A DNA stretch of 64,000 bases from Chiridota heheva (Eukaryota; Echinodermata; Holothuroidea; Apodida; Chiridotidae). The first letter of the stretch is position 1. Every line of letters starts with the position of its first letter. Where the stretch lies: positions 1,246,001 through 1,310,000 of the forward strand of contig JAIGNY010001690.1 in the NCBI GenBank assembly GCA_020152595.1, written 5' to 3'. The notes beneath the pieces are model-generated. The model was not told the DNA's origin. It did not search any database and was given only the letters and a program-made list of their open reading frames with translations. Below, piece by piece: positions 1 to 64,000 of this stretch. A program made the translations under genes and the position numbers.

Positions 1-436
1 CATAGATGCTGCATGAACTACCTTGCTGCAATATAAGAAACACATAGATACTGCATTTACTACCTTGCTGCAATATAAGAAACACATAAATGCTGCATTA
101 ACTACCTTGCTGCAACATAAGAAACACATAAATGCTGCATTAACTACCTTGCTGCAACATTAGAAACATAGATGCTGTATTAACTACCTTGCTGCAACAT
201 AAGAAACAGATGCTGTATTAACTACCTTGCTGCAACATAAGAAACACAGATGCTGCATTAACTACCTCGCTGAAACATAAAAAATAAATAGATGCTGCAT
301 TAACTACCTTGCTGCAACATAAGAAACACATAAATGCTGCATTAACTACCTTGCTGCAACATAAAAAACACATAGATGCTGCATTAACTACCTTGCTGCA
401 ACATAAGTAATAAATAGATGCTGCATTAACTCTTAA
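1..436. repeat. Minisatellite, ~40-bp unit, about 11 copies
   Basis: The unit is TAACTACCTTGCTGCAACAT plus AAGAAACACATAGATGCTGC with small length changes. It runs off the left edge, so its full size is unknown. It is in a PEX3 intron. The minus-strand frame through it is a by-product of the repeat. Confidence 0.95.
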
Positions 437-1858
437 TAACAAATGTAATGAATCTGTTTAAGATTTTGAAAATATTTGTATGCGGATGGGAACATACTAA
501 AGGTAAACTACAAAACTATTGAATAATTTGATCATTGTGATTACAATCTTATTTCTCACCGGGAAGGTTTGTGTATGTAGAGACACAACACCAGATAAAT
601 ACCATGATTTTATAGCACTTCTATGTATTGTATGTATTCTCTGCCATCAGAGTTGATATTAATTATACAAATTTCCCACGGTTCTAAATAAAGGTGGTGA
701 AAATCTTCCCATGAAAAATTGCGACAGAAATAATATTAATGTAGTGAATACATCTTTATATGCTGCCCTCTTTCACAATTAACTCTTAAATACCCAAACC
801 GGTCGTGACACGCCTGGTTGGACATGACTTAAACAAATATTTGGGTGGCTTAACCATGTGATATAAACGTAATTTTGGTATCGTTTGAAAGACCTCACAC
901 AGTTCTTTCAGAAAATGTAACTTTTTGATGGGGGTTATGTTGAAGATTTTTGAGAAACAATGGGTTGAATTAAAGAAAATGCAAAAAATGTAATGAAAAA
1001 ACAATTTTTTCTCTTCAAAAGCTTACTTGCCATACTTCCAGACCTAACTTTTGCTTGAAAAGCCATGAAGAAACTATCAAAAGACATCTGAAGTATCCAA
1101 ATCCGGTCAAATTTTGTCTGCCCCTATCATCAATATCTTTTTTTTTAGCAAAAGTTATACAAAATTTCATGCAAAAAGCAAAAAGAGCAACTACCCCCTC
1201 TTAATTCTTGCCGTTATTTAAGTATAAAAACAAACCCAGATATTGGAGCATACAGTGTTCTGGTGTAGCGGATAGTGACTGGTAATTATTAATTGATTAA
1301 TTTCATTGTTTTGCTTTGTAAAAAAAAAAAGAAATTAGACTGGTATTATTGGAAAGGAAATTTTACAAGCAATCTAAATATGTAAGAAAAATCATCCATT
1401 TTCCTTATTCACAAGAAAAAAAAACAAGCTCAACAAAATTGGGCCTAATATTTGCACATTTATGTCGATATTTTCTTTACTTCTACTTGTTTATTAGTAA
1501 GTTTAATGTCTTAGCATTCATATAAACCAAACTTGTAGTGATAGGTAATTTTTTTGTCACGTTTTTACGGACTGAGTGTAAAGGTTTCTACTTTTTATTG
1601 CACAATTACATGAGGGACATTTTCAAAGCACATATTTACCACATATACTGTTGTTTACTCGAAAAGAAGTCCAAAAAAGGATTGTTATTATTATTATTAT
1701 TATTTTATTTGTTTATATTTTTTTACTTCTGCAAATTCCTGATTTTCCCAAGGTTATAACTGCCACAACCATATATTTTTTCCAGCTCTGTCTGCCATTT
1801 TCCTGTCTGCACTGAGGTTGATAAGTTTCAGTATTTGTGTTTTTTTATTTTTAAACAG
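437..1858. other. PEX3 intron sequence, no gene seen
   Basis: AT-rich intron. It contains an isolated A-box-like TGGTGTAGCGGATAGTGACT at about 1262, probably a SINE head fragment, and short A/T runs. The short open frames have no splice or coding support. Confidence 0.7.
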
Positions 1859-1925
1859 GAAATTCATGCTACACAAGAAGTTCAAAAGCTTTATTTAGAA
1901 AAAGTGCAATACCTCCTAACTGATG
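1859..1925 (+). CDS. PEX3: PEX3 internal exon (first in window)
   Basis: This 67-nt exon lies between an acceptor (ttttaaacag at 1849-1858) and a donor (gtaagt at 1926). It reads EIHATQEVQKLYLEKV then QYLLTD and ends in phase 1. It aligns with about residues 157-174 of human PEX3 ([20 protein letters not shown]). PEX3 is an integral peroxisomal membrane protein that docks PEX19 carrying newly made membrane proteins, so it is needed for peroxisome assembly. The exons for the N-terminal ~155 residues, including the membrane anchor, must lie left of base 1. The call rests on this exon together with six downstream exons that are collinear with the human protein and agree in phase. Confidence 0.9.
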
Positions 1926-3553
1926 GTAAGTTTTTGGTCATTTGATAAAAGTATAAAGTCAATGTTATAAAGTACAGAATCCAACTCTTGGAAGTAAAAT
2001 ACCCCCTTCCCCCAATAAATAAAAAAAAAAAAAACCAGGAAAGTCACAGATATGTAACAATATTATGAAGAAAGTTTTTTGGACCAGATATAAACTACTT
2101 AAAGGTATATGGACAGATGCAACATTAGCTAATTGTGCTTTAGAATCGCTCAAAAACCCAGAAAAGTAACAAAACATATCATCAACTTTGGTTACGAATT
2201 GGCCATTTTACAAAGTTCTTAAATCGTAAGAATCAGTCTGCAACTTTTTATACAAATTCACAGGGTGAACTTGGTATATCTGTTATAAATCCTTTGTTTT
2301 TATGTCTATTATAATGTTTTGAAGTGGTGCAGGAAATTCTTACCAAAAGTGTTCATTTAAATCTACAATACCCACTATCAAATTCTAGCAGTAGTAGACT
2401 TTTCCATACAGCGACTGAGAATTAGGAAAGATTTTTTTATTGATCAGCCGTACCTCAAACACTAAAGCTGTACGTATGGTCAATGTGATTGACATCTATC
2501 GCAGATTGCTCGTGATCAATAGGTAAAACTGTCCAACTGAAGTGACAGGTAAAGATTTTATATGCATCAGAATGGGCTTGAAATTCTGAACAGAATTTCT
2601 TTCTTTGCTTTCTTATTTCCAGTTTGAATTATGTACAATTTATAAATAGGAAAATACAATAATATACAATACAAAAAAAAAAAAAAAAGTGAACGAAAGA
2701 AAATAATGTAGAAAATGAGACTAAAAACGATTAAAGATATGAAAATGAATACAAAATGATTAGTTAAAAAGGGTTATAATAAGGAGTCTAAAATACCAAA
2801 ATGTTTAAAAATTGCAGCTTTATATACAAATGAATTTTTAAAAACTGTTGTTTCAAAACTTGAGATGGTGGCTGGGTTTCTCAGATTATAATTTGTTTTA
2901 TTGCACATGGATGTTATTTCTAAATTGAATGGGTGGTGTTTCGTCGAAACTATGTTTTGGGCAAGTCTGTCAAATTCTTTCTTTGCTGCATCGTTTACTT
3001 AATCTATAAGTAAATCACGGTCTAAACAAAATATATTGGCACAATATCTCAAGAAACGTTTAATTCTATTTTTATCTTTTACTTTTAAAAAATAGCACCA
3101 AACTGGGACTGCATAAATGATATGACATAAGAATAGTCTTTCAAGTATGTCAAATCAAAAGCACCAAAAAAGTGAATAATTTTTAATGCATGTAAAAGTT
3201 ATGATGTATGAAAAAGAGGACAGCTCAAAGTTCAATAATATAAAGCACTGGAAATCATCAGATTGTTCTTGCGTAATTTTGATTGAGAGAATGATGGAGA
3301 TTCAAAACGTCTTCATCATAGTCAACTGCTCCCATTCAAATAATATTGGGGGAGTATTGAACAACAATTGGTTAACATAACTTACATAAGCAAATTCATA
3401 GGTTGCCTTGTTGTGATGTCACAAAATATAGATAAGAATTTTGTAAGTGATTGTAATAAGCTTTAAAATTCAAAATGTTTTAAAATGGTCAATTTGTAAT
3501 GGATTTTGATGACACTTGTTGAGATTTTCATGGTTTCTAGCATTCGCTTCCAT
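1926..3553. other. PEX3 intron sequence, nothing recognised
   Basis: AT-rich with several A runs. Around 2630-3180 a plus-strand stretch looks like an old, unreadable repeat. Near 3465-3520, TTTTAAAATGGTCAATTTGT matches part of the dispersed element at 14-15 kb. No coding evidence. Confidence 0.6.
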
Positions 3554-4530
3554 TTAAAGGATTAGTTCAGGGGTTATGCAAGTCCATCTTATATGAAAGA
3601 GGACTTCAAAAGAAACAAAATGGTGAAGAAAGCATTGAAAAATCTTATTCCATTAAAGGATTAGTTTAGGGGTCAAGCAAGTCCATCTTATATGAATGAG
3701 GACTTCAAAAGAAACAAAATGGTGAAGAAAACATTTTAAAATCTTATTCTGTTAAAGGATTAGTTCAGGGGTCAAGCAAGTCCATCTTATCTGAAAGAGA
3801 ACTTCAAAAGAGACAAAATGGTGATGAAAGCATTCAAAAATCTTTTTCCGTTAAGGTGATATTTAAGTTTGAAGTTTGGTATAATTTGAGTAGAAATGTC
3901 TGAAATCAGACTAGTTGTGATGTCACTGCCTCAGATTCCTCAAATATTCCTCTTCATGTATTCAATTATATTTTGTCCTTCGATTTTAGGGCTTAAAAAC
4001 CATTTGATTATGTCAGGAAAGTAGTAAAACAGAATCTCGTAAAGATGATTATATTTTACCACCTGATAAAAATTCAAGGGAAAATAATTGAAATAGGAAA
4101 AAAGTTAAATGTATTTTCTTCAAAATACATTAACAAGAATGTGAGGATAAGAGCGCCAACCTTCCATTTTAGACTTTTTACACCAGTCATTTTTACAAAT
4201 GTAGATAGCGCTTTAAACTTAATATCTCCTCAATGGAATAAGATTTTTGAATGCTTTCTTCACCATTTTGTTTCTTGTAAAGTCCTCTTTCATATATGAT
4301 AAACATGCTTGACCACTGAACTAATCCTTTAATGGAATAAGATTTTTGAATGCTTTCTTTACTATTTTGTTTCTTGTAAAGTCCTCTTTCATATAAAATA
4401 AACATGCTTCACCCGGGAACTAATCCTTTAATGGAATAAGATTTTGGAGTGCTTTCTTCACCATTTTGTTACTTGTAAAGTCCTCTTTCATATAAGATGG
4501 GCTTGCTTGACCACTGAACTAATCCTTTAA
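3554..4530. mobile_element. M1 inverted-repeat element with triplicated ends
   Basis: The element begins TTAAAGGATTAGTTCAGG and ends TGAACTAATCCTTTAA, with long inverted arms and no coding capacity. The left terminal ~100 bp (GGATTAGTTCAGG... ATGGTGAAGAAAGCATT) is repeated three times in tandem, and the right terminal ~100 bp is also repeated three times in the opposite orientation (ends at about 4328, 4429 and 4530). The TTAA at both ends suggests a TTAA target site, as in piggyBac-type transposition. It sits in a PEX3 intron. Confidence 0.8.
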
Positions 4531-4678
4531 GCTCAAGTTGTTTCTACCAGTCCATAGATCTTTAACATTCCCATACATTTGAAGGAGATGCGTACAATAT
4601 TTTCAAGTTAAAACAGAAGTTTCTAAAAAGTTGCTTTTACACATTGGAAAAATATGGTTGTGGAGCAGGAGACTACAA

Positions 4679-6283
4679 CTACAGTGCACAGCGATCTTTG
4701 GCAAGTGTGGCTATCTGTTCTGCTTGGATGTCTTCATCATACCCTAACATACGTTGAATGTAGTTAACATAAGAGGTGCGTGGACGTCCTGGTCTTCTTT
4801 TGCCATGAGTTGGAATGTAGAGAGCGTATCTTCTAGCAGGTTCCTCCTCTGGGATATAAAGGATGTGTCCCAAGAATCTCAGTTGGTGATTCTTTACACA
4901 GTGGATAAGAGGCTCAGTGTTGGTCATGTCATATATGCTGGCATTTAATACACGATCTCTCCGTTTGATATTTAGCATAATCCTAAAGCAGGCGTTAACA
5001 AAAGTGTTAATTTTGCACTCCATGTCCTGGGACAACAACCAGGATTCTCATCCATAGAGGAGAGTCATGCAGGAAGTTTAAAATAATTTCACTTTTGCAA
5101 AAATTGGGGACTTTTCCGCAGATGTTCCTTTTTCCAAAAAGTGCACCATGCTAATGCTAGGTCGCTTGCAGCAGATGCCATTTTGGAACCAAGATATTTG
5201 AAATCTTAAACATGGTTGATGGGTTCACTGTATACTTGAAGTGTTGGATGGGGATGACAGTTAACAGTTATATACTCAGTCTTGGATACACTTATTATGA
5301 GGCCAAGATCTTCTGCTGTGGCTGCATTTCTTGTCAGCTGGGCCTGTGCCCGGGGAATAGTGGAACAGAGCAATGTCATCAGCAAAATCCAAGTCATTTA
5401 ATATATTAACTGCATAATGACTGGAGTGACGAGGATGTGTTACAACTCCAGAGTCAAGATCAGAGGTGGCTTTCTTTAGAAGAAAGTCTGCTAACACTAT
5501 GAATAGGAATGGAGCCAGAACATCACCCTGTAGAACTCCGGTAGAGACATTAAAAGAATCAGATATGTTGCCATCATCTACCATTACTGCCCTTTTTGAG
5601 TTGTTGTAGGGTGCGATTATGGCATTGACCACAACTTCTGGTATTCCAAAATGTCGTAGCACATGGAACATAACCTTTCTGTCGATGGAATCTCAGGTCC
5701 TCTTGAAGTCTATGAATGTGACTGTAAGAGGAAGCTGGTAATCTTGAAATCCATCCATGATCCAGAATGTGCATCTGTTGGGCACAACTTCTCCCTTGAC
5801 GAAATCCAGCCTGGTTGTTCTTAAAGATCGGGTCTACGTGATCTCGGATTCTATTAAGCAGAATCTTGTTGTAAACTTTGGCTGTAATTGACAGAAGAGA
5901 TCTTCCCTGGTAGTTGGTCATGAGAATAAGGTCTTCCTTCTTGGGTAAAGGGACAATACCACTAGTGGTCCATTTGCTGGGTGATGTTAGAATACTATAC
6001 ACTTCTGTGCAAAACCATGGATCACGTCCGCCATTACGTCACCTCTATTTCGGAGTGCTTCAGATGTAATTGTGCAGTTAAGACCTGCAGCCTTGTTGTA
6101 CTTCATTTGGTGAATGACTTTCGGTGTATCCTCCCGTGTTGGGGGATTCACCTCGATTGGTAAGTCCTGGGCAGCAGGTGGAGGCAGTTCAGAGAGTGGA
6201 TGTCCCATGTTGTTGTTGAGTAGAGAGCTGAAGTATTCCATCCATTCTGCAAGGAGGTCTTTGTCACTTGTTTGTTGGTGGAG
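4679..6283 (-). pseudogene. Decayed antisense LINE: reverse transcriptase and C-terminal region
   Basis: Frameshifted reading frames on the minus strand form a 5'-truncated non-LTR retrotransposon. From 6241 down to 4679 one sees the fingers region (KYNKAAGLN), SGIVPLPKKEDLILMTNYQG and NNQAGFRQGRSC, then STGVLQGDVLAPFLFIVLAD, then the catalytic box LDFADDIALF (FADD at about 5375-5386). The C-terminal tail has LRFLGHILYIPEEEPARRYA and GKRRPGRPRTSY. These are the standard motifs of LINE reverse transcriptase and of the tail seen in RTE/CR1-like groups. Stops and frame changes make it inactive. It lies inside a PEX3 intron in the opposite orientation. Confidence 0.85.
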
Positions 6284-6322
6284 TATATGACATTATCTCT
6301 GTTTTATTTTTGTTTTCTACAG

Positions 6323-6377
6323 GTTTGAAAGATTTGATTTCAACAGTGACTGAGGCAGTACAGAATGTTTTGTGCAG
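6323..6377 (+). CDS. PEX3: PEX3 internal exon
   Basis: This 55-nt exon follows a pyrimidine-rich acceptor (tgttttctacag, ending 6322) and ends at a gtgtgt donor. Completing the split glycine codon, it reads GLKDLISTVTEAVQNVLC plus the first two bases of an arginine codon. It matches human PEX3 GLTELITVIKQAVQKVLG (about residues 175-192). Phases are 1 in and 2 out. The 5' edge of an antisense LINE lies only about 40 bp upstream of the acceptor, yet the polypyrimidine tract is intact. Confidence 0.9.
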
Positions 6378-6574
6378 GTGTGTACCCATATATTTCCAAT
6401 GTTACCTGAAGCTGTATGTATTTGATTATTCCCTAAGTTTTAATTTTCATTTATATGATAGAGGACTACTATTATAGAAACAAATTGGTAAGAAAACTAT
6501 GTAATATCACATGATATATATTTAAAAAATCATATATTACAAAATGCAAATTTACAGGAATATTCCTTCACAGC

Positions 6575-6972
6575 TTAAAGGCCGTTACACACCGAACGCA
6601 ATGCGGCGAATGATTTTTTAAACAAAATTGAATAAAACAAAGGAAAAGAAACATTTTGTCCTCTTGTTTTCAGAGAATGATCGTCATCGCATGGCTATTC
6701 AGGTAATAACTGAAAATTGATTGAAAGGGCATTTCTACGCCCATTAAAGCAAAATTTGCGTTGCGACAGAAAATTGCGCCCCTCTAAAGTGAATTTCTCC
6801 ACAGTTTGAAGAAAAAAGAATTTCTAGCAAATTTTCCAGAATCATCAGAAAGCCTCAATTGTAAACTTCATCGTGTGTAAGCAAAAAGTCAAAGGATCTT
6901 AAAATATTTGTTTCCTGTATGATGATCTAAAAAATTGCTCGCCGCGTCGCGTTAGGTGTGTTACGGCTTTAA
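6575..6972. mobile_element. M5 inverted-repeat element at a TTAA site
   Basis: It has ends TTAAAGGCCGTTACACACCG and GGTGTGTTACGGCTTTAA, and arms containing GAACGCAATGCGGCG opposite GCCGCGTCGCGTT. It is 398 bp and non-coding. A second copy lies at 54415-54788. Confidence 0.8.
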
Positions 6973-7477
6973 CTTTTAAGAAAGAAAGGGTGTCTGATCC
7001 CAATAACAAAATGGTGTATGTAGTAGTGTTGTCATGACATGTCGATTATCGCGATATCTCTTTTCCCACGACAAAAATATGCCTCTCGCAACAGATTGCG
7101 ATACCAAAAACTAATGCTCAACTAAAACATCCTTTTTTATTAGTAAAATCTGCTAGAAAAATGAATTAATGAAAGTTGGGTATTTATATACTTTTCCAAA
7201 TACACCTTACTTCAATAACTTTGGGAAATTGTTTCTAATCAGAAACAACCAATTAACATTCAAAGAAATACATAAAGATTTGCAATGGAATTGTCTCTAT
7301 GACATCATCAAACAGGAATTCATCATACTGTGCAAAAACTTTAGAATGCAATTAGAAAATCTTGAAAAATTCATATCTCCTGAACGGAATATTATATCAA
7401 CCTGATTTTTGTACCAAATTTGTTCTAAAAGTATATGCTCTTTTAAACAAAATGTTACAAAAAAACTAGGGAATATT

Positions 7478-7866
7478 ACAAAGATACCATGGGAATATTA
7501 TAAAAACCATGGGAATATTACAAAAACCATGGGGATAGTACAAAATACCAAGGGAATTTTACAAAAAAACATGGGAATATTACAAAAACACCATGGGACT
7601 ATTACAAAATGCCATGGAATATTACAAAACACCATGGGAATATTACAAAACACCATGGGATTATTACAAAACACTATGGGAATATTACAAAACACCATGG
7701 GAATATTACAAAACACCATGGGAATATTACAAAACACCATGGGAATATTACACAACACCATGGGAATATTACAAAACACCATGGGAATATTACAAAACAC
7801 CATGGGAATATTACAAAACACTATGGGAAAATTACAAAGCACTGGAAATTTAACAAAACACCATGA
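7478..7866. repeat. Minisatellite, 21-bp unit, about 18 copies
   Basis: Units of AACACCATGGGAATATTACA plus A. The period is a multiple of three, so long open frames appear on both strands. These are artefacts, not genes. It ends about 120 bp before a PEX3 exon. Confidence 0.95.
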
Positions 7867-7985
7867 GAATATTTCTTTAATGAACACTTTGCTTCCAAGT
7901 TTGGAAGGTATGTGCATGAGTTGATCATTGATCAATTGAAATGATTTTGTAAATTAATCATTTGATATATTGAATTGAATTACAG

Positions 7986-8080
7986 GGTAACCTTGAAAGA
8001 TATGATGTCACTTGCGGATTTGGAAGTCTTTCTGAATGAGATGAGAGGTCAAATTGAAGTTCTCAGTTCTGATAATGATG
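7986..8080 (+). CDS. PEX3: PEX3 internal exon
   Basis: This 95-nt exon has its acceptor tacag at 7981-7985 and donor gtaagt at 8081. It reads (R)VTLKDMMSLADLEVFLNEM, then RGQIEVLSSDND, and ends in phase 1. The part VTLKDMMSLADLEVFL matches human VSLKHSLSLLDLEQKL (about residues 194-210). A 21-bp minisatellite ends about 120 bp upstream. The assignment is by collinearity with the exons on either side. Confidence 0.9.
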
Positions 8081-8404
8081 GTAAGTATTTGGTGTTTCGT
8101 CTTGTAATGTGTAATGTAATAAACACATTGATGAGAAAGAGACGAAACGTAAATATTATTTGAAGCTTTCTTGCTGAATTATGTAAGAGGGAAATTGTTA
8201 GAAAACATCAGGCTCACTGACCAGCTTCAATGTCAATGGACAGCTGGAAAAGTGTTCTCTGATATACTACCATAGGGGCCGCCCAGGCGCCAGGGACAAT
8301 TGCAAATATGGGCAGGCAGTGGCTCATATGAACAGCACACAGCCAGCAAGGCAACATAGAAGCACATAGAATTTGTAAGGAATTACACTCATGGGGTTAC
8401 TGAC

Positions 8405-8602
8405 CTCCATGGTGTAGTGGTTAGTGCTTTGTCCTCTCACCCGCACGTCCCGGGTTCATATCACGGTGGGTCTGCAACCAGTGAGTTCACAACTGGTTAT
8501 CAAAGGCCGTGGTCGTCTTGATATAATGTCCAGCACTGGATGCTTTCGTGACGTTAAACCTTGCTATGCTATGCTAACCTTGCTATGCTATGCTAACAAG
8601 CT
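8405..8602 (+). mobile_element. tRNA-derived SINE with CTATG tail
   Basis: A tRNA-like head carries an A-box-like TGGTGTAGTGGTTAGTGC and a B-box-like CGGGTTCATATCAC at about 8451-8464. A body with CACAACTGGTTATCAAAGGC follows, then CAGCACTGGATGCTTTCGTG and ACGTTAAACC. It ends in repeats of CTATGCTATG. The order of promoter head, body and simple tail is the usual SINE layout. It sits in a PEX3 intron on the sense strand. Confidence 0.75.
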
Positions 8603-9484
8603 CAAAACAGTCATTTGCTTTACACGTACAACAATGTGGTTGTTACTTCCCATTTGGTATTAATAGACTGCAAAATTTGCTCTTAAGTTTTACCTTCAAG
8701 TAGCAATGGTTTATTCTCTCCAAGGTGATCTGGCCAGTACCGATAACTGTCCAATCAAAACTGGTCCTGACCCCTCCTGTATTTTAAGTACAGTATTGTA
8801 GAAAGCAGTTTTGCCCCCCCTCCCCTCCTTTCTATAAATTGCAATAGAACAGTCTGGATAGTACAGGGTGATGGAACCTGATGTGATAAGTTTGCAAAGT
8901 TTGATCATGATAGTGGTTTGACAAACAAGTCCAAAAATGTGCAATTATTCACAATAGGTAAACCAATTAAGTGTGTTGCAATTTCTTGTTGTCCTATTTT
9001 GGCAAATCAATTTTGCATCTTGGTGGCCAAAGTTTCGGTGCAACTTTCTGCTCTGGCACAAGAACAAATTTAAATGTTTCGAGGGCATAAGGAACATTGA
9101 ATTCTGAGAAAATAAGATAATATTGGAGTTTTGTAAATTGGGCATTTAGCTTTCAAGTTATTGCTGATCTTAGTTGGGATATGTATTTGCAAAAGTGAGG
9201 TTCGAATGAAAGGACGGCTCTTAAAACATTTATTTTATTTCATTAAATTTCTTGCCAACATTTTTTAGTCGGGATAATGATAAAAATGCCTTTGAAGTTT
9301 GTGAGTTTGATTGGGATTATGATAAAGATTGAAAAGCTATTGTTGGAATTGGCTTTTGTTCAAAAGTAAAGGCCTGCTTGTTTATACACCACAACTTTTG
9401 TATCATAAGGTGCAAAAATTCAGACCAATTTTGACATTTATTCTGTCAGTTATATGGTTCTTCATACATTTCAAAACAATTAGG

Positions 9485-9590
9485 CACTTTTGACTTTGAC
9501 TGTCGCGGTGCCGTTAAACATCAAACCAATTAGGCACTTTTGACTCCGACTGTCACAGTTCCGTTAAACATCAACAAACCATCAAAACAA
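9485..9590 (+). repeat. Two short copies of the LINE 3'-terminal block
   Basis: GACTGTCGCGGTGCCGTTAA and GACTGTCACAGTTCCGTTAA, each followed by ACATCAA, occur about 58 bp apart, with TTAGGCACTTTTGACT before each. The same block (AGCTGTCGCGGTGCTGTTAA) ends the LINE copies at 29.2 and 34.6 kb. These are probably very short 5'-truncated insertions or a local duplication of one. Confidence 0.6.
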
Positions 9591-9663
9591 TTTAACTTGA
9601 TATACTACTCCTACCAACTTTAAAGTGAGAGTATTGGTTTTGGAAGAATCTGGTTTTGTAACT

Positions 9664-9670
9664 AAGTGAA

Positions 9671-9709
<39 letters not shown>
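9664..9709. repeat. 46-base T tract
   Basis: A run of T directly upstream of the divergent LINE end at 9720. On the minus strand it would be the poly(A) tail of a reverse-oriented retrotransposed sequence covering 9595-9663, but I do not recognise that sequence. Confidence 0.9.
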
Positions 9710-9710
<1 letters not shown>

Positions 9711-9719
9711 TAATATTAA

Positions 9720-10020
9720 ATATAATTTTTCTGAAACCATTTTACTATTCTCAATCTCGGACCTTTTTGAAAACATTTCTTCCTCAAACATCATCAACTT
9801 CCTCTGCAACAACAACCTTTTCCACCACATTTAACTCCATCCCTCCCCTCCCTTTCGACACCTAACCTTACATACCCCCTTTTTTTTCTTCTGCTTTTCC
9901 CCTTTATCTCCCTTACAAACCTTCCATCTCACTATCCTTACTCTTACACCATAATTTATTAACACCCCACATTTGATTCTGACTGTCGTGGTACTGTTAA
10001 ATATCAACAAACCAAACCAA
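9720..10020 (+). mobile_element. Divergent 3' end related to the RNase H LINE
   Basis: A frame here ends NIINFLCNNNLFHHI-stop (about 9832), comparable to KMISFLHHASLYNHI-stop in the 28-kb copy. It is followed by a C/T-rich 3' UTR and a terminal block TGACTGTCGTGGTACTGTTAA leading to ATCAACAAACC. It looks like an older or separate subfamily. A 46-base T tract lies immediately upstream. Confidence 0.55.
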
Positions 10021-10133
10021 CATTTTACTGTAATATCAGACCCACAGATTTTAAAGGATTAAATAGGTGCTCAGACTTGACTATCCTATCTGATAGGAGA
10101 GCAATACAACAGAACTGTGAGCAAACTATGGAT

Positions 10134-11317
10134 TACAGGATTTGTTCAGTAGTCAAGTAAGTCCATCTTATATGAAAGAGGACTATAAAAGAAACAAAAT
10201 GGTGAAGAAAGTTTTCAAAAAATCTTATTCCGTTAAAGCATTAGTTTAGTTGTCAAGCAAGTCCATCTTATATGAAAGAGGACCTCAAAAAAAAAAAAAA
10301 AAAAAAATGGTGAAGAAAGCATTCCAAAATCTTATTCTGTGAAGGAGATATTAAAGAATTAGTTCAGGGGTCAAGCATGTCCATCTTTTATGAAAGAAGA
10401 CTTCAAAACAAACAAAATGGTGAAGAAAACATTCAAAAATCTTATTCCATTAAGGAGATATCCAAGTAACAATTTATGTTTCATTGGTTTAGAAACACGT
10501 TCCTCAAAGTCTTGATGTATTGTATTATATTTTTTCTGAGATTATATGGAAAACCATTGGATATGTCACAAAATTAGTGAATCAGATTCTGGTATAGTAA
10601 TCATTATTTGCCATTTGAAGAAAGAAAATTCATATAGTAAAAACTTGACTTAAAGTTACTTTAGAAAGTGAAGATGAGGGTACCATCCTTCTACACCAGT
10701 CATTTCTACACGAGTGAGACAGAACTTTTATATTACTTGTCTTAGAATTGGTCACACCCACCTCACTCACTCCCACCTCCTTATTGGCTCCCCTCAAGCC
10801 CTCTGCAACAATTGCCACTGCACCCTCATAATCCATCATGTTCTCCTTGCTTGCCCCCTGTACAACCTTCCCAGAGCTTCCCTCGCTCCCCATAACTCAA
10901 TCGCTGAGTTCTTCCATAAAATTCCGGAGGATAAAGTTATTTCCTTCCTTCATCATGCTTCCCTCTACAACCATATTTAATTCTCCTCTTCCACCCCCTC
11001 TCTACTTTGTTTTTGTTTCACCCATGCACCTCCTCTCTCGAATACAGCTTTCTGACTTTTGTTCTTCAATTTCTCTCATTCTCCCCCTGTTTCCTTTCCT
11101 TCCTACCTTTAGAATGATCTGACCTCTCAGGCACAATTTGAACCTCATTGTCATGGTGCCGTTAAGCCCTCATCAAACAAACAAACAAACAGAACTTTAG
11201 ACTTGAATATCTCCTTAATGGAATAAGATATGGAAGTAGTTTCTGCACCATTTTGTTTCTTGTAAAGTCATATTTCATATAAAAAGAACTTGGGTGACCA
11301 CTGATCTAATCCTTTAA
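10134..11317. mobile_element. M1 element, left arm triplicated, interrupted by a LINE
   Basis: The left arm carries three tandem ~100-bp units related to GGATTAGTTCAGGGGTCAAG (starts near 10140, 10236 and 10355). The middle matches other M1 copies (TCTACACCAGTCATTTCTAC). The right arm resumes after the LINE at 10729-11190 and ends CTAATCCTTTAA at 11317. Only one right-hand unit is present. Confidence 0.75.
10729..11190 (+). mobile_element. Third copy of the RNase H LINE: 3' end nested in an inverted-repeat element
   Basis: The segment matches the 3' ends of the two longer copies: TTAGAATTGGTCACACCCAC, a coding remnant ending LHHASLYNHI-stop, then the 3' UTR and a (CAAA) tail. It interrupts an M1 inverted-repeat element. 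The host reads ...GAGACAGAACTTTTA before it and ACAGAACTTTAGACTTG after it, so ACAGAACTTT is duplicated. Other M1 copies have this host sequence uninterrupted, which fixes both the insertion point and the order of events. Confidence 0.85.
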
Positions 11318-11843
11318 TGATTGTCACACCTGTTTTTGAAAATGTTTTTGAAAATAGTAGGTGTTGAAAGTCTAGTATAGAAGAGGGACATCTCACATTC
11401 GTAACAGTTGTTAAGATATTTACTGTTTACTGTTATACTAGTTTGTGATAAATCCATTGGTCATAAATAACAAAATCTCAAAAAATATATCAATGAATTG
11501 TACAAAGAATGTGTCACTCTTAGTTTGATTACAGTCATTTCTACAAAAATCTAATAGGATTGTAACTTTAATATTTCCTGAAAGAAATAGACCATTTGGA
11601 AATTCCCAGAAAACAAATGTCATATGGCCAAAATCCATGTGACCATAAAGGACTAATGGTATACTGTGGGAATCTTATTGACCAATCAAACACTGGGGGA
11701 TTCATGGCTGTCTACCTAATTCACACAGGGTATGGGACCAAGCGTATGTAAAAAATTGTTTTTCAAATGCTAATCATATGTGTGTTATACATGAAGGTAA
11801 TATATGCATGTATTGTTTGTTGCTTACAACTTATCTTCCAGCA

Positions 11844-12446
11844 AGTGCCTTGATTGGTTGGGTAACAAAGGGAAAATTCCCCCAGCAGTTGATTGGTTGG
11901 GTAGCAAAGGGAAAATTCCTCCAACAGTTGATTGGTTGGGTAACAAACAAAAGATTCCTCCAACAGTTGATTGGTTGCTTAACAAAGGGACAATTCCCCC
12001 AGCAGTTGATTGGTTGGGCAACAAAGGGAAAATTCCTCCAGCAGTTGATTGGTTGGGTAACAAAGGAAAAATTCCTCCAACATTTGATTGGTTGGGTAAC
12101 AAAGGGAAAATTCCTCCAACACTTGATTGGTTGGTTTAACAAAGGGAAAATTCCTCCAACAGTTGATTGCTTTGGTAACAAAGGAAAAATTCCTTCAACA
12201 ATTGATTGGTTGGGTAACAAAGCAAAATTCCTCCAGCAGTTGATTGGTTGGGTAACGAAGGGGAAATTCCCCCAGCAGTTGATTGGTTGGGTAACAAAGG
12301 GAAAATTCCCCCATAGTTGATTGGTTAGGTAACAAAGGGAAAATTCCTCCAGCAGTTAATTGGTTGGGTATCAAAGGGAAAATTTCCCTCGTAGTTGATT
12401 GGTTGGGTAACAAAGGAAAAATTCCCCCAGCAGTTGATTGGTCAAA
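11844..12446. repeat. Minisatellite, 39-bp unit, about 15 copies
   Basis: Units of GTTGATTGGTTGGGTAACAA plus AGGGAAAATTCCTCCAGCA. The 39-bp period keeps several frames open on both strands; those frames are repeat artefacts. CCAAT-box-like ATTGG occurs in every unit. Confidence 0.95.
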
Positions 12447-12529
12447 GTACTTAAGTATTTTAATCAGATTCGGCTGAAATGGTCTATAGTATTTGTTATG
12501 AAATTTCTATGACGTATTTGCATCATCAT

Positions 12530-12865
12530 TAACCATGCAATTAATTCCTGTAATGCACGGCCTTCAGTAAATGGTTTAGTCCATTTTTACAACAGGTGAA
12601 TTTCTTAACAAAGTGTAAAAATGTATGTAAACTTTTTCTCGTTTTTCATTCTTTTTTGTTGTTTTTATGCATTTTAAACAATCTAATACGGAAATTTGAT
12701 AAAAATATGTTTTTGGCATCGTGTTTATATGCATATTTAATGCACGGTTCAAAGAATTTTGCACTCGCGAACAAATAACCCTCCTATAGTCGGGACATTC
12801 TACTCAAGCCAAAATCCTTTGACTCGTGCATTAAATTTGCATATAAACACTCCGCTTCAACATTA
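12530..12865. repeat. Dispersed repeat copy (AATGCACGG family)
   Basis: TGCATTTTAAACAATCTAAT within this stretch is present in reverse complement at 48475-48500 (TTAGATTGTTTAAAATGCAT), along with the AATGCACGG and ACAACAAAAA-type neighbours. The stretch just upstream of M2 at 12870 therefore belongs to a dispersed, inverted family. Its ends are undefined. Confidence 0.5.
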
Positions 12866-12869
12866 ATCT

Positions 12870-13475
12870 TTAAAGGAGACATAAAGTGTGATATAATCAT
12901 TATTTTATATAGTAGAGGATGAAAATCTTAACCAACTGCCAAACACAGCAAGTCAAAAATCTTGTTCCTATCTCAAGTTATTCATGTTTGAAATCGACAC
13001 ATGGGGGCTGCCATTTTGTTCAATTCTGTATTAAAATATTGTGCATGATGACATAATTTTCCCAATAGGGACAAAGGATTATAATGTATTTTTTATAAAT
13101 GTGATTAAAGTTTTTATTACAAAATGATGTGACACAAAGTTTTAACAGAATGTTTTGATAATTTCATGTGTACACAAAAACTTTCCTTGACGCCTACAAA
13201 AGAAAAACAATTTTTCATGAGCTAGAAAATTTGAGGTAGATTATAAAGAAATACAAAGCATTCCAACATCCTGCTGGGCTGATGACATAATCTGCATGTT
13301 TTGAAATCAAAATGGCAGCTCCCATGGTACTATTAAGTAGTAGTATTAAAGTTTGTAATGATTACAAAAAATGTGTTAGATTGCTTTGGGAGTTATGAAA
13401 CTTGGTCAGTAAATTTGTTATTTTCAATTCTATTATATGAAATAAGGATTATGTCAGACTTTATGTCTCCTTTAA
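12870..13475. mobile_element. M2 inverted-repeat element at a TTAA site
   Basis: It starts TTAAAGGAGACATAAAGTGT and ends GACTTTATGTCTCCTTTAA: 606 bp with about 17-bp terminal inverted repeats and TTAA on both sides. It has no coding capacity. A second copy at 44153-44692 shares the whole interior (for example GGCTGATGACAT and TTAAAGTTTGTAAT), which proves a mobile family. It sits about 95 bp upstream of a PEX3 exon. Confidence 0.82.
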
Positions 13476-13568
13476 TGAATGATTTCTTTACCCCATTGTT
13501 GTATTTATTACCCTTGGTCATATAAGCTGGACTACTAAGCCCTATTCTCTAATTTTTGTATGGTTTAG

Positions 13569-13716
13569 TGTTGCTGACTGGAAATCAAATTCATCCGCTC
13601 GGTCGGTACTTGGTAGCACCTGAAGGTGTCAATGGGGACTGCTCAGCTTGCACGCTGATAGAAGACCAAAAGTCGCTGCAGCATCTGATGGTGGAAACCA
13701 GAGATGTCATTGAAAG
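13569..13716 (+). CDS. PEX3: PEX3 internal exon
   Basis: This 148-nt exon has its acceptor tttag ending at 13568 and an unusual donor, AAAG|gttgga. It begins VLLTGNQIHPLGRYLVAPEG, continues through a variable middle and ends LMVETRDVIE plus two bases of a serine codon that the next exon completes. The ending matches human LLNETRDMLES (about residues 264-273). The middle corresponds to the poorly conserved human stretch around residues 220-260, so only the 3' part supports homology strongly. The weak donor (gttgga, not gtaagt) is worth checking against RNA. Confidence 0.85.
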
Positions 13717-14029
13717 GTTGGAATTCATTTACTATTGTTCAAGAATGGCAAGCATGGGGCAGGATTTGCCCTCTTGAAATGGGAGGGCAAAGTCACAAAA
13801 TGGAATTTGTGTACCGAAAGTGAGGACAAGATTATGAAATTACACTAAAATACAAAAAATTACCATACAAGGGGTATAGATATGGAAAAAGTGAGTTCAA
13901 CCTTTACCCCTCTAATTTCACCTATGATGACAAGGACGTTAAAGCTCAATGGACATGTAGCAATGTCTACATTGGTTAGAAGAGTATTAAAATCTGAGCA
14001 GATCAGTTACGGCTCAACAAAGTTTGGTG

Positions 14030-15060
14030 GATGTTTAATTTACCGTATTCAAAGTATAATTTGTGATTGATGACTGGGCGGACAGCTCAAAATCTTTATG
14101 CAATTCGTTAAATTTGTTCTCAAAATTTAAGTTACTGAAAATGATGGGAATGTCAGTTTCTGGTAAGTTTGATTGGGGTATGGCAAGTTTGATTGGGGGT
14201 ATGGCAAGTTTGATTGGGGGTATGGCAAGTTTGATTGGGGGTATGGCAAGTTTGATTGGGGTATGGCAAGTTTGATTGGGGTATGGCAAGTTTGATTGGG
14301 GTATGGCAAGTTTGATTGGGGGTATGGCAAGTTTGATTGGGGTATGGCAAGTTTGATTGGGGTATGGCAAGTTTGATTGGGAGTATGGCAAGTTTGATTG
14401 GGGTATGCAAGTTTGATTGGGGTATGGCAAGTTTGATTGGGGTATGGCAAGTTTGATTGGGGGTATGGCAAGTTTGATTGGGGTATGGCAAGTTTGATTG
14501 GGGTATGGCAAGTTTGACTGGGGGTATGGCAAGTTTGATTGGGGGTATGGCAAGTTTGATTGGGAGTATGGCAAGTTTGATTGGGGGTATGCAAGTTTGA
14601 TTGGGGTATGGCAAGTTTGATTGGGGGTATGGCAAGTTTGATTGGGGTATGGCAAGTTTGATTGGGGTATGGCAAGTTTGATTGGGGTATGGCAAGTTTG
14701 ACTGGGGTATGGCAAGTTTAATTGGGGGTATGGCAAGTTTGATTGGGGGTATGGCAAGTTTGATTGGGTGTATGGCAAGTTTGATTGGGGGTATGGCAAG
14801 TTTGATTGGGGGTATGGCAAGTTTGATTGGGGGTATGGCAAGTTTGATTGGGGTATGGCAAAGGCTGAAACCCTTTCAGTCAGAGCTTGCTGTGCCTCTT
14901 CAAACAATTATGTTAAACATTTAAAACACATTGGATTTACATTAGAAAATAGTAAGGTCGGCCTGTAATACATCACAAATTTGTATATTGATGCGTGAGA
15001 TTTTAAAGCGCTTTAAAATGGTCAATTTCTAACTGATTTCATAACTGATTATATTATTCT
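14030..15060. mobile_element. Inverted-repeat element family (GGGCGGACAGCT) holding a minisatellite
   Basis: The left flank of the 14.2-kb minisatellite (GACTGGGCGGACAGCTCAAA, AAAATGATGGGAATGTCAGT) and its right flank (GGCAAAGGCTGAA, TACATCACAAATTTGTATAT, CTTTAAAATGGTCAATTTCT) match parts of two other places, 44895-45290 and (reverse) 48640-49020. In those the minisatellite is absent. So the 20-21 bp array expanded inside a copy of an older dispersed element. Confidence 0.6.
14166..14866. repeat. Minisatellite, 20-21 bp unit, about 34 copies
   Basis: Units of TATGGCAAGTTTGATTGGGG with an optional extra G. The 20/21 alternation shifts the reading frame repeatedly, yet frames up to 290 codons stay open on the minus strand because no unit contains a stop in those frames. 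It is embedded in a dispersed element. Confidence 0.95.
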
Positions 15061-15113
15061 TGAATCTTCAAGTAATGTTATCTCCACAAACATATATATG
15101 ATTTTAATCCAAC

Positions 15114-15568
15114 CAGACTTGTATTGTGAGTACATTTCCATGAGTACGAGTACAATTCATATTTTATGAGTACGAGTACAAGTCATTTTCAAGAGTACAA
15201 GCAATTAGAATTTGCTTGAAGCCCAGGCATGTGAGACATAAGCTATTTAGCTAATTTCACCTATTTTCTGCATAATTGATAATACTTAGCTATTTTGATG
15301 AGAAAATTGATCAATTTCAGCATGTGAAATTTCAGCTATTTAGCTGGTTGCAGCTATTTTCCAAGCTAATTTCATCTATTTTCTGCATAATTGACAATAC
15401 TTAGCTATTTTGATTAGATTGATCAATTTCAGCTACTTTTATAAATCATTACTTACATGTCTGTATGCCGAAAAAAAATGTGGGTACATGGTCTGAATCT
15501 CATGAGTACGAGTACAAACTCAAAATTGTGCTCATGAGTACAAAAATTATACTCACACTACAAGTTTG
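15114..15568. mobile_element. hAT-type miniature element with exact 8-bp target duplication
   Basis: The element starts CAGACTTGTATTGTGAGTAC and ends ATACTCACACTACAAGTTTG (455 bp). The inverted ends agree over ACTTGTA(T/G)TGTGAGTA. It is flanked on both sides by AATCCAAC (15106-15113 and 15569-15576). An 8-bp duplication and a CAG start are hallmarks of hAT transposons; the last base triplet is TTG instead of CTG. The interior has repeats of GAGTACGAGTAC and CTATTTAGCT-like blocks and no ORF. Confidence 0.85.
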
Positions 15569-15606
15569 AATCCAACTTGGTGATGGCATGGGCTTGTTTT
15601 TGTTTA

Positions 15607-16143
15607 AAAATTTTTCCTTATTAATATTATAAGAGGGATGGTGCAAAATATTACTTTGCTGCAAAAACACTTACAGATAGTTTAACTCTGGGTTTATAAC
15701 AACTATTTTGGGCATCAGAGCTGAAATCCATCTTTGCATAATCTTTTTGTAAACTATATTGAAGACTAATTTTCAAAGAGAAGGCCGGGAATAGAAATGA
15801 ATGAATTATTTACAGGATTAAGGCAAATATTTGGTTTTGGTTTCTGTACAGCAACGATTTCTGTTTAGACATTTTTCCTTTAGAAATTTGTCCTTATTGA
15901 TATTATAACAGGGATGGTGCAAAATATTACTTAGCTACAAAAAGACCTACAGACAGTTTAACTCTGGGCTTATAACAACTATTTTGAGCATCAGAGCTGA
16001 AATCCATCTTTGCCTAATCTTTTTGTAAACTATATTGAAGACTTTGATTTTTCAAACAGAAGGCCGGGAAAAGAAATGAATGAATTATTTACAGGATTAA
16101 GGCAAATATTTGGTTTTGTTTCTGTACAGCAATGATTTCTGCA
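15607..16143. repeat. Tandem duplication (278-bp period) including a PEX3 splice acceptor
   Basis: 15607-15863 and about 15885-16141 are roughly 90% alike (GGGATGGTGCAAAATATTAC, CAGAGCTGAAATCCATCTTT, GAATTATTTACAGGATTAAG in both). Each ends TTTCTGTACAG followed by CAA(C/T)GATTTCTG. The second copy supplies the real acceptor; the first is a decoy whose frame stops after about 17 codons with no donor. Confidence 0.92.
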
Positions 16144-16249
16144 AAGTGCTGAACAACTGCCTGGATGTAGCCTTCAATAGATTTCTGGATAACATGACAC
16201 ATTTTTTCAGACCATCATCGATGATCAACGGCATGAATCCAAGTATCAG
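16130..16249 (+). CDS. PEX3: PEX3 internal exon, most conserved block
   Basis: This 120-nt exon follows acceptor tttctgtacag (ending 16129) and precedes donor gtgaga. It reads (S)NDFCKVLNNCLDVAFNRF, then LDNMTHFFRPSSMINGMNPS and IR/S. It matches human PEX3 [20 protein letters not shown] followed by MAEFFRP (about residues 274-301), which is diagnostic for the family. The acceptor and the first 12 bases of the exon also occur 278 bp upstream as part of a tandem duplication, giving a decoy acceptor at 15851. A hairpin-headed repeat starts 46 bp after the donor. Confidence 0.95.
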
Positions 16250-16295
16250 GTGAGATATTATTTGCATTTTTATTCTCAGTCATATATTAGTTTTT

Positions 16296-16332
16296 AGTTC
16301 CACCCACTACACAAAGTGTAATGAGTGGAACT
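16296..16332 (+). repeat. Terminal-type hairpin after TTTTT (AGTTCCACCCACT head)
   Basis: AGTTCCACCCACTACAC pairs with GTGTAATGAGTGGAACT in inverted form (mismatched near the loop), immediately after TTTTT. It starts 46 bp after a PEX3 donor. Comparable T5-plus-hairpin heads occur at 24006, 29630 and 36747. The downstream body is short or decayed, ending in a 28-bp minisatellite at 16557. Confidence 0.65.
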
Positions 16333-16556
16333 TATCAAATGGTACGTGAGCTCCCATATGTGCCTGTGCATTGGTTTGCTTTAAAATGCATCTCCTAGGT
16401 TTTAACAGTTTTGCTTTTAAAATTCTGGCTCAAACGAGATTTTTGTATACTTTATATAGCTTGCATTTTGCTAAGAGATATTCTATGTATTTTTTTAATT
16501 AAAGCTCACGAAAGATTTACAAAAGTATTAGATTTTATGTTTAATGGTGCTAAAAA

Positions 16557-16830
16557 AAAGCTAGCTGTAGATATAATGCTAAAAATAGCTAGCTGTAGAC
16601 ATAATGCTAAAAATAGCTAGCTGTAGACATAATGCTAAAAATAGCTAGCTGTAGACATAATGCTAAAAATAGCTAGCTGTAGACATAATGCTAAAAAATG
16701 CTAGAATAATGCTAAAAATAGCTAGCTGTAGACATAATGCTAAAAATAGCTAGCTGTTGACATAATGCTAAAAATCATGCTCCAGGTACCAGCTGTAGAC
16801 ATAATGACTAGCTGTAGACATAATGCTAAG
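16557..16830. repeat. Minisatellite, 28-bp unit, about 9 copies
   Basis: Units of TAGCTAGCTGTAGACATAAT plus GCTAAAAA. Each holds the palindrome TAGCTA/GCTAGC. The last units are degenerate. Confidence 0.93.
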
Positions 16831-17123
16831 AATAGCATTCAGACATTATCCTCATGCATTCATGACAGGTCCTCATGCATTGTTTCATGCATTCAGCACA
16901 TGTGTTTCCTATTAGCAATACGGTATTTACTACTTTTATTAAACATATCTAAAAGCTGGTATAATATCATTAATTTGTGTAGTAATATCTTTTATAAGAC
17001 CAAAATTATGCAATCTCATTAAAATTTGAGTGAATTACGGGATGATAAAAAAATCTATATCGGAGACTTGAAGCCATGTGAAATTTTTGGGACGTGACTT
17101 TGTGTTATGTCAGGGAGTTCGCA

Positions 17124-18188
17124 TTAAACATAACTCTACCAGGGCTTTAAAAAAAGCAAGCCCATTTTTTGTAACTTTTTTTAATATGCATTTTTGACAA
17201 CTTTCATTTTCTTTCTTTACAAGTTTGGTTGGAATAGAGGCTAAGATATTTATCTTTTGAGTAATGAAAGCCAAGTTATTGGACAAAAATATGCAAATTC
17301 AGCAATTTTTGGCAAAATTTGGTCAACAAATGGCCAATCTTTGCAGAAGGAAGTATAACTTCTTGTCAATATTGAAAACAGAAATTTGTGTTTACATATT
17401 TAGATTCTTTATGAAATTTCCTTTCAATGATGCTAATTTATAATTCTTAGAAAGAAAGGAAAGATAAAAAATACCAAAAATGATTATAGTCAAAAGACCC
17501 TAAAAGCTGCAGCCAAAAAATTATTACGCAGTGGTCACGGTGAGACTCGAACCTGGAGTGCTCGAGCGTGCTAGCCGAGTACATTTCCTCTGCACCACAT
17601 AGTCATTCAAATTGAAGAGGTGAAATATAATTCTTATAGGAAAATTTTTAAATAGAGGGGGTATGCCATTATTTATATATCACATGAAAGGAAATTGCAA
17701 GCACTTTTGAATGGCGGTTCAATGAAGCATGTGTGATGTACGGTTTGGGTACACAATTTTTTTGAAGAAAAAAAAAACGGTCAAAAATGGCAGAAATTTA
17801 TGAAATTTTAAAGAAATTTTTCCAGAATTAAAAATTGCATGAAGGGATTATAAAAATTAGACCAGAAACCAATACTTAGGACTTGCATGTTTGATTTTGA
17901 TGCAAAAATGTGATCTTTAAGTTACTGTAAGATTTAAAAAGTTAAAAAAACATTTTTTGTGAATTTTTTAGCAATTTTTGAATTTTACCCTTTTTCAAGG
18001 TACTTTTTCTCAAAATTCTGTAATATGACCCCTATAAAAAAGTTACATTTTGTGAAAGAAATATCTGAGTACTTTAAAATGATACCAAGATTACTCCTAT
18101 AGGACTTTAGTGAAGTCCCGATTTTATTTTTAGAAAAAGGTGGTTTGAAAACAGCAATACTATCGCCACGTGGTAGAGTAAAAGTTAA
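17124..18188. mobile_element. M6 long inverted-repeat element at a TTAA site
   Basis: Its ends read TTAAACATAACTCTACCAG and ACGTGGTAGAGTAAAAGTTAA. The right ~70 bp match the two short M6 copies at 23.5-23.8 kb (AATACTATCGCCACGTGGTA against AATATCGCTGCGTGGTAGAG). It is 1,065 bp and would be a longer parent of those short copies. I see no long ORF. It contains a tRNA-like segment (17531-17604). Confidence 0.55.
17531..17604 (-). tRNA. tRNA-like sequence (pseudo-tRNA or SINE head)
   Basis: On the minus strand, TGTGGTGCAGAGGAAATGTA resembles an A-box region, and CCAGGTTCGAGTCTCACCG contains a canonical B box (GGTTCGAGTC). The segment is 74 bp, the right size for a tRNA, but the acceptor-stem pairing is poor and I could not assign an anticodon. 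It is probably a tRNA-derived relic carried in the M6 long element. Confidence 0.4.
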
Positions 18189-19449
18189 GAAATCGTTGAA
18201 TCTTATATGTGGCCAGAAATAAAGACAATATCTCAAGCTTTCTAATGATACCTGAGTTTTAAGTTTTCAATGATGTTTTTCCAGAAAAAAGTTGAAAAGC
18301 TTTTTCATTTTTAAGCATATTTATTCAAATGCAATTGCAAAAATTCAAACTTTGTTTGAAAGGGAATTGTTTTATCTTTAAAATGAGATATAATTCTTCA
18401 CGATGCCCTATTTACACGGCAAGAGGCTCGTTTGTGAATTGACATATGAACTAAAGCTAGCATTCCCGTATTTCGAGGGCAATTTGTATTAATTTGCCTT
18501 TTCTAATTGCACGTAATGTTAAGTATAACTTACTTATATTAAGGTAAGCTTAATTAAATGATTTATCAGCTGGTTTTAGAGTAATTTTAAGCCGATGTCC
18601 GCTTGGATTTCAGCATGCATGTTGCAGTACTGTACAGTACCTTCATAACGTAACTAATGTAGTGTAGTGTACACAAATGAATACACTGTGTGTAGTCAGG
18701 TAGTACTACACTAGCAGTACTGTAGCATCCAACTGCAATCTGTAGTGTAGGCCTACTTGTTTAAGTAACTATTTATCTTAAGTTATTGTGTATGGACTAT
18801 CTTGAATTTAAATTCTTAAATATTGCTGAAAGGAAATTTACTTTTACTTAGCCTAGATCAAGATTTTTTTTTGTAATAAAAAAGCACAATCTCTGATGCT
18901 GTTTTAAGCTTCACCGAGGCCCAGGGCCCATTTTTTTCTTTTTTTTTGTGAGGGGGAGAGTGGGAGTGGGGAGTTATTAATTCTTGATCAATTGAGCATG
19001 GCTGGTACACTGTACGTACCATCATAAATTTTCTTGATCTATGCGTATGAATTGTTAAATACTATCATTGCTGAAAGAAAATTAACTTTTGATTAAATAA
19101 ACTTTGTTTTTCAACAATCACTGTGCAGCTATTTAGGGCCTATCTTTTTTTAGGAGAGTTGAACTTTTCTTGATGAAATGAACTGAACATTATTTCAGGT
19201 AGGCCTACGCTGCTACTGTGTTGTTGTTTTTTTAACTAAAAAATTTCATCACAATCACTTGCAGCCACCTTGGCCTAATGCCTGTTATTTATTTATGTTT
19301 TCATGCAAGTGCCAGAGTTTTTTTTTATGGATCTACCAAACATTGCAAGTATACTGCTATTGCATGTGTACCATCATGAATTGTCTTGATCTTTGTGTAT
19401 ATTTTGTTTTTGCTGAGAGAAACTTAACTTTTGATTAAATAAAATAAAA
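18189..19449. other. PEX3 intron sequence, no gene seen
   Basis: Short-range repetition only: TGTAGTGTAGTGTAC-type words at 18655-18760, and a diverged duplication of a block with TTGATCTATGCGTATGAATT/TTGATCTTTGTGTATATTTT near 19035 and 19388. Confidence 0.6.
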
Positions 19450-20232
19450 CGTTTTTTTGAGGTACAGTCATTGGGTAAAATAAATAACTTTCAGTCTTAG
19501 GGGTACAGTCATTGGGTTAAATTAATAACTTTCAGTCTGAGGGGTACAGTCATAGGGTTAAATGAATAACTTTTAGTCTGAGGGGTACAGTCATTGGGTT
19601 AAATGAGTAAAACTTTTAGTCCAAGGGGTACAGTCATTGACTTAAATGAGTAACTTTTAGTCTGAGGGGTACAGTCATTAGGTTTGATAAGTAATTTTCA
19701 GTCTGAGGGGTACAGTCATTGGGTTAAATGAGTAACTTTCAGTCTCAGGGATACAGTCATTGAGTTAAATGAGTAACTTTCTGTCTGAGGGGTATAGTCA
19801 TTTGGTTAAATAAGTAACTTTTGGTCTGAGGGGTACAGTCATTGGGTTAAATGAGTAACTTTCTGTCTGAGGGGTACAGTCATTGGGTTAAATGAGTAAC
19901 TTTTAGTCTGAGGGGTACAGTCATTGGGTTAAATGAGTAACTTTCAGTGTGAGGGGTACAGTCATTGGGTTAAATGAGTAACTTTTAGTCTGAGGGGTAC
20001 AGTCATTGGGTTAAATGAGTAACTTTCAGTCTGAGGGGTACAGTCATTGGGTTAAATGAGTAACTTTTAGTCTGAGGGGTACAGTCATTGGGTTAAATGA
20101 GTAACTTTCAGTGTGAGGGGTACAGTCATTGGGTTAAATGAGTAACTTTTAGTCTGAGGGGTACAGTCATTGGGTTAAATGAGTAACTTTTTCAGTCTGG
20201 GTTAAATGAGTAACTTTTAGTCTGAGGGGTTA
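19450..20232. repeat. Minisatellite, 41-bp unit, about 19 copies
   Basis: Units of GAGGGGTACAGTCATTGGGT plus TAAATGAGTAACTTTTAGTCT. TTTTAGTCTGAG and TTTCAGTCTGAG variants alternate in places, suggesting a higher-order ~82-bp period in the later half. It is about 680 bp upstream of a PEX3 exon. Confidence 0.95.
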
Positions 20233-20909
20233 TGCAAAGCTCTAGTTAACTTTGCATGGATATCATCTTAATAAATAAATGTGGGCATTTGGAGACAACT
20301 TGTCATGTCTGAAATAACTGTAAATCATTTCTGCAAGCGCTTTCCTTTTGTGAATAAATTTTTGCTTAATTGGTTTAAATTGTGTTAAAGTGGTGAAATT
20401 GATAATTCGTGATAAACACTGATTTTCTTGAATTGTTTATCATGCATGTAGATTAACGACTGGTGGCAAGTCTAGAAGCAATTGTCAAAATTGGTCAAAA
20501 GTGACCTTTGTGTCACTTTATGTTTTCACACTTCATGAAGCTAAATTCTCCAAATAGCTCAGATTTTCTAAATTGGTTTTAATATTTGTATATCATTTTT
20601 TGTATGGTTTAAGAATTACCCATGATATCATTTGGCTTATCACAGGAATTTTTTGGGAAAAGAAGCTATTGAAAATAAAGCTTTTCTTGTTTGTCAAGTG
20701 AAATGATGAATAATATAACCAGGAAAAACACAAACTGTCTTTGTTACCCTTATTTATACATCCATCAAGTTTGCCTGAATGTTTATAGGTTTTCTAAGTA
20801 ATTGCCTCATTTGCCTCCTACTCTCCACTCACTGTGCATTGCTTACTTTGATAGCTTCCAAGTTTTGTTAGTCAGTCACTGAGAAATGAATGTTTATGTT
20901 TTATTACAG

Positions 20910-21006
20910 CCCTCACAGCACCAAGCTTGCTCTTGCTAAGGTTATTCCATTGGTCAATGGACAGATGAAAGTACTCTGCAGCGATACGCCCAACCACTTT
21001 ATTCAG
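20910..21006 (+). CDS. PEX3: PEX3 internal exon
   Basis: This 97-nt exon has acceptor ttattacag (ending 20909) and donor gtcagt. It reads (S)[18 protein letters not shown] then [14 protein letters not shown], ending in phase 0. It aligns closely with human [20 protein letters not shown] then SETPSHFVQ (about residues 318-346). This is the best-conserved C-terminal segment and supports a functional rather than decayed gene. Confidence 0.95.
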
Positions 21007-22176
21007 GTCAGTTTCTGTGCAACAGACTTCTTATTCATTTTCAGGATTTGTTTTTTAAAATGGACTAGTCCAGATTACCAAACTCCATTATTTCATCAAG
21101 GAGTTTTAAACTTAAAGATGAGAGAAAAAAATCTTAATCAAAAAGTAACTTGATTTGATTGTGAAAATGAAAATAGTCCTTGTACCTTATTTGAAAATTT
21201 GGACCAGATTCTTCCAATTTGTATGTCAGAATAGATTAGTTGAGATTAATAAATTTCCATTATTTCATCAAGAAATCAGAAAATTTTGAAGTTGAAAATG
21301 AGAGAAAAAATATCTTAGTCATAAAGTAACTTTTTACTTTATTTTCATTTTCACATTTTCTTTTAAAATTTGGAAAATATTCTTCAAAATTTGCATTTTA
21401 AATTTAAAATGGATTCTTTAAAATTTGTATTTTAAATCAAATGGACTAGTCGAGATGACTAAATTTCCATTATTTCATCGAGATACCAGCAAATTTTGAA
21501 GTTGAAAAGGAAAGAGTAAATTTGTTGGTCATAAAGTAACTTTGCAATGGAAATCGCCCTTGGACTTTGTTTTGAGAATTTTGACCAAATTTGTAAATTT
21601 TTATTTCAAAATGGACTACTGTAGATCACTGAACTTTGAAAATAGGAAATAAATATATGAATCATAATGTAACTTTTAAATTTGATTGTGCATCGTGAAC
21701 CTTATGTTTGTAATTTGGATCAGTCCATTCTTGCAAAGCACACATTGAATGTAGGGACTGTTATCTAATGTGAACTTAAAAATAAAGACATGCAACAGCT
21801 GCAGTGACTTCAAAGAACTTCTCACTATCAGGACATTTAAAACAAGTCAAAACAAGATGTCTGTTTAGTTAAGTTTGCACTGAGTTTTATAAGTTTTTGA
21901 AATTTGTTTAGAAATGTGTAGAAATGTTTGTGGATATTTTTTTTTTTCTTCTCACTTTATTTACAACCATTCAGTATAGATGTAGTATATTTTTGATAAA
22001 TGATGCAAGTTTGTCTAAACAACAAAATAGAAATAAACATTTCAGATAATAGCTGATATGTACATCAAAAGATAAAGTTGAGGAACTAAACAAGTTTTAA
22101 AAGTTTTAAACACGATGTCCCAATGTAATCAGTTTTGATGAAATTTTTGCCAGGTCCATAATTGTTGTTGTATTGT
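21007..22176. other. PEX3 intron with diverged ~170-bp tandem repeats
   Basis: CCATTATTTCATCAAG/GAGA, then TTGAAGTTGAAAATGAGAGA and CATAAAGTAACTTT recur near 21083, 21260 and 21465, giving three or four decayed units. No coding evidence. Confidence 0.6.
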
Positions 22177-22705
22177 TTAAGGATTAGTTCAGTGGTCAAG
22201 CAAGTCCATCTGACATAAAAGCGTGACTTAAAAATAAACAAAATGTTAAAGATAGCATTCATTATTCTGTTACGAATATATTCAAGTTTAAAGATTAGTC
22301 TCATTTTTGTAGAAGCGGCTGCAATCAGACTAGTTATGACAATACAACATACAATATGGCAATCAAACTAGTTATGATAATACAACTTGACGTTCCTCAA
22401 AAAAGTTTGATGTATTCTGTTATATTTTGTCCCGAAAATGTCAGGAAATCTTTAAAAATAGAATCAAGTAAGGTAATTCTAATTTACACTTGAAGAAAGT
22501 TGGAAGAATTTTTTAATTATTTTTAAGATACATTAACAATTGTTAACAAAAAGAAGTAGACTTTCTACATCAGTCATTTCTACACAACTGAGACAGAACT
22601 TTTAACTTTGAACAGAATTAGATATTGATTGTTGTTTTTTCACCATGTTGTTCCTATAAAAGTCCTTCATATAAGATTATCTTTCTTGACCACCCATCTT
22701 TGATC
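22177..22705. mobile_element. M1 element whose right end runs into a minisatellite
   Basis: It starts TTAAGGATTAGTTCAGTGGT. It has the family's middle block and right arm (TTTCTACACAACTGAGACAG, then CATATAAGATTATCTTTCTT). Where other copies read CTTGACCACTGAACTAATCC, this copy reads CTTGACCACC and passes into the 13-bp CTTGACCACCGGT minisatellite, so the last ~15 bp of the right terminus are missing or transformed. Confidence 0.7.
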
Positions 22706-23145
22706 TTAACTGCCGATCTTGACGGCCAGTCTTGACCACCGGTCTTGACCACCGGTCTTGACCACCGGTCTTGACCACCGGTCTTGACCACCGGTCTTGA
22801 CCACCTTATCTTGACCACCTTATCTTGACCACCTTATCTTGACCACCAATCTTAACCACCTTATCTTGACCACCGATCTTGACCACCGGTTTTGACCACC
22901 AGTCTTGGCCACCGGTCTTGGCCACCGGTCTTGGTCACCGGTCTTGGCCACCGGTTTTGACCACCAGTCTTGGCCACCGGTCTTGGTCACCGGTCTTGGC
23001 CACCGGTCTTGACCACCGGTCTTGACCACCGGTCTTGACCACCGGTCTTGACCACCGGTCTTGACCACCTTATCTTGACCACCTTATCTTGACCACCAAT
23101 CTTAACCACCTTATCTTGACCACCGATCTTGACCACCGACCTTGA
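22706..23145. repeat. Minisatellite, 13-bp unit, about 32 copies
   Basis: Units of CTTGACCACCGGT with variants CTTGACCACCTTAT, CTTGGCCACCGGT and CTTGGTCACCGGT. A block of CTTAT variants occurs twice (about 22806-22870 and 23066-23120), so part of the array was duplicated as a ~260-bp segment. The minus-strand frame TGGQDRWSRPVV is an artefact. Confidence 0.95.
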
Positions 23146-23460
23146 ACAATTAGCTGATGTTGCTTCTGGGCTTCATTACATCTTACAGGAATATTCCAGT
23201 GAATTTTCATTGATTATTTATTTAGAGGACTGTTAAAGAAACAAATTGGTAAACAAACCATGCTAGTATCTTATTTTGTTTAGGGGGTACAGCATTTGAA
23301 AGATTTAACAAATATGTTGAAAAGTGAACATGAAGTGTAAAGTGTGATGTCATAATTGCGGATCCAAAATAATGTTTATTTCGTTAAAAATAAATTGGTC
23401 TGTTTCTGAAGTATTGGAAACATTTTTTTGTTTAATTATTGAGATGTGGTAAAACATGCA

Positions 23461-23576
23461 CTTTTTACTCTACCAGCACTTTCTTGAAAACGTGCTAGGG
23501 AGGCAGGGTCAAAGATGGGGCTTCCAAAACCGCGATAATATTGCTGCGTGGTAGAGTAAGGGTTAAGCACAGGCTG
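23461..23576. mobile_element. M6 short element, copy 1
   Basis: A roughly 110-bp palindromic element: CTTTTTACTCTACCAGCACT on the left and GCGTGGTAGAGTAAGGGTTAA on the right, with CCGCGATAATATTGCTGCG near the right end. A second copy lies 120 bp downstream in the same orientation. Confidence 0.7.
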
Positions 23577-23694
23577 ATTATTGAAGGGTCCTTTGTCTTC
23601 CGAGCAGCAGAGTCAGTCTTGTTCCTCTTCAGTGGGCCACCCACCGGGACCATGCTGCATATATTTTTGAGTTGGCGCATTTGTCGCAGGTTGA

Positions 23695-23804
23695 TTAACC
23701 CTTACTCTACCAGCACTTTCTTGAAAATGCTTTTGGGAGGCGGGGTCGAAGACGGAGCACCCAAAACGGCAATAATATCGCTGCGTGGTAGAGTAAGGGT
23801 TTAA
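23695..23804. mobile_element. M6 short element, copy 2
   Basis: 110 bp from TTAACCCTTACTCTACCAGC to GTGGTAGAGTAAGGGTTTAA, with perfect 16-bp terminal repeats inside TTAA. It is about 90% alike to copy 1 by eye. The CCCTTACT start resembles the CCC-type ends of piggyBac-group elements. Confidence 0.75.
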
Positions 23805-24005
23805 AGACCCTGCTAAGCTCATGTACCTTACACTCAAAATGAAAGAAAAATACATTTTTATTTTATAGAAATACAAAAGAATTTTCAGGATCTAAGATTA
23901 TGACATAACACTTTACACTACAAGGTCAACACACTGGTGAAAATGTTGAAACACACTTTTACACTGAATAAGATATGAACATGATCTTTAACCAATTTCA
24001 TTTTT

Positions 24006-25110
24006 AGCTCGACTATTCGAAGAGTAGTAGAGCTGTTGGTGTCGGGTTAGAGTTTTGGTTAAAGTTTTGGTTAAAGTTTTCATTACTGAATTATGAATGG
24101 TGTACATTCATGTGAGTTGGCATAGGACATGGGTACTGATCAAATGAGCATGATTTGGGGTTGTGTGTGCATACTAATTAGCTTATTTGCATAACAATGA
24201 AAATATTTGTCAGGTTAAAGTTTTGGTTTAAGTTTTTGGTTAAAAGTTTTCATAACTTATGAATGGTGTACATTCATGTGACTTGGCATAGGGGTACTGT
24301 TCAAGTGAGCATGATTAGGGGTTGTGTGGGGGACTAATTTAGCTTATTTGGATATCAATGAAAATATTTGTGTTTATGCTATCTCTTAAAATAAAATGGA
24401 TGTGGGGATTTTGTTTGCAAATGATCAGATATGTGAAGAGCATTGTCTACTCTTAATGGTGAGGTGAAGTGTGCATATTAATTAGGTAATATTTGCATAA
24501 GAATAGACTTGTATAAAATGTTTAACATGAGCGAAGAACTTAAGTTATGAATGGTGTACATCCATGTAGCTTGGCATGGGTAGAGGACATAGGTGCTGTT
24601 CAAATAAGCATGATTGGGTGCATACTAATTAGCTTATTTGCATAACAATAAAAATATTTTTATCTATGATATGTGTTAAATTAAAGCAGGAGTGGGATTT
24701 TGTTTACACAAATGATTATATATGTGAAGAGCATCATCTATAGTGAGGTGTAATGTGCATATTAATTAGGTTATTTGCATAACAGACTCATACAAAATAG
24801 TTAACCTGAGATAAAAACTTGGTACAGTGGTAGAGGGCATTGGTACTGTTCAGTTGAGCATGATTGGTGGGTTTATGTGTGCATACTAATTAGCTTATTT
24901 GCATAGCAATGAAAATATTTGTATATGTGGTATCTCTTGAATTAAAGTGGGTGTGGTGATTTTGCTTAAACAAATGATCATACAGTATGTGTGAAGAGCA
25001 TTGTTTACACTTATGGGTGAGGTATAGTGTGCATATTAATTAGGTTATTTGCATAGAAATAGACTTTGCTGCAAATTGTTTGACCTGAGATCAAAAATAT
25101 TTCTTCTTGA
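24006..25110 (+). repeat. Hairpin-headed element with ~280-bp AT-rich tandem units
   Basis: TTTTT is followed by a hairpin, AGCTCGACTATTCGAAGAGT to AGTAGAGCT (24006-24034). About four diverged units follow. Each has two half-units ending in ACTAATTAGCTTATTTGCAT or ATTAATTAGGTTATTTGCAT and GAATGGTGTACATTCATGTG. Recognisable TATTTGCAT sites occur near 24180, 24493, 24630, 24764, 24890 and 25041. It is non-coding and lies in the last PEX3 intron. Confidence 0.65.
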
Positions 25111-26093
25111 AAATATTTAATCTGAGATCAAAAACTAACTTCACATTTCTAGTTTTGTTATGATATTGACATGATATGAATCAAAATGTTTGTCTTACCA
25201 TGAATAAAAAAGCAAACAATCAGTTCCCAGCCTCCCGAAAAGTCACTTATTTTCTTCTGTGTATATTCAGCCCACTTCGATTCATGAATATATAATGAGC
25301 TGAAACATGCTGTTTTTCAAACTTGATTACAGCTTTGTTGCGACAAAAAACCTTTCCAATACATGAAATTTAGGCAGATAAAGGGTTGAAAATACTATCC
25401 ATTAACTTTTGAAGAATAATTCGAACAAAAAATAATGAAAATCGGAGGGATTTATAACGATTTCATATTTTAAAAAATGGTGGCAAAAATCGTGGTCACA
25501 ACCATATTTCCAGTCTTGGGCCCATACGATTTTTACATATGTGATAAAAAAATTCCTTTTCTATCTAAATCTATGAAAATAAACATGAAAATCAGAGGAA
25601 TCCGGTCAGGGGTTTGCAAGGTTTGAACCTATTTCCACTGACCATTATTCCCTCAACAACTTTGCTTGCTACCATTGAACTAAAGGTGTTATAGTATAAA
25701 GACTGCTAGCTTTTACATGTTTTCTGAGTTACTGCATAGATGAGGTAACCTTATTTTTTTTTTTGTCTTAAAATATCTTGGAAAAAAGATATTTTAAAGC
25801 TTGTAGTAAAATGTGAAAATTAACAAAGCAAATGAAAATGCAAGTGCATCTTTTAAAACTCAAGTGAATTGAAATCATCTGCCCCTGCTCTCCTATATAC
25901 TTCCCGCCCCTACTACCCTATATACTTCCCGCCCCTACTACCCTATATACTTACCTCCACTAGCCCATTCTCTATACTAGCTTTAAATAGTCAAGCATAC
26001 TGTTCTTCCAACAGTTCTTGTAAATAGTCTTCTACTATGTATGTGAAAATAGATTTGATCTTTAATTGAATCTTTCCTTCCCTTTGTTAACAG
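25111..26093. other. PEX3 last-intron sequence, no gene
   Basis: AT-rich apart from a short CTACTACCCTATATACTTCC repeat at 25890-25960 (three copies of about 29 bp) and the tRNA-like relic at 25606-25695. Confidence 0.6.
25606..25695 (-). tRNA. tRNA-like sequence (decayed)
   Basis: On the minus strand it reads ACCTTTAGTTCAATGGTAGC (A-box-like), a longer-than-usual middle, and ATAGGTTCAAACCTTGCAAA (B-box-like GGTTCAAACC). The middle could hold a long variable arm, but stems are not convincingly paired. A pseudogene or old SINE head in the last PEX3 intron is likelier than a working tRNA gene. Confidence 0.4.
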
Positions 26094-26189
26094 GAGCTGC
26101 TTTTGATGCAGTGTGTGAAAGACTTTGCCGCCAATGTGTATGAAGCTTTTAGCCAAGTATCTCCATTAAATGGTAACTCCAGACCGTAA
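26094..26189 (+). CDS. PEX3: PEX3 terminal exon with stop codon
   Basis: This final 96-nt coding exon follows acceptor cctttgttaacag (ending 26093). It encodes [20 protein letters not shown] then [11 protein letters not shown] and stops at TAA 26187-26189. Human PEX3 ends [20 protein letters not shown] then TPQQLEK, so the shared core is nearly identical and only the tail differs. With it the seven exons sum to 678 nt (225 residues plus stop). A long TA tract begins about 280 bp after the stop, so it may lie in the 3' UTR. I found no canonical AATAAA in the next ~500 bp. Confidence 0.95.
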
Positions 26190-26466
26190 CACGGGTCATC
26201 TCACGATCATTGACACATCTTCCAAGAGAACTAATGTCAGTGGAATGGACATTCAAAAGAATGGCTGAATGATGCAGACTAACACAGCATTCACTGATCG
26301 ATGATGGGGATATACTGAAAGTAGGAGATAAAGATTGCTGAATGAAGTTGATTGTTCCTGGAGCATTAATTGATAACGAATCAAATATGTGATTGCAAGT
26401 CCTTATTGAAATGATAAAAATAGCAATTCTGGGATTCAATTTAGTTATGTAATGGACGCTGACATC

Positions 26467-26673
<207 letters not shown>

Positions 26674-26892
26674 CTGAGGCAATAACTTTTACAACACCAA
26701 ATATAAATCATTAAGATGCTTGATTATTCTAAACAGGGAGTTCATTCTGGGTATTGTGATGTTAGGGCATTGTAAGCAGGGGCGTAAATACACAGGGGTC
26801 AATTTTTGAGACTTGTTGGTAAAATTTGAGATTAGTCGGTAAATTTGGTATCAGGTCGGTAAAGATATTTATTTTGATTAATAACTCTTTTA

Positions 26893-29232
26893 GATCGTTA
26901 ACCACCTCGCTGCCTCTTTCAGCAACATCTCGTCCTTGGCCAACTACCCCAATGCTTTCAAAGCCAAAAAAGCTCACGATGCAACCCAGAGTATCACCTT
27001 TCCCTCCGACAACACCAAGAGCTATAACACCCTCTCACCCTATCTGAATTAAATCAAGCCATCCATGATGCTGGCTGCACCTCCAGGGCCCAGATAACAT
27101 TCCCTACCAATTTCTGAAACACCTCTTTAACAAGGCCATCACTACTCTACTCACCATCCTGAACCACATCTGGTCCTCACACTCCTTTCTCCCTATCTGG
27201 AGGACAGCTATTGTCACCCCTGTCCCCAAACCAGGAAATGACAGTACTGATCCCTCCAGCTATCACCCCATCTCCCTAACCTGCTGTCTCTGTAAAATTA
27301 TGAAAAGGATCATTAACCAGAGACTAAACTGGTTCCTTGAGACCAAAGACCAAAAGAATTTGCTCCCCTCACCAAAGCGGCTTCGGAAATGTTGCAATAC
27401 CTTGGACCAGTTATTTACACTCAACATCGCTATCTGGGAATCCTTTGCAAAAAAGGAACACTTCATTGCCATTTTTCCCGACCTCGAGAAAGCTTTTGAC
27501 ACTACTTGGAAATATGGCATTATCTGCAAACTTCACACCATCGGCCTAAGAGGCCACCTCCCCACCTTTATTTAAAACTTCCTCTCACCCAGGCAGTTCC
27601 AAGTTCGTATTGGTCACACCCTCTCCAAGCCCTATCCCCAAGAAGAGGGCGTCCCCAAGGCAGCATTCTCTCTCCCACTCTCTTCAACCTCAGTATTAAC
27701 AACATAGCAGACAACCTTGGCCCAACATCAACATCAAACATGCCCTGCAAGCCTGGTGCAACAACAATGGTTTAAATTCTTGAAAGACAAGTGGATGACT
27801 TTACCATCTTCTACATCCTCTGAACCCAAGCTTTACTGTTGTCTATGGCAAAAATAGGCTCACAACTCTTTCAATTCAAAATCCAAAGCCTTCATGTTGA
27901 AGCCAACAAACCCCTTCCTGGCTGCAGCGCATTCACCAATACCCAGAACCCTGTTTACAACCTCATTAGGTGCCTCAATTTAATTCTATCCCCCTCCCTT
28001 TAGCTTACGCATCAAATCAGACCTTCTCCATCTTGGCATCGATCCCACCATTCTCAGCACTTTCTTCTGGCCCACTTTTCCTCCCTGAACCACCCCTTTT
28101 CTACTATCCACCTGGACCTCTCCACTTATCACAAAAACCAAACCCACCCTAACCTCTTCATCAACCTCCACAACCAAATAAAAGACCAACTCTCAAACTA
28201 TACCTCCATCTATACTGATGGCTCCAACGAAGGCGACAAGACAGCTGCTGCTGCCGTCATCCAAGACATCACCCTCAGTAGCAGGCTTCCCGACTACTCA
28301 ATCATCTTCTCGGCCGAGGCTAAGGCCATCCTCCTCGCCCTCAACGTTATTGAATACTCTCCACTCAGCCACTTTGCCATCTTCTACAACTCCATGGCTG
28401 TCCTTACTTCATTACTCAATGTTAAATGGGATAACCCCACATCTCACCTCATCCTCCATAAATTCCTTTTGCCCCCCCCCCCCCTCCTCCCCCATCCTTT
28501 CGTAGGAAACATATTCTTTTCTTCTGGATACCCAGCCATGTTGGCATCCCTGGCAATGACAGGGCTGATGCAGCTGCTAAGCTTGCCTTCACCCTTTCCC
28601 CTACCCCTTTTCCCAAAACCATCTCTGACATCAAACCGCTTATCACTTCCCTTGTTCGTGGCTGCTGGCAAACCTTATGGGACTCTCAAATTGATAACAA
28701 ACTCCACATCATCCAGCCCACCATTCCGATCAAACACACCATTCACAACCTATCCCGTGTCGACAACGTCCACATTTCCCGCCTTAGAATAGGTCACACT
28801 CAACTCACTCACTCCCACCTCCTTATTGGCTCCCCCCTCCTCCACCCCTCTGCAACAATTGCCATTGCACCCTCACAGTCCATCACATTCTCCTTGCTTG
28901 TCCCCTATACCACCTTCCCAGAGCTTCGCTTGCTCCCCACAACTCAATAGCGGAGCTCTTCCAGAAAAAACTTGTTGGATAAAATGATCTCCTTTCTTCA
29001 TCATGCTTCCCTCTACAACCATATTTAGTCCTCCTTCCCCACCCCCTCTCTCTTTACATTAGTTTTTCACCCATACACGTCCTCTCTTGATCCCAGCTTT
29101 CTGGCTTTTAGTTCTAGTGTTTTTCTGAATCTCCCCTTTTTACTCTCCTTCCTGCCTCTGGAATGATCTAACCTTTCAGGCACAATTTGACCTTTGCTGT
29201 TGTGGTGCCGCTAAACTCTCATCAAACAAACA
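26893..29232 (+). mobile_element. 5'-truncated LINE with RT and RNase H remnants and a 10-bp target duplication
   Basis: The element is flanked by exact copies of AACTCTTTTA (26883-26892 and 29233-29242), the target-site duplication expected of LINE integration. In several frames it shows SYHPISLTCCLCKIMKRIIN, QSGFG, an EKAFDTTWKYG block (palm motif A), PQGSILSPTLFNLSINNI (motif B) and a degenerate VDDFTIFYI (motif C). RNase H follows, with YTDGSNEGDKTAAAAVI (from 28211), SAEAKAILLALNVI and a frameshifted IPGNDRADAAAK-type block. The 3' end is a (CAAA)n-like tail. Having RNase H after RT points to the I/ingi-like groups. Multiple stops and shifts make it inactive. Confidence 0.88.
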
Positions 29233-29629
29233 AACTCTTTTACAAGGAGGCAGTTTTTTTTCTTCTTTGAATGGGATGCTAATTTGAAGTTGTTGGGAAA
29301 TCTTATACTTAAACCCCTCCCCCAGTCAAAATGGCCTACTGATGCCACTGGTTGTAACGCTAGTTGGTTGTAATTGCTTGTTAAAAGACAAGTAGAGGTG
29401 AGGGCATTTTTTGGTGAAGCTTTTAAATATTCATTGACCTGTGTTGCCTCCTGAAGCAATAAAATGTTATTGTTTATGAATGTTAGATAACTACTTGGTG
29501 TAAATATGGGTGTTAGAGAAGATTTGTAGCCCTCTATGTGAGTCGAAAAGCTATGCTGAATATTTTAGAGTCTCTAGAAAATTGCGTCCTCACTTTTTGG
29601 TGTATTGCCCCATTAAGTTTTCAGTTTTT

Positions 29630-32600
29630 GGTTCCGATGCTAATAGCTTAAGGAACCTATGCAGTCATGCTGGCGTGTGTATGTATGTGGGTCTGTGACA
29701 GCAAGCTTGTAAGCGCGATATCTCAAGAAGGATACACCGGATTCATGTCATATGTGGAACACAGATATCCCATGGTCTGTAGATGTGCCAATTGTTTTTG
29801 ATGGTGATGTCATGTATATTAATGAGTAGGCGGGGCTTAATGTAAATATCGTGAAATGCTCATATTTTTACAACCGTATGTCTGCTTTGTTTCATGTTGA
29901 GTGTAATTATGCTGTTAACTAGTGTGTACATATTCATGGTACAAAAATGTTAAATTTCATTAATATGCATAGTGGGCGGGGCTTAACATGATTTTGTTGA
30001 AAAGAGCTTGTAAGCACGGTATTTCAAGAATGGTAAACTGGATTTATGTCATATGTGGTATACAGATAGCCCAAGGTCTGTAGATGTGCCCTATTGTTTT
30101 TGGTAGTGATATCATGCATATCAATAAGTAGGCGGATTTAATGTACAAATCTTGAAATACTGTTATTTTGACAATCACATGTCTGATTTGTTTCATACTC
30201 AGTATAATTATGTTGTTAGCCAGTATGTATGTGTTTATTGTATAAAATTGTTTAATATCATTAATATACATATTAGGTGGGCATAATGTGATTTAGCTGA
30301 AAAGAGCTTGTAAGTGCAATATCTGAAGATTGATATTGTTTTTATGTTATTATGTGGTACACAGATAGTCCATGGTCTGTAGATGTGCCTTATCAATTTT
30401 GGTGGTGATGTCATGCATATTAATAAGTAGGCAGGGCTTAATTTTGAAATCTTCAAATGCTTATATTTTAACAATTACCTCCAGTTTGTTTGATATGTGG
30501 TATAATATGTTGTTAGCTGGTATGAACAACGTTGAATTTCATTAACATGCATAGTGAGCGGGGCTTAATATGGATTTGCTGAAAAGCACTTGTACACTCA
30601 AGGACAATACATTGGATACAGGTCACATGTGGTACACAGATAATCCATTGTCCATTTGTGTGCTCTGTTGATGGTGATGTCTTGCATATCATTGGGGGGA
30701 AGAGGGGGGAGGGAAGGTAATGTGAAAGACAATCTTGAAAAAATGATGAATTTATTGCAACTGTGTGTCTGTTCGCTTATCAATCTTACATGTTAAAACT
30801 GTCAGCTATTGTGCTTGTACAGTATAAGCCTCCTTTTTCTCCAAAATAGTTTCTATAATATAAATATTAGGTCAAAATTGGTTCTACAATCATTCAATCA
30901 GTAATAGGCATGAAAATAAATCATAATGAGTTGAGTGACATTCCATAGCCATTCAGAAAGACCAAATAATGATAACTCATATGTCTTGTTAAAAATGGGG
31001 CTATGATGAAGGTTGTTGAAGAGCTGTGACATAGCACTATCCTAAGTGAAGTAATTCATTTTATTTCAAAAAAAAACCCGGGACAAATAAAAGTGGTGGT
31101 TTTATGCCATAAAGCCCTGGGGATATCCTTTGGTGGAAATAGTTTTACATGGACTGTCTGTGGGTGGGTTATTCAGGAAGGTCATATGATTCTGTATTTA
31201 AAGAAATATTCCTATAGTTTTTCATGTAATGCATGAAAATGACAATTTAAACTGAAACTTTTCTTTTGTGGTATTGATGTTCCCTTTATATTCATTTCAT
31301 ATATTAACCAGAACCAAAAGGTTTTGTGGTTCGATGCTTTTTTCACAAGCTTATTGATTTGAAAAATTTGCAGTACAAGTAACTGTTATGTTATTGCATC
31401 ATGAAATATTTGTTCCATGATATTTATTCATAAGCCACATCCACCATGCAGATCAATAAAAATGTTGACAACATTAGCATTTGCACAATAATTAACAACA
31501 TTGCCATAGCACGTATGATGCAAAAAAGGTTGCTCATTTTTATTCTATATCAAGAATTTGTCAGTAATCCCTACCTTAGCCAACTACTCATTAATATTTA
31601 TGACATCACTACCACAATAATGAAACAGACCATGACCCACTGTGTACCTGATATAGCATAAATTTGGTATATAGTTCATGAGATACAGTATGGTGTTTAC
31701 ATCATTTAGCACTTCACATTAAGCCATGCCACCATGCATACTAATGACATCTGCTGATAACATAAGCATGTACACAATAACCAACAAATTTATGCCCAAT
31801 ACGACACAAAACAGATATACAGTTGCTCATTTATTACTTTTTTCTCTCAATATTTTCACTTAAGCCCTGTCCGCTTAATAATATGCATGATATCACAACA
31901 AACAATACAAAATAGGGCACATCTAAAAACCATGGGTTATCTGTGTACCAAATATGAGTTTACTGTTCTTGAGATACTGTGTTTACAAGCTCTTTTCAAC
32001 AAAACCATATTAAGCCCCACCCACTATGCATATTAATGAAATTCAACGTTTTTACATCAGGAACATGTACTTAAAATCAAAACACACTCATCATTAACCA
32101 ATGAATATCTCACACAGATAGAGTAACTGAAGGAAGGTGATTGATGTCATAAAGTTATTAGGCACTAACAAACGAAACCGTTATGTTAACTAAGAAATGG
32201 CCCCTTGACCCATATAAAAACCACAGTTCCATGAAGGATCAGAAAAGATTATTCACATGAAAATTGTAAAGATGATAAATGGGTTCTCAGATAATGAGAG
32301 TATGTAAACTGACAAGGAATGGCAGAATGTTTATAACAGAAACTTTAAAATTAAATAGTTTGTTGTATATTTTCCCAGGGGTAATTTTGGAGTTTTGGAG
32401 GACAGAGTTCAGAGCTTTCAAATGTATAAGTTTATCAGTGAAGCCAATGACCCTGACCATTAATATGCATAGTGGGCAGGGCTTAACATGATTTTGTTGA
32501 ATAGGGCTTGTGTGCATGGTATCTCAAGAACGGTAAGCATAGTATCTCCAGAATGGTAAACTGGATTCATGTCAAATTTTGTACACAGATAGCCCATGGT

Positions 32601-33055
32601 CTGCAGATGTGACCTATTATTTTTGGTGGTAATGTCATGCATATTAATGAGGAGGCGGGGCGTAATAATACAAATAATAAAGCTCTATGGACTATGTTGT
32701 ACACAGATAGTCCATGGTCTGTAGAAGTGCCCTATTGTTTTGGTGATGTCATACATATTAATTAGTAGGCAGGGCTTAATGTGAAAATCTTGAAATGCTC
32801 ATATTATAACATTCACATGTCTGTTTTCTTTCATATTATGATTTGAGCTAGTTTGTACATTTTCCATTTAATAAAATCATTGAATTTTATTAATATGCAT
32901 AGTGGGCGGGGCTTAATATGATTTTTTGAAAGAGCTTGTAAACACGATATCTCAAATATTTCATAATATGCACTGATATAACAGTTAATACAAAATCAAA
33001 CGGCATAAAAAAAAAAGCATCGGAACCACAAAACCCTTTTGGTTCTGGTTTCAAA
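29630..33055. repeat. Large element with GGTTCCGATGC ends and ~300-bp tandem units
   Basis: It begins with a TTTTT-preceded hairpin (GGTTCCGATGC... GGAACC, 29630-29657) and ends GCATCGGAACCACAAAACCC at 33017-33036. It holds ~300-bp units with GGTACACAGATAGCCCATGG, TGTCATGCATATTAATGAGT, GGCGGGGCTTAATGT and TTAATATGCATAGTGGGCGG. Units are direct from 29700 to 30800, inverted from about 31440 to 32070 and direct again from 32455 to 33000. A reversed terminus (AGAACCAAAAGGTTTTGTGG, about 31312) marks the switch, so it is a composite of at least two insertions. Confidence 0.65.
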
Positions 33056-33814
33056 TACTGCATGGACGGTGAACAGTTTCTCTCTCAGGAAGGAGGTGTT
33101 CTATTTGAAGTGTTGGCATCTAAAATAGGACCATCTGTTTCTTCTAAAAAATGAATGAAACTCAAAGAGTTGTATTATTTTTTTACAGGAAACACTCAGA
33201 TTTTGGTTGCTCCACTTGCATTTGACCTGAAACCCTATTCATACAAAAACTGTTTGATGTTATATACTGTTTGATCTTATACTGTTTTCATAGCTTTTGG
33301 TGCAGCATTTTGTAGGTGTATTTGAGAAGACATGTGATTTTGAATACTTTCAGTACTGGTAGTTTAAAGGTTATCCTGTGATGCAAGTTTTGTTACCTAA
33401 CACAACCTCATTGTAATGAAGTTGCAATTCCGACATGTAACTTGAAATGTGTAAAAGTGAATCGTAACTTCCTATGTATTCTGTCACAATGTCTGAAGTG
33501 ACGAAACACTTGATTGCCTCACTTATGCCAATCAAATATAAATTTCCTGAGTGTTATCTTCGTCGCTATGCACTAAGAATGATGATATTTTCAGAAAAGG
33601 GGTCATACCATAAAATCCAGACTATTGTTTTGATTTTTTTATATTTTGCCATCTATTTCATAAAAAAATCATCTGAGAGCTTATAAGCAAATTTTAATCA
33701 ACTTTTGTATTTTTGTAGATTGATAAGTTGGGAATGATTTAATAATCCAGTTATCAAATCTGTTGTGCAAATCTAAACCTTTCAAACATGGATATTCATT
33801 CTGCTCTACATTGT

Positions 33815-34622
33815 ACTTCCCGCTCAGCCACTTTGCCATCTTCTCAGACTCCAAGTCTGTCCTTACTTCTTTACTCAATCTTAAGTGAGATAACTCCACG
33901 TCCCACCACCTCCTCCATAACTCCTTTCGCCCCCCTCTGCAGGAAAATTATTTTCTTCTGGATACCCAGCAATGTTGGCATCCCTGGCAATGACAGAGCT
34001 GATGCAGCCGCTAAACTTGCCCTCAACCTCCTCCTGCCCCCTTTCCCAAAACCCTTTCTGACATCAAACCGCTTATCGCTTCCCTTGTTCGTGACCGCTG
34101 GCAAACCTCATGGGACTCAAAAATTGATAACAAACTCCACATCATACAGCCCACCATCCACAATCTCTCCCGTGTCGACAACGTCCACATTACCTGCCTT
34201 AGAATAGGTCACACCCTCCTCAATCAGTCACACCTCCTTATTTGCTCCCCCAACCCTCTGCAACAATTGCCATTGCACTCTCACAGTCCACCACGTCCTC
34301 CTTGCCTGCCCCCTGTACAACCTTCCCAGAGCTTCCCTCGCACCCCACAACTCAATAGCCGAGCTCTTCCAGAAAAACCCTCCTGATAAAATTATCTCCT
34401 TCCTTCATCATGCTTCCCTCTACAACCATATTTAGTCCTCCTCTCCCACCCCCTCTCTCTACTTTTGCCACCCATGCACTTCCTCTCTCGATCCTGGCTT
34501 TTAGCCCCCGTGTTTCTCTTAGTCTCCCCCTATTTTCTTTTCTTCCTACTTCTGGAATATTCTAACCTCCCAGGCACAATTTGACCCTAGCTGTCGCGGT
34601 GCTGTTAAGCCCTCAAACAAAC
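33815..34622 (+). mobile_element. Second copy of the RNase H LINE, 5'-truncated
   Basis: It begins within RNase H (CTCAGCCACTTTGCCATCTT, as in the copy at 28363) and reads FFWIPSNVGIPGNDRADAAA with the family's DRADAAAKLA motif intact. It runs through the C-terminal region to the same 3' UTR and a CAAACAAAC tail. No clear target duplication was found. A TTAA-site inverted-repeat element (34635-35197) begins only about 12 bp after its tail. Confidence 0.85.
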
Positions 34623-34634
34623 GTAAAATATAAT

Positions 34635-35197
34635 TTAAAGGATTAGTTCAGGGGTCGGCAAGTCCATCGTACATAAACCAGGAACTCAAAAGAAACTACT
34701 TCAATATCTTATTCGGTTAAGGAGATATTCAAGTTTAAATTGATGTCTTACCTGTAGAAGTGACTGGAATAGTAAGTCTACGTTAGAAGATTGGCACCGT
34801 CATCCTCACATTCTTAATAATTGTTAACGTATTTTGAAGAAAATTTATTTCACATTTTTACTATTTGAATTAGTTTTCCTCAAGCTTTCTTCAGGTGGTA
34901 AATTATAATTACCCATACAAGATTCTTTTTTACTACTTTCCTGACATTTAATGGTTTTGAAGCCACTAAATAGCAGGACAAAATATGATAGAATACATCA
35001 AGTCAGAGGAATCTAAAGCGGTGACATTATAACAGTCCGGACTTCAATCGATTCAACAAAAATGACACCAACTTTAAACTTAAATATCTCCTAATCGGGA
35101 AAAAGATTTTGTAATGCTTTATTCACCATTTTGTTTCTTTTGAAGAAGTCCTCTTTCATATAGGATGGACTTCTTGACCACTGAACTAATCCTTTAA
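34635..35197. mobile_element. M1 element, single-unit ends (best full copy)
   Basis: It runs from TTAAAGGATTAGTTCAGG to CTGAACTAATCCTTTAA, 563 bp with TTAA on both sides. The arms are inverted over about 150 bp each with mismatches, and the AT-rich centre is non-coding. The terminal unit is present once per side, so this copy shows the basic form of the family. Confidence 0.82.
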
Positions 35198-35473
35198 AGG
35201 TCTATGTAGAAATTTGTTTTGGTGGGGGAGAAGGGGGAGGGAGGGGACGAACAAACAAACCCTCTTTTGTTGAGAAAGTGGCTTTTTCAAATCCAGAAGA
35301 AGAATAAACACCTTGAATTTCAAAGTTTGTTGCTCTTTTATACGAAAAAACGAACACTTTCAAATTCCTGTCTATGGGCCTCTTACATATAGTCATACGT
35401 AGTCTAAATCTTGATTTTCGCTATAGAATACAAAATCCACCTGGAAATTTGCACATAATATTAAGTCATAAAG

Positions 35474-35541
35474 TATTATTTTATGATTGGAAGTATTTGG
35501 CAAACCTATGTTTGCCAAATACTTCCAATCATAAAATAATA
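35474..35541. repeat. Perfect 32-bp inverted repeat with 4-bp loop
   Basis: 35474-35505 (TATTATTTTATGATTGGAAG onwards to GGCAAAC) is exactly complementary to 35510-35541, with loop CTAT. A transcript would fold into an uninterrupted 32-bp hairpin. There are no mismatches or bulges of the kind usual in miRNA precursors. Confidence 0.92.
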
Positions 35542-35699
35542 GTGATAATAGAAGTTGATTTTGTTTACCAAGGGTTTCACTTGAACGAACTTATTGTGAA
35601 AAGTATTACATGTTTTTTAGCTAATATGAACAGATGTGCAAGTTTGCATTACGGTAACTAAGTCAATCTTGTAACAGTAAACATGCTGAATTTTATGAC

Positions 35700-35935
35700 T
35701 TAAAAGGAGCACTAGACTGAAAAGTAAGGGCACACAATTTTTGTGAATTTTACAGATATATTATCCACAACAGATCGATAAATGCATGTCTCGGTAGCCC
35801 GCAGACAACAGGAGGGCAAAGGTCTCATGAATATTCATATTATCCAGAAAATTACTACTGTTGCGGGTTAGATAAGCATTTAATTCTTGGGGTACCCCCT
35901 TAAGATACGCACTAGTCGGTCTAGTGCTCCTTTAA
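35700..35935. mobile_element. M3 inverted-repeat element at a TTAA site
   Basis: It is 236 bp with ends TTAAAAGGAGCACTAGACTG and CGGTCTAGTGCTCCTTTAA, giving a 17-bp terminal inverted repeat with one mismatch between TTAA copies. It is non-coding. Only one copy is seen in the window. Confidence 0.78.
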
Positions 35936-36746
35936 TAAATCAAATGTATATAGAAAGAGATTTTTTTAACAGCTTGTACATTTTGGTGATAAACAATTTT
36001 GTTTTTACCTGTAGAAATGTAAAAGGTGTGATTTATTACAAATCAAGAAGAGTTGAAAAATAAACAAAAGCTTTGAAATAAATCATATTGCTTTGCGTTT
36101 TTACTTTATAACCACTTCTGTGAAACTAAGTAGGTAAGAGTTCTAAAATAGCAACTCCCGGAAAAGCCGCACTCTCTGTATTACAATAATTATTTGAAGA
36201 AAAAAATGATTATGGGGAAGCTGTGAAATATTTCTGGAAGCATGGCCTTTTTTACATACATACCCATTTGGCCCACCAGTCACTCCATTTTGCCCACCAC
36301 TTTTCCTGAAATTGTGGTACTGGTTGTCCATGCTGCATATTTTACACAAGCATAGGTGTAGGAACCAGTGGACACTGGGGGAACGTGTCCCCCATCCCAC
36401 TTTTCCGAAAAATTGTCCCATTTGAAAATGAGTGCCCTTCAATTATTGTCCCAACATTAGGACACTAGCGACTTTTGTCAGTCCCATGTACGGGAGGAAT
36501 GTGGCCCCATTGGAAAAGTGCCCCTTTCTAAAAATGAAGTGACCCTTTTACTTTGTTGTTTTTGGCTCACTTATTCTATCTACAGTTTTGGATGGAGGCA
36601 TATGACTCGAAAAGTGCACTTTGAGAGGTCATCTCCCCCTCCCCTCCCCCTCCCCTCCCCACCAACTTTCCAAAAGCTTCCTACACCCCTGTACACTAGG
36701 GCCAAACAACCAAGATGAAATGTAAATACGGTTCATTAGCATTTTT

Positions 36747-38300
36747 AGTTCCGATGCAATCAGCACCCGGAACCTATCCGGTCCGCTTGTTGTGCGTGTG
36801 TATGTATACGTGTGTTATGCCTAGCTTGTAAACACAATATCTCAAGACCGGTACATTGGATTCATGTCATATGTGGTACACAGATAGCCCATGGTCCAAA
36901 GATGTGCCCTATTGTTTTTGGTAATAATGACATACATATTAATGAGTAGGCGGAGCTTAATGTAAAACAAATCAAATGCTCATATTTCAACAACCGTTCG
37001 TACGTTGTGTTTCGTATTTGGCATAGTAATGTTGTTAGGTAGTGTCCACATGCTCATGGTGAAAAAAGGTTGAATCTAATCAATAGGCATAGTGGGCGGG
37101 GCTGAATGTGTTTTTGCTAAATATAGCTCGTAAACACAAAATTTCCAGAACGACACATTGTGTTTATGTCATATATGGTACACAGATAGCCCATAGTCTG
37201 TAGATGTACCCAGTATTGTTTTGGGTGGAGATGTCATGCATATTAATGAGTAGGCGGGGCTAAATGTACATTTTTGAAATGGTCATTTTAACAATTACAT
37301 GTCTGTTTTGTTTCATATGTGGACTAGTTATGATGTTAGCCGGTGTGTACATGGTAAAAAACGTTGAATTTCATTAACAAGCAGAGTGGGCGTGGCTTAA
37401 CATTATTTAGCTGATAAAGAACTTGTAAACATATCTAAAGAATGATAAACTGGATTCATGTCATATTTCGTAAACATATAGCACATGGTCTGTGTATGTA
37501 CTCTAATGGTTTTGGTGGTGATGTCATGCATATCAATGAGTAGGCGGGGTTTAATTTAAAAATCGTCAAATAGAATTTTAATAACCATATGTCTGTTTTG
37601 ATTCATACTTGGTAAATTTATGTTTTTTGGTCGTGTATGCATATTCATGTTTAAAATTGTTGAATATCATTAATATACATAATGGGCCTGGCTAAATATG
37701 GTTTTGCTGAATAGAGCTTGTAAACACAGTAGCCGCAGGACAGTACATTGGATACAGGTCATATGTGGTACACAGATAACCCATTGTCCATTTGTGTGCC
37801 CTATTGTTTTTGCTGATGATGTCATGCATATTACTAAGTGGGGAGGGGGAAGGGGCAGCTTAATATAAAGAACATCCTCAAAAAATGATAAATTATAGCG
37901 ACCATATGTCTTTTTGTATCATAGGCCTACTTGTCAGTTATTGTGTGCATGCTTATGTTGACAACAGGTCCTGTCACTAATATTGAATGTGAAAATGTTT
38001 CAAAAAACTTGTAAACATCGCACTCATACCATATGTTGTAAACAGATAAATCATGGTCCGTATACTATACTAGTATGTGACCTATTGTGTTGGTAGTGAT
38101 TTCAGTGGGGCATGGTGTAAAATTCTTCAAACGGTGATAAATGTGCAACCATATGCATGTTTTGCATCATACTTGTAATGTTGTCAAGTTCATGATATGC
38201 ATGACAGGCATAGCTGATTAATATGTGTTTTTTAGCATATTTCAACCAACAATGAAAGGATGCATCGGAACCACCAAACATTTTAGTTTTCTGGTTCATA
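36747..38300 (+). repeat. Second GGTTCCGATGC element with ~300-bp tandem units
   Basis: TTTTT precedes AGTTCCGATGCAATCAGCAC then CCGGAACC (hairpin at 36747-36775). The right end is GCATCGGAACCACC at about 38262. Between them are about four direct units with GTCATGCATATTAATGAGTA, GTAGGCGGGGC and CATAGTGGGCGGGGC, the same family as at 29.6-33.0 kb, without an inverted block. Confidence 0.68.
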
Positions 38301-38764
38301 TGATTTGGGGAAAAATTAACTTTCAAGGAGTACTTTCACCATAAACAAAAAAGTGGAGGAACTCAAAACCTAACCACTGACTCAATCCCTTTTGCTTTAT
38401 ATAAGGGATTAAGTGTCTACCGACAAAATCAACCCCCCCCCCTATATACGACCTGTGTCGGGGCCCTGGACAAAACGTGATAGTCGGACAATCCCCCCCC
38501 CCCCACCTTCCCTCCCCGTTTAAACTGAAAGTCCAGTTTTATATGTGGAGTTTATATACTGTCAGTCACTGCCAGGGCTGTATTTCCTGGGAACAGGCAT
38601 GCTGCCTTCCCCATCCGCACACACACTTCTTGGCGCCAAAAGTAAATAATTTGGGGAAAACAATGTTTTGCCTTTTAAGTGCTTGGCTTGGATTTAGGAT
38701 GTACGTGTCGTTTAAACGCTGACCTCTGTTGGGAAGAATATAGTGTTCCACCCGAGCTCCATCT

Positions 38765-39110
38765 GCCACCAGTCCCCTCCCCTACCGTCCCCATCTCCCA
38801 CCAGTCTTCTCCCCACCAGTCTTTTCCCCACCAGTTCCCTCCCCATCAATCCCCTCCCATCCAGTCCCCTCCCACCCAGACCCCACCCACTCAGTCTCCC
38901 TCCCACCCAGTCCCCTTCCACCCAGTCCCAGTCCTCTTTCACCCAGTCCCCTCCCACCCAGTCCCCTCCCACCCAGTCCCCTCCCATCAGTCCCTCTCAC
39001 ACCCAGTCCCCTCTCACCCTCCCATCCCCTTCCCTCCCACCCAGTACCCCTCCCACCCAGTCCTCAGTTCCCCTGCCCATCAGTCTCTCCTCCTTCCCCA
39101 GTCTCCCCTT
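38765..39110. repeat. C-rich minisatellite, ~15-bp unit
   Basis: Units of CCCAGTCCCCTCCCAC and shorter CCAGTC variants, about 20 copies. The complementary strand is rich in GGGAGGGG runs and could form G-quadruplexes. The open frames here are compositional. Confidence 0.93.
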
Positions 39111-39483
39111 ACCGCTGGAGGAAAATTATGGCCGTGGTCTACCAGCTAAGAACCATGCATGATTTAAAACTGTCATTGCCCATCATCTTGACTTCTTGAG
39201 GAGATTTTGTCACTGTTTGGAAGATTTTACAGCTTAAATGTAGACCAATATTCGTTGTTCATACCAAAGAGTGGAAGCTCTTTGTTCACACATTGTAAGT
39301 CATTTCTATCTCCCTGTTTCTGTAACAGAGATAGGTTGGTTATTCATTAGCTTATGATGAGTTTTAGTTCCTGGTAATGCAAAAGTCTGTCTATATAAGG
39401 CGTCGGTACATATATGTGTATATAGTTTGTACACTTTCCGTCATTACCAGCATCTTTGTGTTTCTTTGATATATTATTAGGAG

Positions 39484-39880
39484 AATAGGTAGCTCAGTTG
39501 GCAGAGCGCACGGCTCTAACTCGGATGTTTCCACAGCTATACAGACAGATACGCCGAACGTCAAAGCGGAAGCTCCTACTCCTCAACTGCAGCTGTTGAG
39601 AAAAGTGGCAATGGTTGAATGGCTTCCATCGCAGGGGACGTTAAGCTGTTGGTCCCGACGACAGAAGAGTCACCCCTGCCTGGTTCCTCTGAACACTATT
39701 CGAGAAAAGAAGCGTGAAAACGTGGTGTCCATTCACTTTCCCTTTCAAGTACTAAGTTCATGTGCGCCCATAGGCAACCGCAGAACTAGTCTGTTAGTTG
39801 TAGAGTGCATTTCAATAGTTCTTTAAACTAGAAAATGCGCCATATAAATTCCATATATCATATCATATCATATATGTTCT
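39484..39880 (+). mobile_element. tRNA-derived SINE with L2/CR1-like tail
   Basis: It starts with a near-perfect tRNA A box, TAGGTAGCTCAGTTGGCAGA; the B box is degraded. The body includes GCAGGGGACGTTAAGCTG. The 3' part (TGCATTTCAATAGTTCTTTA, then AAATGCGCCATATAAATTCC) has the GCG..ATATAAAT signature of L2/CR1-type LINE ends and terminates in ATATC repeats. Such SINEs borrow the LINE's retrotransposition machinery. Confidence 0.65.
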
Positions 39881-39927
39881 TCACATTTGAGTGGTAAACA
39901 ACTCGAGACGAGTTTTATAACATAACA

Positions 39928-39990
39928 AAGACAGGTGGCTCAGTCGGTTAAGCATATACGATTGGCACGGGTAAGATTGTCCCTCCAATA
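39928..39990 (+). mobile_element. tRNA-like head fragment
   Basis: ACAGGTGGCTCAGTCGGTTA matches a tRNA A-box region (TGGCTCAGTCGGTTAAG). Downstream there is no convincing B box or acceptor stem, so it is read as a truncated SINE head or tRNA relic. Confidence 0.35.
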
Positions 39991-41204
39991 AAAGGGGGAA
40001 TTACAATAACAAATTAGTATGCATATGTAAAGTATCTCAATTTGCGTCAAAGTTTCAACTGCTCTGCCTGGATAATTATTTTCTTATGGGAATGTTTTTT
40101 TTGTAGATCTGTACTGTCTTCCATTCAGACTGTCTCAATGAAGGAATACGCAATAACCTGGTCAGATTCCAAGTTAAAACTTGGCCTCCGGTACGTTTAT
40201 AACACTAACGTTACGTTCAATGCATGTAGTTGTAGGCCATAGGTGTGCACGTTAAAATGTTGTTTTTGTGAACTGAACATTGTATGTTCGCTAAGGTTCA
40301 CATTCCCTCAACATTTACGATACATTAAAAATATTTGTGCACATTTAAAACACAAAATTAGGACGGAAATTGGCAAAAATCGTTCAAATTTGAAAACGTT
40401 GATGTTCAGTGCGGAGAGCCTAATGGTACGAAAGTATGTCGTTGACCAAACTGCACAAAATGTGAAAATAGCATCGAGAACTTTGGGCAGCAAATTCCTT
40501 GTTATCTGTAAATGAGACAAATAGTTTTGCATATCGAGAAAAATTGTGTGAATGGAGAGGATACAATTTATATGAAGTTTTCTGTTTGGTATGGAATTTC
40601 CTAACCAAATTACGCTACCATTTAAGTCTCAGTGAAGTGCTTATTTGTGTATGTAGGCCCCTATATACTGTTGATTATTGTGTGAAATTGTATTTTTAAT
40701 GGGCTTGATTCCCATACGCTACTAAATTGTGCAGCCGATCAGAATTCCCGGAATTTGATTGGTCCATTATGGTCACGTGAATTTCGACCATGTGACATTA
40801 TTTAAATGAGATTTCCGGAAATTACTGATTCCGATATGAAAAGGTCCATAGACCTCTGCAGGTGTACAATAGTTGGGTGGCGCTCATCGGATGATGATGA
40901 CTCCCACCACTAGGCGCCTCAACGGCATCACCCATTCCTGGTTACGCTTTGATCCCTTCTCGAATATAGAAGGATGAAACCCCAGTGTTCGTCCATCTTT
41001 AATCCAAATTCAGAACTAGCATTGGCAGCTTGGTGTTGTTGACCCAATACGAGGAATGTTATTACAACACGTCGGTCTATTTAGTTCACGCGTACACGCT
41101 TTCAGTCCTTTTCAGCTCCAGGCTGGTTCATACCCAGATGTCTTTTTATCACTTTTAAAGTGTTCATTATCTTAAGATGATAATAAACGGTAGAAAGTCA
41201 CCTA

Positions 41205-41264
41205 CATTCAGCACTGGATGCTTTTGGGACGTTAAACCTTGCTATGCTATGCTATGCTATGCTT
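41205..41264 (+). mobile_element. SINE 3' end (CTATG tail)
   Basis: CAGCACTGGATGCTTTTGGG followed by ACGTTAAACCTTGCTATGCT and more CTATG units matches the end of the SINE at 8405-8602. The head is missing, so this is a 5'-truncated copy. Confidence 0.7.
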
Positions 41265-41927
41265 TTCTGTCTCAAGTGTATATAGGTATAGAACTTTAAT
41301 TCTCTGGTAGATATATGTTTGTTGTGTTTACCAATTTAAGGGCCATTTGTCGTGATTTTATTGTGGCAGCGTACATTTTATTCCAGCACACATTAATTTG
41401 ATCCAAGACGATTACCGATTTGCTCATCAAAACACAACCAATCAAAACACACGAATACACATATTTATTTTTACCGTCCTAAATGCACAATAACTGGCCT
41501 TTAACAGTGTGATAAAATTGCTATACTTACAATAATAGGCAATGTTTACAAATCATGAACAACATCATGGGTTGTCCATTTCTATATGATAATTTTAATA
41601 AGAAAAAATGAAATGTATCTCAAATGAAATACAAAAGTCTTAGCCTCATTTGCATCACACTGTTGAATCTGATACCCACCGCTTTTCAACACACTGTCAG
41701 GACTCTGGGAATCTATGAATGACAATCACCCGGAAGACGGTATCCACATGATTTTCCCAAAAATTTGTTTTTGTAATATCCTTCTGTCCTTATTAATAGG
41801 CCTACACATTTTAACAATTCATGGAAATTTATCCTATCATTGTTTTTAGTTGCTCGAACTATATTTGTTTATCTTTCTCAGTTTCTGTATGCCTATTTCC
41901 AGATTTCCATCTCCTTTAGGCGACGAC

Positions 41928-42402
41928 GACGACGAGTGAACACACAATCACAATGACGGGGTCGTCGCCTGCGTATTCGGTTATGATAGTAACAATGCTA
42001 TCACGAAACGCTTAATACGACCCGGACGAGAACACAGGTACGAAGTACGGACAGACATAACATCGACAACCAAGTCAATGTCCACGGCCCTTGATAACCA
42101 GTTGTGGTGCACTGGCGTGTCTACCCAACCCAGGCTTGAACCCAGGGCCTCGTGGTCTGTAGACAGGTATGAAAACCGCTACACCACAGTTAGTAGACCA
42201 AGTCCTCCCACGCCGACGACGAGTGAACACACAATTCCAATGACGGGGTCGTCGCCTGCGTATTCGGTTATGATAGTAACAATGCTATCACAAAACGCTT
42301 AATACGACCTAACACACAGGTACGACCTACGGACAGACTTAACATCGATAACCAAGTCAATGTCCACGGCCTTTGATAACCAGTTGTGGTGCACTAGCGG
42401 TC
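41928..42402 (-). mobile_element. tRNA-derived SINE, tandem dimer, reverse orientation
   Basis: This is the same family as at 56 kb, on the minus strand. Two copies of the GGTCGTATTAAGCGTTT block lie at about 41935-42030 and 42212-42310, and the body TTATCAAAGGCCGTGGACAT occurs twice (near 42090 and 42375). One complete tRNA-like head (GTGTAGCGGTTTTCATACCT on the minus strand) lies between. The tail simple repeat is (GTC)n instead of (CT)n. Confidence 0.72.
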
Positions 42403-43724
42403 TCCTTCACCTGAACGTATTAGCTGCTGAACGTATTAGCTTTTATATTCCATGTTGCCTCTTAACATCTTCAGAAGGTTGTTAATTGCAGGAAACATTT
42501 GTTTGCTCTTCTCGTCGGAGACCGATATACGTTATACACTTTCAAAAGTTTAGTCATTTTCGTTTTCTACTAACAGACTAAATGAACATAATGTATTCAC
42601 ACATTTGAAGAGGCTATCATTTTAATTAAGACTCTAAGTTGCTCGAAACAACACAAAGGGCTGAAAGGGTGGGTAGCGTGTGAATCTTGCGAGAAAATGG
42701 TATAAACTGGCGAACATATACACGGCTCAAAATGGGACTATACAGGCTCAAAATTGACCAATCGTTTTAACACCATGGGTGTATGGCTCGCCATAATGGA
42801 AAGGGGTACAATTTCACCCTCCCAATTGAAGATTGCTAATGATGTTTTGTTTTGTTGGTAATGATTAACACATTCATGCTTGAATTATTTGTATAATCAA
42901 AGAGGGAATCTCGTCTAACAATAAATATTTTACCCGTCACTCAGAATTTTTTTTTTTTTGGAGGGGGCTAACCGAATTTTAGGGGGTCATATTTGGCGAA
43001 ATGTCATTTTAATCAGCAAACAATATGAACCACAGGTGCAGACAGGAACCTCCTAGCTGGGGGGAGCCTAATATGGCCTGAGCGGATTTCATCTTCCCAG
43101 TTTTCCAAGTTGGAAGGTAGAATTGGGAAATTATAAACAATTTTTTTAACAGATTTGTATGAGTATTCATATACAAATGACGGATTCCACAGACTGACCA
43201 TTCAGCAGAAGTTATGCCCTCAGTTATGGCGCGTCAAATGATGTGTGCATAAATTCCTTTTACGTGTGGATGATGCGCGCGCGCTGTAAATGAAGGGGAA
43301 TTCCATATTTTGTTTAATGATCGAAAATAAGAAGTTGAAAGAATTTCTTTTGTTCTCTTTCACAATTTGGGCATTTATTTTGTTTGGGCCAGAACTCTAT
43401 TTTGGAAGGGGGGAGGGGGGGGGGGAGGCACCCCGTGGCAACACAACTGCCGTCATCAATAAACCCGATATAGTAACGTCACGTCCGCGACGGTAATTGA
43501 TTGGCTTGTCGGTGAGTTGCAAATATTTCGACCAGTCAGAAACATTGTTATGTAGGTATTGTAATCTCCACGTTAACACAACGCCTTTAAAATATTGTTC
43601 GCTCCCATCATGTTTTGCCCTTCCAACTAATCCCTTTACAGGCGCCTATATGATGGTTATACCTGCATAATGACATATTTCCAGCTCATTCAGCTGTATT
43701 GGCTTTTCAATTTCAAGTTGCCTC
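42403..43724. other. Intergenic stretch, no gene seen
   Basis: Contains a G run (about 43407-43428) and an alternating GCGCGCGC patch near 43276. The 68-codon plus-strand frame at 43290-43496 runs through the G tract and has no family resemblance. Confidence 0.6.
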
Positions 43725-44152
43725 TAAAAGGATTAGTTCGGTGTTCAAACATGTTCATCTTATATGAAAGAGGACTTCAAAAGAAACAAAATGGTGAAGA
43801 AAGCTTTAAAAATCTTATTCCGTTATGGAGATATTTTAATTTTAATTTTGGTATCATCTGTGTAGAAACGACTGAAATCAGACTAGTTGTGATGTCACAG
43901 CCTCAGATTCCTCGAAGTCTTTATGTAATTTAAATAAAGTTTATTTAATTTTTTCACTATTAAATTATTTTTCCTCAAACTTTCTTTAGGTTGTATATTT
44001 TGAATACCCTTCCTAATCAGTTTTACTACTTTTTTGACATATCCCACAATCGCAGGACAAAATAGGATAGAATACATAAAGACTTTGCGGAATCTGAGGC
44101 TATGACATCACAACTAGTCTAATTTCAGTCGTTTCTACACAAATGATACTGG
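43725..44152. mobile_element. M1 element, right end missing
   Basis: It has the left arm (AAAAGGATTAGTTCGGTG) and the palindromic middle with GACTAGTTGTGATGTCACAG and its complement TGACATCACAACTAGTC. It breaks off at ACACAAATGATACTGG, exactly where an M2 element begins (TTAA 44153-44156). The remaining M1 terminus does not reappear after M2. Confidence 0.75.
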
Positions 44153-44692
44153 TTAAGAGGACGTAAAGTCCGATACAATCATTATTTCATAGAGCATAAA
44201 AAACCTAGACCAACTACCAAAATCAGCAAGTCAAACTCGACATATGGAGGCTGCCATATTGTTCACCAGTTCACTTCTGTATCGAAATCTTGTGCGTGAT
44301 GACATAATTTCCCCAACAAGGACATTAGGATTATAATGTATCCTTTCATAAATTGGATTAGAGTTTCTATTGCAAAATAATGTGACAAAAAGTTGTAACA
44401 GTAGCCCTATGCTGCTATGTTTGAATAATTTTATGTGTGCCCAAATTTCTCCTTCACCCTTACAAAATGAAAACATTTTTTCATAAGCTAGAAAACTTCA
44501 GATGAACTATAAGAAATACAAAAAATTCCAACAACCTGTTGGGCTGATGACATCATTTCCTGCATGTTTTAGAATCAAAATGGCGGCTCCCATAGTCGTA
44601 GCATTAAAGTTTGTAATAATTACACGAAAAATTTATTATTTTATTTCTATCATATGAACTAAGGATTATGTCAGATTTCATGTCTCCTTTAA
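44153..44692. mobile_element. M2 element, second copy
   Basis: It runs from TTAAGAGGACGTAAAGTCCG to TTCATGTCTCCTTTAA. It is collinear with the 12.9-kb copy over its length (ATTCCAACAACCTGTTGGGC, AAAATGGCGGCTCCCATAGT). Several terminal-repeat mismatches suggest age. Confidence 0.8.
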
Positions 44693-44894
44693 TCACGCGA
44701 AACATGCATGTTAATTTTGACCGTTTTTCAAACATATGTTCTCAAAGTTCAAATACTATTTCATTGTTAGAATTATTAAAGGGTTATGGACATACTGCAA
44801 TTTTCATATTGTTAGAAAGAGTATTACAATACAATCTGATAAGCAGATAAGTTTTTTGAATTTTGAAGGGAAAAAAGACACTTGATTTTTTTAT

Positions 44895-45290
44895 TTATGG
44901 CTGATCAAAGTTTGATTCATGCGAAATGTGGGTGTATATTCCATTTAAGACCAACCTGAAAATAATGCACATTGCATTTGTTAGATTATACATACATGAA
45001 TAAACTATGCAAATGAGGATTTATGAAAATGATGGGAAATTCCGTTCTTGCTAGAATTTTATTTTGCGCATGGCAAAGGCTCAAAATTATTTGGTCAGAA
45101 TGATTCGGAGTCACCACTTGAAATATTTTTGATAGACACTGGCACTTAAAAAAACAATGGATTTACCAATTGTCGCCCTGTAATTCATAGCAATATTTGC
45201 ATTTTAAAATATGCAAATTGATGCCTGAGTTTTAAAACGCTAAAATTGTTCATGTTTACCGGCGATTTGCATGAAATTTTTGCTACTTTG
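44895..45290. repeat. Copy of the GGGCGGACAGCT dispersed element
   Basis: It contains AAAATGATGGGAAATTCCGT, TTGCTAGAATTTTATTTTGC, GCATGGCAAAGGCTCAAAAT and TGATGCCTGAGTTTTAAAAC, shared with the 14-15 kb copy and, in reverse, with 48640-49020. It has no coding content. Confidence 0.55.
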
Positions 45291-46730
45291 GTGGTTTTTA
45301 ATATATTTCACAGCACTTTATAGCAACTGTTGCTTCTACACGTCCATACAGATATACATGTTCGTCCACATATACAGTTGCCATTTGATTTAAAAGACAG
45401 CAACTCTAATGCACCCAGCTCCATTTACAGAAGACATGGTAGATGTAAATCACGCCCTATGATACTGCAGTACCCGTTGAATTTAGTTATTGTTGAAAGA
45501 CGCATGTGGAAAAAATGTGTGTGTTTTTTTTACGTCAAAGGTTTTATCATCTGAAGATGTATTCGAAATTCATCACAAAGTCTGACCAGGGAGTTTCCTG
45601 CGCATTCAGTCCGAGCTTCCGGCTATTTCTAAAACAAATTGACTGCATGATTTCTACGCACACGAACGAAGGTGCAATAAACTTATGCAGAAAACTCAGC
45701 AATTATCTGTCGACTTGGCTCGGACTAAGGAACAATGCTGAATCAAATCTTATCTCATAAACGCGCTATAGTGATTAATTTCTCTTCTTTTGCTTAGGGC
45801 AGCCGTTAAGTGATAACTCGTCAAAGCCCCATGACGGTCAATTAAAATTCACCAACTTCGCCGTGCCGTAAGCTCTCGGTGACCTAATGTAAGTGCCTGA
45901 TAGCGTTTTGATTTCTTTCCACACGTGCATCAGAAAGTCAGGAGATGTTTTCATGTTTGCACGTGCAATCTTGCCTTGTAGTCATAGAAACGGAAATTCG
46001 TAGAAGCATCCCAAGAGGAAATTGCTTCCAAACGTTCGGCGCTTTTTGCAATAAGGGAATATTGACATGATAACTTAAAGAAGCGGTAAAAGTCATGATG
46101 GTAAAAAAAACGATGTTTGCATTTTATCAAAAATCAACATTCATATAAACGCTCGCGAAAGTACGTGTGTGATGGGGAGAAATAATTGTTCGAGGCGACC
46201 GTGGATGTATCTTTGAGATAATAAAGAGGATAGGCCTATCCGCAGAAGATGATGAGAACTGCAGTGTTGTTTCGCATGTTTTTGAACTGAGAAAAATCTT
46301 TTTTTCGATGCCAGTCGTTTTGTTTTTGTTTTCATTTTAATTGCAGATCAATACACTATATTGAACACTTCTTTGTTTACTATACATAGAATATTCAACT
46401 TGAAAGGCTGATTCTGATATTACAAAAATGTGTATGACTAATTTGTAAGCAAGATTCTTGGTACGGCAGATATTTATGTCAATTTTCGTCACATTTTCGT
46501 TAGATTTCATAACCAGTTAGCCATCTGATCTGGTATCCATCAGTACAACCGTCCTACCGGACTGATATATTTATCGGATATGATATCGAGCTGGTTTTCA
46601 CGCTTTTTCATTATTTGAACTTGTACTGCTGGCTGACTGCAGAACTATGTGATAAAGCTCCAGGAGTGATCACATTACCGGACCTAATCAGCCCCCAATA
46701 TTGTTATCACATTTCACCTGACCTCATAAA
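45291..46730. other. Intergenic stretch, no supported gene
   Basis: Two overlapping plus-strand frames of 74 and 84 codons (45330-45760) lack recognisable motifs and good splice signals. Base composition is less AT-rich than nearby, so a non-coding or divergent exon cannot be excluded. Confidence 0.45.
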
Positions 46731-46915
46731 TCTCTTCATCCCTCAAGAGACGTACGGCTGCGATGATTTTTCTCCACCTTGACTGGACTTCGGCAAGATT
46801 CTGCGCCTCGCCCCAGGAAATGCCCAGCTAAGTTAGCTCTGCATTCAATGTCCTATGCCAGGTAGTTTTAGAGCGTCCACGTTTCCGTCTGCCAGGTGGT
46901 GTCCAAAAACCAAGA
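46731..46915 (-). pseudogene. LINE C-terminal fragment
   Basis: Read on the minus strand this gives TPPGRRKRGRSKTTWHRTLN, then AELT-stop-LGISWGEAQNLAEVQ and SRWRKIIAAVRLLRDEEIYE. The GRRKRGRSKTTW and W...A.DR-like spacing are typical of the end of RTE/CR1-type LINE proteins. There is one in-frame stop and no RT domain nearby, so it is an isolated relic. It is not the same family as the 4.7-6.3 kb copy, which has GKRRPGRPRTSY. Confidence 0.7.
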
Positions 46916-47090
46916 GCAACCGTTGGTATCCTGAACTCATTAGGGGATGATTATCTCCCACCCACCACCCCCTCTCCTTCCCGCCCAATATTTTAAACGC
47001 TCCGCCGACCTGAGCTCTCTGCGGGAAGCTTGCCCCTACAGATAAAACATGAAAATCATACTATAGAAGGTAAACAAAAAAACTAATCGG

Positions 47091-47332
47091 TTAAAGGAGC
47101 TGGCGGCCAAATAGTAAGGGCGTTAGTTTTTGCTAATTTATGTAGATTTTAACCAACAGAAGTTGCATCACACGGTCTGCTTTTACAGACTGAAATGTTC
47201 ACTCATCGCCCGCAAGCGAAAAAAAGTCAATGAGAAAACACGTACAAAGTTTGAGTACTCTGGTCGGGATTTAGCAATGTTTATGATATAAACTTAAATA
47301 TGCCCTTATTTTTCGGCCGCCAGTGCCTTTAA
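47091..47332. mobile_element. M4 inverted-repeat element at a TTAA site
   Basis: It is 242 bp with ends TTAAAGGAGCTGGCGGCC and GGCCGCCAGTGCCTTTAA. The inverted arms continue inward with AATAGTAAGGGCG against GCCCTTATTT, about 30 bp with mismatches. It is non-coding and a single copy here. Confidence 0.75.
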
Positions 47333-47503
47333 AAACTTGAAATGGGATTGGATAGTCGTTGGATTCTTCAATATTATCTTAGAAAAAAGGCCTTTTTGTA
47401 TGGATGTATAGGTTGATAGGAGAAGCTGCCATCCACCGTTCGGTCTTCATCATTTTCAGTCATCTATTCAGTCATAAATATATGTAGGCCTATATACAGA
47501 TAC

Positions 47504-47921
<418 letters not shown>

Positions 47922-48339
47922 TTTAGTTGAGTTTAATCAAACAACCCACTAAAATGATTGAATGTCTATTGTCCGTTGGCAGGTAGGTTCTTGCACAACG
48001 CCGCACGGTCAATTTCAACGGAATCTTTGAAAATCAAAACGTCAAATTTGATAAATAAAGTCTTTATTTAATAATCTGATAATTGTCACACACGCAGCGA
48101 AGGCGATGGATAAATTAATGTGGTTAGGCCTAAGTTTTTCATTTACTAATGAAAAAAAAGTGGTCTTCATTAACTGATGGTTTTGAACAGACTGGATAGT
48201 AGGGCTTAATATATACTGAACATACCTTTGTGCATTTGTTAGAGAATTTAAATTAATAGAAGACTTATAGTCTGAATTTTGAAGAACCCGTGATGGTTCA
48301 AACACTTTGTTTTACAAAGTGCATTAAGTGCACACTGTA

Positions 48340-48620
48340 CCATTGTGTTTCGACTAATCAAAACACTGGATTTGAATTTTATTTACCTCGTACGCTAGAG
48401 ACGACAACTGGCCTTTAGACAATGCGTATCGATGCCAAAACATTTTTTTTCATAAAATTTTCGCACGGTGTTAGATTGTTTAAAATGCATGAATGCATGA
48501 AAACAACTAAAAAGACTTTATTTAAGCATTCACCTGTTCTAAAAATGGAATAAACCAAATAATCAAGGTCGTGCATTACCGGGATTTAATGCACCTTATA
48601 ATGACAATGCAAATACTCCG
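48340..48620 (-). repeat. Reverse copy of the AATGCACGG repeat
   Basis: It contains CGGTGTTAGATTGTTTAAAA, TGCATGAATGCATG and GGGATTTAATGCACC, matching 12530-12865 on the opposite strand. Confidence 0.5.
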
Positions 48621-48639
48621 TACAAATTTTAACTAAAAA

Positions 48640-49020
48640 ATATCATAGTTCTTTGGGGTGGTGTGGAAAATTCTGTCCCAACGTTTTTTGAGTCTTTGCC
48701 ATGCCCCCAACAATGAAATTCTAGCAAGGGGAAAAACACTTTTTTTGCTGACCATTTTATAGCATTTTTGTCAAGAACATACTTCTTGTGACGCATCAAA
48801 TTCTGACCAAAAGTGTTTGTAATTGCCATACCCTCTTAATATCATAGCAGGAATTTACTTTCCCCATTGATCATTTTCAGAGCTTAAGAATTACGAAAGA
48901 AATCTAAAGAATTACAGAAGGATTTTTTAGCTGTCCGCCCTGTCATACATCACAAATTTCGCATGAATTAAAAACTGATCATCAAAGTTTGATAAGTCAA
49001 AATGTCAAAGCCTGACCTGC
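48640..49020 (-). repeat. Reverse copy of the GGGCGGACAGCT dispersed element
   Basis: Read on the minus strand it shows ACAGGGCGGACAGCTAAAAA, TCTGAAAATGATCAATGGGG, TTGCTAGAATTTCATTGTTG and GGCATGGCAAAGACTCAAAA, collinear with the 44.9-kb copy. Inside is a second, related block (ATATTAAGAGGGTATGGCAA). Confidence 0.55.
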
Positions 49021-49029
49021 TCCTTTAAA

Positions 49030-49315
49030 GAAAAGGTATCGTCTCATAAATAAATTCAAACGCGAACACCGCCGAGCTGTCAACGTCACTTCCGGTTTTC
49101 AATTTTCCTATTGATTGCGAGATATCCGCGCGCGATGTTATTGATCACACATTCCAGACAGAACATAGGAGCCTACGTGTGTTATCGATAATATCACCAA
49201 TTTCTTGCAATCAGTAAGGAAAAATTGAAAAGCGGAAGTGACGTTTGCAGCACGGCGGCATTCCCTTCTGAATTTGTTTATGACACGATACTTTCCTCTA
49301 ATACTCTTTCAACCA
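49030..49315. mobile_element. Inverted-repeat element with GTATCGT ends
   Basis: Left arm: AAAGGTATCGTCTCATAAAT through CACTTCCGGTTTTCAATTTT. Right arm: AAAATTGAAAAGCGGAAGTG through TTATGACACGATACTTT. The arms are about 85 bp with mismatches around a ~110-bp centre. The arms contain AGCTGTCAACGTCACTTCCG and its complement. The target duplication is unclear. Confidence 0.7.
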
Positions 49316-50741
49316 ATATAGAAATTGCTTCATATAGGTCATCCTTTAAGAATGATGCACTTTGCACCACGTGAGTAACAGAGACCAGGGCCGTAATTCC
49401 CTGGGGGACAGGGGGACATGTCCCCCTCCACTTTTCAGCAGAATCTTTAAATTCAGCACATTCTAGTGGAAATTTGGCTCTTGCCCCCTTCCCCACACAC
49501 TTTTTGGATAAGAGGCCATATCCCCCACTTTTCAGATGAGAATCACGGCCCTGACAGAGACAATTGTCTCTTACCCATGCATGTAGTTGAATCTCACCGC
49601 AACATGCGCACATGCGAGAAAATGGTCCATAGAATAACTAATTAAGCACGGGAAACTGGGAAATAAGAAAAGGAGCGAGTCGTGAAATTTTTCGACACCT
49701 TCCTATTTGAATGTTTACAGGAAATGGACCCCCGCCCCTCCCCTCACACACTTCTGATTATTTTCAGAGGCTCTTTGATGCTGCAGAAGCTTTTAGTTTA
49801 CACATATTACGAGTATATCGGGGAGAAACAATTTCTCCATGAGGCCGAATTAAGTTCTACCATGAACCGAATTTTCTTGCGCTCTATATATTCTGTTCTT
49901 CTTTATCTAATTTTTAATTTTACTTTATATTAAGCTCTACATAGTACTTCAACGACTCTACTTTTTTAATGGACTATGTGTATACATATTTTTTGACCTG
50001 AATAATTAGAAAGAATTGAGTAAATGTAAGCACTTCGTGTCGCCAGATGTCTTTATATTTCATTTCTTATCGACCGATCATGAGAAATACAGATATTATC
50101 ATAAGGCTTTTTTTTTTTTTAATTCATCGCAGCAAATAAGCGTAGCGTGAAAACTCTTGATTGTCTTGCTCTTAACGAACCTTTTATTTCAGCCGTGGGA
50201 ATTGTATCACGCTTCTCTGAAACTCCAGTCTTTGAAAATGCTCGGAATTAAGAAGCGAGAATAATGTTCTCAATTAATGTAAGAAGACTTAGCTCTAGGT
50301 CGCGTGGGAAAGCCGATAAATGTGTGAGCGCAACGAACAGAAAATTTAGTTGAAAATATGAATGTATTCGCACCATCTGTGCGCTGTAGAAGCATATCAG
50401 GAAGTTCAATATTTAAGTAATTATTAATTTGCATATTTCATGCTGTGTCGAAAGCTATATATGTTTCATTTTATCTCAAGATCAAAGTCTAAAATTTTGC
50501 CGATAAGAAGTTTTCAGCTATCAAAATAAAAAAAAAAATCAGCGCCAAGCGGAAACTTTTAAAACATGAAATACTGAAATAGTAATAATCAGTGGTAAAG
50601 GCGAGAGGATGGTTGGTAAAAAGGGGGACAGGATGGTTGGTAAAAAGGGGAGCTAGCACAGCAGCTCCTCCCATTCCTCGAATATTTTCCCCAGACGTAT
50701 TTCACATTCGAAATATAACGCATTGCATTAGGTTTTAACAA

Positions 50742-50973
50742 TATTCACTTGGTCGGTGCAACGTCACATCCGGGAGATGACGTCATTTTCTGGAGCAAAA
50801 ACAAACCTTTGCGCGATACACGTGGGCAAATCTGTATGCGTTTATTGTGTGCGGTACATATGGCATGTAAACAAACACAGCTGATCGCTTTGTTTTCACT
50901 CCAATGCAGGATGACTGCGCGCGGTCGCTATACGGTCTGATAACCTCAGGTCACATTTCCGACCAAGTGAATA
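50742..50973. mobile_element. 232-bp inverted-repeat element with perfect 15-bp ends
   Basis: TATTCACTTGGTCGG at 50742-50756 is exactly complementary to CCGACCAAGTGAATA at 50959-50973. A TA at each outer edge would fit a TA target site (Tc1/mariner type). The interior is GC-richer than its surroundings, with ACATCCGGGAGATGACGTCA. Confidence 0.72.
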
Positions 50974-50979
50974 AATAGC

Positions 50980-52236
50980 AAAGGATCACGGAAGATATCA
51001 CAAAATAGCGGCTTCCATATTGCAAAATGTTCCTTTTTTTAGGAACATATATGGGCATGCTCCAGGACTGCCTGCCGGATTCAAACAGTAGTATAGACAG
51101 CTAATGACATATTTGACTAATTGGAAAATATAGATTATTTCAGTATGTTTTCAGGAAAATAATTCAGAGAATGGAAAGCCTTGATTCGGAAAAATTACAT
51201 TTTTCCCCCTAACCTGCTAAATCTGTAAATAGGAGGTATGCGACTGTAAAATGCACAATAGATGAATTCTCGTGCAACTTCGAAGCTTTAAAGATATTGC
51301 ATTATTTGGCATGTCATCAGGTCATGAAATACACACATATATATCTCCACGACTGCACGATAGCTATGATACTGGCACTAGCGAATCCAGGACGATTTTC
51401 GTGGGGCGGGGTGAGGTGCAAAATAATTACCGTGAACAGATGAAGAGGTATGTGATGCTGATGTCTACATTTTGTCACCAATTGGTCCACTAGTGAAATA
51501 CAAAGTTGAATAAGTTTTGGGATTGACAAACTGTCAATCAGATCAAATTACAATGTTCCCTAACAAAATTCCTTTAAAAAGCCCTATTTTAAAGGGTCTT
51601 GGTTGGATTCACTGCATAGGTAGTTGATATTTTAGCGCTGGGTATGTTTTTGGAAGATCTTGGGTGCATGGCCACCGGTCACCTAACGGAATACAATGAT
51701 ATTTTGATATTAAAATTTTGTCTTCTCGAGTTTCGAAGCTGTATGCTAGAAACAATCTGACAATATATTCACAATGCTAGCAATTGATAATTTTCTCGTG
51801 TATCCTGGTTTCAGTGATATGTAAAGCCGAATGACGTCAGTTCCAAGAATCTTTTGTCTTTGACATTTGCCGGTGTAATTTCATTTTTATTGAATGAAAT
51901 TTTTGCCTCAAAATCTGAATCTGTGTTAAATTGGCATGATGTTATGTTGTAATAGGTCTATTGAAAGTTGCCAGAGATGCAGGGGTGGATGGGATGTAAT
52001 ACTTCCTCTCACAACTGACTACATGCATGTGTTCTCAGATTGTATACATGCATGCACTGTTGGCAAATATGGTTGTCAGGTTGTGCCAAACATCCAGAAA
52101 ATTATCATACATTAATTTGCCATTTATCGTTTTCTCTGGCCCCTGTCAGTCCGGTAGCATGCCTATTAATGGGAACATAAATGTTACTAAAATGGGAAGA
52201 TTTTGTGATATTTCCCATGATCCTTTGCTATCCCAA
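50980..52236. mobile_element. Possible 1.25-kb DNA element with ~90-bp imperfect inverted ends
   Basis: The left segment ATAGCAAAGGATCACGGAAG then ATATCACAAAATAGCGG is the inverse of GATTTTGTGATATTTCCCAT then GATCCTTTGCTAT near 52198-52232. Inward, GGAACATATATGGGCATGCT is inverse to AGCATGCCTATTAATGGGAA. A third copy of the inner block (CCTATCAATAGGCATGCTTC) lies at 52588-52607, so boundaries are uncertain. No transposase was seen. Confidence 0.5.
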
Positions 52237-53234
52237 CGTTAAAGCCTTATGCAATGTTACATATTTTAAATTTAAAATATCTCTGGGAAAAATATCTTTG
52301 CTAGGGGAAACTTAGAACTCATAAAAATGCCTTTATTGCTGTCATGGCTAAAACTTTTCCACTCCCATTTGATATGTTCACCACGCCGTCTTCGAAATAT
52401 TAGAAATGATAGACAATATAGCTAGGTTTTTAGGCGTGAAACGGCCATTTTGAAAAAACAAATTTTTTTCAACACATTCATTCTTGATATTTCAAGTACA
52501 TAAATTAGAAACTATGACATTCTATCGCAACATCTGAACAATATGGCTGCATGACTCCAATATTCTTGTGTGCTATAAATGTTCCTATCAATAGGCATGC
52601 TTCCGGACTACAATAAATCCATGGATGTTAGCTAAATCTACATTTTTGTAGTTGTATTCCTTCAATTAAATCTAAAACCGGAAAAAATATGAGCGTATAC
52701 GAGAGGAACCGACATGATTATGACAACATTAAACATATTGCCCAATTTCTTTAATTTTCGCATTTCTCACATATGAGCAGATCAGTATATAGACTGATAC
52801 AGAAACTGACATATGACGATTAAATTAAACATATGTGTATAGAGTTTCATAGATTATTTACAGATGTGTAAGCCTCCCGTTTTAGACATTTCAGAGCTCA
52901 AGAAAGTAGTATGTTCAAAGAGCTTTTTGGTCTGTTGTAGAAAAAAAGCCTGAAATTAGACATATGTTTCATTTTATCCATGATGTCATTTGACAGTGTT
53001 TGGGCCTTATGGCATATATGCGCAATGATCAGTTGCGTGTGATTGTTGTCGGGGATTTTATTGTAATCAGATAATGCATTTAGACAGTTTTAAAGGCAGG
53101 TATCGTAAAATCGTGTTGATGTGAAGATCATACAAAGCAATTCAACGTTTCTGATTAATCAAAAAAATTACACAAATAGTGACAAGCCGATCAATAACCA
53201 CCGCGGAAGTGACATCACTATATCAGGTTTACTA

Positions 53235-53467
53235 AATAAAATAAGATTTTGAAAAATAACAATGTGAGGAATGTGACATCTAGTCTTATTGCAGTCGTCT
53301 CTAAACAAATGAAACATAAGTGACATGACTGATAACTTTTAATTTTAATAGTTGAATATCTCCTTAACAGAATAAGTATTTTGAATGCTTTCTTCACCAT
53401 CTTGTTTCTTCTTTCCTCTTTCTTAGGATGAGAACTTGCTTGACCACTTAATAGCTGAACCAACCCT
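53235..53467. mobile_element. M1 right-arm fragment
   Basis: It matches the right half of M1: TCTTATTGCAGTCGTCTCTA, ATATCTCCTTAACAGAATAA, then GCTTTCTTCACCAT and CTTGCTTGACCACTTAATAG. No left arm precedes it, and the final TTAA end is degraded. Confidence 0.65.
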
Positions 53468-53539
53468 TCTGACAATTTGAAGGGTCAAGCTCCTTTTTTT
53501 GCGACGAGTTTCTCTGTGTACGTTACCGATGATATATTT

Positions 53540-54190
53540 GCTGCGTATATAAAATGCTTTCTTCCCGTTTGGGAGGTAAAATTGATAAATTATTAACTTA
53601 AAATTGGAAACAATCAGTAGAACTGAAAGAAAATTTGTTTTAATTATTGGAAATTTGGCAACATTTCTTGAACTGTTGAAAATTGAAAGAAAATCTCCTA
53701 AAAAGCAAAGAAAATTGTCCGAAAACTGAAAAGTTTCCTATTTCCCAGAATAAACTGCCTGCCACCTGAGAGGATTTCTCCCTCCCGTTATAGTACGCTT
53801 TCTTCCCGATTGGGACATGTGGGAGGTAAAATTGATCAATTATTAATATAAAAGTGAAGAGAAACAAAATGGAAAGAAAATTTGTCCGAAAATTAAAGAA
53901 AATTGCCCAAAAATAAAGAACATTTCCCTGGGAAAATTGCCACCTGATAGGAATTCTCCTTCCCGCCATTGTATGCTAAATTTTAAAATATTAAAATTTT
54001 AACATAAATTGGATTATAACGAAGGGAAATTTGGAAAACTTGCCCGAAAATTGGAAAATGAAGAAAATTTCCCATTTCTCGGAATAAACTGCCTGACACC
54101 TGATAGGATTTCTCCTTCCCGCCGTTGTATGCTAAATTTTTAAAAAAATTAAATAAAATCGATTATAACCAAGGGAAATTTGGTTAGATT
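53540..54190. repeat. Three diverged ~200-bp tandem units
   Basis: Each unit has a block such as CAGAATAAACTGCCTGCCAC, GATTTCTCCTTCCCGCC and GTATGCTAAAT, preceded by an A-rich GAAAATT stretch. Units end near 53790, 53975 and 54130. No gene is seen. Confidence 0.75.
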
Positions 54191-54254
54191 ATTGAAACTT
54201 TTGGAAAACAATTCCAAAAATTGCGGATGATATTCTGATAAGCATGCAATGTTT

Positions 54255-54293
54255 AACCAGGGAAGTGCCATTTAGAATGGCACTTCCCTGGTT
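54255..54293. repeat. Perfect 18-bp inverted repeat with 3-base loop
   Basis: AACCAGGGAAGTGCCATT, loop TAG, AATGGCACTTCCCTGGTT. The pairing nearly extends into TTAA on both sides (one extra A on the right). Confidence 0.9.
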
Positions 54294-54414
54294 TAACGAA
54301 AAATTAATTTACCAGTGCTATTTTACGCTTGTAAGCGGGAATGTTCGTTTTTTTTTTCAAATAATAAAAAATAAGGGTTTATCAATTGGCTTCAAACTGT
54401 CTCGTTTTATATTC

Positions 54415-54788
54415 TTAAGGCCGTGCCACACTGAACGCGACGCGGCGAGCGAGTTTTCAGAAAATCATACAGAAAACAAATATTATAAGAGCTGTAAGAT
54501 GCTTTGACTTTTTGCTAACACAATCTAATGATACTGGAAAATTTGTTAGAAATGTTTTTTTGTTCAAACTGTGCACAAATTTGCTTTAGTTGGGCGCAAT
54601 TTTTTGTTGCGACGCGAATTTTGCTCTATAAATTTTGCTTTTGGCGTAGAAACGCCCTTTCAATCAATTTTCAGTTATCATCTGAATAGCCATGCGATGA
54701 CGATGCTTCTCTGAAAACAAAGAGGTCAATTTTTTTTTTTTCCTAAAAATCGCTCGCCGTGTCGCGTTCGGTGTGTAACGGCCTTTAA
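54415..54788. mobile_element. M5 element, second copy
   Basis: It starts TTAAGGCCGTGCCACACTGA and ends CGGTGTGTAACGGCCTTTAA. The arms include ACGCGACGCGGCGAGCGA against TCGCTCGCCGTGTCGCGT. Interior blocks such as AGCCATGCGATGACGATG correspond, in inverse orientation, to ATCGTCATCGCATGGCTATT in the 6.6-kb copy. Confidence 0.8.
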
Positions 54789-55944
54789 CCCTAAGTTAGA
54801 CCGATCTGATCTCAAAATTGGAAAGGGTGTGACCCCTCCCCCCTTCAGTATTTACGCCCAGCCCTGGCTGGGAAAAACTCTCCACGATGGTGAAAATACA
54901 ATGGTATGTAAAGTCCTTGTCATGTCATGGAGTTAACTCCATGGTCAGGTTAATGTTGGAAGGAATTGATAAATGACCTTAATATTATTGTCAATGAAGA
55001 GCGTCCCCACTTATTAACAAGTAGCCACACAAATAAATTGGTAAGAGCACAGCACGGTTATATGTCTATATACAGACCTAACGAGAGAGGACAGGGTCGC
55101 TTGCCCAGTGGCGTTTCTAAGGTAGTTATTGGGGAATTCGCCCCCCCCCAACAACAACAATATATATATATATATAAACAGAATTGCCGTAGCATAACAA
55201 GTCTACTTAATTAATGCTGTCTGTATGGTTGTTCTAAATTGGAATTATGATTACATGACGTTGCACAATACATATACAGTTGGAAAGGGATGATGGACTG
55301 AAGGGCGCAACTTGAAATGGGACCGAATATTTTCATGGGTCAAAATTGTTACGTTTTGACCGAAAGTCTTCATTTTTGGACAAATGATAAGGTTAACTCC
55401 CTTATAGCATATTGACGTCAAGCTTTAACAAGACGCTTGTTCCATACGATTAAACTCCTCAAACTGGTCCTAATCACTTCATTTTAGGCCATAATCCTCC
55501 TTCACACAGTGTGTGTAAGGGGTGAAGAGGTGGGGGAGGGGGGAGGGGGGCGGAATCATACTTTTCCTCCACAAAGAATGGGGACAGTGTTTTCCACAAC
55601 CTTACGTATTTTTCTAATTTCCCCAGGAATTACGACCCTGTTCCGATTAGTATATTTATTTTAGTAACAATTTAGTAACAAAGGTTCATCAGACAACAAC
55701 ATACATATTTTTTCATGGGAATTTATCTGAAAAAGGGCAATTAAAGAAACTAATTGGTGAGAAAAAATAAAAAATCATGCTGATATTTTGTGTCGTTTAC
55801 ATCTCATATAACTACATGCAAACGTATGTCAACCTAATTAAGTGTACAGCAGACGACCGTGTTTCTGACCTACGAAATGGCGATGTAAATAAAGTCATGT
55901 GACCTAATGACGTCGGATAAAACACCCTTATATAAGGATGTTTT

Positions 55945-56340
55945 AGTGTTCTCGTCCAGGTCGTATTAAGCGTTTCGTGATAGCATTTGTACTATCATAA
56001 CTGAATACGCAGGCGACGACCCCGTCATTGTAATTGTGTGTTCAACTCTCTCTCTCTCTCTATCTACCTACTGTGGTGTAGCGGTTATCACACCTGTCTA
56101 CAGACCACGAGGACCCGGGTTTAATCCTGGGGTGGGTAGACACGCCAGTGCACCACAACTGGTTATCAAAGGCCGTGGACATTGACTTGGTTGTCGATGT
56201 TATGTCTGTCCGTACGTCGTACCTGTGTTCTCGTCCGGGTCGTATTAAGCGTTTCGTGATAGCATTTGTACTATCATAAGCGAATACGCAGGCGACGACC
56301 CCGTCATTGTAATTGTGTGTTCAACTTTTTCTCTCTCTGT
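55945..56340 (+). mobile_element. tRNA-derived SINE, tandem dimer (first unit truncated)
   Basis: A ~110-bp block beginning GTTCTCGTCCAGGTCGTATT and ending TTGTAATTGTGTGTTCAACT occurs twice (about 55951 and 56228). Between the copies lies a tRNA-like head, GTGGTGTAGCGGTTATCACA with a B-box-like CCCGGGTTTAATCCTGG, and then CACCACAACTGGTTATCAAA. The natural unit is head, body, then the 110-bp block ending in CT repeats. The first unit has lost its head. About 10 bp differ between the two blocks. Confidence 0.72.
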
Positions 56341-57150
56341 TAGTGTGATGTGTGTCTGATGCACACTAACACACGTTTGCATGTTGTTATATAAGATTAC
56401 TTTTGTAAGTAGCTTGCCAGGATCTTGCTGTGCCGTTGGTTGCACTAACTAATAGACGTGTTTAAAATTCACTGATTAAGAATACTTTAAGTACTTGGAG
56501 GGTAATTTTTCTTTAAAATAACATTTCATATTTAAAAAATAATTTATCTGGCCAGTTCATTTTCACCAGCGCATGTTTATATGCCTAGCACGCGTTTTAC
56601 ATGCCCAGCGCGTGTTTTCATTACCGGCACGTGCTAGCGTGTTTTAGATAAAGTCCTGTTTGTTTTACGGATGATGCGACTGGGCTGTGTGAAGATCAAA
56701 CGCGTAAAATACTCAACGTGCAAAGCTCTAGCCCGCAAAATGGCTCCCAGACTCAGTTAAGTTGAAGTCACAGGTTTTGACTAGCTTCACAGGTTGCAAT
56801 CATTTGTTGCTTAAATCTTTTGGGATGTTGGGCAACAGGGCCGCCGAGAGCAAAGTCTGGCCCAAGGTTTATTGAACAAACGGATCCCTTTGTTAAGTCA
56901 AAGTTAACAGTTTAACTCATTCATATTCCGCCCAAACCTCGGGGCAACGCACTCCCTTAAAACAATAGTTCTGCAAGCAAATGCAATCACCACGTCATAA
57001 GTAAAGCAATACTTTAGTTGTACTAATTGAATGTTGTTGTTTTTAAAATCATTATTATTCTATATTTTTTTAAATAATTTGTTTGTACTACTCGGGCAAG
57101 GGCGGATCCGGAAGAGGGGGAGTAAGGATTCCCTTTTTGGAATTTTACCA

Positions 57151-57383
57151 ATACACTTCTAACACCAAGGCCACATTTTCATGACCACCTTTCGGATTTT
57201 AAGGGACTAGGACCCCCCTCTTCTTCTCTCTTAATACACTTCTAACACCAAGGCCACATTTTCATGACCACCTTTCGGATTTTAAGGGACTAGGACCCCC
57301 CTCTTCTTCTCTCTTAATACACTTCTAACACCAAGGCCACATTTTCATGACCACCTTTCGGATTCCAAGGGACTAGGATCCCC
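57151..57383. repeat. Tandem repeat, 83-bp unit, 2.8 copies
   Basis: ATACACTTCTAACACCAAGG recurs at 57151, 57234 and 57317. Each unit includes CCACCTTTCGGATTTTAAGG and GACTAGGACCCCCCT. The copies are almost identical, so the duplication is recent. Confidence 0.93.
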
Positions 57384-57566
57384 CTATGAAAATCCTGGAT
57401 CCGTCCCTGTGTAAGACCGGGGTTCCGCCCTTGTGTAAGACCGGGGATCCGTCCTTGTGTAAGACCGGGGATCCGTCCCTGTGTAAGACCGGGGATCCGT
57501 CCCCGTGTAAGACCGGGGATCCGTCCCTGTGTAAGACCGGGGATCCGTCCCTGTGTAAGACCGGTC
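57384..57566. repeat. Minisatellite, 24-bp unit, about 7.5 copies
   Basis: Units of GACCGGGGATCCGTCCCTGT plus GTAA (BamHI-like GGATCC in most). The 24-bp period gives eight-residue peptide repeats on both strands, which are artefacts. It is bounded on the left by the 83-bp repeat and on the right by an M1 element. Confidence 0.95.
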
Positions 57567-57576
57567 CTCGGACTTG

Positions 57577-58055
57577 GAAGATTAGTTCAGTGGTCAAGCA
57601 TGTTCATCTTATAAAAAAAAAAGACTTCAAAAAAATGGCAAAGAAAGTGTGTTCAAAAATCTTATTCGATATTCAAGAAGTTTGGTATCTGTAGTTCTGT
57701 ATTTGAAAGAAAATTCATTTACTTTTTTCACTATTTAAATTATTTTTCCTCACTTTCTTCTGGTGGTATATTACAAACACCCTTCCTGATTCAGTTATAT
57801 CAATTTTTTTGACATATCCCACGGTTTTGTAAGCCACAAAATATGATAGAATACATAGACTTCGAGGAATCCGAGGCTATGACATCACTAGTCTGATTTC
57901 AGTCGTTTCTACACAAATGATACCAAACTTTAAAATAAGCTTAAATATCTTCTTAACAGAATAAGATTTTTAAATGCTTTCTTCACCATTTTGTTTCTTT
58001 TAAAGTCCTCTTTCATACCAGATAAACATGTTTGACCACCGAATTAATCCTTTAA
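57577..58055. mobile_element. M1 element abutting a 24-bp minisatellite
   Basis: The left end reads GGAAGATTAGTTCAGTGGTC directly after the array ending near 57566. The right end reads GAATTAATCCTTTAA. The middle has TATGACATCACTAGTCTGAT as in other M1 copies. The left terminal TTAA is replaced by CTTGGAAG. Confidence 0.72.
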
Positions 58056-59220
58056 CAGCTAACTTTACAAAAGAACTGAAATAAATAATATCGTTGTTTT
58101 ATTTCAATTTTGTTAATACAGTATACGTCACACATTGTCTAACTGTTACTGTGCGGGAAATCCGAGCGTTAAATAATTTGTGGTCTTTGTTCTCCAAACT
58201 ATTTTGTTTTGATGGACCCCTGTCACTTTGATCTATAACTTGCTAAAGCTGTACCTGTTAGGGCCATCAAATATGTAATCCCTAGCGCCATATCACGTTA
58301 CTATATATAGGGCAACAAGTCCTTCGAATGTCAATGCGTATAATTATAGCGGTGTATTCGGATACCTTAGAACCAGTTGCAGTGTATACATGAAATGTAT
58401 TATTCCCTATACCAGTAAAAACAGACCATATATCCTCAGTTAAGATTTCTCAATATTTTTAATTTTTTTTTTAAATTGTATTTCTTCAACATTATGGCAA
58501 GCTGCCTGACGATATTTTCTGATAAACTAGTATTACAAAAGCTAGATTAAACGAAATACACAATCTTTCTAACAATCAATTTTCTCACTGCCCTGAGAAC
58601 GGCTAAATAGAGTAAATTTTACATAACGTTTTCATCTACAAATAATTTTTTTACAATTCTTACATTACAAAACTGAATAAAAGCCTAAACATTAATGTTA
58701 TACTTTAAGGAAAAAGTTACATTAATCTGTGACTTGGACAAAGTCACTTTTAAAAGTTACAACATTAATGTTGCTGCACCGTGACACGAGTGTGCATGAG
58801 GGGAATAGCAATGATGAACTCGATACCAAATAATGATTGCAATTAAGATTCGTTTTCGACTATCAAAATATTTCCAAGTATGAACCAAAATTGCCTTTTA
58901 ATCAAAACATGTTATTCTGTGAAGTGGGAGGGTGCTCACTACTTAACAAATCAATAAGTTTAAATCGATTATTTTTAAAGTTTAAAAACACTGAATAATT
59001 ACAGTAACATCCCAGCACAAAGTTCTCTCCAAGTACATAATTTCATATACCAGCTATCAAAACAAGCTTAATATAACATTACCACCATCTTCTTAATGTT
59101 TTTTAATTTCCATACGTTTCAAACCATGTGTTCATATCACAAGAACATACTAATAGGAACAACATCATGATTTGAAAAGATGGTATACTGTTCGAAAGTT
59201 TTGAAGCTCGTGTTCCACAG

Positions 59221-59400
59221 GTCATCTGACCTGTATGTCATTTTATCGACGAAAGTCCATTCCACTCAGAAGATACTTAAGTCATCTGACCTGCATGTCA
59301 TTTTATCAACGAAAGTCCATTCCACTCAGAAGATACTGAAGTCATCTGACCTGTATGTCATTTTATCAACGAAAGTCCATTCCACTCGGAAGATACTAGT
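59221..59400. repeat. Tandem repeat, 60-bp unit, 3 copies
   Basis: GTCATCTGACCTGTATGTCA recurs every 60 bp at 59221, 59281 and 59341, each with ACGAAAGTCCATTCCACTCA. Only a few bases differ. An open frame of 77 codons crosses it with peptide repeat SSDLYVILSTKVHSTQKILK; no exon signals support it as a gene. Confidence 0.93.
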
Positions 59401-59579
59401 TGAACGTGGATGAGACGAGTTACTTGGTCATCACGAGGCATCCATCCTGCACATAACTTCATCTATCAGATTGCTTAAGACTCTGCTCAATTCCACACGG
59501 AAAGCAAATGTCCACAGACATATATGACAAACAGAAAATGCTTTCAATCACTCGAAGCACTGTATACGTACACCATGAA

Positions 59580-59800
59580 AAATTGTTTTCAGGAATGCTA
59601 TACTGCCATTTTGGTTGTGTAAATGTTTAAACAACTGTGTACATTTTTACACAACTTGTTTACTACATGAACCTAGCAACTGTTGTGTAAAAGTATTAGT
59701 TGTGTACTTTTTTATACACAATAAAAATTTTTTTTAAACAACTTAGTTGTAGAAAACGTTTTACACAATGTTCACTTAAATATTTTATTATTTGTTCACA
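59580..59800. repeat. Low-complexity patch of TTGTGTAAA words and inverses
   Basis: GTTGTGTAAATGTTTAAACA, ACAACTGTGTACATTTTTAC, CAACTGTTGTGTAAAAGTAT and related words occur in both orientations. It is probably a decayed palindromic repeat. No gene. Confidence 0.5.
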
Positions 59801-59899
59801 ACCAAGGTGACTTCATTAATTCTTATAGAGGGAGGCAGGGGGAGGGCTTTTTGGAATGAAGATGGGGATGAATGAGAGAAACAATGTGCTTCAGAACTC

Positions 59900-60267
59900 T
59901 GGATCAGCAGTTTATTAACAATTTCAAGGGTACATGATTAGTGGACAATATTCTAATCGCATCGATTATCATTAACTATGACTTTTATAATAAACTGGAT
60001 GTGATTTCAGTCACCAGCGAGGTTAAAATGAACATGGGATATTAACAAATCTGACTAGGGCCTAGGCCTATGAGCATACTATTGCTTTATAGCCCTAACG
60101 TTAGGCCTTATGTATCTGTGCAGTGCAATGCAGATTAATTCAAGTTCATTTTAACCTCACGGGTGATTGAAATCACATGCAATTTATCATAAAAGTCATA
60201 TTTAATGACCGAAGCGATTAAAATATTGTCCACTTACCCTTGAAATTATCAATGACCTGCTGATCCA
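59900..60267. repeat. Inverted duplication around a 109-bp spacer
   Basis: 59900-60034 is the reverse complement, with ~85-90% identity, of 60144-60267. Shared blocks include GGATCAGCAG, AACAATTTCAAGGGTA, GTGGACAATATT and GATGTGATTTCA. The right arm includes the 3' end and donor of the possible SAM-like exon, so the left arm is an inverted partial copy of it. Confidence 0.88.
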
Positions 60268-60317
60268 TACCCCACTTCCGTAGTCTATTCTCCATTTCTA
60301 AGTCAGCATTACAGTAC
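60246..60317 (-). CDS. Possible exon with the start of a SAM-like domain
   Basis: On the minus strand, a stretch after a possible acceptor (atgcccag) reads YCNADLEMENRLRKWGMDQQ then VIDNFK and ends at AAGG|gtaagt. The part LRKWGMDQQVIDNFKG resembles the first helices of SAM domains (W.., then a hydrophobic-rich helix ending in F). The upstream pyrimidine tract is poor, no second half of the domain was found downstream, and the exon's 3' end is part of an inverted duplication with 59900-60034. The fold assignment is by eye only. Confidence 0.27.
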
Positions 60318-60782
60318 TGGGCATATATGTACAGATGTAACGCGCACATAATGTGCAACCACCTAAACTGAGCTGATTGGGTCTTTTAAACCAGGTGTTC
60401 GATTTTTTATACATTTGCTAAAAGTACCAAATTGGCAGCAATTTATATTCATTGTTGAATTACAATGAACAATTACATTTTCCACAAACCGTATTTTAAC
60501 CAACTTGATAATAATTACACAGTGCTGATTAAAATACGTACACAACCACTCTTAAACAGCACTTCATTTAAACAGTGGAATTACATTGTACATTCAATGT
60601 AAGAGTTTATGCTATGAAGTTGTCTTTTTCACCAGTCGTTTTGTTGCATCCATAATCTGCAATGAGACCAACAAAAATAAAATATTGTTTATTTTAATCA
60701 AAAAAATTATTAAGATCTTCTTTGACAAAATACCAGGGGAACTTATTGTTATTAAACACTAAAGCAACGAATAACATGTAAC

Positions 60783-60814
60783 CAGGAATCTGTTATCTAA
60801 ATAACAGATTCCTG
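60783..60814. repeat. Perfect 14-bp inverted repeat
   Basis: CAGGAATCTGTTAT, loop CTAA, ATAACAGATTCCTG. It is isolated in AT-rich DNA with no terminator context. Confidence 0.88.
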
Positions 60815-63352
60815 CTCGAGTATTTCAATAAGAATTTTTCTTTTTAAACTAAACTTTTTGCACAAAATAATAAATTGCTTGCAGGTTGGGAAATAGTAAG
60901 ATATTGGGAAAGGAGGGAGAAAATGGTGGCAAATTTTGACGAAAGGTTTTCAGAAAACGGAAGACTTATTATTATTAAGAAGGGGATACAAGAAGATATT
61001 ATCTAGCTATGCAGAACAAGCCTGTTCATTTCAACAACCCAATTACGGTACTCAAACATGGTGAGTCAAACTTGAAATACGTTTTTTCTAGTTCTACTGC
61101 AGCTGTGTTTGTCTTTTTATTTCTTTGAGGTATAAATACTGAAGGTTGATTGAATAATAGAAAATTGTTGGCCTTGCACCAATTTCACACACCGAAAATA
61201 CAAACAAAATCAGGGTGTTTACATTTAATAACAAATACGGTCATGGTTAAAAAGGTTTCCCTATTTTTCTTACAGCGAAATTTTTGCAGGTGCACTTTCA
61301 CAAATTTTGAAAACCCATTATGCCCTTTTAAAGGTTGCTATTTGCTTCGTTAATATTTTGGCGTGTTTTTGATCAATGCAGGAACCCGTGACGATATACG
61401 TGTGGTTTTCAGCGTAGTATAAACACTATACCGTTTCCTGTTGCTGTATGCAATTAGAACATATGTGATATTCTTATTCTTCTCTGTAAAAAGTAGATCA
61501 CATGTCATGCAAACTTTTGATGAATGACAAACAAAAAATATCAAATTGACATACCACCAATGACTAAATGTTTCCACAAATATGTACACGAAACTAACCA
61601 AATCAATAAACCACAATTTCATATCACAATTTGTCACGCATATATTTGACTTTACTGAACTTGACTAACGCCTGCAACGCAATAAATCCGATGTTTTTAA
61701 GAATATCAGTCTCGCGCATGTGGCCCGACAAAAAAACCGTGCCTATATGGGATTCCTTTACGTCACATATGGCATTCCTAACGACACATATGTCAAAGCG
61801 AATATGCCCCAGTAATTTAGTTTTCTGCATAAGTTTCAAAGGAAATGACTCACTCACTCTGGAGTCTAAAAGTTAAATAGATTTTCTATCATCGGCAAAA
61901 AAAAATCGGCAAAAGGAAAACAAAATACATGATAGGAATTTAACTGTCTAAATACGAAATCCCTGATACAAAGATATCGTTAACACATGCCATTTCTTCA
62001 TTAATACGAGTCACCAAAGTTAAAACAATAAAAATATTATTGTCCAATCATTAATATATATCAAGTTCAAAGACAATGAAGGAAGACAATTCACGGGTTG
62101 TTGAAGACATTAGATATGAATGATAGATATATATATAAAATGCCCGTCTCTCTTGAGCAAATAACGATCGGATATTACAATGATGGACGGCTGCATTCTT
62201 GGTTTAAGATAAGAGGAGATAAAGAGGTAGGAAGTTATTAAAATGGAGTGACGGCTTCTCTTGACTGAAGTGTTTATGCAGGTGTGGATGAAGGTATTCA
62301 ATGACGGAAGTAACCCAAGGAAATAAATGGGTCGATTCCTGTAATTAATATTTGTGAAAATGATGTTCCACAGAATGAAATGAAGCTGAACTATGAAGAC
62401 AAAGATGTCTGTCTTTGTGGCGACCAAATGAAAATAAAGACAGCTGATGAGGAACTGTTATTAAGGATGGCTGCTATACTTCCGCAAAATATGGAATGGC
62501 AAAGCAGATCATAAATTCATAACCCAAGGAAGTATTTCAACATGTTAGTAATGTCTTTGGTTCAACTTTATGATGGAGATGGGAAATTCGGAAGGGAATC
62601 CCTCAATAGCTTTATTTCTATATTCTTCATGGGAAAAGAAATAGCTATGTTAAATCCCTGTTTAGAAAAACATTTGGTAAAATATCATTTGGTAAAATAT
62701 CATTTGATATTCGCACACCTGGTAAAAGAAGGAAATTGGGAACTGCATTTTTTTCGTATATCCTTTTCCATTGTAAGAAGAACTGTTTTGCCAGTTCAAA
62801 ATGCTCGGAAGCGTGGCCAGGTGTTCAGAACCCATTCAATGCTTCTATTGTTAAGCGTTTTAACATCAAGCTTTTCACGAATTTACACTATCTTTGTCAA
62901 GTTCCGGGTGCTATTGTATACTTTCCGTTTAAATATTGCGAAATTTATTATCGGCACAATATGTAATGTTCATGGCATTTTGAATTTAGTATGAAATGTT
63001 GTTATAAACTTGATGTTGTCGGTCCTGCAATCACATGACGCGATTTTAATATCATTTTGATAATGTGTTCTAAATTCCAGATCTTTACACAGTATTAACT
63101 TAAGGCCGACATGTATGGGCAACGTATGATTAAAGAATACAATTCAATTACAAGACCGTGATAGACCCCCAATATTAATCTTAAAGTCGTTTCCACTTTG
63201 ACCCACCTAAAATCGACCTTTGTACATCTGTTCAAAGGGTCAAGAAGGTAATCTATTACTCAAGTACAGTTTGCAAATACGATCTAATATCAACTGTACA
63301 AACTGATGGAAACAAATGTTTGATTAAGTAGATTGCAAAGTCTGTGCCTCAC

Positions 63353-63446
63353 CTGTGACTGATCAACAGGTACACGGGTGGGAATCGGGCGAGCTCTCTG
63401 GGGTATCGTACGGATGTAACTTTGATGGGCTTGATGAACAACCAAT
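63353..63446 (-). CDS. Putative exon of the same unidentified minus-strand gene
   Basis: On the minus strand this 94-nt segment lies between acceptor ttctgttctcag and donor gtgagg, about 430 bp downstream of the preceding candidate exon. In phase 1 it reads (D)WLFIKPIKVTSVRYPREL then ARFPPVYLLISHR, open throughout. In phase 0 it reads IGCSSSPSKLHPYDTPESSP then DSHPCTC and stops 11 nt before the donor, so it could be the last coding exon. The third frame would force a stop in the upstream exon. Splice sites and GC content support an exon; the function is unknown. Confidence 0.45.
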
Positions 63447-63875
63447 CTGAGAACAGAATGAAACACAATGGTTATAGATAATAAATAGAATTACAGTAAT
63501 AAAAACATTTTGTAAGTTCACATTGACTGCAGCACTCTACTAACCAAAATAACACAATCGTGTGAAAATGGGAATTTCCAATGAAATTATATTTCTTAAA
63601 TTCAGAGTTGTTTAAATGCGGGTTTTCTTTTAAGTGTCAACTCAATGGAATATGTCAAGTTTTCTGTTCAATTCACTGTTTAAAAATATCAAGGAAGCAT
63701 TCTGCATAACGTCATTATATTATGGTCGCAAAAAGTAAAATACAATTCCTTAAGTTTTAATATTCCTAGGAATACAAATTTTGAACGTTTGAATATACAA
63801 TTTAATGGTAAATACATACTCCAAATAACTACATTATAATTGCAATTCGAAATCAAAACATAAATTGATACATAC

Positions 63876-64000
63876 CTCTTTCAATAATGCCAGACTTTCT
63901 TGCGTACATGCCATGACGGACAACTGTGACTCGCAATCCATAGGTGATTGAAGTGTTGAAAACGGTGTCCTTCGAACATTTGAATTCGTTGATAATTGCT
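63876..64000 (-). CDS. Putative exon of an unidentified minus-strand gene (cut by window edge)
   Basis: Read on the minus strand, the window edge enters a stretch that is open in two frames and ends at a good donor, ATTGAAAGAG|gtatgt. One frame contains TVFNTSITYGLRVTVVRHGM and ends IIER in phase 1. The other contains FSTLQSPMDCESQLSVMACT then QESLALLKE in phase 0. Base composition is less AT-rich than the flanks. The next minus-strand exon candidate fits either phase, so the frame is unresolved. I do not recognise either product. The 5' part lies beyond base 64000. Confidence 0.45.

Follow-up and report, generated by a model that had tools for sequence, protein, structure and literature searches.

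Three high-copy repeat families of Chiridota heheva with the probable ends of non-autonomous Helitron2/Helentron elements

The analyzed window, a stretch of 64,000 nucleotides of the Chiridota heheva genome, contains four sites where a run of five T is immediately followed by a hairpin, at the positions given by the original prediction (16296, 24006, 29630, and 36747, below S1 to S4; Table 1). The DNA-fold z-scores of these hairpins are -2.88, -3.20, -2.78, and -3.76, with 2, 1, 2, and 2 of 200 shuffled sequences, respectively, folding equally well. On both strands of the window, a fold starting at nucleotide 1 or 2 follows 80 of the 476 runs of at least five T, and among these 80 folds the four sites rank first, fifth, sixth, and third. 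The fold in fourth place, at 40268, proved to be a false case. It is internal to a different repeat, whose 39 further scored copies all start 10-33 bases to the left of this T5, and no convincing inverted partner was found at 40268. Thus, T5 plus hairpin by itself is not diagnostic. The anatomy alone is weakly selective: at the loosest setting it recovers 76 loci in the window, and in 30 shuffled sequences a mean of 49.8 and at most 63.

Table 1. Features of the S1, S2, and S3/S4 repeats in the window (HINE, non-autonomous Helitron2/Helentron-type element)
Feature	Position	Strand	Comment
S1, 5' part of probable HINE	16291..19446	+	3' end absent in window copy
S1 oligo-T and 5' ATIR-hairpin	16291-16332	+	
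S1 28-bp minisatellite	16548..16775	+	expanded in window copy
S2, probable HINE with both ends	24001..26020	+	in intron of PEX3-like gene
S2 5' ATIR and 5' hairpin	24006..24034	+	
S2 diverged tandem units	24040..25096	+	161 and ~288 bp
S2 3' ATIR (AATAGTCAAGC), hairpin, and terminus ..TTCTTG	25986..26020	+	
S3, composite holding inverted partial copy	29625..33050	+	ATIR pair 29630/33017, 11/11 bases; inverted units
S3 tandem units, ~301 bp	29704..30840	+	right limit approximate
Inverted right end, S3/S4 family	31306..31337	-	95% to 33011-33050 reversed; ends ..CTGGTT
S3 3' ATIR, hairpin, and terminus ..CTGGTT	33017..33050	+	
S4, second family copy, both ends	36742..38296	+	ATIR pair 36747/38262, 10/11 bases
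S4 3' ATIR, hairpin, and terminus ..CTGGTT	38262..38296	+	

Alignment of 29625-30773 with 36742-37914 gives 73.7% identity over 1195 columns, and S3 and S4 therefore constitute one family. The sequences at the four sites had been described as unrelated, which does not apply to this pair. The expected tandem units of approximately 280-300 bp at three sites are present as ~300-bp units in S3 and S4, where a period of 301 was detected by TRF across 29704-30528 in S3, with further diverged matches up to 30773. They are only partly matched by the two unit lengths of S2, whereas S1 has the minisatellite instead. The repeated words noted earlier were found as well, TTTGCATA in S2 and ATGCATATTAAT in S3/S4.

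Only left ends were recognized in the earlier reading. The window also holds the right ends of S2 (25986), S3 (33017), and S4 (38262), but not that of S1. Using the window and the rest of the genome, we located a right end for all three families. In all of them an inverted 11-13 bp copy of the left terminus (the 3' ATIR), with 0-3 mismatches, is located 22-24 bp inside the 3' end (22 bases in S1, 24 in S2, 23 in S3, and 24 in S4), and the 5' ATIR lies within the 5' hairpin, 0-2 bp from the 5' end. The 3' ATIR is followed by a second hairpin and then by the terminus, ..CTAGTT in S1, ..TTCTTG in S2, and ..CTGGTT in S3/S4. This 3' hairpin is weak in single copies, since 5 of 200 shuffles in S3 (z -2.06) and 13 of 200 in S4 (z -1.71) fold equally well. 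Tandem repeats are present between the ends of S2, S3, and S4, and S1 combines its minisatellite with looser repeats. An oligo-T precedes most copies seen, the genome left-end patterns for S3/S4 and S2 having themselves required it.

End counts per family in the genome range from 805 to 4126, compared to 0-3 for reversed patterns. In particular, the S3/S4 left end was counted 2433 times (0 reversed) and, with up to 2 mismatches allowed, the right end 4126 times (0 reversed); the respective counts for S2 are 1807 (3 reversed) and 1767 (up to 2 mismatches; 0 reversed), and the S1 right end was counted 805 times (0 reversed). Among the matches listed, 12 of 71 S1 left ends are paired with right ends and none wrongly; all 6 S2 pairs are in the expected order, and 10 S3/S4 pairs are correct, with one in the wrong order and none on opposite strands. 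The left-end patterns of S2 and S3 have no matches in viral contigs. In the 5' hairpin of S3/S4, covariation was seen at one stem pair (A-T observed 13 times vs 2.55 expected); in the 3' hairpin of S2, the counts at the free pair give no clear covariation (C-G 80, C-A 13, T-A 2, T-G 2, C-C 2, C-T 1).

The S2 right end is weak on the window alone, where such a pair occurs at 14 of 735 T-runs (20 rows in 2205 offset tests). It became firm because two further copies, at 104626 and 135437 of a joined 264-kb sequence, have the same left and right ends, the copy at 104626 being the one of the three in which the outer stem of the 5' hairpin is lost.

Homology of the S1 copy in the window to the copies C580 and C592 breaks off at 19446, and a search of the window plus the next 200 kb, allowing up to 8 mismatches, found no S1 right end. 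An S1 element running from T5 to TTAA was considered, as most of the 40 matches scored in a search with 17250-18450 ended close to 18189, and dropped, as copies L036 and L037 show 17124-18189 to be a separate TTAA-bounded repeat. Once this repeat had proved independent, the true right end came from other S1 copies, namely three whose matching ceases at one point. The minisatellite stretch occupies ~304 bases in the window S1, compared to a gap of ~26 bases there in the fetched copies; a looser repeat in the body of the element relates 19016-19101 to 19368-19443 (77%). Starts of the other scored S1 copies are concentrated at query positions 59-65 (31 of 39; the query T5 begins at 62), with five at 51-57 and three internal, at 81, 89, and 120.

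These starts bear on one alternative, that T5 plus hairpin is coincidental among the T-runs of an AT-rich genome and that the families are unrelated in kind. The 80 T-runs with an adjacent fold and the false case at 40268 are in agreement with it; the T-run at the start of 31 of 39 S1 copies, the fixed right ends, and a total of 28 left-right pairs in the expected order and strand against one that is not, among the matches listed, make it extremely unlikely.

For one S1 insertion a matching empty site was identified, TTTTTC^AACA, without target duplication; this is one copy of one family, with a 7-bp indel in the flank and a TTTCTT run. The site is relevant to two other explanations. MITEs or other cut-and-paste TIR DNA transposons, driven by a DDE transposase, would also carry an inverted repeat of 11-13 bp on both sides, and DINE-1-like elements were formerly named MITEs (PMC4067079). 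However, the repeat is asymmetric in all three families, terminal at the left and 22-24 bp inside at the right, and together with the unduplicated S1 site this renders such an origin highly improbable. We give minimal credence to short retroposons in reverse orientation, in which T5 would be the complement of a poly-A tail: the T-run is indeed at one end only, and tRNA-B-box-like words were noticed by eye in S1 and S2, in both on the minus strand, but positions 16000-39000 contain neither a tRNA detectable by ARAGORN nor an Rfam tRNA match up to E 1, every family has a fixed, structured opposite end, and the same S1 site shows no duplication.

The asymmetric inverted repeats, the two hairpins, and the oligo-T flank seen in most copies correspond to the published signature of Helitron2/Helentron ends (PMC3627910, PMC4067079). 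We are thus highly confident that each of the four sites is a 5' end belonging to one of three families, S1, S2, and S3/S4, of non-autonomous Helitron2/Helentron-type elements (HINEs); the HINE label follows from such ends combined with internal tandem repeats and no coding region found. Canonical Helitrons (Helitron1; 5' TC, 3' CTRR, A/T insertion, no 5' hairpin) were rejected, as the boundaries here are oligo-T/AG or oligo-T/GG on the left and the three termini given above on the right, and a 5' hairpin is present. The original prediction could not assign the elements to a known superfamily, a question to which this placement is an answer. The hairpins are terminal in the copies compared, not internal, and the families have one kind of anatomy in common and do not fall into different superfamilies. 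The proposed single class holds for this two-ended structure; a common replication mode would follow from family membership.

The families appear to be new and their kind known, the likeness to known elements being one of description. According to PMC7492417, Cg_HINE of Crassostrea gigas and bivalve Pearl elements similarly have a 5' subTIR with a complementary repeat, a microsatellite-like stretch, a short satellite-like array, a 3' subTIR with a palindrome, an oligo-T target (here, an oligo-T to the left of most copies seen), and no coding capacity, and an autonomous partner was likewise not identified there; by that description their monomers are mostly 140-180 bp, whereas the units measure 161/288 bp in S2 and ~300 bp in S3/S4. 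Helitron2 shares the terminal 5' ATIR inside a hairpin and is described as inserting after TTTT; its autonomous members encode RepHel (PMC3627910), and no coding copy with the present ends was found. Likewise, PMC4067079 ascribes to Helentron/HINE/DINE-1 elements subTIRs, a 3' palindrome, T-rich targets, an unchanged target site (here, one S1 site), tandem repeats, and high copy number; the Helentron partners described there possess an endonuclease domain, for which no counterpart was found here.

By analogy with the family, movement would begin with a nick at the oligo-T, made by a RepHel protein acting in trans. One strand would then be displaced during copying of the other, up to a stop marked by the 3' ATIR with its hairpin, and the displaced strand would enter T-rich DNA without target duplication. 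Circle junctions have been reported for FoHeli1 (PMC5148889). Under the end-point switch that Bao and Jurka proposed, pairing between the two ATIRs would open the 5' hairpin, and the tandem units may be passengers or by-products. It is conceivable, if rather doubtful, that a single RepHel, guided by shape more than by sequence, mobilizes in trans all three families, which are unrelated in sequence; its cues would then be the 5' hairpin, the ATIR pair, and the 3' hairpin. Folding further predicts, in copies of each family but not in every copy, base pairing between the last bases of the 3' terminus and the inner edge of the 3' ATIR (AACTA/TAGTT, CAAG/CTTG, and AACC/GGTT), and on this doubtful reading the ATIR would be a three-way switch between 5' hairpin, 3' hairpin, and end-to-end pairing. 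No new mechanism is demonstrated.

Fragments of RepHel are present in the genome: among 16 candidates, 11 have Helitron_like_N matches (found in 0 of 14 control genomes), and 10 of the 11 contain stops. No coding partner with S1, S2, or S3/S4 ends was found among these 11 loci; the C983 remnant has none of the ends within 4-5 kb on each side, and the other 10 have end-motif matches at chance level in 1.5-kb flanks. Translation of one RepHel locus in six frames yielded PIF1 and DUF6570 only and no endonuclease domain, and since no such domain was found here, Helentron and Helitron2 are not separable.

HINEs are abundant in the Chiridota heheva genome. Three high-copy repeat families of this 1.1-Gb animal genome are hereby placed in rolling-circle transposons, the 3' ATIR and hairpin having turned one end spotted by eye into a firm assignment. 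With thousands of passive copies and few RepHel remnants, most of them broken, this genome lends itself to the question of what the transposase recognizes.

Head-to-tail rolling-circle arrays looked promising from spacings of ~1.77 kb in C69 and 1.9 kb in C2869, and no claim is made for them: both inspected S1 right ends of C69 run into the same other sequence, with no left end, and C2869 has no S1 end in its 7.3 kb. In C1031 an S1 left end is followed 6.2 kb on by an S1 right end, a candidate single element; four frames at this locus gave no Pfam hit at E 0.01. Finally, a 40-bp array in C2199 is made up of S1 right-end sequence together with 8 bp of its flank.

The starts made of five T's plus a hairpin that had been claimed at four sites (S1-S4, Table) proved to be real at all four, and these sites occupy ranks 1, 3, 5, and 6 by fold energy out of 80 T-runs whose fold begins at nucleotide 1 or 2. 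Rank 4, a T5 plus hairpin lying within another repeat, was used as the negative control: a search of the whole genome (query 40230-41430; 2873 first-look candidates) showed that all 39 other scored copies of this repeat start 10-33 bases to the left of the T5, and its hairpin is therefore internal. For S1, where the query begins 61 bases before the T5, which thus starts at query position 62, 31 of the 39 other scored copies start at positions 59-65, five begin at 51-57, and three begin inside, at 81, 89, and 120.

The class was left unassigned in the original prediction only because right ends had not been sought. The left termini of S3 and S4, GGTTCCGATGC and AGTTCCGATGC, are found again in inverted orientation (11/11 and 10/11, respectively), and three right ends (two in direct orientation, the third inverted) are similar up to ..CTGGTT and divergent past it. 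Judged by their sequences (73.7% identity over 1195 columns), S3 and S4 are one family; S3 contains inverted units and is thus a composite. Two further S2 copies, located on the same contig within 200 kb after the window, have left and right ends in common with the window copy, the right end being AATAGTCAAGC-AT-ACTGTTCTTCCAACAGT-TCTTG; the inverted repeat of the window copy has one mismatch in 11 bases, fewer than in the other two. The S2 copy at 104626 of the joined 264 kb carries a GGC/GTCGG microsatellite after the hairpin, like the microsatellite found in this place in Cg_HINEs. Finally, the S1 copies on contigs C580, C592, and C69 lose their mutual match at one point, ..ATGGGTTGAACT-ATA-ACATC-ATT/ACT-GATGT-CTAGTT, and, compared with the left terminus, their inverted repeats show 1, 2, or 3 mismatches in 13 bases; a right end of this type is absent from the window copy. 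Contig C2199 (395650-396250) carries a tandem array with a period of 40 bp in which each unit, though some are shorter, consists of the S1 right end and 8 bp of flank.

The three families of HINEs, non-autonomous Helitron2/Helentron rolling-circle transposons, are ordinary in kind and well supported. Passages of Bao and Jurka (2013, PMC3627910) place the asymmetric terminal inverted repeats (ATIRs) of Helitron2 at distances of 0-2 bp (5' end) and ~20-30 bp (3' end) from the termini, with a hairpin at either end, and mention insertion of some members after TTTT. Subterminal inverted repeats, 3' palindromes, T-rich targets, and an unchanged target are described for HINEs in sections of Thomas et al. 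(2014, PMC4067079), and filling with satellite-like repeats in parts of Vojvoda Zeljko et al. (2020, PMC7492417). Joined ends suggestive of circles appear in an excerpt of PMC5148889, and TE-borne satellites are reviewed in portions of PMC9659126.

Search of the whole genome (1.1 Gb, 3744 contigs) revealed 2433 exact matches to the S3/S4 left end (0 for the reversed control) and, at no more than two mismatches, 4126 S3/S4 right ends (control 0), 1807 S2 left ends (control 3), 1767 S2 right ends (control 0), and 805 S1 right ends (control 0). The exact 18-mer of the S1 left end occurs twice, and scoring of S1 left ends covered 40 of 1124 first-look candidates. Among the matches listed, S3/S4 ends less than 7 kb apart form ten pairs in the expected order and strand, one in the wrong order, and none on opposite strands (the comparison took in the 100 left ends listed and, of the 100 right ends listed, the 48 that lie on C1-C124). 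Similarly, 12 of 71 listed S1 left ends are paired within 8 kb, none in the wrong order or strand, with right ends from a set of 80 exact matches (20 rows with one mismatch, four short second left matches, and the C560 copy starting at query 120 were dropped); the matches listed for S2 (65 of 100 left ends, those on contigs as far as C938, against 100 right ends) gave six pairs, none wrong. A loose scan for the same anatomy with 10-mers found 76 loci with one mismatch allowed, against a mean of 49.8 and a maximum of 63 in 30 shuffles, and 10 loci with exact 10-mers, against a mean of 3.0 and a maximum of 6. S3 and S4 were found at both settings, S2 at the looser one only, and S1 at neither, because its right end is absent from the window.

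In C592, one S1 copy is nested inside another. Once its two flanks are joined, they can be aligned with C580, C2199, the inner C592 copy, and the window, and in this one case a duplication is absent; the empty site in the relatives is TTTTTC^AACA, the C592 flank contains a 7-bp indel, and the run preceding the element is TTTCTT. At the stem position left free in the search pattern, 100 listed S3/S4 left ends have G-C in 79, A-T in 13, G-T in 4, A-C in 2, and T-C and C-C in one each; A-T would be expected in 2.55 if the sides were independent, counting sequences rather than independent events. In the S2 3' hairpin, the pair left free (C-G 80, C-A 13, T-A, T-G, and C-C 2 each, C-T 1, among the matches listed) gave no clear support for covariation.

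The ends, the anatomy, the copy number, the order of ends, and the lack of a duplication at one site are direct observations. By analogy with the family, RepHel, the protein of the coding partner, would be supplied in trans, transposition may pass through a single-stranded intermediate, the 3' ATIR plus hairpin would be the termination point, and the repeats would be passengers. According to a proposal in a passage of Bao and Jurka (2013, PMC3627910), the 5' hairpin is opened when the ATIRs pair. Folding predicts, in copies from each of the three families, base-pairing between the 3' ATIR edge and the outermost 3' bases, which would allow three mutually exclusive ATIR pairings. The window has 49 frames that are 100 aa or longer; Pfam analysis of ten of them detected reverse transcriptase in two and RNase H, below its cut-off, in one. 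Helitron_like_N has 11 matches in the genome, ten of them with stops; one locus, on C983, has PIF1 and DUF6570 pieces and, in 9.7 kb, none of the three end pairs.

Two exons specify the C-terminal end of a PEX3-like protein (match to PDB chain 3ajb_A, E 1.2e-18). S1 is upstream of both exons, S2 separates them, and S3 and S4 are downstream of both. Another segment resembles a further C-terminal exon, the PEX3 match being obtained only for the former two. A tandem duplication stops just before S1.

Coordinates of features in the window (right-end counterparts of S2 in the joined 264 kb)
Feature	Position	Detail
S1	16291	match to fetched copies reaches 19446, no further; 17712-18505 extra relative to C580, C592, C2199
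S2	24001	right end at 25986; counterparts 106863, 138920
S3	29625	inverted left terminus at 33017
S4	36742	inverted left terminus at 38262
S3/S4 inverted right end	31306	
Control T5 + hairpin	40268	within repeat 40230-40850
PEX3-like exons	~20913-21006, ~26094-26188	
Exon-like segment	16130-16250	
Tandem duplication	15597-15863, 15873-16141	270 bp, 92% identity
LINE-like remnants	27069-29235, 33814-34622, 10732-11186	RVT_1 match at 27069-27575
TTAA-bounded repeat	17124-18189	~1.07 kb, TTAAnCnTnACTCTACC..GGTAGAGTAnnnGTTAA
Short copies	23465-23564, 23702-23801	
GGATTAGTTCAGGGGTCAAG.. repeat	3548-3854, 4232-4530, 10133-10453, 22176-22260, 34635-35197, 43727-44149, 57580-58055	
Palindrome	35474-35541	68 bp, nearly perfect

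The ends of the TTAA-bounded repeat, a candidate piggyBac element from its bounds, resemble the two short copies in the window, and the repeat also stands alone at two fetched loci (L036 and L037). It is contained in a tandem array on C2869 (6900-14200; ~1.9-kb period, 93-95% identity), where no S1 end was found. A second dispersed family, GGATTAGTTCAGGGGTCAAG.., has many direct and inverted window copies, and the three LINE-like remnants, which derive from a single element, share 80-82% DNA identity. The palindrome has matches to miRNA families under gathering scores.
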